Assembly (NCBI GenBank): GCA_963924555.1
Contig: OZ004589.1
Span: 2,542,001 to 2,606,000, forward strand
Length of the DNA: 64,000 bases
Direction: 5' to 3'
Source of the DNA: Crambe crambe
Lineage: Eukaryota > Porifera > Demospongiae > Poecilosclerida > Crambeidae
The stretch's first letter is position 1. Every line of letters starts with the position of its first letter. The notes below the pieces were generated by a model. That model searched no databases and was not told where the DNA came from. It was given only the letters and a program-made list of their open reading frames with translations. This document shows, in pieces, positions 1 to 64,000 of this stretch. A program made the position numbers and the translations under genes.

Positions 1-539
1 CACGAGATCCCTAATAGGTGGTAGTCATCGGGGTGAACAGGAATAATGCGATATGCATCTTTAATGTCCAGTTTAGTCAGTTGCGCATCTCGGCCTAGAC
101 GTCTGATCACATTGACTGCCTCATCCACTGATGCATAGCGCAGCGAACAGAGGTCTGGTGAAATGTCATCATTAACACTGGCACCAATTGGGTGAGACAA
201 GTCCACTATGAGGCGGAACTTGTTCAATTGATGTAGTTTTGGCACCAGGCCCATGGGACTGGTGTAGGCCAGTAGTTGGTGAGCAGCAGATGATTCGGTC
301 GCCGCTAGCTGGCCTTGGTGTGACTGCATCTCCTCGCGCACTTCAGCGCGCACCAGCTCCAGAAACTGGCCCAACTGCAGGGATGAAAGTGTGGTATCAT
401 CTGCAATGGTAGGCTGGCTGTCCGCCGCCGGTTGATCGTCCACTGAGGCCCGAGTTGATGTACGGCTGCGTGTCGCTCTGGTTGCGCGACCAACACAAGT
501 AGCTCTGCCTCCACGGCCCCGTCTTCTTTGTTTGGGCAT
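1..539 (-). CDS. Retroelement reverse transcriptase, 5' part (runs off the window)
   Basis: An open frame of about 179 codons reads on the minus strand from an ATG at 537-539 and is still open at base 1. The first ~90 residues are basic and low-complexity (a start MPKQRRRGRGGR), like a nucleic-acid-binding leader. From about residue 95 the frame reads as the N-terminal half of a reverse transcriptase: SPMGLVPK, FRLIVDLSHP, SVNDDI and LTKLDIKDAYRIIPVHPDD. The first catalytic Asp lies in LDIKDAY. The YxDD box would lie beyond the window edge. This style of RT is typical of metazoan retroelements, including DIRS-like ones, but the class cannot be fixed from this fragment. The leader joins RT motif 1 without a protease, so an internal deletion is possible. 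Confidence 0.75.
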   Translation of the reverse strand, partial: MPKQRRRGRGGRATCVGRATRATRSRTSTRASVDDQPAADSQPTIADDTTLSSLQLGQFLELVRAEVREEMQSHQGQLAATESSAAHQLLAYTSPMGLVPKLHQLNKFRLIVDLSHPIGASVNDDISPDLCSLRYASVDEAVNVIRRLGRDAQLTKLDIKDAYRIIPVHPDDYHLLGIS

Positions 540-839
540 CAGGGGGGAAGTACGCTTGTAAGTCTGAGAAATAAGTCTGGAAAATCAGCAGGAATCAGCA
601 GCAGTCAAGTAAGTTGATGCCTTGCTCCTGCTCCTTCAGCGTGACTGACGCATGATCATGTACCCCGCATATACACATTAAACTCGCGAGGGAGTGGCCA
701 ATAGTGCAATTGTTAACTTCATTTAAAGAGCCCATCCTTTCAAATTATACTACGTACACACTTTCATTTTTAGTGTATGCTTTTGCCAAGTAGCAAGATC
801 AGGGCCAATTGCAAGAAGTGTGTGCATGACTGGTCAAGA
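540..839. other. Upstream region of first GPCR-like gene
   Basis: No gene is visible. About 30 bases just before the ATG at 840 (GTGTGCATGACTGG and neighbours) are also found before the start codon of the minus-strand paralogue near 28563-28590. They may be 5'UTR or proximal promoter retained after duplication. No clear TATA box or other element can be assigned. Confidence 0.4.
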
Positions 840-3800
840 ATGAAGCTCCTTTTTCTAATACTGATGTTGGGATGGAATTACAGCTGTTATGGGCAAGGTA
901 CGTAAGGCTGATTATAACTAGATAGCTATTGACTATGGACTAGAATAGCTATAGACTATAACATGTGTCAGTCCCTCTAGCATTGTTATACCTAACTTTC
1001 TTGAACTTCTATCATGTAGCTATTTGCATAATGCTTATATTATAATTCAGCCCTATACGCTCAACTAGTAATCATGTATGGCTAATATGAGATCACGTTG
1101 ATTAAATTATTAAGAACATGATTATAGTATGCAGTTGATGATCTTTGTAGATGGAAAAGCATAGTGTGTAGTGACATGAACCTATTATTGTTGGCAAGCT
1201 TGTTTCATTAGCAATCACACATACGTAGCTATATTAGTAGAGTTGCTTATGTCCAATTTTTCACGAAATTATGCACTTCCGGACCAAAGCATCAAATTTT
1301 GCATGGACACTTAGTAGCTAAAGCATAATGAACCATTCTAGAAGGGGTGCCCTCATCTAGAGTGCTTGTGAGGAAAATTATGAAGGTATTTGTCTTTGAC
1401 AATTAATTTGCGATATGCGCAAAAAATTATATTTTCGCTCTTCATTCAAATTATATTATTGCGAAATTAAAATTCACAAAATTTTATCATGAGTCTGGTG
1501 GAACCTTTGGTATCACCTCAACATGTGGTTTTGTGCCTGCATTTTAGTACATGCTTGGTGGGACAATTGTTTTGTGATGGATTGGAGGTTTTGTGTGATC
1601 TGTGGTGGTGGAGGGAATCTAAAATGTCCTGCAAAAAGTAACCAAGGTAATGGTTTGGAAATATATAGCAGATTTTTTAGAACGTGGCACCCCTTCTGAA
1701 ATGCTTCAGTATGGTCTAAAGTATTACTGTGCAGAGTATGACATTAATTTTTGGTCCAGAAGTGCACAAAAAATGTAGTTAGCCACTACACTATAGCTAA
1801 TAGCTAGCTATACATAATAGATATAGCCTAACAAAAAATTTTTTTGTAATATTTTTGATGAAAGAATAATGCCATAACAGCTAGCTATAGATATAGCTAT
1901 ATATAGAGTCATGTATGTAACTTATGTCACTGCATGCATTATAGCTACATATCAAATATCTGTTTTAAAAAACAGTTCAGTTGTTATTATCACTGCACAC
2001 TAGCTGCATGAAAGTGCAGTGATGATAGCTTAGTAATCACATGCATTGTGTAGCCATGCACTGTATATCCTATAGAGATCACAAATTTTGTTGTTGTTTT
2101 TAGTTGGGAAAAATACCTATAGCTACCCCGATAAGAATACTTTATACAGAGATATGTAGTCATGCTTTTCTGTTTGTTGTACATTGATAAAAAAAAGATT
2201 ACACATGTGTAGCTACTCGTACTCGTTAATTTGTTAAAATCATGGAGACTATGCATTGGGCATGTGCTGCCCTAACATTTATGCACTATGCTTAAGTCAT
2301 GACTCATGCTTTCTACATGCACATGCAATGTGAATTCATGTGTTGACAAAAATTAATACTTTATAGATAATTTTTCCCAATTATGTAGCAAAAACATGTT
2401 TACTAGCTATAATTGAATTGTTGTGATCCTTATTATTGTCAACAATGCATGTGACTGTAGCTATATATGCATCACTGCATACTGATGCAATGTCATCATC
2501 GCATCAGTCATGCAATGCATTCCTCCTATGTAGAGTATAGTTAGCTATTATGGATTAAAGGGGTAGGAGACTCAGAGTGAGCTAGCTCATCAGTCATCAC
2601 AAGCCTGTGTGCAATCATTGTATGCATGAGAGGTAGCTATGCAGTTGCCAATGTACGTATGACTCAATCCATTTAGGAGAGCTTATACATAGCAGCTATT
2701 GGTACTGTATGCTTCTACACTGATAAAATTAAGCTAGAATAATATAAATAGCTAGTATGTATGTTCTGGGATTGTATTTATACTCCGATACAAATATACT
2801 GTCCTACATCATACACAAATTTGCTGAAAAGGTGATTTAGCTAGTTAGCTATTATTATCCATGGCAACGACTATGTTTTATTATGGCACTATTGTTCAGG
2901 TATCACCTTGGAGAGTGCAGCTAATGAATTTTTTGTAGGATTTTCTAAAAATGCTGATCCAAGTGTTTACGAATCTGTCTCACTCAAACTCTTCATAAGC
3001 ACACCAGAACTTAATCCTGTCAGCTTCACAGTAGTAGCCAGAGGATTTAACTTCAGTGGACTGGCTACAAGCAACTCAACAACCAAAGTGAACTTACCTT
3101 ATAAATTTCAAGTTCGATCAAATAATATCACCGAACGAAATAAAGGAATACGTATCAAAGCCGAAGGAGATAATAAACTCAGTGTATATGGTTACAATAC
3201 TTATATAGCAACAAGCGATGCATTCTTAGCCCTACCTTGCAATAGTCTTGCATTAAATGAATATGAATATTACGGGATAACATATCCTGATGGGAGAGCT
3301 TCATTCAGCAGTGACATTCTCATTGTAGGATGTGAAAATAACACAATAGTCACAACACCCTCGAGTACAATTGTGCTGAATCAATTTGAGACATACATAT
3401 TATCTACTTCTGATTCTACTGGTATGAGAGTCACCTCCACAAAGCCAGTGGCCTTTTTTAGCAATCAAGATTGTGTTAAAATATCTTCAAGTAGTAGAGC
3501 TTGTGACCACTTAACTGAACAAATGCCACCAACATCTACATGGGGTTCTTCCTTCTTTGTTGCCTCTTTTATGAATACAACCTCAGGAGATATCATCAGG
3601 ATCATAGCTGCTAAGAATTCTACCACTATCAATGTGAACTGTACGACATTTGCACAAGTGCAATATCTCTTAAATGCAGGAAATTGGAGAGAGTTGATAA
3701 TTCTACCTCAGAGTTTCTGTAATATCGAATCCTCTGCACCAATATTCATTGCTCAGTTTGCAGTTGGATCTACAACACGAACAATGAGTGATCCTTTCAT

Positions 3801-6800
3801 GATGATGATACCACCAGTAGAACAATACAGCAATAACTATGTCTTCAATTCCATATCTGGATATACAAATTACATCACTCTATATGTTGCTTCAAAGTAC
3901 TACCAACCAGGAAGAATTTTCATAGATGCTACAAGTCAAATAAATTCAGAGTGGACCACTCTGTATTGTTTCAACAGTAGTGATATCTGTGGATACATTA
4001 CTAGAGTAAGCTTGCCTGCTGGTGATCACAGAGTCTTTCATCAAGACACCAATGCAAGTGTTGGAGCATCTGTTTACGGATTCAGATCAGCTGATTCTTA
4101 TGGCTATCCTGCAGGACTGAAATCAACACAATGTGAGTGATTTAAGTCACTTATTATGTAGAAGTATTATAATATAATGGCAGCCTTTATGTTGAAAGGG
4201 TTCTTGCTTACATTTGTTGTTAGTAACTAGCTATTCATAAAATTTCTTGATTATGAAAATAACTAGCAATAATTTAACAAGGACAATTTCCAATTTATAG
4301 TATACACTGACTGTATGTTATTTACACAATAATTATTGTGGGCCTATAATTATGCTTATGGCGTTCCAAGTACTGTAATTATTGGAACGAGCCTAAGTGA
4401 GTAGTTAGTGAGTTGGCTCTGGAGTTTTTATTAACCTCTTGATGAGGTTGATATACATTAATTTTATCAAACTCAATTCCTAATCATATATCTAGTACAA
4501 AATAATAGCTTAACTATGAAAACCATGATCCAATTTCAACCCAATAATACAATTCACACTACCTGACAGTCTCATCTTGTTCATAATATAAGTAGTTGGA
4601 GTTGAAAATGTGCACTCGTTGCTATTATCCTCATTTCTTTACTTTTGAGTAGTCATTCCAATGTATTTTGCTTTTAATAAACTTAATAATTCCCTTTTCA
4701 TATAATTATAATTATTATGCTATAGCGAATGCATATAACATTGTGACCTGCCAGGGTTTCATTTAGGATTTTTCAGTATAGGGGGTGGGGAAGAATATCA
4801 GCATGCTTGCATGCATGCAGTTTTTCCTGGCCATGTCCACTTTTGCCTAACCACACCCTTTTTTTGGATATCAAACCATGGCCACTTGCCAAAAAATATT
4901 AATACAACCATTTTATAACTAGCAGCTACAATTGTTGACATGAGGCAGCTGGGATATAAAGCACTCTCTCTTTATGATTAATCAGCTGACATCATGCATA
5001 TGTGGTTATGTGATTGCCACAGCATAACGTCTAGGGGTGTTAATGAACATGTACAATAGTATAGGCACTTTCCTTATAAATATTGCTATGGAAATTTTAG
5101 TGGGGAAGCTGGGGAAGTTTCCCGCCAATAGATAGAACCCTGCCTGCATGGCAATGCTGATGTTTTCATCGAATGCAGTTGAATCAGTTTTTTTGTAAAC
5201 TGACATTTTTTTAGCTATTGTGATCACTATGATAATAATTATCATTATTATTATTATACTACAGTATTATGTCTATGTATATCTATAGCTAGCTATCTTA
5301 TTGGATTAATTAGAGAGTGCAGTAGCTCTCTCTATGTAGGGATGACCCTCACCCCTAAAAATATTTTTAAAGGCACACATCAATAACCACCGCATTTATT
5401 CATCTACGTATCCTACACCATAACAATGCTTAGTAGTTCATTCCAACACAGTACATTATAAATATCCATTCCTTGCTTCTTTTTTTCCCCCTTTCTTTCT
5501 ATTAGGTATTCATCCCTCTAACTCTTATTTCGCTTGACTTAAACAGATCAAACTACTCCCTAAATTGCATTAAAGTAGAACCTCTTAATAATGGACACAC
5601 TTAATTACTTTTTTGTAAAGAGGTTATGCACAAAGATGCATTATATTGTCCTTTGTTAAGAAGTTTGCTATAATTATAATTACGTATGATTGTAATTTTC
5701 TCTTTAGTTTTACCATCTTCGGCACAGATAACAGGAAGTCGCATAGTGGTTGAAAACAGTACACTAACTCTGAACTGTATAGTGAGAGCATACCCTACTC
5801 CAGAGATAGTGTGGTTGAAAAGAACAGAAGAGGCATTTGCTGCTATTCTTAACACCACCAGGATTTCCATTACCACAGTATACAGATCGAGCAATGCAAC
5901 AGCTTTTAGTTCTTTGCAGGTAATGGTGGTGGAAGCCAGTGACGAGGGAGAATACTTCTGTAAGGTGAATGAAGTCATGCCAACTAATATAACTTTTGCT
6001 TCTAGAAGGATTAGAATAAATGGTAAGATAATTACTGTATTGAAATATATATATATATTTAAATCTCACATCTAGTGTGTGGTTTGCAATTGCTTCACTT
6101 ACCTCGCTCCCTGAGTAGAATATCCTTTGTATAGCCAAATGAATGCAGTCCATAGAGGTCATTTTAGCTGTGATGTTAATTGTTTGTAGCATTCAATGCA
6201 TGTGCTGATGGAGAAAGATCTCCTTGTCTCAATGGAGGTGAATGCACAGATCTTGTGAGAGGGTTCACTTGCACATGCTCTGACAATTTCATTGGCCCTA
6301 CATGTGACAACAGAGGTATGTACGATGAATGCTATCCATACGTACTTCATTTCTGCAAGGATCATGACAATAATAATATACTAATTTCCATGGTGTTCAT
6401 GCAAACTGCTCCATGCAATTATTAAGTGAGATATCTTTAAAAAATATTTCAGTACCAATTACATTGCATTAAAAAAGTAATATTTTTCTGTTTCAGCAAA
6501 TCAAGAGAAACAAACTTCTCCTGTCATCCGGATACCACCAACTAGTGCTGATGTGGACCTGATTGCTCCTATTAACCTAACCTGCATAGCAGAAGGATCA
6601 CCAGCCCCAAGCTACCGCTGGTTCAAGGATGGGGTTCTGATCCCTGGAGAGAGGCAATCATTTCTCTACATTCAGGAAACCTTACCACAAGACAGAGGAA
6701 ATTATACCTGTGTGGTTACTAATGGGCAGGGGCAAACTGAATCTAATCCAGCAAAATTGGACATTCCAGGCAAGGCTAATCATTATAGCAGCTAATTACA

Positions 6801-9800
6801 ATGGTACGTACATATTAACACTGCATATCTTATTTTAGGAATTTATCAGTACAATGTCACTATACGATTGGAAGGTGAAAATGATCTTCAAGATGTGAGT
6901 GAAGTGAAGCTGTGAAGCTTTTTAAGTACCCTTTTTGCCCCATCTTCTAATTTAAAGGTTATGAGGCAATGGCTCTAGAAGGTAGTAGTATGTAGCTAGC
7001 TATATGAGTGGCTTCAGGTTTAATATAATTATTTAGTACTGTGTGATAATGATCTCAGGTACTGCTGAAGATAACAAGCTCAAATATCCCAAATACTGAA
7101 TTCAGTGTGTATGCTGTTAAAGTTCTCAATCAAATTAGGTCAGTATAATATTAGCTACCAACATTATGGTACCCCTATGTAGTTTAATTAATTATAACTA
7201 TATCTCTGTCTTAGCCTACGTACTCTGCAACATTCCTCTGCAATTGTAATCTCATTCAAAAAATTAATGTCAAAAGCAACTACATTGTTAATGTGTGCAT
7301 GCGTATACGGAAGGCATCATCCAATTATTGTACAACTGCATTAATTATACCCAATGTAGCACAAGATACAGAGAGAGGGACCTTCTAGTGACCATTCGAG
7401 AACTCTCACAAGGTCAAATAGTAACTGCAACCATAAGACAATCCCTGAGGGGACATCTACAGGCATTCTCATCAATCATGGTATTAGATATACAAAGATT
7501 TGGTGAGTTTATATTATTATACCCGTGGATCATACACTATGATATTGATAACTGTGATAGATGGATGCGAGGAAGTGAGGTTTGATGGCTATACTTGGCC
7601 TGAGACTGACTTGAGGGATTATGCCAGTGTCGAATGTCCTTGTGCTGAGTTTATAGGTTCTCTTGCTGGCAGGGTTTATAGGTACTGTAGTGGTAGCTAC
7701 TTGCATGGAGCATACTGGAGCAATGAAACTGACGAAAGTATATGTGTGGCTATCACGTCAGATATCACGAGAAATCTCTGTAAAGCAGCAAATGTAAGAT
7801 TTATAGTAGAAAAGTGATCCTTCATGTCATGAGTTGATTGCATATTTAAATGCATGCAGCAATTATAATCCCAAACTACATGCATGAGCATGCACACTTG
7901 TACATGAAATAAAAGTTAATAATGCATCTTTAATTATAGGATACAGCTAATCATGCTATTGAAGTCGCTCAGCGAGTTGCTAATATAACATACAATCCAG
8001 AGTATCTAAAAGCAGCAGATGTCTCAGCTACTTCATCTGTGATAACTCAGCTCACCAATGAAGCTATAACCAACCCCGCAGTAAGTACATGTAATCAGAA
8101 GGTGCATAATTTATTTTATGCATTATGTTTTAGGTGAGGAATGAGTATTTAGAAATCATTGATAATATACAGCAAGCAGATTCTGAAGAAGTCTTAATCA
8201 GTCAAAATGCCACAGGATCATCGCAGAGGTTTATCTCTATACTTATGTTGTATGCTTTTTATTTCCAAGGATAGTTTTAGCTACAGCTGTTAAACAATGA
8301 TGTATGTATTCTTATGCTACGTATAAGCTGCATTTGTATATTGCAGGATATTGGATAATCTGGCTATATTCACAGATTCTTTGGATCTCACTCTATTAAC
8401 CAATTCTTCCGTGGATAAATTTGTGTATGATACTTATGCTCTACAAATGCAGGATATAGATCCTGACACATTCAAAGGTCAAACATTCACAGTCAACTTG
8501 GGATCAGTGGAAGAAGCACTTAACTCAACTGAAGGCTTCAAGGATGAATCTCTCAAAATATCTGAAATGGATCTGGAAGTACCGGACAACTCAACAGCAG
8601 CTGTGCAAATACCGGAGAAGTTTATTGAAGAATGTCAAATGGAAAATACATCTAACCTTACTCAGCGATTGAGTTACAATGTTTTCATCACAGATGTTCT
8701 GTTTCAATCCTTAAAGGTTAACAGCACACTTGCCATTGGTTCGATTATTGTTTCCACAAGGTTGAATTGTAAAATGAACTCTTCACTTTCCACCCCTATC
8801 AGAGTTATATTCCGCACTAATGATAAGGTATGAATACTATAATTGCCCCGCTGCAGCACATGCACAGCAAGGGGTTAAGCAATCGGTTGGGATTCACTAT
8901 ATATACTTGCACAAAAAATTTTTAAGACCTCCAATAGGATTTTAGTCCTCAATTATAGTGGCTATGTTAGGTAAGGAAATATTCCTATAAAAAATTCTGC
9001 ATATAGAACCATCACAGTGTAAAATTTCTTTGCTAATAATTTATAATGTTACAGTAGTTAGCTACAGTATGCTTAATGAACCCTGGATGTGTGCTACCTT
9101 TTGGTTTAGGTAAAGGAAAGAGCAAGGAGTGGTAATTGTGCTATATGGGATCCAGAGTCTGATGGTACGTATGTCAAATCGTACATGAGAAGATCATTTT
9201 CCCCAATCTTGAGTTGTAACTAGCTAGCTATACATAGCTAACAGCTAATAGTATGCATGTCACTGGAATTATATGTAGCTATGTAAGTAGCCTCACAGGA
9301 TCCCGGAATAATTATGTATTTTGAAGGCATTGCTTGATAAGCATACTATGTCATTGTATGCAGATATGTTTGGCACATGGTCAACTTCTGGATGTAGGAA
9401 AGTGACAAGAGCTGGAAGTCAAACAGTTTACAAATATACACAGCTGGGCCATTTTGGAATACTCTTTGTAAGTTCATTATACTAACATCATCTGTCATTG
9501 GACATCATGTATACAGTAGCTATTTAACTTGTAGCTGTAAGCAGCACATGTGTTTACTATCCATACACAATATTTTTTTATTTGATAGGATCTCAATCCT
9601 CGTTCACTTCCACCTGATGCTGCTCTGGCATTATCTATCATCACTTACATAGGAATCATCATCTCACTCCCTTGTCTTGCAATACTCATTCTCACCTATG
9701 TTAGCTCTAAGTAAGTTTTTTTTTTTTAAATATCAAACAATATTGTGGGGAGCAATTAGCTACCCCAATCTAGGGTGTCATTGTTGTCTCTCTTTATAGC

Positions 9801-11372
9801 TAAACACTCAAAAGTTAATTAGTCCAGCCTCATTTAGTTCCCTCTAAGAATTATTATTGACACTGCATGCACCCCAATATTAAATTCATGTATAATACTT
9901 AATACTGTAATATGCATGACCATAGGAAACTAAGGAGCAGTACACATGGCCAAATTTTGATCCACATGAGTTCATCTTTGTCTGGTCTCTACATTTCCTT
10001 TTTGGTTGGAGGTCATGTGACAACCATTCCAGTCCTTTGCGGGGTCACTGCTGCCTTGCTTCATTACTTCATACTAGTTTTCTTTGCCTGGACGGCAGTG
10101 GAGGCAGTCTGGCTTTACATTAAACTGGTTAAGATCATTGGGACGCAGTCTCTTGAAAAGAAATTCATAATTAAGGCAGGAATTCCAGCATGGGGTAAGT
10201 TGAAGATACATAGAGTCATGTTATCATCCTATTCAGATACATGTACTAAAGTCGAGTCAATTCTTAACCAAATTTCAAAATTAATTTCAAATACAAGCAG
10301 AGAGAGTGAATAATCAGCTCTCTGTTGAGAAAGTTTTAGCAGTTATAGTGAATGATCGAGGGGCAAGGTGAATGCAAGTAGACTTTAGCTAGCTATGAAC
10401 ATTACAAATGAAAATGATCAGTGTACGGTCAATGTTTAGTTGTTGTAGGTGTTTAATAATTCGAATTTAAATAATGATACATGATCCCACATGCTGGTTA
10501 AAGTTTGTGCTGTATATATCGTCAATAGCTATATGTCTTAGACTCAATCTGTTCTGCTATTCAAGCAGCCAAGCAATGAGCTCTGTCTAAACTATAAAAA
10601 TGAAAGCTTCCCGCTATTTGGTATACCATTGGCTGTATGATTCATGTTCTCTCTTTTGCAGTTCTTCCACTTCTGATAGTTATGCTGAGTGCTGGTCTAG
10701 GATATCGCTATTATATCAGCGAATTTTAGTAAGCTTTTTTCATAATCATTGCAATACTAATTAATTACGTATCATGACATTTTCTGCAGTTGTCGAACAA
10801 CTCAGTGGCCTTTCTGGTTTGGATTCTTGCTCCCATTCGTGTTGCTGTATATCTTTGACTGGATCATGTTCATTATTATACTTGTGTCCATCATGAAACA
10901 CAAACGCAGTGCTCAAACCAAAGGAGAAAAGAGGAATTTCAAGAACTACAAAGAAAACTTTGTCATTGTACTCTCACTTTCAGTCGTGTTTGGTCTTGGA
11001 TGGGGCTTCGGTTTGCTGGTCACAAGCATTCCAGAATTGGGAGTAACCATCACCTTTCAAGTTTTTTTCTCCGTTTTAGTTGGTGCTCAAGGAGCTCTGC
11101 TCTTTATTCTCCATGGTATTCGAAATGGCGATGCACGAGATTTGTGGAAGCAATGTTGCTTTAAGAGAAAGAGGATTTTCTCCAGTAAGAGCACTATCAA
11201 GTCATCAAATGAGACAAGTACATCAAATGCAGTACCTCAAAATGTACCTCAAAAAGCTGATCTCTCAAAGAAAAACAAATGTGCCTTTTTCCAGAAAAAG
11301 GAAGGAAGTGAAGCTAAAGTGAATATCCATACTTACGAGGATATGTCATTTGGACAAATTAATAGCTACTGA
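840..11372 (+). CDS. Adhesion-type GPCR with IgGFc-binding-like N-terminus (copy 1, 18 exons)
   Basis: Exons: 840-897, 2900-4132, 5708-6022, 6190-6315, 6497-6769, 6839-6894, 7059-7138, 7360-7502, 7561-7793, 7940-8080, 8134-8228, 8347-8827, 9110-9164, 9364-9467, 9589-9710, 9926-10194, 10662-10728, 10790-11372; 1477 residues. Order: signal peptide (1-19); IgGFc-binding-like domain (20-430); Ig (431-535); six-Cys EGF (536-577); Ig (578-668); SEA-like segment (669-761, tentative); HRM with CEEVRFDGYTWPET and CPC (762-839); GAIN; GPS (Cys1088, Cys1107); 7TM from ~1140 with FFAWTAVEAVWLY in TM3 and GLGWGFG in TM6; Ser/Lys-rich tail. The start is fixed by a hydrophobic leader exon of the same size in the paralogue. 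Oddities: the GPS reads QLG where a cleavable one reads HL(T/S), its second Cys pair is Tyr1119/Tyr1121, and intron 5 starts with GC. Expected role is a surface receptor for an unknown ligand. Boundaries are confident; the 7360 acceptor is the weakest. Confidence 0.85.
5310..5345 (-). repeat. 3' hairpin terminus of a rolling-circle-like repeat
   Basis: Read on the minus strand, CATCCCTACATAGAGAGAG leads into a short hairpin of AGAGAG-type arms and ends CTCTCTAA, followed by T. The same terminus occurs at the ends of the composite repeat blocks and near 38762 and 43575. The far end of this element inside the GPCR intron is not clear. Confidence 0.45.
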
Positions 11373-12315
11373 ACAAGCAAATGTTGCAATCAATAGTTTT
11401 ACGTATGTAGTGAGATATTAGTTATTGAACTTGTTAGCTAGCTATTTGACTCAGTGGTCTGACTCAGTTTGTAATTATTGTTTAGCTAATGTTTTCCCTT
11501 TCACATCAGCTTTAGCTATAGTAGTTATATCGTGTGATTTTACACTAATTATGTCTGATATATCTGACACCATTGCTTAAACAAATGATTATGTGTGTAT
11601 TAGCGTTCCGCATGAGCAGAAGATTTTAACAATCACTAATTCGATAAACACCTACATTACCTATATAGCTAACTATCCCGACTTCAAATGACAACGGGCC
11701 ATATAATGTGGGATGCTCAACAGGACCACATAAAAGGGGAGCAAACTTAAGGATAAAGATAGTGATTGATTAAGTCTACCATTCACTAGGATATTTTTAT
11801 TATACTTTGTATCTATATACATCCAAGTGCACATCCACTATAGGCAACTTAGATTGCTAACATGATGCAGGTGTCATAGCTACAGTAGATAGCTACTGCT
11901 AGAGTTATTAAGTTATGTCTGCATGCAATAACTATACCACATGAACAACAACCAGGGTTTATTTCAAGGGGGCTTCTGCCCCCCTCCCCTACGAATTAGT
12001 TATAGCTTTTATAATGAGATTATCATAGAATTCTGCATAGCTACATGTACTGGTTTGCAGTTTCCCTTAATTTTTTTCACTAGGCATTTAACCCCCTCGA
12101 GCGAAATTCTGAATTAAACCCTGTGAAGGAAAAAAAAAAAAAAAATGGGTTCAGTATTATTTTATTATAGGCAACTGGATGCTCCTGCTATCCAAGTTGA
12201 AGTTAGCTATGTAGTTCAATGGAGGTTTCATCATATTGTATGAACTGAAATGAATCTGATCTGGAAGTACTAATGCTATCTATAAGATTATCAATTTTAT
12301 ATAGGCTTTTACTGA
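11373..12315. other. 3' flank of copy 1, arm of the inverted duplication
   Basis: No gene is visible. The first ~230 bases match, in inverse orientation, the sequence after the stop codon of the minus-strand paralogue (18590-18797), so both 3'UTR/flanks were duplicated with the genes. Weaker inverse similarity continues (TCCAAGTGCACATCC near 11821 against 17950-17965). A run of about 20 A lies near 12127. Confidence 0.6.
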
Positions 12316-12762
12316 CAAGTGAATGCAAAAAATTTCTTCGAAATAAAAATGTGAAGTAGGGATGCTATTATAACTGCAGCTTCATTATGAAAACCAAGTA
12401 CTGCAGCATCGAAGCAGTATGGCCCAAAAATCTAGCTGGAATATGTATTATAACTGCATGCAAGAGAGTGAACTTAGTGAAGTGACCCTTACCCATCATC
12501 AAGTACAAGATACTATTCCTACTTCACTCCCATGATCAAGGGCCAAGGGAGTGAAGTAGGAATAGTATCTTGTACTTGATGATGGGTAAGGGTCACTTCA
12601 CTAAGTTCACTCTCTTGCATGCAGTTATAATACATATTCCAGCTAGATTTTTGGGCCATACTGCTTCGATGCTGCAGTACTTGGTTTTCATAATGAAGCT
12701 GCAGTTATAATAGCATCCCTACTTCACATTTTTATTTCGAAGAAATTTTTTGCATTCACTTG
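12316..12762. repeat. Long palindrome at head of repeat unit A
   Basis: The left arm starts CAAGTGAATGCAAAAAATTT and the right arm ends with its reverse complement. Arms are about 215 bases, centred near 12539 (CCCATGATCAAGGGCCAAGGG). Equivalent palindromes head the other three units. Confidence 0.85.
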
Positions 12763-13214
12763 TTTGCATTCTTTTTCTTTGTGATTATGAAAATTGATAG
12801 ACACTAAAGGCTTCCTTGATTGAACTAAATTTATTTAATGATCAGTATTTCATTCTGTTCAGGGATTTGAAGGATGATCATCTGCAGTGTAATGGAGTAC
12901 TGAAAGGAGTGAACATTTTAAAAAGTGAACATGCATTAGCTAATTGTTACATATGTGATCACTGAAATAATTATTGAGATGGTACGTATGTCTTGCTTGA
13001 GGGAGGAGTATGGGGAGTTTATGCATTTGGTGTAGTGATCATAATAGTGGATGTCATCAAATGGCCACATCCTGTGCAGGTGTTATATGAGGAGAACTGC
13101 TATTAATTGCCCCACCCCTTTTATGAGGTAATATCACGAAGATTTTTTTTCATACGAGGCTGCAGCACATTATAGATAGCCCAGCTAGATTTTAGGCTAT
13201 CCCTACTTAACCTT

Positions 13215-13558
13215 GAAATTTTTTACGCTCACTTGTTTCTATCCTTTTTCTTAGTGCTTGAAGTTGAATGAGGGAGGCTATAGTACAGTACTATACAAAG
13301 CCAGCTCTACATAAACCTCTTTTGTAGGTACATACAGTGTCTCTGGTTGAAGAATTTGTTTAGCTATTTAAGTTTTGTTGATATAAGAAATTTTTTACGC
13401 TCACTTGTTTCTATCCTTTTTCTTAGTGCTTGAAGTTGAATGAGGGAGGCTACAGTACAGTACTATACAAAGCCAGCTCTACATAAACCTCTTTTGTAGG
13501 TACATACAGTGTCTCTGGTTGAAGAATTTGTTTAGCTATTTAAGTTTTGTTGATATAA
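13215..13558. repeat. 172-bp tandem duplication private to unit A
   Basis: The stretch from GAAATTTTTTACGCTCACTT at 13215 is repeated at 13387 with almost no change. Units B, C and D carry only one copy, so this duplication happened in unit A after the units separated. Confidence 0.8.
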
Positions 13559-13969
13559 AACTTTACAGCAACAGCAATGTAAATGACATGTACACGGCAT
13601 GGTGAAGTGAGCTGACTACACTACAGCCAAGTACTGGCTATAATGCTACTATAGGATGAGCATCTGTACTGTAATTCAGCAAGGAGTGACTGGAACATCA
13701 TCAGATAATGAATGAAGACCTTGGCTATAGCTAAACTTAAGCTTACGTGGCTCCGCCCATAAGCCCCGCCCCCTTCAAAATGGCGTAGAAAGATTAGCAG
13801 CTGTGTTCCGAGTGCTATCGAATAGTGAAGTAGAGCCTTAGTCAAAACTAATAGCAAAAGATCAGCCTCTAGGTGCCGCTCTAACAGATGGCCAAAGGAG
13901 AATTTTGATGACTATAGCCAGTAAGCCGGTACGTCGATCTTATTATTATTATTATTATCCTTATTATTA

Positions 13970-14416
13970 CAAGTGAATGCAAAAAATTTCTTCGAAATAA
14001 AAATGTGAAGTAGGGATGTTATTATAACTGCAGCTTCATTATGAAAACCAAGTACTGCAGCATCGAAGCAGTATGGCCCAAAAATCTAGCAGGAATATGT
14101 ATTATAACTGCATGCAAGAGAGTGAACTTAGTGAAGTGACCCTTACCCATCATCAAGTACGAGATACTATTCCTACTTCACTCCCTTGGCCCTTGATCAT
14201 GGGAGTGAAGTAGGAATGGTATCTTGTACTTGATGATGGGTAAGGGTCACTTCACTAAGTTCACTCTCTTGCATGCAGTTATAATACATATTCCTGCTAG
14301 ATTTTTGGGCCATACTGCTTCGATGCTGCAGTACTTGGTTTTCATAATGAAGCTGCAGTTATAATAACATCCCTACTTCACATTTTTATTTCGAAGAAAT
14401 TTTTTGCATTCACTTG
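13970..14416. repeat. Long palindrome at head of repeat unit B
   Basis: Same palindrome as at 12316, with the spacer in the opposite orientation at the centre (CCTTGGCCCTTGATCATGGG), as expected if the loop has flipped between copies. Confidence 0.85.
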
Positions 14417-15450
14417 TTTGCATTCTTTTTCTTTGTGATTATGAAAATTGATAGACACTAAAGGCTTCCTTGATTGAACTAAATTTATTTAATGATCAGT
14501 ATTTCATTCTGTTCAGGGAGGAGAGTTTGAAGGATGATCATCTGCAGTGTAATGGAGTACTGAAAGGAGTGAACATTTTAAAAAGTGAACAGCATTAGCT
14601 AATTGTTACATATGTGATCACTGAAATAATTATTGAGATGGTACGTATGTCTTGCTTGAGGGAGGAGTATGGGGAGTTTATGCATTTGGTGTAGTGATCA
14701 TAATAGTGGATGCCATCAAATGGCCACATCCTGTGCAGGTGTTATATGAGGAGAACTGCTATTAATTGCCCCACCCCTTTTATGAGGTAATGTCGCGAAG
14801 ATTTTTTTCATACGAGGCTGCAGCACATTATAGATAGCCCAGCTAGATTTTAGGCTATCCCTACTTAACCTTTTTATTTTTTACGCTCACTTGTTTCTAT
14901 CCTTTTTCTTAGTGCTTGAAGTTGAATGAGGGAGGCTACAGTACAGTACTATACAAAGCCAGCTCTACATAAACCTCTTTTGTAGGTACATACAGTGTCT
15001 CTGGTTGAAGAATTTGTTTAGCTATTTAAGTTTTGTTGATATAAAACTTTACAGCAACAGCAATGTAGCTAAATGACATGTACACGGCATGGTGAAGAGT
15101 GAGCTGACTACACTACAGTACTGGCTATAATGCTACTATAGGATGAGCATCTGTACTGTAATTCAGCAAGGAGTGACTGGAACATCATCAGATAATAAAT
15201 GAAGACCTTGGCTATAGCTAAACTTAAGCTTACGTGGCTCCGCCCATAAGCCCCGCCCCCTTCAAAATGGCGTAAAAGATTAGCAGCTGTGTTCCGAGTG
15301 CTATCGAATAGTGAAGTAGAGCCTTAGTCAAAACTAATAGCAAAAGATCAGCCTCTAGGTGCCGCTCTAACAGATGGCCAAAGCAGAATTTTGATGACTA
15401 TAGCCAGTAAGTCGGTACGTCGATCTTATACATTATTATTATTATTATTA

Positions 15451-15918
15451 TAAAGAAAAAGAACGAAAAATCAATTTTAGAACTCGTTTTTTTCTTATGT
15501 TGGCGAATGAATTTTTGGCTTTTGAACATTCTCCTCTCTTCTTTGTAGATATAATAATTCACTGTAGCCTTCTGAGAACCTGTAGAGTAAGGGTAGAAGA
15601 GAAAGAAGAGTTTTTAGTTTATACTGTCCTATGGACTTTGACCTGCCATCCCTACTTAGAGAGTGCTACCGCACTCTCTGATTATTATAAAGAAAAAGAA
15701 CGAAAAGTCAATTTTAGAACTCGTTTTTTTCTTATGTTGGCGAATGAATTTTTGGCTTTTGAACATTCTCCTCTCTTCTTTGTAGATATAATAATTCACT
15801 GTAGCCTTCTGAGAACCTGTAGAGTAAGGGTAGAAGAGAAAGAAGAGTTTTTAGTTTATACTGTCCTATGGACTTTGACCTGCCATCCCTACTTAGAGAG
15901 TGCTACCGCACTCTCTGA
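15451..15918 (+). repeat. Two tandem ~235 bp units with 3' hairpin
   Basis: Units 15451-15681 and 15682-15918 each begin TAAAGAAAAAGAACGAAAA and end GCTACCGCACTCTCTGA, a hairpin with AGAGAGTGC-type arms. Open frames running through the array arise because the unit happens to lack stops in one frame; I do not treat them as genes. Confidence 0.85.
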
Positions 15919-16658
15919 TATGTACCTTATACTGTTGCATCAAGTTGATTCATACTAAGCATCGCATCAAGAGAGTTGTGAGGTCAAGGTCCAAGAATCA
16001 CGTGTACGGGGGCGGGGCTAGGGCCTAATAATTATTGTAAAGCTAAAGTACTGTATTACACAGTCAAGGACCTTCAAATCCCTGATCAATACAGCCTTGA
16101 AAGTGTCAGTACCAAAAAGAAGACCCTCTGAATAAACAGAATTTTTTTATTTTTAGAAAAGGCAGAAAATGCTGAAATTCTCAATGCTATGTAGCTATTC
16201 TAGCACAAAAATCGATCCTGTATCCTATAAAACAGATTGAGTACTTGACCTAAATTTACACACCCAACACACACCAAACTTTTATCTATATTGGAATCTC
16301 TTCTACTGCTTTGCGAAAAGATGGCAGTCCAAGCTTAAGGACTTCTCCTCAGGGAGGAACTTATATATTTTTCTAACATCTGGTCAGAGATCAGTGAGGA
16401 CAAATTTGACTTGACCACTCCCTAAGACAGCCGGGCAGCTATAGAAAAAAAAAGGTAGGCAACTATCAGGTGGAAAGAGGGGTACGTACCTGTCAATAAT
16501 CAAAGCCCAGTAGCTAGTCACTACAAGAAAAAAGAATACATTACGACGTCATAATTATGCATGCACATAATAGAGAATCTTATTAACGTCATAATTATGC
16601 ATGCACATATAGAGAACCTTATTATAGGGGTCAAAGGTCAACTGGTAACTATTGACAG
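15919..16658. other. Intergenic stretch without recognisable gene
   Basis: I see no coding region here. Near 16540-16625 a short segment of about 50 bases (TCATAATTATGCATGCACAT) is directly repeated. Confidence 0.4.
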
Positions 16659-17714
16659 GTTTTCGTGGAACTCTGGAATGTTGTAGTCACATGATAATCA
16701 GATGATTACACGAGAACTAGCGCACGCTCAGAGAGATTGAGCATTTCTCCTTTTACATGACAGATAGTTTGCCACATGAACTTTAGAGGTCCATCTGATA
16801 ATCTCGTGATAGCTAGCAACAGCCCATTTTTAAAATCTTGGTTCCACCAAGATTCTGGCGGAAAACCTGTCAATAGTTACCAGACCTTTCCCTCCCCTTC
16901 CCCCTCCCCTTCCCCCTCCCCTTCCGTCTGCAGAAAGGTCTGGCGCTTTCTCTGGTCGAGATACTTTCATGAGCCTTCATACTGGCAATGGTAAATTTCT
17001 TTCTGTGTTTGATGAACTGAGAAGGACATCCTCCAGCTCAATAGGTATAGTAGTAGTCTCGCGGGCCAGACTCGATTCTTTCCTTTTTCTTGGGGGCGGG
17101 GGAAAGAAAGAGTCTGGCCAAATTGGATGTTTCGTTTGTACAGCGGATTTACGTTCCGTTCGAATATTCCGTATGCCGTACACTGGAAGCTTATGCTTTG
17201 TTTTTAAATATAAATGTATGTACGCACAAAGCATACGCTTCCTTTGCATGGCATACGGAATATTCGAATGGAATGTAAATCCGCTGTACTATGCCACAAA
17301 AATCGTAGTGGACATGTGGAGACATCACATGAGAAATTTTAAACGTCACTATACGTCACAGTAGCGGTTAATTTTTTATTGGCCAGCTGTTTACTCTTTC
17401 GTCATGGTACGTCATAGTCAAAACGCAACGCCCACGCTACCCCTATGATGCTGAGTCGGCACAAACGAAACGTCCAATGCAGTTTGGCCAGACTCTTTCT
17501 TTCCCCCGCCCCCAAGAAAAGGAAAGAATTGAGTCTGGCCCACGAGACTAGTATAGTAGTCAGTCAGCTCATAAGTGACCAATCTCTCTAGTTATCGTGT
17601 AATCATCTGATTATCATGTGACCAATCTCTCTCTCTCTCTGCGAGCGCACACTAGTTCTCGTGTAATCATCTGATTATCATGTGACTACAACATTCCGGA
17701 GGTCCACAAAAACG
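16659..17714. repeat. Nested palindromic element, about 1.05 kb
   Basis: Three levels of inverted repeat are visible. Outer arms are about 16659-16738 and 17640-17714 (GTAGTCACATGATAATCAG and its complement). A middle pair lies at about 17045-17115 and 17480-17556, around AGTCTGGCC and a C/G-rich tract. An inner pair is centred near 17210, around CGGAATATTCGAA. Two pyrimidine-rich tracts flanked by CCAGACC and GGTCTGG occur near 16881-16944 and just outside at 17718-17768. This looks like palindromic elements inserted into one another. ORFs in it are fortuitous. Confidence 0.65.
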
Positions 17715-17988
17715 TACCAGACCTTTCCCTCCCTTCCCCCTCCCCTTCCGTCCGCAGAAAGGTCTGGTGCGCGAGACTACTGCATCACCCCAACTGCTTC
17801 CTTCGCTAATCCAAATAGCACAGGTGTCAACTTTACTCCCATAGCTTTATAGACCTACACCTCTATAGCTACATCAGTCATAGTGGATTAATGTGGGTAT
17901 ATTTAGAAATGACATGTAGGTTAGCTAAAGATAAAGTTGCCTGGTGGATTTGCACTTGGATATAAGTAGCCATCTGGATACGAAGTAG

Positions 17989-18323
17989 CAGAGGCGTAGC
18001 CAGAATATCAAAAAAGAGGGGGCAAATTAAAAGATTCTGGTAGCGCGCGAAATTTTAACCGGAAGCCACGCCCACCAATTAAAATCACGCGCGGAGCAGG
18101 TTAGAGTTAAGATCGCTGCAAGATCGCTCGAATGTAACTCTGCCGTAAGAAGTATGAAGAGCCTTATACTAGTTGGCCAGGTTAAAACTACTAAACAGCA
18201 GCATAAGGAGTGAATATAGATAACGCAATTTATAATTTACAAGTCAACGCATGCGAATGAACTCTGAAAAAAGGGGGGGGGGGGGCAAATGCCCCCCTTG
18301 CCCCCCCCCCGGCTACGCCACTG
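17989..18323. mobile_element. hAT-like non-autonomous element with GGCGTAGCC termini
   Basis: The element starts CAGAGGCGTAGCCAG and ends CCGGCTACGCCACTG, an inverted-repeat pair of the kind seen in many marine invertebrate hAT-type MITEs. A poly-G then poly-C tract (18272-18310) lies next to the right end. I could not find a convincing target-site duplication. Confidence 0.6.
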
Positions 18324-18797
18324 GCTACCCATGTATCCAGATACAATAACCACACCCACATTGCCTAACTGCTTAAGTTTTTTAAGTGGCTTTGCTTCCC
18401 TTATGTGTTCTGTCCTGCTGAGTATCTCACATCATATCATGGCCTGTTGTCATGTGGAGTTAATTCAGGATAGGTAGCTAGTGTGGGCGTTATTGAATTT
18501 AGGATTATGGTGATTGGTAGCTAAACTCTTCTGTTCATGTGGAAATCTATACACACATAACCATCCCTACTCGTTTGTTTTAAGCAATGGTGTCAGATAT
18601 ATCAGACATAATTAGTGTAAAATCACACGATATAACTACAATAGCTAAAGCTGATGTGAAAGGGAAAACATTAGCTAAAAAATAATTACAAACTGAGTCA
18701 GACCACTGAGTCAAATAGCTAGCTAACAAGTTCAATAACTAATATCTCACTACATACGTAAAACTATTGATTGCAACATTTGCTTGTTCAGTAGCTA
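18324..18797. other. 3' flank of copy 2, other arm of the inverted duplication
   Basis: No gene is visible. 18590-18797 mirrors 11373-11600 with few changes. Confidence 0.6.
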
Positions 18798-21700
18798 TTA
18801 ATTTGACATATTCTCATAAGTATGAATCTTCATTTTAGCTTCACTTTTCTGGAAAAGGTCACATTTGTTTTCATTTGAGAGATCTGCTTTTTGAGGTACA
18901 TTTTGAGGTACTGCATTCATTCCAATTGAGTGTGATGTGTTTGTCTCATTTGATGACTTGATAGTGCTCTTACTGGGGAAGAACTTCTTTCTCTTAAAGC
19001 AACATTGCTTCCACAAATCTCGTGCATCGCCACTTCGAATACCATGGAGAATAAAGAGCAGAGCTCCTTGAGCACCAACAAAAATGGAGAAAAGAACCTG
19101 GAGGGTGATGGTTACTCCCAATTCTGGACTGCTTGTGACCAGCAAACCGAAACCCCATCCAAGACCAAACACGACTGAAAGTGAGAGTACAATGACAAAG
19201 TTTTCTTTGTAGTTCTTGAAATTCCTCTTTTCTCCTTCTCTTTGACTGCGTTTGTGTTTCATGATGGACACAAGTATGATAATGAACATGATCCAGTCAA
19301 AGATATACAGCAACACGAATGGGAGCAAGAATCCAAACCAGAAAGGCCACTGGGTTGCTCGACAACTGCAGAAAATGTCATAATTAGCATTGCAATGATT
19401 ATGAAAAAAGCTTACTAAAATTTGCTGATATAATAGCGATAGCCTAGACCAGCACTCAGCATAACTATCAGAAGTGGAAGAACTGCGAAAGAGAGAACAT
19501 AAATAGTACAGCCAATTAATGGTATACTAATATAGCAGGAAACTTTCATTTTCATAGTTTAGACATAGCTAACTTCCATTTCAATTCATAGTACAATGCT
19601 AGCTTTCATGCACACATGTGGCACCTAATTTCTTGCACACAAAATTAATAGCTATTTCTCACAATAACACAAGCTTGATAGTTTTCCCATTAATTTTTTG
19701 TGCTACTTAGTAGAGTCACTTTTTCCAATATCCTATGAATATTATTTGTTCATTATTCTGTTATTGAGCTCGTTGCTTGGCTGCTTGAATAGAAGAACAG
19801 AATCAAAATGTGTGCATATGCATAATAAAGACCATGTTTAAATTCATACAACAACTAAACACTGAAAATTTCCCACTACGTATAATACAGTGCACTGATC
19901 ATTTTTATTTATAATCTTTTAATGCTCAGAGTATAGGATGATAACATGATATCTTCAACTCACCCCATGCCGGAACTCCTGCCTTAATTATGAATTTCTT
20001 TTCAAGAGACTGTGTCCCAATGATCTTAACCAGTTTAATGTAAAGCCAGACTGCCTCCACTGCCGTCCAGGCAAAGAAAACTAGTATGAAGTAATGAAGC
20101 AAGGCAGCAGTGATCCCACAAAGGACTGGAATGGTTGTCATATGACCTCCAACCAAAAAGAAAATGTTGAGACCAGCCAAAGATGAACTCATGTTAATCA
20201 AAATTTGGCCATGTGTACTGCTCCTTAGTTTCCTATGATCATAATAATTAGGTATTATACATAATTATCTGTCTTTTAATACTGAACTTAGCCAATGTTG
20301 GGGTGCATGCAGTGTCAGTTATGAAGATGACAATGCTTATAGAGTGAGGCTGGAAGAATTAACTTTTTAGTGTTGGGTTTAGCTATAAAGGGAGACACAT
20401 ACACAATATAATATAACTAGGGCAATGTACAACATTTGAGTCACAGCGAGCGAGCGAGCAAGTATTCCTATAGGCTTTTGTGCTGATAGCTATTCATTTG
20501 TGCTTTCAGAAGATTTTGATGCAGAGTTTTATATGTAAGTGGCAGGCAGCTGCATACATAGAAAACTGTAATGTTTAGCTACCTCAAAGCACTTAGATAA
20601 GCCTAGTGCTTACAAGCCACTTAGATAACTATTAAGCCTTGAGCCTGCTGCCCAAAAGGCTGTAGAAATGTTGAGCTGATAGTTGATTTGTGCTTTGCTG
20701 TTGAGTTATGTAAGTGGCCAGGCAGCTGCATGCATAGACACAAAGCACTTAGATATGTCTAGTGTCTACTTAGTAACTATCCACCCTGCTATATACAAAG
20801 CGATGTAGAAATCAATCAAGCAATTACAATTGGAGCATGCATGCGCATAAATGCACGCGCAGGGCGCTACTATTGCACGACACATACGTACATACGTATG
20901 TACGCCTGGGGCATTTTGGAGTGTAGACATAGATATATATATTTAAAATTTCAATGAGTCATGACCTGAGAGTCAGCTCGCTCGCTGCAATTAACATTGA
21001 AGTAGCAACAACACACACCCCTCCACCCCCTCCCCATTGTTCTGTACCTTTTATAACTATAACTTACTTAGAGCTAACATAGGTGAGAATGAGTATTGCA
21101 AGACAAGGGAGTGAGATGACGATTCCTATGTAAGTGATGATAGATAATGCCAGAGCTGCATCATGTGGAAGTGAACGAGGATTGAGATCCTATCAAATAC
21201 AAAAATATTGTGTATGGATAGTAAACACATGTGCAGGTTACAGCTACAAGTTAAATTTCTATAGATCTAGCTATTGTATACATCATACAAAGAGGATTCC
21301 AAAATGGCCCAGCTGTGTACATTCGCAAACTATTTGACTTCCAGCTCTTTTCACGTTCCTACATCCAGAAGTTGACCATGCGCCAAACATATCTGCACAC
21401 AATGACATGGTATGCTTATGTATTTTGAAGGCATTGCTTGATTCCAGGATCCTGTGAAGCTACATACATAGATATCAGTCCAGTATTGTGCATTATTAGC
21501 TGTTAGCTACAACTCAAGATGATTGGAGAAAATAATGTTCTGATGTACAATTTAACTTACCATCAGACTCTTGAGCCCATATAGCACAATTACCACTACT
21601 TGCTCTTTCCTTTACCTAAATCAAAAGGGATAGCACACAGGATTACAGGGGACATCGTATAGTTGAGGACCTAAAATCCTATTTTAACTGCCAAACATGG

Positions 21701-24700
21701 AGGTCTCAAGAATGAGTGCATGCATGGCCTGTAGCTATATGGCCCCCAAGTCCAGCCAAGAATGAATGAAGCTCATATAGTTCAATGCCCTGCTGTAATA
21801 AACCTGTAAAGTGTCTCCCAAGTACAGGTATGTAAGACACTCTCAATGGGGTTCCTCATGGAATTAAAGACCGAGGGTGACGTAAATGATCACCATGGTG
21901 AAGAAAATGTAGAAATCCATAAGGAGATGGTGTCTTATTCTCCACTAAATATGTTCTTACTGCCTGTAGTGAGGTGTCTTACTGGTGAATAGTCTGTGGG
22001 TAGGTGTCTTACATACTTGTCTCACCAGAGACCTAGCTACACTACTAGAACAGGTGGCTTCATGAGACTGAGCACCTGATTAAGGACTAAAGATCAAAGC
22101 ATGCATACTATGCATACCATTTTCAAATTTTGATAAGGATCATTAATTTAAATGCGTAATGACTAGCATTGATTGTGCAATCTACATCCGGCAGGATCAA
22201 ATTAACTGATAGCCTTGGAGGCAGAGCCAAACATAGCTTCAAGAAACATTGTAAGTATGAGGTATGCAAGTGTTGAATAAGCATGTATTATTACTAAGTT
22301 TTTCAAATTTTCTGCCACAGACACACACGCACACATAACAAACCGATTGCTTAACCCTTTATTGTGCATGTGCAGCGGGGCAATTATTATCATTTCAGTA
22401 TAATATTATTTATACGTACCTTATCATTGATGAAGAATATAACTCTGATAGGGTTGGAAAGAGAAGAGTTCATTTTACACCTCAACCTTGTGGAAACAAT
22501 AATTGAACCAATGGCAAGTGTGCTGTTAACCTTTAAGGACTGAAACAGAATATCTGTGATGAAAACATTGTAACTCAATCTCTGAGTAAGGTTAGAGGAA
22601 GATGTATTTTCCATTTGACATTCTTCAATAAACTTCTCCGATATTTGCACAGCTGCTGTTGAGTTATCCAGTACTTCCAGATCCATTTCAGATATTTTGA
22701 GAGATTCGTCCTTGAAGCCTTCAGTTGAGTTAAGCGCTTCTTCCACTGATCCCAAGTTGACTGTGAATGTTTGACCTTTGAATGTGTCAGGATCTATATC
22801 CTGCATTTGTAGAGCATAAGTGTCATACACAAATTTATTCACGGAAGAATTGGTCGATAGAGTGAGATCCAAAGAATCTGTGAACATAGTCAGATTATCC
22901 AATATTCTGCAATTTAAAAAAAAAAGCATCATTTAGCTATCTTTTCTAGCTGTAGCTAAAACAATAAAAACCATGTATATAGCTAATGTAAGTAAAAGGA
23001 ATAATGTACAGCTACACTGATGATTCACATGGAAAGCTTTATAGCTCTAACTATAGTACTGTAACTGACAGTGTATTTTAGCTCAGTTAATTGTTATCAC
23101 ACAGTGGCACTGTATGTCCTATAGCTACATGCAGTGGACCACTATACTCGTATAGGTATTGACTGTGTATAAGTATAAAGATAAACCTCTGCGATGATCC
23201 TGTGGCATTTTGACTGATTAAGACTTCTGCAGAATCTGCTTGCTGTATATTATCAATGATTTCTAAATACGCATTCCTCACCTAAAACATAGTTCATTAT
23301 CATTAGAAATTACCCACCTTCTGATTACATGTACTTACTGCAGGGTTGGTTATAGCTTCATTGGTGAGCTGAGCTATCACATATGAAGTAGCCGAGATAT
23401 CTGCTGCTTTTAGATACTCTGGATTGGATGTTATGTTCGCAACTCGCTGAGCGACTTCAAGAGCATTATTAGCTGCATCCTATGATTAAAGATATTAACT
23501 TAGGGAAGCATATTATAGTGTGCATGGATGCTCATGCATGCATGTAGTTTGGGACTAGCTAATTGCTGCATGCACTTTACGCAATCAACACATGACATGT
23601 ACGTAGGATCACTTTTCTATTAATAAATCTTACATTTGCTGCTTGACAGAGATTTCTTGTAATATCTGAAGCCACACATCTACTGTCGTCAATTTCATTG
23701 CTCCAGTGTGCTCCATGCAAGTAGCTACCACCACAGTACCTATGAACCTGAGAACCTATTAACTTAAAGCAAGGACATTCGATACTGGCATAATCCCTCA
23801 AGTCAGTCTCAGGCCAGGTATAGCCATCAAACCTCACTTCCTCGCATCCGTCTATCACAGTTATCAATATCATAGTGTATGATCCACGGGTATAATAATA
23901 ATTATAAGCTCACCAAATCTTTGTATATCAAATACCGTGATTGATGAGAATGCCTGTAGATGCCCCCTCAGGGATTGTCTTATGGTTGCAGTTGCTGTTT
24001 GACCTTGTGAGAGTTCTCGAATGGTCACTAGAAGGTCCCTCTCACTGTATCTTGTGCTACATTGGGTATAATTAACGTATATATAGTTACACAGTTGTAC
24101 AATAATAATATTGGATGATGCCTTCCATATACACATGCACACATTAACAACGTAGTTTCTTTTGACATTAATTTTTTGAAAGAGATTGCAATTGCAGCTT
24201 AAAAAGAACATTGCAGAGTACGTAGGCTAAGACAGAGATATAGTTATACTTAATTTAACTACATAGGGGTACCATAATGTTGGTAGCTAACTAATACTGA
24301 CCTAGTTTGATTGAGAACTTTAACAGCATACACACTGAATTCAGTATTTGGGATATTTGAGCCTATTATCTTCAGCAGTACCTGAGATCATTATCATACA
24401 GTACATTGCAATGGGACAAAAAGGGTACTTTAAAAGCTTCACAGCTTCACTTCACTCACATCTTGAAGATCATTTTCACTTCCCAATCGTATAGTGACAT
24501 TGTACTGATAAATTCCTGAAATAAGATATGCAGTGTTAATATGTACGTACCATTGTAACTAGCTGCTATAATGATTAGCCTTACCTGGAATGTCCAATTT
24601 CGCTGGATTGGATTCAGTTTGCTCCTGCCCATTAGTAACCACACAGGTATAATTTCCTCTGTCTTGAGGTAAGGTTTCCTGAATGTAGAGAAATGATTGC

Positions 24701-27700
24701 CTCTCTCCAGGGATCAGAACCTCATCCTTGAACCAGCGGTAGCTGGGGGCTGGTGATCCTTCTGCTGTGCAGGTTAGGTTAATAGGAGCAATCAGGTCCA
24801 CATCAGCACTAGTTGGTGGTGTCCGGATGACAGGGGAAGTTTGTTCCTCTGGATTTGCTGAAACAGAAAAAAATACAAGATATTAGCAATGTTAGTAGAA
24901 CTGAAATACTTCACGTATCTCAATAATTGTATGGAGCAGTTTGCATGAACACCATGCTCCTTGGAAATTATGTTATGATCCTTGCAGATGAAGTATGTAC
25001 GTATGGATGATAGCATTCATCATACATACCTCTGTTGTCACATGTAGGGCCGATGAAATCATCAGTGCATGTGCAAATGAACCCTCTCACATGATCTGTG
25101 CATTCACCTCCATTGAGACAAGGAGATCTTTCTCCATCAGCACACGCATTGAATGCTACAAACAACAACATAGCTTAAATGACCTCTATGGACTGCATTC
25201 ATTTGGCTACCTACTGTGTTAACATTAGCACTCGCAACTGGCTAACCACACACTATAATCATTATTAATTTTGCCCAGATGTGAAAAATATTACAGTAAT
25301 TATCTTACCATTTATTGTAATCCTTCTAGAAGCAAAAGTTATATTTGTTGGCGTGACTTCATTCACCTTACAAATATATTCTCCCTCGTCACTGGCTTCC
25401 ACCACCATTACCTGCAAAGAGCTAAAAGCTGTTGCATTGCTCGGTCTGTATGCTGTGGTAATGGAAATCCTTGTGGTGTTAAGAATAACAGCAAATGCCT
25501 CTTCAGTTCTTTTCAGCCACACTATCTCTGGAACAGGATATGCTCTTACTATACAGTTCAGAGTCAGTGTACTGTTTTCAACACTTCCTGTTACTTGTGC
25601 CGAAGATGGTAAAACTAAAAAGAAAGTTACAACCATTCATATGGACCATACGTAATTATAATTATACGTACGTAGGACATGTACTCAAAATTCTTACAGA
25701 GGACATCTTTGACTGTGCTCTCTAGTTAATGCACTAAGCTACAGCTATACCTATATACATATAGATGAGGGAAAAAATTAATGAAAAAAAATGTAGGGAT
25801 GACCATTGCTCAAGGAAATGAGGGTATGAATGAAGGAATCAATCTTTATTCTGTATATTCAGCCAACAATCCCTACATAAATGTCCATTACTCCACTATA
25901 ATCCGACTAATTTGCTGTAATATAATTGTGTTAAAACATAAAAATGCACCTGGAAGTGTATTCACTTGCTCAGAGGTGGCCTCTGGCACAGTAGTCTCTA
26001 TTGTAGTGGTCTCTGGTACAGTTGTCTCATCTGCAGTTATCTCTGGTACAGTGGTATCTTCTGCAGTGGTCTCTGATACAGTGATCTCTGTTTCAGTAAT
26101 CACTGTTGAAAACATAATATGTATTACTCTAATAATATTAATTATAGCTATACACACATAGCTATTAGCTATAACTATGTACACTTGATACAATAAGTCC
26201 AGTACCTCACAAGCATATTATGTATATTTTATACATACAAGCTGATTATTATAGCCCACTCACATTGTGCTGATTTCAGTCCTGCAGGATAGCCATAAGA
26301 ATCAGCTGATCTGAATCCGTAAACAGATGCTCCAACACTTGCATTGGTGTCTTGATGAAAGACTCTGTGATCACCAGCAGGCAAGCTTACTCTAGTAATG
26401 TATCCACAGATATCACTACTGTTGAAGCAATACAGAGTGGTCCACTCTGAATTTATTTGACTTGTAGCATCTATGAAAATTCTTCCTGGTTGGTAGTACT
26501 TTGAAGCAACATATAAAGTGATGTAATTTGTATATCCAGATATGGAATTGAAGACATAATTATTGCTGTATTGTTCTACTGGTGGTATCATCATCATGAA
26601 AGGATCACTCTCCGTTAGTGTTGTAGGTCCAACTGCAAACTGAGCGATGAATATTGGTGCAGAGGATTCGATATTGCAGAAACTCTGTGATGGAATTTCC
26701 AACTCTGTCCAATTCCCTGTATCCAAGAAAGAGTACATTTGTACTTGTGCAAATGTCGTACAGTTCACATAGACAGTGGTAGAATTCTTAGCAGCTATGA
26801 TCCTGATGATATCTCTCGAGGTTGTATTCATAAGAGAGGCAACAAAGAAGGAAGAACCCCAAGTAAATGTTGGTGGTATTTGTTCAGTTAAGTGGTCACA
26901 AGCTCCATCATTACTTAAAGATATTTTAACACAATCTTGGTTGCTAAAAAAGGCCACTGGCTTTGTGGAGGTGACTCTCATACCAGTAGAATCAGAAGTA
27001 GAAAATATGTATGTCTCAAATTGATTCAGGTAGATTGTACTCGAGGGTGTAGTGACTACTGTGTTATTTTCACATCCTACAATGAGAATGTCACTGCTGA
27101 ATGAAGCTCTCCTGTCAGGATATGTTATCCCATAATATTCATATTCATTTACCTCTAGATTACTGCAAGGTAGGGCTAAGAATGCATCACTTGATTCTGA
27201 AACACTAGTACTGAAGCCATAGACATTGAGTTTACTATCTCCCTCAGCTTTGATACGTATTCCTTTATTTTTTTCAGTGATATCATTCGATAGAACTTGA
27301 AATGTACGAGGCAAATTTACTTCTGTTGTTGAGCCAATTGTAGCCGATCCATTGAAGTGAAATCCTCTGGCTACTACTGTGAAGCTAACAGGATCAGGTT
27401 CTGGTGTGCTTATGAAAAGTTTAAGAGAAACCTTCTGGTAAATACTTGGTCCACCATTTGTGGAGAATCCTACAAAAAATTCATTGGCTGCACTCTCCAA
27501 GAAGATTTCTGAATGATGATATCATAAGAAACTAGTTATGTGTGATGTATAGTTATGTAGATATGTTGTGTATGTAACATTTCACCCATTATGATTCGTA
27601 CTGTGTATTAGAGAATAATTATGGTACATCATTTATAGCTAATTGCTGCTACAGCTATAGTTACATTATTGCTACTGAATGTACGTATGGATCACAACAA

Positions 27701-28562
27701 TTGAATTAGCTATAGTAAACATGTTTTTGTTTCTTTTAGCTAGTTGGGAAAAATACACTGATAAAAAAAATTAAACAGAGATGGCTACATACTCTTTTGT
27801 TAAAATATAGCTACATGTATTGGGCATGTGTGCTGCCCTAACATTTATGCACTATGTTTACATCATGACTCATGCCTTCTGCATAAAGTGAATTGATAAA
27901 AGAAAAGCATATGACATACATATCTCTGTACAAAATATTCCTATCAGGGTAGCTATATAGCTATTTTTCCCAACTAAAGAAACAAAAACAAAACAAATTT
28001 TGTGATCTCTATCATAGGATAGCCATGGCTACACAATAGATGTGACTATTTCGCTATCATCACTACACACTATGCTACAAAGATCATCAACTCCATGCAG
28101 GATATTATTATAATACATAGTATAATGAAGATGGAGCATAATGATCCTGTTTGGTATATAGCAACCAAGGGATGCATTGGTTATAAATTTAGCTAACGGT
28201 AACTTTTTTGATTGCATATACGTAGCTAGCTATAGCCTTAGGTTAATTGGCTGTTAAAGAACAGCTGCCAATAATTATGCTTGCAGTAATTAAAGATCAT
28301 AATTAGCTATAGCTACATACATACATAACTAGCTTTATTACTAATTAGCTAATATAACTTTCTTGAACTTCTATCATGTATTTGCAAAATGCTTAAGAGG
28401 GTCTGAGTGAGCTGACATAGCTAGTATGATGGACTGACACATGTGCTGTTTTACTCAATAGTCACTAGCTATCCAGCTAGCTATAATCAGCCCTACGTAT
28501 GTACCTTGCCCATTACAGCTGCAATTCCATCCCAATGTCAGTATTAGAAAAAGGAGCTTCAT
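18798..28562 (-). CDS. Adhesion-type GPCR with IgGFc-binding-like N-terminus (copy 2, 19 exons)
   Basis: Exons in transcript order: 28562-28505, 27508-26264, 26102-25950, 25614-25309, 25155-25030, 24857-24585, 24515-24460, 24381-24302, 24056-23914, 23851-23634, 23479-23339, 23281-23187, 22906-22420, 21615-21561, 21392-21289, 21189-21068, 20232-19964, 19482-19416, 19365-18798; 1521 residues. Most exons match copy 1 in length and phase. The extra third exon adds a 51-residue Thr/Pro/Glu stalk (TTVPETT repeats) that copy 1 lacks. Domains: signal peptide, IgGFc-like (20-434), stalk (435-485), Ig (486-587), EGF (588-629), Ig (630-720), SEA-like (721-813), HRM (814-886), GAIN/GPS (to ~1179), 7TM, tail. 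The GPS keeps all four Cys (CAIW, GC, CEC) but has QLG at the cleavage position. The HRM exon is 15 bases shorter than in copy 1. All introns are GT-AG. Confidence 0.85.
25792..25877. mobile_element. ~86 bp MITE with TAGGGAT/ATCCCTA ends
   Basis: Ends TGTAGGGAT and ATCCCTACA, with an interior shared with 42090-42173, 42222-42314 and 46149-46212. It sits in the intron after the Thr/Pro exon. The copy at 46149 lies in the equivalent intron of the first single-pass receptor gene, so the insertion predates that duplication. Confidence 0.65.
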
Positions 28563-28813
28563 TCTTCACCAGTCATGCACACACTTCAGGTCTTGCGACT
28601 TGGAAAAAGCATAGGTGACCTGCATTTTATATGTTCAGTAGCAGCTATTTTAATTGGGCTACTGCACATGGGCAGTACAGTTTTTGCCTATTGGAAGTTA
28701 TGAAAACTTCTGCAGGAAGCTACTTTATTGATGAACAAGTAAAGAAAAACTAAATATAAAAGAGAAGTACGTAGCTATAGGGATGGCTGTGTGGTTCAAA
28801 ACAGTTCAGCAAC

Positions 28814-29001
28814 AAGGGTGATTTCAGTCAAGTAACCCCTTACCCATCACCAATATTACCAAACTAACGAGCTAACTATTCCTACTTCACTCCCTTTAGC
28901 TACGTATATCATCTTGGCCTGTCATGGGGGTGAAGTAATTAGTTAGCTTGTAGTTTGATAATAATATTGGTGATGGGTAGCTCGCTCCCTTGTTGCTGAA
29001 C
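28814..29001. repeat. Palindromic element related to the block-1 palindromes
   Basis: Arms GTTCAGCAACAAGGG and its complement bracket a core with CTTACCCATCACCAATATTA and ATATTGGTGATGGGTA. The core resembles the centre of the 450 bp palindromes, so it is probably a short divergent member of the same group. Confidence 0.6.
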
Positions 29002-29488
29002 TTAGCTCCTTTTCTTTTATATTATTTAGAATGATTTTTTTCCCTTTCCTTGTTCATCACCTTTTTTGATAATGCAGATAGCTATGATGAGCATGTATCT
29101 AAAAATTATAGTCTCAGAGATACTTATTAGCTACTGTTGTTTGTTTTCCACTGTCCTCTGAAAATTTTGCACATTTTCTTTGGAGTGACATAGCCAGTTA
29201 ACACTGTTTTGAAATTGACATGTTTGCATTAATTATTACTTATGTAGTAATAATTATGAGGTAGCTAGCTATGATCATCACATTATTTACTAGCTATAAC
29301 TATTAGCTACAGTGAAAAAAATAGCAGCTATTATAAGTTAATAATAAATAATGTGGCAAAAATTAATTAATTTTTGTGGTTAATATTTTATGGTTTTGAT
29401 AATGCAACACAAAACACAAGGGAATTAATTTTAGCTGCAAAAAGACCACAAAAAATTAATTTGAATTATGAAAATTATATCTAGCTAT

Positions 29489-29607
29489 CACTGTAAAAAT
29501 GAAAGTGTGTACTGCACACTAAATTGTCCCAATACACACACCAAAAACAAAAAAGTGTGTGTATTAGGACAAAATGGTGTGCAGTAAACACTTTTGTTTT
29601 TACAGTG
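29489..29607. mobile_element. 119-bp palindromic MITE (CACTGTAAAAA ends)
   Basis: Starts CACTGTAAAAATGAAAGTG and ends CACTTTTGTTTTTACAGTG, and the interior is a near-complete inverted repeat (ATACACACAC / GTGTGTGTAT). No clear target duplication is visible. Confidence 0.6.
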
Positions 29608-30027
29608 TACATAGTTAATAATAATATTCCCAAAATCCCAAGACTCCCCACTACACTTCTATTTATGGAGTAAACCATGCACGATCATGTTGTAAAAGTA
29701 TAACTACAGCATTGGCAATAAAAATTTTAATCTGTTCTTATCAGCTCTAGCTAATTTCAGGTAGCTTTTATAGCTAAGTAACCTATATTAGTGAATGTTG
29801 GTTTATGAAATAATTAGTGATTTTTAGCCCATAATTAGCTATTCCTTTTATCCTGGAAAGTGCTTCATTTATAACTATAGCTACATGTGTAATGCACATG
29901 AACTGTAATAACTATTAGCTAGTAGCTATATAGTAGCCAGCAGTCAAAAGAAAACTAGTGCCGGGCCAAAAGAGAACTTATATAGCTACGTATAAAGCAC
30001 TAAGCGACCATACGTAGTTTTTCACAA

Positions 30028-36713
<6,686 letters not shown>

Positions 36714-38509
36714 CTAGATTTCATTAGCATATTTTTTTACATAGCTAGCTAGCTACCTCCTTAGGTAGTGATTTTGTTCAAACAATTTAGCTTCATTAGA
36801 TGTTAGTTTACTATTATTAGAAAAACTAAGACTGGGTCTACAATTTTTTTTCGATCAATTATTATTTGAACTTAGCTATGTCTGTAAGACAATTTCAATG
36901 AAGTGTATGGCGTGAATCAACACTGTAATATTGATATTCAGCTCCCCCAGGTGCTACATTCATATGTAGCTGCCTATATAGCTAATGCACCATATCTTTC
37001 TGTCAACTTCGTAACTTTTAACTGGTAGCTACATGGAATAATTATCACCCATGATCAGCATAGTAGCTACCTGATCATTGAAAATCCAGTCAAGAATCAA
37101 GAATCCACAATTAGCTAGCTAAGTACCACATAAATAATCTAATAAGTTATCAAACATCTTATGATAGCTACTTAGCTGAATAGTCACTAGCTACAACAAT
37201 TCCTTGGCTTGATGTAGGGATGATAATAAATCAACCATTTTCTTTTTGCAATTTCTTTCCTTGTTTCTTGATTTTTTTGTACACTGTTTTTTGTCATCCC
37301 TACATCAACTTTCTTTTTTTTTTTAATGTTTTTTTCCTTTACTTGTTTTCTTTCTTTTTTTGTAATTAATGTTATCTAAGCTCTCCTGCATATGCATAAT
37401 GCCTTTGGTATGAAATAAAAAGGTGGGATAGATACATATTTTTATAAAGAACTACTTGCTCGTCCCCAGGTTTTCGGAGGCAGTCAATAGAGCACTCTGC
37501 TCATGTGCCAAAAATCCGATTAGGTGGATTTGTAATCTACTCTCAGTAATCTTCCATGACACATGATGCAATACCGCTGAATCAGCACTGTGGTGGACAG
37601 CTATGTACTTCTTCTCGGACAGCTATGTGTCTCTTACATCTTATCTCAGCTGGGACAACCCCACCTAGCCTGAAAATGTGGGTATGTCACTAGTGACTGC
37701 ACCCGGATTCGACTTCATCCTTGCATAATCTGCTCTTGTTCCAACTCTTTTTTGACCAGTTAACTAGTCATCCCTACATCACCTTCATTTATTAGTTTTT
37801 TTCTTTGTTTCATTTTTTTAATAGAATTCTTTTTGCAGGAGGTTATTAGAGCTGTAGCTATCAATGAATATCTCATTATAGCCGCTTGTTTTGATTTTGT
37901 GATATCTTGTAGGAAGTAGTTAGCACTTTTTTCCTTATTAGCTGTAACTGTTTTTAATATTAATTCTAAATTAAGTTCATAGAGTGGTAGGGGAAGGAGG
38001 CAAGGTCTGTAGCTGTTCTTGTTTCACGAAATTTGCTCTTGTGCTGCAATGCTGGATCACAACCAAGCTTGGTAAGCGATTAAAATCTTCTAACTAGCCG
38101 GAAGCTGCGATCAGCCTGCATTCGTTTCTAAATAATGCACAACTCACTGGCAGCTTATGAGCTCGAGAAAGCTTACCATTCAAAATTTATACGCTGTCGT
38201 TACAGCTCAGGAAATAGCTAGCTAGGATAACTTACCTCAGAGCTGACTAGATTATTACTCTGTTCTATCTATGCTCGAAATGGCTTTTTGCTTCGATGAG
38301 ATCGAGAGTCATGGCAACTATCGTTTATTACGCATGCGCGTTATGTTCCATTTCTTTGTTGTATAGTCCCTATACTAAGAGAGCGGCTTTTTTTCTGAGT
38401 GAACTAGAGGCTAAACCGATGCCACACTGCACTGGTCGGGGTAAAAAGCTACACATTCATATATAGAACATAGCCATAATGCGGCCCAATTTTTCTCCAG
38501 ATCGTGCCA
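36714..38509. other. Repeat-rich intergenic region
   Basis: No gene is visible. It contains a small MITE at 37209-37308, T-rich tracts at about 37310-37370, and a moderately GC-rich segment at 37450-37750 that ends next to another CATCCCTACATCA terminus (37770) and may be a SINE or MITE. A GCATGCGC word near 38333 is part of a pair (see 38762-39034). Confidence 0.45.
37209..37308. mobile_element. 100-bp MITE with 15-bp perfect terminal inverted repeats
   Basis: Starts TTGATGTAGGGATGA and ends TCATCCCTACATCAA; the interior is T-rich. Confidence 0.7.
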
Positions 38510-38762
38510 TTATTATTATTATTATTATGATGAACAAGAAAATAAGAAATCATGAAAAAGTGCGCTTTTATTATTCTTTCGTGTTGAGTCTTTCAGCCTC
38601 CAAAATTTTCCTGCATGATAAGAATGTGCATAAAAGACAGGGTAAGCAGTCATAGCAGCTACAACTTACTGTTTTCTGAGAAAATCCAACTTCACTTTGT
38701 ATTAGTCCTATAGAGGGTCATAGGTCATCCCTACATAGAGAGAGCGCTACCGCGCTCTCTGA
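38510..38762 (+). repeat. Diverged single copy of the ~235 bp hairpin-ended unit
   Basis: Follows an (ATT)n run, as the tandem units do, and ends GTCATCCCTACATAGAGAG, then a GCGCTACCGCGC hairpin and CTCTCTGA, followed by T. The interior has diverged from the units at 15451 and 58204. Confidence 0.6.
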
Positions 38763-39034
38763 TATATATATCGTACGTTCTATTAACGTGGTTTTCATTC
38801 TTTGCGACCATCGGGTGTGTCCTTGCGCATGCGCGCCCAATGACCGGTTCAATCTTGTTTATTCACTTGCTAGCTACTAAAGAACGAATCAAGTTAAAGC
38901 AGACAAACTCAGACGTAGAAGGGAGAGGGAGAGAGCTCAGCGTGCTTCGAAGAAAGACTCAGAAAGCGAGGAGTACGACATAAGGCAAGACGTCTGCTCA
39001 AAGCACAGAGAAAAGACAGGTTACGTTAGAGCGC
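38763..39034. promoter_or_regulatory. Possible promoter region with palindromic GCGCATGCGC word
   Basis: GCGCATGCGCGCC lies near 38825, and a second CGCATGCGCG lies near 38332. GCGCATGCGC is the NRF-1-type palindrome enriched in animal promoters. The region precedes the decayed repeat-coding fragment. Evidence is limited to the words themselves. Confidence 0.3.
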
Positions 39035-39530
39035 TTGAGGGAGAGTGCAAGTCAGAGGTTGATGTCAGAGACAGCTGAGGAAAGAGAAGCAAGGCTCCAA
39101 ATCCTGAGAGAGAATCAGACGGGAGATTGAGGCTCCAAATCCTGAGAGAGAATGCAAACCAGAGATTATCTTCAGAGAGAGCTGAGGAAAGAGAGGCCAG
39201 ACTCCAAATCCTGAGAGAGAATGCAAACCAGAGATTGCAAATCAGAGATTATCTTCAGAAACAAGTGAGGAAAGAGATGCCAGGCTCCAAATCCTAAGAG
39301 AGAATACAAACCAGAGATTATCTTCAGACACAACTGAGGAAAGACGGACTAGACTTGAGCATATGAGAGACAGTGCAAGTCAGAGTTTATCCTTAGAGAC
39401 ATCTGAGGAGAGACAAGCCAGGCTTGATAGGTTGAGACAGAATAGAAGTGAGAGATCATCTTTAGAGACAGCCGAGGAGAGACAGGCTAGGCTGCAGAGA
39501 ATGAGCAACTTATTAGCCTCTCCCAATTAA
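39035..39530 (+). pseudogene. Decayed coding fragment of 23-residue charged repeats
   Basis: A ~69 bp tandem unit encodes repeats of the form LRENANQRLSSETAEEREAR. The last stretch is in frame to a TAA at 39528-39530. Upstream, a 14-base duplication (GCAAACCAGAGATT / GCAAATCAGAGATT) and a short deletion break the frame. Similar charged repeats occur in many sponge and cnidarian predicted proteins, some next to helicase-like elements. I cannot assign a function. No clean start codon is found. Confidence 0.55.
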
Positions 39531-40396
39531 TTAAGGAACATACATCACATTCAGCTCAGGCTCGCCCCACAATGCATTGCATTCGTCTAGTATGTATGGT
39601 ACGTGTGTGCGTGATCGTGACAGACGCTCGCGCATGATAAATGACGTCATTAATTTGTGAAAAGTCGTTCGATATGACTGATTATTTTGGAGGAAAACTG
39701 TGAATTGTGTGATTATAACTCCACAAGTTGATATGATTGTCGTATGTGAAAGGATCATGGAGTTACAGCTGTCAAAGAAGATGAATCTGATGATTCAGAA
39801 GAAAGCTTGAACAAATACTACAGGCCAGGATTAGCCAGACAACAGGAATCACAAGTATCTTAGGCCTGGCAGGAAAGCCAGGAGCACAAGAGAACGTCCG
39901 ACTACTGCCAGAAAGTCGAATGTGAAAGCCGGGATCAGGAGTGTGAACAATCAAGACTGATCAGACCACTGAGAAAACAAAGAGAGATGACCACGTCATG
40001 TCAGATGATCAGCCAGATATCAGGAAAGGCGAGAACAATGAAATCAAGGCCTTGCATGGAAGTGAATCAGAGGGCACTAACCAGTGAATAATAATTATCG
40101 CTTCTATCAAGTTGTAACTCAGTCTCATCATATGAATTGACATCTAACTCATTTGACATTTACATACATAACTCCAGACACTTCATTGATTACAAAAACT
40201 TAGAATTGAATTTCAACATTATAAGACATTGCCTAAATATAGCCACCAGTGTCGAGGCATAAGATCTTTTTAAAGACTATATAACTTGTTAATTGATGTT
40301 TACCAAATACTTCATTTCTAAACACAACTTTTTATAAATATATACTCTGTCATGTGCAGTGCATGCAGTGGCAAGCTGAAGTGTGACTGGACAAGA
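39531..40396. other. Intergenic, upstream of first single-pass receptor
   Basis: No intact gene is visible. The ~60 bases before 40397 (GTGCAGTGCATGCAGTG and following) match the region before the split signal exon near 55150-55193, so the upstream region is shared among the tandem genes. Confidence 0.45.
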
Positions 40397-43300
40397 ATGA
40401 GGCTCCTTATTCTGATACTGATGATATTTGGATGGAATAGCAACTGTTATGTGCAAGGTACATACATAGGGCTGATTATGAATGAGTAAAAAACAGTGAA
40501 CTGAGTAATACTCTTTACCATTTATTCCCCATACGTATACAGTTAGTATCTATCTCCATGCACTAAGGCAGTGTCATAGTGTGGGGTGTGTTCTGGTATG
40601 TGTGCCAAATCTCTCTTTGGAGGTTATTTTGCATAGAGTACCTAGCCATAGATATATACGTAGCTAAAACTGTTAAACTTTATTAGATTCCCAATACCTA
40701 AATTGTTTCCTGTCATTCATTTGATGAGGGAGGGAAGCTATTAGTTTTATTTTACTAGGGCAATGTGAAGCAAGTGGGCTTTTAGACTCCAACTTGTTTC
40801 ACAACCCTTTAAAATTTTGCTGTTGGAGGTTCCAACCAAGCAGCTACAAGATAAACCACCATACAATAATTGCTGTAGAAATGAATCAAGCTTGCTTGGG
40901 TGGTAGACAGGAATCACTTTGGCCTAATATTATAGTCCTCATTGGAGTGCAGTAGCTGGGCTATGTATTTTCTCCATGCTAAATATTGTTTTGTAGATAC
41001 ATACATGAAGTGCATGATTACTACAATAACAGTACAACATGTATTAATTCTTTTCAGAAAATAATAACATGTAGGGCTTAAAGAGTTCACAAACAAGAAC
41101 CATATTGCCCAATATTTCGCCTTATGTTCTGCTTTTAAGCCAGGTCATTATGATATGTTATGCATTAGTAAAGGAATAGCTACTATAAAGTGTGTGTGAG
41201 TGATATGATAACAAACTAAACTAGCTAGCTACATGCATATGTTTATGTAGCTGAAAATAAGATACGGAATAATAGCTACAAAATAAACAATGAAAGAGAA
41301 AATAAGGTTGATTGATTGAGTCAAAATGGCATGATAAAAAGGGATAACATTATTAATTTTCGTGAAGCTACACAGATGTTTGGTGGTTTACAAAATTTTA
41401 AAAGCTTGACATTGATACCTTAATTGAAAAGACGATCTGAAGCATAATTAACCTGCATGGTTGTTTGTATACAGTTATAGGGATTAATACAGAGGTCGTA
41501 AAAACCTGGGGTTTCCCCCCTCAAACCTAGAATGTCCCCCCCCCCCCCCCCAACCCTGCACTACAATAGATTGATACTATTCCCATTGAAAACATAAACC
41601 TTACCCATTAACATAGTCTTGATGACAATCAGCAATAAGAATTCAGACAAAATAATGTAGGATGGCAAGTGCAAAATTACAGTATAGCTAGATAGTAAGC
41701 TCCTAACACAGATCTGATATTCAGCATACATGTCGTCCATACAATTTTCTCTCTCCCCCCCGCCCCAAGCAAAAAATCCCTGTATCAATCCCTGGCTACC
41801 TATATTGGATGTGATGGTTCCTTTAAAACTTTTTATAGCTAATATAGTTACATTGAGTGCCTAGCTGAAATAGCTATTTCATGACTTCATGCATGACTTA
41901 CTTTGTGTATCTACAATTCCCAGTAGGGATAGGCTGCAGCACACTGCTATGTACTATACTCTTCATTTGAGGCTGAGGACAAAGAAATGCGCTAAAAATC
42001 ACTAATTATGTCATATAAACCAACATTCACTAATGTAGGTTACTTAGCTATAAAGCTAGGGAAATTTTTTTTCGTGAAATGAAAAAAGATGTGGGGATGA
42101 CCACTGCTCAAAAAAGTAAGGAAACAAGAAGGATGGAAATGGGGTCCTGTATATCCAGCCAACAATCCCTACATATAGCTACGTCAGGTAGCTTCAGATT
42201 ATAGTGCACTAATGTACATGTATAGGGATTGTTGGCTGGATATACAGAACAAAGCTTGATCCCATTTCCATCCTTCTTGTTTCCTTACTTTTTTGAGCAG
42301 TGGTCATCCCTACATCTTTCTTCGTTTCACAAAATGTTTTTTCCCTTACTTGTTCCTGGTCTTTTTTTCTTTTATGATTTTAGCTATATAATTATAGAGT
42401 TCATTCTTCTATGTGTATGCAGGGACAGATGAAAGAAGAATATGGTTCTCCAATAGCATAGCAGCCCAATCAGGAGTAGGAATAGATATTGGGGGGGGGG
42501 GGGGGGGGGGCAGGAACAATAATAAGTAAGTTAATCACAGTAATAGCAACAAATATCCAATCCTTCTGTCATTAAATTGAGCATATGCATTAGATAACAG
42601 TCAGCAAGCAGCAGTGAAATTGCTGACATCACACTGCAATGACAGCATTCATGCATGTAATTGCTTGGTGCTTGGTCTTACTTTCAAGTTAGCTGTTCAT
42701 ATTATTGGGGGGGGGGGGGGGGGGGGGGTTGCTCCATTTATAGTATTTGCAGGTCGAAGAAGATGCTGAAATAGAGTCTAGCTACCGGTAGATGGATTGG
42801 TGAATCTAAAATTCCCGAGTTGATACAGTAGTCTATGATCTAGGGCTTATTCTCCATGTCACAGTCTTATAGTTACATCATGATGATAACATCTATTAAT
42901 AGATCACTGGTTTTATACAGAATTGTATTGTGTTGTCTGGTAATATATATAGTACCGGTAATCTAGTAATATTGGTAATCTAGGTAATATTGGATATCAA
43001 ATACATGCGCATGTGTATTATAGAAAAGATGGCTTCCAATAATTAAATTAGTCGAGTGCTGTGCTCCATAGTGTCTCCTTTGTCATCAACTCTTTCGAGG
43101 ATCAACGAGTAGAAAAGATCGTAGTTGGTAGAATTTGGAGTGAATTTATCCAGAAATTATAGCTGTAGCTTGAGTGGTTCGAGAGATATGGTTGTGACTG
43201 TCTAAGAAGAAGAATAATAAGAATAATAATAAATAGTGTCAAACTCTCAGACCTTTCAATGGGTTTCATTGTGGTTTTAAAAGAATGCAATTATTTGTAT

Positions 43301-46300
43301 AATGGATATGATTATATTTTGCATTGCTTTAATAAAATAGTAAAAACTACATACTTGAATTGCTTGAAAAGTGTAAAAAAGTGCACAGAAAAAAAAATTA
43401 ATCATAGAGCTGTTGCCTATGATGACCTCGGGCTTCGTCCTCGGTCACCATAATAGCAGGTTCTAAAATAGTGAAACTCGTGCAATAACCTATACATGCA
43501 TGAACACAGTGAAAAAATAGCAGCTGTAAGTTAATAATAAATAATGTGGCAAAAGTTGATAAATTTTTGTGTTATCAGAGAGAGCGGTAGCTCTCTCTAT
43601 GTAGGGATGACACGGACGGCTGCACGCGCAACCTATAGACTCTTCTCTATTATTATTTAAAAACAGCCCTGGTCATTTATTACTTCAGAGCCCTGATGGC
43701 TAGTAGTTTCACTGTTTTAAAAACCTCATTGTGGTCAAAACTTCAAAGCATATTATGGATGCCATAGTTCTAAACAATAGTTATACATAGCTAGTTAATA
43801 ATGTGATTATCATAGCTAGCTACCTCATAATTACTAGCTACATAGCTATATATAATAATTATTAATGCAAACGTGTCAGTTTCAAAGCAGTGTTGGCTAT
43901 GTCACTCCAATCAATGAATGTATAAGTAAGATGTACCTTATTATTACTCTCTAATACAAAGTGTAATAACTCGATAGAACAAAATATAATATACTCAACT
44001 AAATCTGAACTACGTAGGACAATGATACAGAGACTTAAATACAGTCTGGATAAAACCACGTAGAATGTATGCATACAATAAATGATAATGTGCATGACGT
44101 CATAGTTTACATAGGTATCACACAAAGTGTGAATCATAAGGGTAAATAATGAAAATATTGCATACTACATCACACATGACTAGCTTCTTATGATATCATC
44201 CTTCAGAAATCTTCTTGGAGAGTACAGCCAATGAATATTTTGTAGGATTCTCCACAAATGGTGGACCAAGTATTTACCAGGAGATTTCCCTTAAACTTTT
44301 CATAAGCACACCAGAACCTGATCCTGTTAGCTTCACAGTAGTAGCCAGAGGATTTCACTTCAATGGATTGGCTACTATTGGCTCAACAACAGAAGTAAAT
44401 TTGCCTCATACATTTCAAGTTCGATCAAATAATATCACTGAACAAAATAAAGGAATACGTATCAAAGCTGAGGGAGATAATAAACTCAGTGTATATGGTT
44501 ACAATACTTATATAGCAACAAGCGATGCATTCTTAGCCCTACCTTGCAATAGTCTTGCGTTAAATGAATATGAATATTATGGAATAACATATCCTGACAG
44601 GAGAGCTTTATTCAGCAGTGACATTCTCATTGTGGGATGTGAAAATAACACAGTAGTCACAACACCCTCGAGTACTATTGTGCTGAATCAATTTGAGACA
44701 TACATGTTTACTACTTCTGATTCTACTGGTATGAGAGTCACCTCCACAAAGCCTGTGGCCTTTTTTAGCAACCAAGATTGTGTTAAAATATCTTCAAATA
44801 GTGGAGCTTGTGACCACTTGACTGAACAGATACCACCAACATCTACTTGGGGTTCTTCCTTCTTTGTTGCCTCCCTTATGAGTACAACCTCAGGAGATAT
44901 CATCAGGATCATAGCTGCTAAGAATTCTACCATTGTCTATGTGAACTGTACGATTTTTTCACAAGTACAAATATACTCTCTCTTGGATGCAGGGAATTGG
45001 ACAGAGTTGAAAATTCCACCTCAAAGTTTCTGTAATATCGAATCCTCGGCACCAATTTTCATTGTTCAATTTGCAATTGGAAATACAACACTAACAGAGA
45101 GTGATCCTTTCATGATGATGATACCACCAGTAGAACAATACAGCAATAACTATGTCTTCAATTCCATATCTGGATATACAAATTACATCACTTTATATGT
45201 TGCTTCAAAGTACTACCAACCAGGAAGAATTTTCATAGATGCTACAAGTCAAGTAAATTCTGTGTGGACCACTCTATATTGTTTTAACAGTAGTGATATA
45301 TGTGGATACATCACTAGAGTAAGCTTGCCTGCTGGTGATCACAGAGTCTTTCATCAAGACACCAATGCAAATGTTGGAGTATCTGTTTATGGATTCAGAT
45401 CTTTTGATTCTTATGGCTATCCTGCAGGACTGAAATCAGAATGTGAGTGGACTATAATAATCAGCTTTACATAATTATGTATAGATGCTTGTGAGGTACT
45501 GGACTTGTTGTATCGAGTGTACATAGTTATAATAGCTATGTATGTAATTATATTATTGAGTAATACATTATATTTTCAACTATATGTGTGCAGTGATTAC
45601 TGAAACAGAGATCACTGTATCAGAGACCACTACAGAAAAGACCACTGTACCAGAGACCACTGTGCCAGAGACCACCACTACTGCGCCAGAGACCACTATA
45701 CCAGAGATCACCACTACTGCGCCAGAGACTACTGTTAGTGTATCAGAGACCACCACTACTGTGCCAGAGACCACTGTACCAGAGACCACCACTACTGCGC
45801 CAGAGACCACTGTACCAGAGACCACCACTACTGTGCCAGAGACCACCACTACTGCGCCAGAGACCGCTGTACCAGAGACCACCACTACTGCGCCAGAGAC
45901 CACTGTACCAGAGACCACCACTACTGCGCCAGAGACCACTGTACCAGAGACCACCACTACTGTGCCAGAGACCACTGTACCAGAGACCACTGCAGAAGAG
46001 ACCACTGTACCAGAGACCACTGCAATAGAGACTACTGTGCCAGAAGCCACCTCTGAGCAAGTGACTACACTTCCAGGTGCAGTTTTATTTTTAACACATT
46101 ATTATTATAGCAAATTTAGTCAAATTATAGTGCATTAATGGACGCATATGTAGGAATTGGCTGAATATACAGAACAAAGATCATTCATACTGAGCAATGG
46201 TTATCCCTACATTTTTTCATTATTTTTTTCTCTCATCTATAATTATGTAGCTTAGTGCATTAACTAGAGAGCACAGTCAAAGATGTCCTCTGTAAGAATT

Positions 46301-47592
46301 TTGAGTACATGTCCTATAATTATAATTACGTATGGTCCATATGCATGGTTGTAATTTTCTCTTTAATTTTACGATCTTCGGCACAAGTAACAGGAAGTCA
46401 CATACGTAGTGGTTGAAAATAGTACACTAACTCTGAACTGTATAGCAAGAGCATGCCCTGCTCCATAGATCATTACAGGTAGCTACACTCTAAAAGGGAT
46501 AAGTATCAGCTAAGTAGCTATATAAAGTCCAGGCAAGTAAGAGTCTTAGCTATTTAATAAGTAGCTCACTAATGGCATGTAGCTAATAACACTATAGAAA
46601 AAAATATGATCCGATGAGTAGCTAGCTAGTATAAATTGGAAAATTTTCAAATACAGCTTACTTTTTAAGTTCTTGAATATGCTGACCACAAAAATAATTT
46701 TCCCAAATCATACAGTAGCTATTGTAGCTAGCTAGCTAACTCTCAGATAATCACAATGACTCTCCACCATGTGCAGATATAGTATTTCAGCTTCGACTGA
46801 GCAGTGTCTCTGACTGTATCCAGTGGAGAGAAATCAACCCACTATCCAAACTCAGAGATGTCACTGATACTATGGTCCAAGTAGCAGAACAAGCCTGTGG
46901 GTGTGGTTTCACGTCATCCAACATTTTGGAGGAAAGATTTGTATGTTTCACTCCTCAGTCTCCACATCATGTGACCTACAGGGCACGAATCAATAGGACA
47001 TCGCAAGCTACAACAGGACAACTAGTGACCTTCATTCAGCAACAGGTGATGACTAGTCGATCCATCCTCATTCAAGGTGTGCAACTCAGCATCGACAGAA
47101 CATGTGACTTTTTTATTTCTACATTTGATGTGGTGGAATGTTCTGAAGATACTCCTACTACAGAGTCTGATGTTGCCACTACTATCATGGCCATGATGAA
47201 CAAAGATAATGTTATAGCTATTACCATTGGCAGTACTGCAGGAGCAGCGATGGTTATGATCAGTGGAGTCACTATTTGTGTTATCTCAATCATTTTGTGG
47301 AAAAGATTAGTGAAGTAAGTTCTTTAATAATAGTACATAGCTGACAATATTATAGTATTGTACTATTATTATTTTTTGTAGCAATATACTTTGCTTGATG
47401 GTAGCTCACATAGCTAATATTTTTTTACTTCAACATAAACTCTACAGGAAAAAAACACAGTCACCAATAGAAATGAACACTACCAGTTGTGACAACATCA
47501 CTGCAAATCAAGCATATGATGTACTCTCTCATAAGTTTTATGATGACATTGATGACATTAGTGTAGTGTATGAAGAGATCAGTACGGCATAA
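40397..47592 (+). CDS. Single-pass receptor: IgGFc-binding-like domain, long Thr/Pro stalk, TM, ITAM-like tail (5 exons)
   Basis: Exons: 40397-40457, 44207-45442, 45594-46076, 46777-47314, 47448-47592; 820 residues. Signal peptide (1-20); IgGFc-binding-like domain (21-432), closely similar to the GPCR copies; a 161-residue stalk of TVPETTTTAPET-type repeats, probably O-glycosylated; a membrane-proximal domain (594-735) with Cys at DCIQW, ACGCGF, RFVCF, RTCDF and VEC; TM (~739-766) ending in WKRLVKKKK-type basic residues; cytoplasmic tail with Tyr796 (YDVL), Tyr804 (YDDI) and Tyr814 (YEEI). The last two have exact ITAM spacing. A relic of the GPCR Ig exon lies in intron 3. The start is supported by phase and by the shared leader sequence. 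The ligand is unknown; binding to glycoproteins or microbes is a guess from the FCGBP-type domain. Intron 1 is long and full of repeats. Confidence 0.82.
41895..41966 (-). pseudogene. Relic copy of the phosphatase signal exon
   Basis: On the minus strand, GCAGTGTGCTGCAGCCTATC and the following bases, including the exon-intron junction CAAAGTAAGTCATGC, match exon 1 of the phosphatase gene (30028-30088). A 4-base insertion near the start shifts the frame. Flanking similarity (41880-42060 against 29770-30110, inverted) shows that a larger piece was copied. Confidence 0.75.
42090..42173. mobile_element. MITE of the TAGGGAT family (inverted partner of 42222-42314)
   Basis: Contains GGGGATGACCACTGCTCAAA and ends CAATCCCTACA. 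It is the reverse-oriented copy of the element that begins 50 bases downstream. Confidence 0.65.
42222..42314. mobile_element. MITE of the TAGGGAT family
   Basis: Starts ATAGGGATTGTTGGCTGGAT and ends GGTCATCCCTACA. With the previous copy it could form a long hairpin in intron 1 of the receptor gene. Confidence 0.65.
42471..42756 (-). mobile_element. Degenerate copy of the GGAGTAGGAA element
   Basis: Reverse-oriented relative of the element at 59989-60389: shared words around CTGTCATTGCAGTG, ACCAAGCACCAAGCAATTA and CTAACTT. It carries two long poly-G tracts (about 42490-42510 and 42707-42729). Confidence 0.6.
43575..43662 (-). repeat. Rolling-circle-like hairpin terminus and short body
   Basis: On the minus strand the sequence runs GTCATCCCTACATAGAGAG, then a hairpin, CTCTCTGA, and T. 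The body to about 43662 ends in an ATT-rich run. The boundary is approximate. Confidence 0.45.
45594..46076 (+). repeat. Coding minisatellite of the Thr/Pro stalk
   Basis: Exon 3 of the first single-pass receptor is built from a ~36 bp unit (ACTGTACCAGAGACCACCAC and continuation) encoding about 12 residues of the TVPETTTTAPET type. The equivalent exon is 153 bases in GPCR copy 2 and 93 bases in the two later single-pass genes, all multiples of three, so stalk length changes without breaking the frame. Confidence 0.9.
46149..46212. mobile_element. Shortened TAGGGAT-family MITE
   Basis: Matches 25792-25877 in the equivalent intron of GPCR copy 2, with an internal deletion. Confidence 0.55.
46367..46470 (+). 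pseudogene. Relic of the first Ig exon inside the single-pass receptor gene
   Basis: TTTTACGATCTTCGGCACAA onward matches the start of the first Ig exon of both GPCR genes. The acceptor is mutated (CTTTAA instead of CTTTAG), a small insertion shifts the frame after ACAGGAAGTC, and homology stops after about 100 bases near CTCCATAGAT. The preceding ~110 bases also match the GPCR intron. It cannot be spliced as an exon. Confidence 0.85.
47539..47580 (+). other. ITAM-like motif in receptor tail
   Basis: Encodes YDDI-DDISVV-YEEI, i.e. Y-x-x-I, six residues, Y-x-x-I, which fits the ITAM pattern (Yxx[LI]-x6-8-Yxx[LI]). YDVL lies four residues upstream. It is in a cytoplasmic tail directly after a TM segment, the correct topology. 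Function needs experimental proof. Confidence 0.6.
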
Positions 47593-47938
47593 TAATATAA
47601 CACGCTATCGGAATAATATTAATAATGTTTTTGTTTTTTTTTCGTAATTAGCTAGCCATGCACTTTTTTTCTCTATAGACACAATAATTAATTATAATGA
47701 GTGGATATCAAACTTCTTTGTATAGCCATCGAGTGACTATGTAGTGTTATGGATTTATGTTGTTCTTGTTTATGTTACTTTGCCTATAACTATGTGGTTT
47801 ATAGTTATTTTAGCTAATAACTTCTGTCAATTACTATAGCTAATAGTTATAGGCATTGCATCTGACTGAGCATTTTGCAGTCAGTGCGGTGGACAGATTA
47901 TTATGCAAGCTGTGTGAGGTGTGATCAGGCAATTAAGA
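47593..47938. other. Short spacer between tandem receptor genes
   Basis: No gene is visible. The ~60 bases before 47939 resemble the upstream sequence of the neighbouring receptor genes (TGACTGAGCAT and CAAGCTGTGTG words). Confidence 0.4.
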
Positions 47939-48557
47939 ATGAAGATTTTTCTGATACTTATAATTGGATGGAATATCAGCTGTTATTATGGGGGAAAAGG
48001 TATGGTTGATAAGCTATAACCTGACAGTTGTATGGTTCATGGCAAAGTCCTTCCTATTACGAGTACTGCAAGCATGGGCACTATACTGCATGTGTCATTA
48101 TCTCTTCAGCTACAAACAGAACATTGGCTATATATCCTTCAATGAAAATGGTTATAATTGTGGCTACATATATATTGCTGTGATTGATATTATTACCAAT
48201 CAGGATCATTATCATGATGTAGCTAGGGGTTTATCACAAGGCATAAAGAGTTCTGAGGAGATTCTGTAACATCCACTGAATCAAATATACGACTATTATT
48301 ATAAAGGAAGACTAGAATTAGCTATTCACTGCATGGATACTAGCCTCGTCCCCAGGCCTTCCTCTTTCACTGGTATGTGAGAGAGGAAGGCCTGGGGATG
48401 AGGCTAGGAGGATATCATAAGTCTGTTGGCTGTACTTGCACTTGTGCTGCAGGCACTAATACAGCAAATAAGATGAATGATAATTTATCTCCAGTATCCA
48501 ATGATTGGGAGAGAATACAAGCTCTCTCTAGGGATCACTGGGATCATGGAAGCATTG

Positions 48558-48588
<31 letters not shown>

Positions 48589-51500
48589 ACACACACACTC
48601 AACTGTGCTCACAGTTGAAGTAGCAATATCCTCAGAGAGTGTATTGCTACATATAGCTAGTATACCTGGTGTTAATTTCACACAGGTTCCTGGAGCGCAG
48701 CCATTTTTTACGGTAATAAATGGCATTTTATTGATGTGAAGCTTAATCATAACTAGCTACATGCACAGAATGCAATTATTGTGCTATTTAATCCCAAAAT
48801 TTTATCCTGACCAGTATAAAGCATGACAACACATTTCTGTATCAGGGTAGTTGTTTTTCCGAACTAAAACAAAGAAAAACATATTTACTGCATGCATTCA
48901 ATTGCATTCAATGGTTGTGATCAGTATTATGGCATAGAGTATAGCTACAATGCATATGATTGTAGCAAGCTAGCTAGCTTATATCACTGCATGAATGCTG
49001 ATGTTATTGAATCATAACAAAACTGTATAAAACTAACAATCATGTTATAGTAATACATAGCTCAGTGACATGACTACAATAGATGTGACTAACCTGTAAT
49101 TTATTTATGTATGTAGCTCGCTATAGCTTAATTATTACACTATTAGCTAATGGCTATTGTTTTTCTCATCATAAAAAACTAGATTATAATAATTTAATCT
49201 CATTCCATAGCTCTATAATCTGGAGAACTATGACTGTAAACTATAGATATGTAGCTATTATGGGCAGAATGAGGTTACAATTATGATTTCTACACAGTAA
49301 ATTTAAACAAAGAAAAAGCTAGGATTGCATGTAGTTACTATATTATTATTATGGCAAGTGGTATATGGCGGGTATCACTGAAACAATGGTATCTTGCACT
49401 GCACTCTAGCTTGCTAGGGGTGCATGCATGGCCTCTGAACATAACCAATCCATCTCCCCGGATCTGGGGTAACCAGCTATGTAGCAGAATGATTCCTGGG
49501 GATATTAATGTTTTGTGTGATAAAAGAATCCCTTTCTCAAGTGGCCAATCAAAAAGTTATGGTAATAGCTAATCATGTTTTATTATGGCACTATTATTCA
49601 GAAATCATTTTGGAGAGTGCAGCTAATGAATTGTTTGTAGGATTTTCTAAAAATGCTGAGCCACATCATTACCAAGGTTCCTCCCTCAAACTCTTCATAA
49701 GTACACCAGAACTTGATCCTGTCAGGTTCACAGTAGTAGCCAGAGGATTTCACTTCAATGGACTGGCTACAAGCAACTCAACAACGGAAGTGAACTTACC
49801 TTATACATTTCAAGTTCGATCAAATGAACAGTATAAAGGAATACACATCAAAGCTGAGGGAGAAAATAAACTCAATGTGTATGGTTACAATGGAAACAGT
49901 GCAGAATCGAGTGATGCATTCTTAGCCTTACCTTGCAGTAATCTTGCAGTAAATGATTATGAATATTACGGGATAACATATCCTGAAGAGCGATCATCAT
50001 TTACAAGTGATATTCTCATTGTAGGATGTGAAAATAACACAGTAGTCACTACACCCTCAAGTACAATTGTGCTGAATCAATTTGAAACATACATATATTC
50101 TACTTCTGATTCTACTGGTATGAGAATCACCTCCACAAAGCCTGTGGCCTTTTTTAGCAACCAAAATTGTGTTGACATACCTTCAAGCAGCGGACCTTGT
50201 GACCACTTAACTGAACAGATACCACCCACATCTACTTGGGGTTCTTCCTTCTTTGTTGCCTCCCTTATGAGTACAACCTCAGAAGATATCATCAGGATCA
50301 TAGCTGCTAAAAATTCTACCACTATTAATGTGAACTGTACAACATTCACACAAGTACGAGTATACTCTCTCTTGGATGCAGGGAATTGGACAGAGTTGAT
50401 GATTCCACCTCACAGCTTCTGCAATATTGAATCCTCTGCACCAATATTCATTGCTCAGTTTGCAGTTGGACCTACAACACTAACAGAGAGTGATCCTTTC
50501 ATGATGATGATACCACCAGTAGAACAATACAGCAATAACTATGTCTTCAATTCCATATCTGGATATACAAATTACATCACTTTATACGTTGCTTCAAAGT
50601 ACTACCAACCAGGAAGAATTTTCATAGATGCTACAAGTCAAATAAATTCTGTGTGGACCACTCTGTATTGTTTCAACAGTAGTGATATATGCGGATACAT
50701 CACTAGAGTAAGCTTGCCTGCTGGTGATCACAGAGTCTTTCATCAAGATGTCAATGCAAGTGTTGGAGCATCTGTTTATGGATTCAAACCTTTTGATTCT
50801 TATGGCTATCCTGCAGGACTAAAATTAGCACAAAGTGAGCGGATATTTTGTATGCTTGCGAGGTACTGGACTTATTATATGTACGTATAGGATGCAATGC
50901 ATGGCTCAAATAATATGCACAAGTTGTCATGTAGCTATAATAGCTACGTACCTACCTACTAGAGTAATAGAGTAATGTTTTCAACTACATGTGTGCAGTG
51001 ATTACTGAAACAGAGACCACTGTGCCAGAGACCACTGCAATAGAGACTGCTGTGCCAGAGGCCACCACTGAGCAAGTGACTATACTTTTAGGTGCAGTTT
51101 TAAAGAAGACAGTAATTTTTTTTAAACACATTCATGAGTCCCAACAGGCCAGCAAATATTGCAGTTACAATATAGCTACCATGAATTCTGTTTATGATTT
51201 TAGATTTATTTTAGTTACTGTACGTATAGCTATTGCTTTTAATATTAAAATAAATTTGCATACCATCCTCCCTTTTATAGAGATAAGGTGTATATGCAGC
51301 TAAGTACGTATGTACATACGTATATAGCTACGTAGCTGCAATAATACTGATCAATTCTCCATCCCATGCAGATAAAGTATTATTTCAGCTTCGATTGAGC
51401 AGTGTTTCTGACTGTATTCAGTGGAGAGAAATCAACCCACTCCCCAAACTCAGAGATGTCACTGACACAGTGGTCCAAGTAACAGAACAAACCTGTGGGT

Positions 51501-52290
51501 GTGGTTTCACATCATCCAACATTTTGGAGGAAAGATTTGTATGTTTCACTCCTCAGTCTCCACATCATGTGACATACAGGGCACGAATCAATAGGACATC
51601 ACAAGCTACAACAGGACAACTAGTGACCTTCATTCAGCAATGGTTGATGACTAGTCGATCCATCCTCATTCAAGGTGTGCAACTCAACATTGACAGAACA
51701 TGTGACTTTGTGATTTCTACATTTGACAATGTGGAATGTTCTGAACTGTCGGATGCTGTAACTCTTGTCACAGAAGCAAATATGAGTGATAATGTTGTAG
51801 CTACTACTATTGGCTGTACAGCAGCAGCAGTGGTGCTGGTTATAATCATCGGATTTGTTATCTTCATTATCATATGGAAAAGATCAGTAAAGTAAGTTCA
51901 GCAACCTACAATGTAACTCATTTGGCTACACTATACTCTCGGAAACATGTATGGGGATATTCAAACTATACAATTATCGAGTGAGCTGGTACATCATTCA
52001 CATGCATGCACATGCTATAAAATAATATGGTGCTTATTACTTAAATTTATAGCTATAATCATTGTAGGAAAAAAACACAGTCACCAATAGAAATGAATGC
52101 TACCAGTTGTGACATTACTGCAAATCAAGCCTATGGTGTAGTGTCAACTAAATTGTTTGATGACACTGGTGGAGTGTATGAAGAGATCCTATCTCAGGAA
52201 AGCAAGTTACCCTCTACTAAACAGAGAAACTATGAGAGTCCTTCTCATCCAGTGCAGCCCAACACTCAGAGGGCAGAGAAACAGATTTAG
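47939..52290 (+). CDS. Single-pass receptor: IgGFc-binding-like domain, short stalk, TM, tyrosine tail (second tandem gene, 5 exons)
   Basis: Exons: 47939-47999, 49602-50834, 50999-51091, 51372-51891, 52068-52290; 709 residues. Signal peptide MKIFLILIIGWN (1-20); IgGFc-like domain (21-431); 31-residue stalk; Cys-containing membrane-proximal domain with a TM near its end (463-635); 74-residue tail. The tail has YGVV and YEEI, but the residue matching Tyr804 of the previous gene is Phe (KLFDD), so ITAM spacing is lost. A third Tyr sits in RNYESP. The frame upstream of 49602 is also open to an ATG at 49508, but that stretch is unspliced intron with no leader, so I prefer the spliced start. 49317 onward is duplicated at 59921 onward. 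Confidence 0.78.
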
Positions 52291-53000
52291 CTAGCTAATG
52301 TAGCTAATACAACAGTCATAATATTATAGCTTACAAAGAAAACTTGACATTTTAAACATTTTGAAACTTGCCAGCAAGAAAAAAAAAGTATTTTTTAGGA
52401 GTTGTTTGTTTTGTGTTCTTTTGTTTGTTTGTTTGTTTTGCTTTATTATTATTATTATTATTATTATTTTAGCTACACAGACCTTTATGTTATCGATAGA
52501 AACAGTATTTTTTTGAAGTGTGAATGTAATACTTTTGGCAGTAATAGCTAATTATGTTATCTTAAAAAAAGCTATTAATAAGACAGCAATCTTCTGTGAA
52601 ATTCTTCTATAATAATAATGCAAGCAAGGGCACTACAGTATACTGTTATGGCCATGATAATGTTGTAGCTACTGCCATTGGCAGTACTACAGCAGCAGTG
52701 CTGGTTGTACTCATTGGAGTCACTATGTTTAGCTATGCTGTCTCTATTAGCTGTTTAGCTACACTCACGCATGGATGCTTGAGGATATCATAAGTCTGTT
52801 CCATGGCTGTACTTGCACTTGTGCTGCAGGCACTAATACAGAAAGTAAGTTGAATGATAATTTTTCTCTAGTATCCAATGATTGGGAGAGAATAAAAGCT
52901 CTCTCTCTAGGGATCATCAGGAGGGAGGGAGGAGGGGGGGGGGGGGGGGGGGGGCTCCATAGACCTAATGATTACATTTTTCAGATAGACTCAGTTCCTA
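49317..53000. repeat. Segmental duplication, first copy (partner from 59921)
   Basis: From AAGCTAGGATTGCATGTAGT to the poly-G tract and beyond, exons, introns and 3' flank match 59921-64000 with few changes; the second copy also contains a 401-base insertion. In the membrane-proximal/TM exon only three residues differ. The partner continues past the end of the window. Confidence 0.85.
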
Positions 53001-53024
53001 TATATTTGGATTCCATGAAATGAA
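52291..53024. other. 3' flank of second tandem receptor
   Basis: No complete gene. It holds GTTT and (TTA)n tracts (52430-52470), a relic TM exon (52650-52745), and a segment at 52775-52920 (CTGTACTTGCACTTGTGCTG) that recurs at about 48405-48540 and 63800-63940. A poly-G run lies at about 52930-52953. Confidence 0.5.
52650..52745 (+). pseudogene. Relic of a receptor TM exon
   Basis: GGCCATGATAATGTTGTAGC onward encodes DNVVATAIGSTTAAVLVVL, matching the TM of the single-pass receptors, without the upstream domain or a splice site. A second copy lies at 63672-63767. It points to a further, lost receptor gene. Confidence 0.7.
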
Positions 53025-53075
53025 TTATGTGATGCATTCTTAGCCCTACCTTGCAACTATCTTGTGGTAGCTAAG
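53025..53075 (+). pseudogene. Short fragment of the IgGFc-like exon
   Basis: GTGATGCATTCTTAGCCCTA and the next bases match the DAFLALPC part of the receptor exon for about 50 bases only. Confidence 0.55.
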
Positions 53076-53965
53076 CCACCCAACCCCACTGTTGTTTGGT
53101 GGATCATAGTGAGACATTGTGTAAGAATAGCTACTGAACAGGGAGGACCCACAACAGTGTTACCATTAATGTACGTTTCATCAGCAGTCAGATTTTAGTT
53201 TAAAAAGGTGAATTTAGTCTTCAATTGACTATAGTTAGCTCAATGCAAACTTTATTGCCTGACAACTGTAAGCTTACATATTAGGAACCTGCATAAATTT
53301 GGCACCGAGTGTAATACCCCTCAATGCTTCCATAACACTCAACTGTGCTCATAGTAGAAGTAGAAATACCCTCACAGAGTGTATTGCTATGTAGTATACC
53401 CGATGTTAATTTCACACAGGTTCCTGGAGTGCGGCCATTTTTTACGGTAAGAAATGGCATTTATTGATGTGAAGCTTAATTATAGCTAGCTACATGCACA
53501 GAAATATAATTGTGCTATTTAATCACAAATTTTATCCTGACCAGTTGAAAGCATGATAACAGATCATTTTTCCGAACTAAAACAAAGAGAAACATGTTTA
53601 CTGCATTCAATTGCATTCAATGGTTATGATCACTATTATGGCATAGAGTAGAGCTACAGTGCATGTGATTGTAGCAAGCTAGCTAGCTTATGTCACTGCA
53701 TGAATGCTTATGTTATTGAGCCACAACTAAACTGTTATAAAATTAACAGTCATGTTATACATAGCTAGATATGTAAAGCAAGCAGTGACATGACTACAAT
53801 AGATGTGACTTAGCTACCTGTAATTCATTTATGTATGTAGCTCACTATTGCTTGTTACACTATTAGCTAATGGCTGTTGTTTGCAATATAATTGTAGTTC
53901 TACCAGTATTGGCTATAATAACTTAATCTCCATGCATAACTTTTTAATCTGGACTGTAAACTATA

Positions 53966-54096
53966 GAGTGTTTGCAATGCATCCTTTTACCATGCCAATG
54001 GTGGCCATTTTGGTACACAATTAGTATTATGTTCTATGGAGATTGTGCACCAAAATGGCTGCCATTGGCATAGTAAAAGGATGCATGTAAACACTC
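53966..54096. mobile_element. 131-bp palindromic MITE with TATA duplication and visible empty site
   Basis: GAGTGTTTGCAATGCATCC and its complement form the two arms. TATA flanks both ends (53962-53965, 54097-54100). The duplicated sequence near 49243 (GTAAACTATAGATATG) lacks the insert. Confidence 0.75.
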
Positions 54097-54477
54097 TATA
54101 GTATGGAGGCAGAATGAGGCAGCCATTAGCTATGCTTATACGTAATTATGACTTCTATACAGTAAATTTAAATGAAGAAAAAGCTAAGTATATTCTGGGA
54201 TTGTAGCTATATGTACAATGGCATAATTTGCTGAAGGTAATTTACGTAATTACACTGTAACAAAATGTGTGTGATAGCTATGAGCACGAGAGTGAGTGTG
54301 GAATTTTTGCCAATGTTCATTGCACACTAAGTGTGTGATGTAATATCAACCACTACTATTGTGATCTGGGAGAACCAGCTCTATGTACGTAGCAGGATGA
54401 TTCCTGGAGATATTAGCTAATATCTTGTGTGATAAAATTAAGACTCCTTTTCTCAAGTGGTTACTTATCACGAACTA

Positions 54478-54640
54478 TATTTTCCAAGCAGCCAGTCCAT
54501 TGAAGTGAAATTCTCTGGCTGTGAAGTTAACAGAATCAAATTCCGGAGTGCTTATGAAGAGTTTGAAGGAAATACCCAGCATTTGTGGAAAATCTTTATT
54601 AAAATAAATTCATTAGCTGCACTCTCCAAGATGATTTCAT
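54478..54640 (-). pseudogene. Inverted 5' fragment of an IgGFc-like exon
   Basis: On the minus strand this matches the exon start (TTGGAGAGTGCAGCTAATGA) through the GFHFNGL-like region (CACTTCAATGGACTGGCT), with frame damage. Confidence 0.75.
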
Positions 54641-54647
54641 ATAAAAC

Positions 54648-54845
54648 ATGATTAGCAATGGAAGTGCCTTAAACATTCCAATTTCGATCAAAATTAATGA
54701 GATCACTGAACAGTATGAAGGAATTCATATCAAAGCTGAGGGAGAAAATAAACTCAATGTGTACGGTTACAATGGTGACCGAAGTGGAGGATCGAGTGAT
54801 GCATTCTTAGCCTTACTTTGCAGTAATCTTGCAGTAAATGAGTAG
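54648..54845 (+). pseudogene. Middle fragment of the same IgGFc-like exon, plus strand
   Basis: An open stretch encodes ITEQYEGIHIKAEGENKLNV and continues to CSNLAVNE before an in-frame TAG. It abuts the inverted 5' fragment, so one receptor exon was broken and its head flipped. Confidence 0.78.
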
Positions 54846-55212
54846 TAATAGCTAGCTAAGAGAGCTTAGCTATAATCATTCCCATCTCATTAGTACATAC
54901 GTAGGGTGGTGTTTTACCAGACATTCAATCTCTAGCCAATCTGATTCCAGAGTGCCAGTCGGTTAATACGTATACTGTTCTGGTCTGCGAAACCATTGTT
55001 TTGTGAGGTGTTTTTTTTTTTTTATTACAGCAGTTTTCACAACTTGGCTTAAAGATAAAAACCAGTAATGCACATGCCATCAAGTCACTACTGCACATGT
55101 GCTACACATATATAGTATTGACAATGAGGTAAAGCTTCTGACTGAGCATGTGCAGTGCATGCAGTGCAAGCTAAAGTGTGTGATTGGAAAAGAATGGAGC
55201 TCCTTATTCTAA

Positions 55213-55667
55213 CAAGTGAATGCAAAAAATTTCTTCGAAATAAAAATGTGAAGTAGGGATGCTATTATAACTGCATGCAGCTTCATTATGAAAACCAAGT
55301 ACTGCAGCATCGAAGCAGTATGGCCCGAAAATCTAGCTGGAATATGTATTATAACTGCATGCAAGAGAGTGAACTTAGTGAAGTGACCCTTACCCATCAT
55401 CAAGTACAAGATACTATTCCTACTTCACTCCCATGATCAAGGGCCAAGGGAGTGAAGTAGGAATAGTATCTCGTACTTGATGATGGGTAAGGGTCACTTC
55501 ACTAAGTTCACTCTCTTGCATGCAGTTATAATACATATTCCAGCTAGATTTTTGGGCCATACTGCTTCGATGCTGCAGTACTTGGTTTTCATAATGAAGC
55601 TGCATGCAGTTATAATAGCATCCCTACTTCACATTTTTATTTCGAAGAAATTTTTTGCATTCACTTG
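55213..55667. repeat. Long palindrome at head of unit C
   Basis: Same ~450 bp palindrome as at 12316, with an extra CATG in both arms (GCATGCAGC), showing that the arms change together. Confidence 0.85.
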
Positions 55668-56712
55668 TTTGCATTCTTTTTCTTTGTGATTATGAAAATT
55701 GATAGACACTAAAGGCTTCCTTGATTGAACTAAATTTATTTAATGATCAGTATTTCATTCTGTTCAGGGAGGAGAGTTTGAAGGATGATCATCTGCAGTG
55801 TAATGGAGTACTGAAAGGAGTGAACATTTTAAAAAGTGAACAGCATTAGCTAATTGTTACATATGTGATCACTGAAATAATTATTGAGATGGTACGTATG
55901 TCTTGCTTGAGGGAGGAGTATGGGGAGTTTATGCATTTGGTGTAGTGATCATAATAGTGGATGCCATCAAATGGCCACATCCTGTGCAGGTGTTATATGA
56001 GGAGAACTGCTATTAATTGCCCCACCCCTTTTATGAGGTAATATCGCGAAGATTTTTTTCATACGAGGCTGCAGCACATTATAGATAGCCCAGCTAGATT
56101 TTAGGCTATCCCTACTTAACCTTTTTATTTTTTACGCTCACTTGTTTCTATCCTTTTTCTTAGTGCTTGAAGTTGAATGAGGGAGGCTACAGTACAGTAC
56201 TATACAAAGCCAGCTCTACATAAACCTCTTTTGTAGGTACATACAGTGTCTCTGGTTGAAGAATTTGTTTAGCTATTTAAGTTTTGTTGATATAAAACTT
56301 TACAGCAACAGCAATGTAAATGACATGTACACGGCATGGTGAAGTGAGCTGACTACACTACAGCCAAGTACTGGCTATAATGCTACTATAGGATGAGCAT
56401 CTGTACTGTAATTCAGCAAGGAGTGACTGGAACATCATCAGATAATGAATGAAGACCTTGGCTATAGCTAAACTTGAGCTTACGTGGCTCCGCCCATAAG
56501 CCCCGCCCCCTTCAAAATGGCGTAGAAAGATTAGCAGCTGTGTTCCGAGTGCTATCGAATAGTGAAGTAGAGCCTTAGTCAAAACTAATAGCAAAAGATC
56601 AGCCTCTAGGTGCCGCTCTAACAGATGGCCAAAGCAGAATTTTGATGACTATAGCCAGTAAGTCGGTACGTCGATCTTATTATTATTATTATTATCCTTA
56701 TTATTATTATTA

Positions 56713-57159
56713 CAAGTGAATGCAAAAAATTTCTTCGAAATAAAAATGTGAAGTAGGGATGCTATTATAACTGCAGCTTCATTATGAAAACCAAGTACTG
56801 CAGCATCGAAGCAGTATGGCCCAAAAATCGAGCTGGAATATGTATTATAACTGCATGCGAGAGAGTGAACTTAGTGAAGTGACCCTTACCCATCATCAAG
56901 TACGAGATACTATTCCTACTTCACTCCCTTGGCCCTTGATCATGGGAGTGAAGTAGGAATAGTATCTTGTACTTGATGATGGGTAAGGGTCACTTCACTA
57001 AGTTCACTCTCTTGCATGCAGTTATAATACATATTCCAGCTAGATTTTTGGGCCATACTGCTTCGATGCTGCAGTACTTGGTTTTCATAATGAAGCTGCA
57101 GTTATAATAGCATCCCTACTTCACATTTTTATTTCGAAGAAATTTTTTGCATTCACTTG
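56713..57159. repeat. Long palindrome at head of unit D
   Basis: Same palindrome, with the centre in the same orientation as unit B. Confidence 0.85.
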
Positions 57160-58203
57160 TTTGCATTCTTTTTCTTTGTGATTATGAAAATTGATAGACA
57201 CTAAAGGCTTCCTTGATTGAACTAAATTTATTTAATGATCAGTATTTCATTCTGTTCAGGGAGGAGAGTTTGAAGGATGATCATCTGCAGTGTAATGGAG
57301 TACTGAAAGGAGTGAACATTTTAAAAAGTGAACAGCATTAGCTAATTGTTACATATGTGATCACTGAAATAATTATTGAGATGGTACGTATGTCTTGCTT
57401 GAGGGAGGAGTATGGGGAGTTTATGCATTTGGTGTAGTGATCATAATAGTGGATGCCATCAAATGGCCACATCCTGTGCAGGTGTTATATGAGGAGAACT
57501 GCTATTAATTGCCCCACCCCTTTTATGAGGTAATATCGCGAAGATTTTTTTCATACGAGGCTGCAGCACATTATAGATAGCCCAGCTAGATTTTAGGCTA
57601 TCCCTACTTAACCTTTTTATTTTTTACGCTCACTTGTTTCTATCCTTTTTCTTAGTGCTTGAAGTTGAATGAGAGAGGCTACAGTACAGTACTATACAAA
57701 GCCAGCTCTACATAAACCTCTTTTGTAGGTACATACAGTGTCTCTGGTTGAAGAATTTGTTTAGCTATTTAAGTTTTGTTGATATAAAACTTTACAGCAA
57801 CAGCAATGTAAATGACATGTACACGGCATGGTGAAGTGAGCTGACTACACTACAGCAAAGTACTGGCTATAATGCTACTATAGGATGAGCATCTGTACTG
57901 TAATTCAGCAAGGAGTGACTGGAACATCATCAGATAATGAATGAAGACCTTGGCTATAGCTAAACTTGAGCTTACGTGGCTCCGCCCATAAGCCCCGCCC
58001 CCTTCAAAATGGCGTAGAAAGATTAGCAGCTGTGTTCCGAGTGCTATCGAATAGTGAAGTAGAGCCTTAGTCAAAACTAATAGCAAAAGATCAGCCTCTA
58101 GGTGCCGCTCTAACAGATGGCCAAAGCAGAATTTTGATGACTATAGCCAGTAAGTCGGTACGTCGATCTTATTATTATTATTATCCTTATTATTATTATT
58201 ATT

Positions 58204-59378
58204 ATAAAGAAAAAGAACGAAAAGTCAATTTTAGAACTCGTTTTTTTCTTATGTTGGCAAATGAATTTTTGGCTTTTGAACATTCTCCTCTCTTCTTTGT
58301 AGATATAATAATTCACTGTAGCCTTCTGAGAACCTGTAGAGTAAGGGTAGAAGAGAAAGAAGAGTTTTTAGTTTATACTGTCCTATGGACTTTGACCTGC
58401 CATCCCTACTTAGAGAGTGCTACCGCACTCTCTGATTATAAAGAAAAAGAACGAAAAGTCAATTTTAGAACTCGTTTTTTTCTTATGTTGGCGAATGAAT
58501 TTTTGGCTTTTGAACATTCTCCTCTCTTCTTTGTAGATATAATAATTCACTGTAGCCTTCTGAGAACCTGTAGAGTAAGGGTAGAAGAGAAAGAAGAGTT
58601 TTTAGTTTATACTGTCCTATGGACTTTGACCTGCCATCCCTACTTAGAGAGTGCTACCGCACTCTCTGATTATTATAAAGAAATTGAACAAAAGTCAATT
58701 TTAGACATCGTTTTTTTCTTATGTTAGCGAATGAATTTTCGGTTTTTGAACATTCTCCTCTCTTCTTGGTAGATGCAATAATTCACTATAGCCTTCTGAG
58801 AACCTGTAGAGTAAGGGTAGAAGAGAAAGAAGAGTTTTTAGTTTATACAGTCTTATGACCTTTGACCCGCCATCCCTACTTAGAGAGTGCTAGCGCACTC
58901 TCTGATTATTATTATAAAGAAAAAGAACGAAAAGTCAATTTTAGAACTCGTTTTTTTCTTATGTTGGCGAATGAATTTTTGGCTTTTGAACATTCTCCTC
59001 TCTTCTTTGTAGATATAATAATTCACTGTAGCCTTCTGAGAACCTGTAGAGTAAGGGTAGAAGAGAAAGAAGAGTTTTTAGTTTATACTGCCCTATGGAC
59101 TTTGACCTGCCATCCCTACTTAGAGAGTGCTACCGCACTCTCTGATAAAGAAAAAGAACGAAAAGTCAATTTTAGAACTCGTTTTTTTTTCTTATGTTGG
59201 CGAATGAATTTTTGGCTTTTGAACATTCTCCTCTCTTCTTTGTAGATGTAATAATTCACTGTAGCCTTCTGAGAACCTGTAGAGTAAGGGTAGAAGAGAA
59301 AGAAGAGTTTTTAGTTTATACTGTCCTATGGACTTTGACCTGCCATCCCTACTTAGAGAGTGCTACCGCACTCTCTGA
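58204..59378 (+). repeat. Five tandem ~235 bp units with 3' hairpins
   Basis: Units end at 58435, 58669, 58905, 59145 and 59378, each with the hairpin and CTCTCTGA. The third unit is the most diverged. Confidence 0.88.
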
Positions 59379-59988
59379 TACTGATACTAGGATGGAATAG
59401 CAGCAGTCATGGTCAAGGTTTGGATGGCTATATAGCTATAGCTAGTATATTAACTATTATTCCAACATCATTTTAGGCCACCTCTCATACTCTAGCTCTC
59501 CAGACCAAGATTTCTATTAGCCTCTTCTAAGCATGTTATTTGATAAACAGCTAGCTAACTAAATTAAAAGTTTAAATGTTGGGACTATTTTGTGCATGAC
59601 TGTATTGTATAGCTACACATAATTATTATTAGCTAACAGCAGTATACAAAGATTTGGGTCTGGGGGGACATATGTTCTAAATGATGTATAAATTGCATAT
59701 AGTATAGCTAAAATAAATGTTACAAAAACAATGCATGACTTGAATAATGATGTTGTAAAACATTAAATGATGTGTAGCAATAATTTTAGTTAACAACCTA
59801 ATTCTCAAGTCATAACTCAGTGTATTATAGGTCTACACTCCCAAATATCCAAAGCATACACATAATATGCATCTTGATGTCATGTCAGTAGCTATCTCTT
59901 TCTATTGGAAGTACAATACCAAAGCTAGGATTGCATGTAGTTACTATATTATGGTAAGTGGTATGTGGCGGGTATCACTGAAACAATG

Positions 59989-60389
59989 CAGTGGAGTAGG
60001 AACAGGGGGGGCAGGGGGGCCACTGCCCCCCCAATACTATAGATGGAGGGGCACTGCCCTCCCAATAATAATATGAACAGCTAACTTGAGTATATTGAAA
60101 GTAAAAATATAGCACCAAGGACCAAGCACCAAGCAATTAGCTACATGCATGAATGCTGTCATTGCAGTGTGATGTTATCAATTCCACTGCTGCTTGCTGA
60201 CTGTTATCTAATCCATTTTCGTAAGGAAAAAAAATTGTGATATTGCCAAAGAATTTATTCGATGTAATGACAGAAGGATTTACTTTGGATATTTTTAGAT
60301 ATTAAATTTTGTTGCTATTATAATTATTACTGTGATTAACTTCTTATTGTTCCTGCCCCTCCAATAAATTTCCTATTCCTACTCCACTG
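59989..60389. mobile_element. 401-bp element with CAGTGGAGTAGG ends and CAATG target duplication
   Basis: Starts CAGTGGAGTAGGAA and ends TTCCTACTCCACTG. CAATG is repeated on both sides (59984-59988, 60390-60394). The paralogous site at 49384-49388 has a single CAATG and no insert. A degenerate copy lies at 42471-42756. Confidence 0.85.
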
Positions 60390-60609
60390 CAATGGTATCT
60401 TGCACTGCACTCTAGCTTGCTAGGGGTGCATGCATGGCCTCTGAACATAACCAATCCATCTCCCCTCTACAATTGGAACTGGGGTAACCAGCTATGTACG
60501 TAGCAGGGGATATTAATGTTTTGTGTGATAAAAGAATCCCTTTCTCAAGTGGCCAACCAAAAGGTTATGGCAATAGCTAATCATGTTTTATTATGGCACT
60601 ATTGTTCAG

Positions 60610-63311
60610 AAATCATCTTGGAGAGTGCAGCTAATGAATTGTTTGTGGGATTTTCTAAAAATGCTGAGCCAAGTGCTTACGAATCTGTCTCACTCAAACT
60701 CTTCATAAGTACACCAGAACTTGATCCTGTCAGGTTCACAGTAGTAGCCAGAGGATTTCACTTCAATGGACTGGCTACAAGCAACTCAACAACGGAAGTG
60801 AATTTGCCTTATACATTTCAAGTTCGATCAAATGACATCACTGAACAGTATAAAGGAATACACATCAAAGCTGAGGGAGAAAATAAACTCAATGTGTACG
60901 GTTACAATAGTAACAGTGCATTAACGAGTGATGCATTCTTAGCCTTACCTTGCAGTAATCTTGCAGTAAATGATTATGAATATTACGGGATAACATATCC
61001 TGAAGAGCGATCATCATTTACAAGTGATATTCTCATTGTAGGATGTGAAAATAACACAGTAGTCACTACACCCTCAAGTACTATTGTGCTGAATCAATTT
61101 GAAACGTACATAATTATTTCTTCTGATACTACTGGTATTAGAATCACCTCCACAAAGCCTGTGGCCCTTTTTAGCAACCAAAATTGTGTTGACATACCTT
61201 CAAGCAGTGGATCATGTGACCACTTAACTGAACAGATACCACCCACATCTACTTGGGGTTCTTCCTTCTTTGTTGCCTCCCTTATGAGTACAACCTCAGA
61301 AGATATCATCAGGATCATAGCTGCTAAGAATTCTACAACTATCAATGTGAACTGTACGACATTCACACAAGTACGAGTATACTCTCTCTTGGATGCAGGG
61401 AATTGGACAGAGTTGATGATTCCACCTCACAGCTTCTGCAATATCGAATCCTCTGCACCAATATTCATTGCTCAGTTTGCAGTTGGACCTACAACACTAA
61501 CAGAGAGTGATCCTTTCATGATGATGATACCACCAGTAGAACAATACAGCAATAATTATGTTTTCAATTCCATATCTGGATATACAAATTACATCACTTT
61601 ATACGTTGCTTCAAAGTACTACCAACCAGGAAGAATTTTCATAGATGCTACAAGTCAAATAAATTCTGTGTGGACCACTCTGTATTGTTTCAACAGTAGT
61701 GATATATGCGGATACATCACTAGAGTAAGCTTGCCTGCTGGTGATCACAGAGTCTTTCATCAAGATGCCAATGCAAGTGTTGGAGCATCTGTTTATGGAT
61801 TCAGACGTTTAGATTCTTATGGCTATCCTGCAGGACTAAAATTAGCACAAAGTGAGTGGATATTTTGTATGCTTGCGAGGTACTGGACTTATTATATGTA
61901 CGTATAGGATGCAATGCATGGCTCAAATAATATGCACAAGTTGTCATGTAGATATAATAGCTACCTACCTACCTACTAGAGTAATAGAGTAATGTTTTCA
62001 ACTACATGTGTGCAGTGATTACTGTAACAGAGACCACTGTGCCAGAGACCACTGCAATAGAGACTGCTGTGCCAGAGGCCACCACTGAGCAAGTGACTAT
62101 ACTTTTAGGTGCAGTTTTAAAGAAGACAGTAATTTTTTTAAACACATTCATGAGTCCCAACAGGCCAGCAAATATTGCAGTTACAATATAGCTACCATGA
62201 ATTCTGTTTATGATTTTAGATTTATTTTAGTTACTGTACGTATTAGCTATAGCTTTTAATATTAAAATAAATTTGCATACCATCCTCCCTTTTATAGAGA
62301 TAAGGTGTATATGCAGCTACGTACGTATGTACATACGTATATAGCTACGTAGCTGCAATAATACTGATCAATTCTCCATCCCATGCAGATAAAGTATTAT
62401 TTCAGCTTCGATTGAGCAGTGTTTCTGACTGTATTCAGTGGAGAGAAATCAACCCACTCCCCAAACTCAGAGATGTCACTGACACAATGGTCCAAGTAAC
62501 AGAACAAGCCTGTGGGTGTGGTTTCACATCATCCAACATTTTGGAGGAAAGATTTGTATGTTTCACTCCTCAGTCTCCACATCATGTGACATACAGGGCA
62601 CGAATCAATAGGACATCACAAGCTACAACAGGACAACTAGTGACCTTCATTCAGCAATGGTTGATGACTAGTCGATCCATCCTCATTCAAGGTGTGCAAC
62701 TCAACATTGACAGAACATGTGACTTTGTGATTTCTACATTTGACAATGTGGAATGTTCTGAACTGTCGGATGCTGTAACTCTTGTCACAGAAGCAAAGAT
62801 GAGTGATAATGTTGTAGCTACTACTATTGGCTGTACAGCAGCAGCAGTGGTGCTGGTTATAATCATCGGATTTGTTATCTTCATTATCATATGGAAAAGA
62901 TCAGTAAAGTAAGTTCAGCAACCTACAATGTAACTCATTTGGCTACACTATACTCTCGGAAACATGTATGGGGATATTCAAACTATACAATTATCGAGTG
63001 AGCTGGTACATCATTCACATGCATGCACATGCTATAAAATAATATGGTGCTTATTACGTACTTAAATTTATAACTATAATCATTGTAGCAAAAAAACACA
63101 GTCACCAATAGAAATGAATGCTACCAGTTGTGACATTACTGCAAATCAAGCCTATGGTGTAGTGTCAACTAAATTGTTTGATGACACTGGTGGAGCGTAT
63201 GAAGAGATCCTATCTCAGGAAAGCAAGTTACCCTCTACTAAACAGAGAAACTATGAGAGTCCTTCTCATCCAGTGCAGCCCAACACTCAGAGGGCAGAGA
63301 AACAGATTTAG
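60610..63311 (+). CDS. Single-pass receptor, third tandem gene (ectodomain, TM and tail exons)
   Basis: Exons: 60610-61851, 62016-62108, 62389-62908, 63089-63311. They give the IgGFc-like domain, a 31-residue stalk, the Cys-containing membrane-proximal domain with TM, and a tail with YGVV, KLFDD and YEEI, as in the second tandem gene. Phases are identical to that gene. The normal first exon is split by a repeat block, so the gene is either silent or uses another leader. An ATG at 60516 is in frame through the unspliced intron end but gives no obvious signal peptide. The N-terminal part (SAYESVSLKL) resembles GPCR copy 1 rather than its sister gene. Status: gene body intact, 5' end disrupted. 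Confidence 0.72.
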
Positions 63312-64000
63312 CTAGCTAATGTAGCTAATACAACAGTCATAATAATTATTATAGCTTACAAAGAAAACTTGACATTTTAAACATTTTGAAACTTGCCAGC
63401 AAGAAAAAAAAAGTCTTTTTTAGGAGTTGTTTGTTTTGTGTTCTTTTGTTTGTTTGTTTGTTTTGCTTTATTATTATTATTATTATTATTTTAGCTACAC
63501 AGACCTTTATGTTATCGATAGAAACAGTATTTTTTTAAAGTGTGAATGTAATACTTTTGGCAGTAATAGCTAATTATGTTATCTAAAAAAAAGCTATTAA
63601 TAAGACAGCAACCTTCTGTGAAATTCTTCTATAATAATAATGCAAGCTAGGGCACTACAGTATACTGTTATGGCCATGATAATGTTGTAGTTACTGCTAT
63701 TGGCAGTACTACAGCAGCAGTGCTGGTTGTACTCATTGGAGTCACTAGGTTTAGCTATGCTGTCTCTATTAGCTGTTTAGCTACCTTCACGCATGGATGC
63801 TTGAGGATATAAGTCTGTTCCATGGCTGTACTTGCACTTGTGCTGCAGGCACTAATACAGAAAGTAAGATGAATGATAATTTTTCTCTAGTATCCAATGA
63901 TTGGGAGAGAATAAAAGCTCTCTCTCTAGGGATCATCAGGAGGGAGGGAGGAGGGGGGGGGGGGGGGGGGGGCTCCATAGACCTAATGATTACATTTTTT
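63312..64000. other. 3' flank of third tandem receptor
   Basis: Near-copy of 52291-53000, including GTTT/(TTA)n tracts, the relic TM exon at 63672-63767, and a poly-G tract at about 63951-63972. No new gene is visible before the window ends. Confidence 0.6.

Follow-up and report, generated by a model that had tools for sequence, protein, structure and literature searches.

Why would one extracellular module sit on two unlike signalling bodies within a single gene cluster, and how could such an arrangement have arisen? The question is raised by a 64,000-nt stretch of Crambe crambe DNA (the window) on the contig that we call C12; positions below count from its first letter.

One IgGFc-binding module on two receptor chassis

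A profile search of the genome located five IgGFc_binding (PF17517) exons in the window. Two of these belong to genes for adhesion GPCRs, the other three to single-pass (SP) genes, a type composed of a stalk, a SEA-like region, one transmembrane helix (TM) and a tyrosine tail. All five were 411 to 415 codons (1233 to 1245 nt) long, stop-free, preceded by the acceptor ttcag and followed by the donor gtgag, and they were in phase 1 at both ends on both chassis (5/5). With E values of 8.4e-50 to 7.1e-54 in the genome search, and of 1.5e-51 to 1.5e-55 for the four exons run through hmmscan, chance matches to PF17517 are excluded. Just outside the window lies one extra gene per chassis type, GPCR0 and, immediately downstream, a fourth SP gene (SP6), bringing the cluster to seven IgGFc exons (GPCR0, GPCR1 and GPCR2; SP3 to SP6) on one 7.6 Mb contig. 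The two chassis with their highly similar ectodomains are clustered within about 100 kb, and the genes are flanked by repeat arrays.

A preliminary description of the locus had reported five genes sharing a nearly identical N-terminal exon of one splice phase. The count and the phase were reproduced, while "nearly identical" was too strong, as identity among the seven C12 copies (21 pairs) was 81.1 to 95.3% for protein and 86.9 to 96.4% for DNA. Its assignment of the module to two adhesion-GPCR bodies and three stalk-TM-tyrosine-tail bodies was borne out, since the exons of both chassis were located in the window.

The adhesion-GPCR genes

GPCR1, on the plus strand, begins with a signal-peptide exon (MKLLFLILMLGWNYSCYG; 840 to 897) that ends in phase 1, followed by the IgGFc_binding exon (2900 to 4132), an Ig1 exon (5708 to 6022) and an EGF exon (6190 to 6315), each in phase 1-1. 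Then come an Ig2 exon (6497 to 6769, its 3' end placed by eye at a GC donor), an HRM-like exon (7561 to 7793, its 5' end not fixed and its Pfam HRM match, E 0.018, below the cut-off), GAIN-region exons (7940 to 8827, comprising 7940 to 8080, 8134 to 8235 and 8347 to 8827), GPS exons (9113 to 9467) and the seven-transmembrane exons with the C-tail (9589 to 11372). The joined GPCR1 model had the features of an adhesion GPCR, matching 7tm_2 (E 5.3e-26) and GPS (E 1.1e-6), and gave no Pfam match to VWD.

GPCR2, on the minus strand, has a signal-peptide exon (28509 to 28562), the IgGFc_binding exon (26264 to 27508), a mucin-like stalk exon homologous to the SP stalk exons (25950 to 26102; both of these in phase 1-1) and the Ig1-EGF-Ig2-HRM-like-GAIN-GPS-7TM exons (18804 to 25612). 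By tblastn, all 15 exon pieces of GPCR1 were matched in GPCR2 (15/15) and in GPCR0, with stop-free aligned parts; the C-tail of GPCR0 terminates earlier, at a TGA. No counterpart of the GPCR2 stalk exon was seen in GPCR0 or GPCR1; this exon corrects the preliminary description, as do the defects of SP5 and SP6 given below.

The consensus of a self-cleaving GPS is HL/T or HL/S (the slash marking the cleavage site). In all three GPCR genes the catalytic site instead reads QL/G, so the self-cleaving motif is absent, and the GPS of GPCR1 is predicted not to self-cleave. Because adhesion GPCRs without cleavage are known, we nevertheless kept these genes as adhesion GPCRs. Krishnan et al. describe 12 of 40 Amphimedon adhesion GPCRs as lacking a GPS (PMC4302439).

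The single-pass genes

The three SP genes of the window lie on the plus strand and share one exon order. SP3 consists of a signal-peptide exon (40397 to 40453), the IgGFc_binding exon (44207 to 45442, phase 1-1), a Thr/Glu/Pro-rich stalk exon (45594 to 46076, phase 1-1), a SEA-like plus TM exon (46777 to 47314, phase 1-2) and a cytoplasmic tail exon with YDVL and YDDI-x6-YEEI (47448 to 47592). The corresponding exons of SP4, in the same phases, are at 47939 to 47989, 49602 to 50834, 50999 to 51091 (a short stalk), 51372 to 51891 and 52068 to 52290 (tail with YGVV ... VYEEI). SP5, which is 96.7% identical to SP4 across 3.6 kb, has its IgGFc_binding exon at 60610 to 61851, the short stalk at 62016 to 62108 (both phase 1-1), the SEA-like plus TM exon at 62389 to 62908 (phase 1-2) and the tail, with AYEEI, at 63089 to 63311. 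Its signal-like sequence (59375 to 59413) is without an in-frame ATG and partly coincides with the final part of a repeat copy (59130 to 59394), and in SP6 the chassis exon is interrupted by an in-frame TGA, so that two of the four SP genes look damaged. In SP3 and SP4 the frames of the IgGFc, stalk, SEA-like/TM and tail exons are open and their splice sites retained, and the signal exons have an ATG.

The label "SEA-like" was assigned by eye; the Pfam SEA profile matched none of the four SP chassis exons at E values up to 10. An AlphaFold2 model of the SEA-like/TM exon (mean pLDDT 45.0) and a structure model of the IgGFc exon (mean pLDDT 38.8) were both of low confidence and yielded no usable fold. 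A search of PDB sequences with the IgGFc exon returned three weak matches (best E 0.28), taken as chance.

An ITAM has the pattern YxxL/I-x6-8-YxxL/I in the tail. This pattern is present in SP3 (YDDI-x6-YEEI) and absent from SP4, SP5 and the relative on contig C10; an ITAM reading for every SP gene was dropped, as SP3 alone fits.

A relic Ig fragment and the origin of the SP genes

The intron that follows the mucin-like stalk exon of SP3, an exon that GPCR2 has in common with it, contains a stretch (46284 to 46474, plus strand) homologous to the end of the preceding GPCR intron and to roughly the initial third of the Ig1 exon in the GPCR genes. The acceptor AG of this relic is lost, it carries an in-frame stop, and its homology breaks off mid-domain. 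SP3 and GPCR2 are homologous from the IgGFc exon through the intron and the stalk exon into Ig1, inside which the homology ends. Read from these homologies, the dead Ig fragment is a fossil of a fusion breakpoint, and it looks as if the SP genes combine a 5' half taken from a GPCR gene with the chassis of another family, the single-pass kind having been built from the GPCR kind.

Both chassis also occur away from the module. The SP chassis exon was found at C10 2454311 and C8 4061851 with no PF17517 match within 900 kb, and in the C10 copy homology to the SP genes starts no more than about 40 bp upstream of the SEA-like exon. The GPCR chassis is likewise present on C8 with no PF17517 match within 400 kb. 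IgGFc exons stand beside SEA-like/TM exons on C18 and C13 too, so this pairing is not unique to the C12 fusion.

Exchange of ectodomain tracts between chassis

The ectodomain tree did not sort by chassis, and a constraint grouping the GPCR copies was rejected (AU p 0.00097). Conflicting starred groupings were obtained from the thirds of the IgGFc exon; for the last third the chassis split appeared in 36% of bootstrap trees and is not excluded there. GPCR1 and SP3 share a tract with 0/84 differences, spanning a variable loop, compared to 108/1137 in the rest of the exon, and GPCR0 and SP5 one with 0/157 compared to 123/1029. Among the 21 pairs, identical runs across chassis had global p values of 0.0005 for both GPCR0-SP5 and GPCR1-SP3, 0.003 for GPCR1-SP6 and 0.0075 for GPCR0-SP4. 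A PHI-type recombination test gave p 0.0005, and the result holds with third codon positions alone. Together, these results support the view that GPCR and SP genes have swapped pieces of the IgGFc exon after the fusion, although the identical tracts could instead be assembly chimeras of similar paralogs.

Selection and distribution of the module

All 21 C12 pairs had a dN/dS of 0.30 to 0.44, and when positive selection was looked for along the IgGFc exon, no 52-codon bin had a mean above 0.44. There is therefore no sign of diversifying selection among the C12 paralogs, and because dN/dS is well below 1 the ectodomain is under constraint.

Genome-wide, 51 PF17517 stretches were found, and the module adjoins exon sets of five or more kinds; a module so common, and in so many exon contexts, does not by its presence alone mean kin recognition. 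A scan of bacterial and archaeal genomes confirmed no copy of the module. In a second cluster, on C13, the domain again occurs on a likely GPCR gene and on single-pass genes, with a module 27% identical to that of C12. When six of the seven C13 copies were compared, no exchange that involved the GPCR copy was detected (best GPCR pair, global p 0.22); the remaining copy, U3462, was left out, having 58.5 to 60.3% protein identity to the others. The idea that all single-pass-side copies on C13 form one gene was dropped because of a TM-like stretch at 3483944.

A probable paired-receptor cluster with a GPCR arm

The preliminary description had likened the locus to the paired receptors of immune and allorecognition loci. 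One ectodomain on two chassis is indeed the paired-receptor pattern, and C12 has both similar ectodomains on different signalling parts and exchange between the types; the allorecognition role was not supported, given the dN/dS of the 21 pairs and the abundance of the module. We consider it fairly probable that C12 is a paired-receptor cluster, one arm of which is a GPCR, that arose by GPCR-first fusion, duplication and tract exchange. An adhesion-GPCR family of the form IgGFc-[stalk]-Ig-EGF-Ig-HRM-like-GAIN-7TM would have come first. Next, a GPCR2-like gene would have contributed its 5' half, from the signal and IgGFc exons through the mucin stalk to a portion of the Ig exon, and this half would have been fused, near a phase-1 splice acceptor, to SEA-like/TM/tyrosine-tail exons from a different, large receptor family, and the fused single-pass genes would have been duplicated. 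Later, gene conversion or unequal exchange may have carried tracts of the IgGFc exon across chassis types; with tracts moving between chassis, a single pool of ectodomain variants would therefore serve both types.

Under the same paired-receptor reading, the GPCR and SP types would bind the same or overlapping ligands. The GPCR arm would signal via its 7TM part and probably without cleaving itself at the GPS, and the SP arm through SH2 proteins recruited to its YxxI sites; YEEI is a preferred ligand of Src-family SH2 domains. One ligand, perhaps microbial, perhaps a matrix protein or a different sponge cell, would then be read both by G-protein and by phosphotyrosine signalling.

Neutral exon shuffling with concerted evolution is a plausible, if unlikely, alternative. 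Tandem duplication and fusion would have put a copy of a promiscuous 1-1 module on another chassis, and conversion would homogenise neighbours without functional pairing, leaving the SP genes as drifting or decaying by-products. The abundance and varied neighbours of the module, the damaged look of SP5 and SP6, the repeat arrays and the lack of diversifying selection all agree with this; however, the open frames, splice sites and ATG-bearing signal exons retained by SP3 and SP4, the constraint on the ectodomain and the recurrence of the arrangement on C13, where the module differs greatly, argue against it.

C10 bears on two further ideas. In a tree that took in 23 of the 51 PF17517 stretches, all with long open frames, C10 copies were among the nearest outgroups of the C12 module. 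At least one of them directly precedes Calx-beta exons on the same strand, and C10 also carries a large Calx-beta cluster; sponge aggregation factors have Calx-beta domains. An exon beside a C10 copy, first read as VWD-like, had no Pfam match and was discarded. A broader form of the paired-receptor reading, which we regard as rather unlikely, would have receptors assembled from interchangeable front halves, with gene conversion matching the module so that one cue is read in two signalling languages; this would have arisen at least twice (C12 and C13), and, since the Calx-beta cluster around the C10 relatives may code for matrix proteins akin to aggregation factors, the module could be common to ligand and receptors in a self-recognition system. 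The C10 copies would also suit an improbable alternative, namely that the GPCR and SP proteins are adhesion partners and not parallel sensors, binding each other or the C10 IgGFc module homophilically, one as receptor and the other as ligand or scaffold. Krishnan et al. suggest that adhesion GPCRs of sponges may have single-pass proteins as binding partners (PMC4302439). The low-confidence structure models gave this idea no usable fold.

That the exon sharing is an artefact, whether of incorrect exon models or of errors in assembling the paralog array, is very improbable: the similarity of SP4 and SP5 is of the kind in which assemblers can create chimeras, but seven separate IgGFc exons lie on one contig, the five of the window have their own splice sites and chassis, the relic and intron homology are independent of any gene model, and a similar arrangement exists in a second cluster.

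Comparison with known receptor systems

Paired receptors have mostly been described from vertebrate immunity, as single-pass proteins, and both members of the Siglec and CEACAM pairs are single-pass Ig receptors. The C12 cluster joins a GPCR with a tyrosine-tailed receptor, and the animal has no adaptive immunity; the arrangement is known paired-receptor anatomy, and the GPCR arm is the new part. Siglec-11/Siglec-16 and CEACAM1/CEACAM3 are, like the C12 genes, paralogs whose similar ectodomains are attached to unlike signalling parts, and the exchange on C12 resembles the conversion to which the Siglec-11/16 similarity is attributed and which keeps those ectodomains matched (PMC5701461, PMC5112662). 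Unlike these activating/inhibitory pairs, C12 has a seven-transmembrane arm; a shared ligand, co-expression and opposed or different outputs, also expected of paired receptors, are predictions for C12.

EMR2, CD97 and EMR3 are all GPCRs of the EGF-TM7 adhesion type. They are reported to have undergone concerted evolution by gene conversion, with EMR2 a chimera (PMC2720389, citing Kwakkenbos 2006), which is like C12 in gene conversion among adhesion GPCRs but differs in having no exchange with a single-pass receptor. Amphimedon adhesion GPCRs resemble those of C12 in having 7tm_2 with HRM (or SRCR) and shuffled N-terminal domains; the available portion of that report describes no single-pass twin such as the C12 GPCRs have, and the term "IgGFc" has 0 occurrences in it (PMC4302439). 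For Halichondria panicea receptor models, a figure legend names IgGFc-binding among "other domains", and the accessible part of the account gives no receptor class for it and no cluster, shared module or pairing (PMC8242945). A literature search found no published report of this module shared by GPCR and single-pass receptors.

In allorecognition loci high allelic polymorphism governs fusion or rejection, and Hydractinia Alr is defined by extreme polymorphism of its alleles together with genetics. So is Botryllus fuhc (PMC12065747), and C12, compared from one assembly, shares with both that they are cell-surface receptor loci of colonial invertebrates. The C12 genes are concrete, clonable candidates for the long-open question of sponge surface recognition, and the cluster is a natural experiment wiring one sensor to two outputs. 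The putative fossil would show how one receptor type was made from the other, while sequence exchange would keep the recognition parts alike; even if kin recognition is not involved, a stepwise conversion from GPCR to single-pass receptor via phase-1 exon shuffling could be read here.

FCGBP, which carries the PF17517 domain as the C12 genes do, is a secreted mucin-like protein in which the IgGFc_binding domain is followed by VWD repeats. The C12 genes differ in encoding predicted membrane receptors, the GPCR1 model being without VWD and the SP genes having a TM. Elsewhere in the sponge genome, NIDO and VWD exons come after one of the IgGFc exons of C13.

Two receptor chassis behind one IgGFc_binding exon

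A profile search of the genome (143 Mb, 119 contigs) recovered 51 stretches matching PF17517 (IgGFc_binding), five of them exons inside the window (C12:2542001-2606000), and four of these five were also put through hmmscan. Each window exon is uninterrupted, 1233-1245 nt long, and bounded by an acceptor and a donor that are both in phase 1, which bears out the preliminary description of five window genes carrying such an exon in the common splice phase 1-1. Two further PF17517 exons flank the window (C12:2520327 and C12:2610173). The same description had placed the exon on a GPCR body in two window genes and on a stalk-TM-tyrosine-tail body in three, and both assignments held: the joined model of GPCR1 has 7tm_2, the chassis pieces were found in GPCR2, and the single-pass genes SP3, SP4, and SP5 have stalk, TM, and tail exons.

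In the GPCR1 model (some GPCR exon boundaries were placed by eye), Pfam recognized IgGFc_binding (E 9.6e-54), 7tm_2 (E 5.3e-26), two Ig domains, EGF (E 5.4e-5), and GPS (E 1.1e-6), with only a sub-threshold score for HRM. All 15 GPCR1 chassis pieces were found by tblastn in GPCR2 and in GPCR0, a third such gene outside the window, with the aligned parts stop-free; the C-tail of GPCR0 is shorter than in the other two (TGA at L018 about 8380-8400). The GPS cleavage triad is HL|T. All three C12 GPCRs read QL|G (window 9363-9467 in GPCR1), and because of this replacement self-cleavage would not be expected in them.

The single-pass genes have the exon order signal, IgGFc, a Thr/Glu/Pro-rich stalk (phase 1-1), a SEA-like domain sharing one exon with a single TM (phase 1-2), and a short tail. 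The SEA-like domain, named by eye, is Cys-bearing and spans roughly 120 residues, and no Pfam profile was recognized for it; with its exon as query, at least 90 genome matches, the SP genes included, were found among the best 100 candidates scored. The tails of SP3, SP4, and SP5 carry the motif YE[E/D]I, as do SP6 (outside the window, in an open piece of its own) and a relative of the chassis on contig C10; only SP3 has complete ITAM spacing. SP3 and SP4 look intact. Two of the four SP genes may be damaged, since the signal-like sequence of SP5 lacks an ATG and overlaps a repeat end, and SP6 shows an in-frame TGA in its chassis exon (L021 about 5850-5900), its IgGFc exon being open.

Exchange of the ectodomain between chassis

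In a tree of 23 of the 51 PF17517 stretches, the seven C12 copies formed a single clade (support 100/100) in which GPCR and SP copies were intermixed, and holding the GPCR copies together was rejected (AU p 0.00097). The starred groupings in the three thirds of the exon were in conflict, the chassis split being compatible with the data in the last third. A custom-written PHI-type test supported recombination among the C12 copies at all sites and at third codon positions alone (p 0.0005).

A permutation test (2000 shuffles, 21 pairs of C12 copies) identified shared runs for GPCR0-SP5, GPCR1-SP3, and GPCR1-GPCR2 (global p 0.0005 each), GPCR1-SP6 (0.003), and GPCR0-SP4 (0.0075). GPCR1 and SP3 had no differences over 84 aligned sites across a variable loop, compared to 108/1137 elsewhere, and at these 84 sites GPCR1 differed from GPCR2 at 17. 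GPCR0 and SP5 were identical at 157 sites and differed at 123/1029 outside the tract and its margins; because only 4 of the 157 sites separate GPCR0 from SP4, the sister of SP5, this exchange may be older than the SP4/SP5 split. The main caveat on the shared tracts is assembly chimerism.

Between C12 copies, dN/dS was 0.30-0.44, i.e., purifying selection, with the lowest value (0.07) at codons 313-364. This would fit better with a shared, conserved ligand than with an arms race. The reading as paired sensors is one of anatomy and sequence exchange, not of function. The literature covered (PMC4302439, PMC6208332, PMC8242945, PMC2720389, PMC5450542, and PMC12716839 among others) describes receptor pairs made of single-pass proteins, and gene conversion within the EGF-TM7 group of GPCRs; no report of a GPCR/single-pass receptor pair was found in it, which is weak evidence, most subscription journals lying outside its scope.

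Origin of the single-pass genes

The alignment of SP3 with GPCR2 runs through the IgGFc exon, the next intron, and the stalk exon into the Ig1 exon, and the homology breaks off near window 46474, within the Ig domain. Ig1 is intact in the three GPCRs; inside an SP3 intron lies a dead Ig exon fragment (window 46284-46474) with its acceptor AG lost and an in-frame stop. On the other side, homology of the SP chassis to its C10 relative begins at most about 40 bp before the SEA-like exon, and no PF17517 match was found within 1 Mb of that relative in the genome profile search. The simplest reading is that a GPCR2-like 5' half would have been fused to the 3' half of another family to give the SP genes, and the Ig fragment is the fossil fusion point.

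The closest relative of the GPCR chassis, on C8, has Ig1-EGF-Ig2-HRM-like-GAIN-7TM exons. As the same search gave no PF17517 match within 400 kb of it, this GPCR clade either acquired the IgGFc exon on C12 or lost it on C8.

A second cluster and the wider genomic setting

A second cluster occupies C13:3468372-3516225 (L031-L034, L042), and IgGFc exons are found there both next to a GPCR and in single-pass genes. On its GPCR side, an IgGFc exon (3516225-3515320, minus strand) is followed by NIDO, VWD, an EGF array (3508110-3502081, minus strand; matches every 170-180 bases, with gaps of about 0.55 kb and about 0.25 kb), two Ig exons, a weak HRM-like match, GAIN, and 7TM exons, which reach to about 3489.7 kb. 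These exons likely, though not certainly, form one gene, given that the stretch was read base by base outside 3495001-3501349 and 3504051-3507000 and that a TM-like stretch, with a stop just before it in the same frame, lies 3' of the IgGFc exon at 3515130. Farther downstream are IgGFc-EGF units that run up to a second TM-like stretch (3483944) and to a SEA-like/TM exon (3468372-3468839).

The GPCR-side copy shares 80-84% protein identity with five nearby copies and 27% with the C12 module. No exchange linking it to these five was detected, the best pair having a global p of 0.22; the PHI-type p across all six was 0.004. The GPCR/single-pass arrangement is therefore seen twice, with very different modules, and cross-chassis exchange is shown once, on C12.

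IgGFc exons also adjoin EGF or Ig arrays on C1 and C13 and SRCR-Ig-SEA-like exons on C18, where consecutive IgGFc, SRCR, Ig, SEA-like, and TM exons (L027 2700-7826) form a divergent relative of the SP gene layout. Of the 51 stretches, 21 lie between 5.7 and 6.4 Mb on C10, overlapped by a large Calx-beta cluster (5.69-6.58 Mb, among the best 150 of 1021 candidates), and in L039 an IgGFc exon stands ahead of Calx-beta exons. Calx-beta domains occur in sponge aggregation factors, and as a lead only, the C10 cluster could possibly comprise aggregation-factor-like genes.

The window also contains two near-identical repeat blocks (12315-15934 and 55187-59394), about 43 kb apart, with tandem units and inverted arms (at 12315-12763, 220 nt, 100% identical, 9 nt between). 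The block at 55187-59394 overlaps the beginning of the SP5 signal-like exon, and one frame of the repeat unit was also found beside the C8 GPCR (L040 5040-5426). By eye, reverse-transcriptase-like or other retroelement-like frames adjoin receptor genes at window 3-584 (minus strand) and L041 1-1500.
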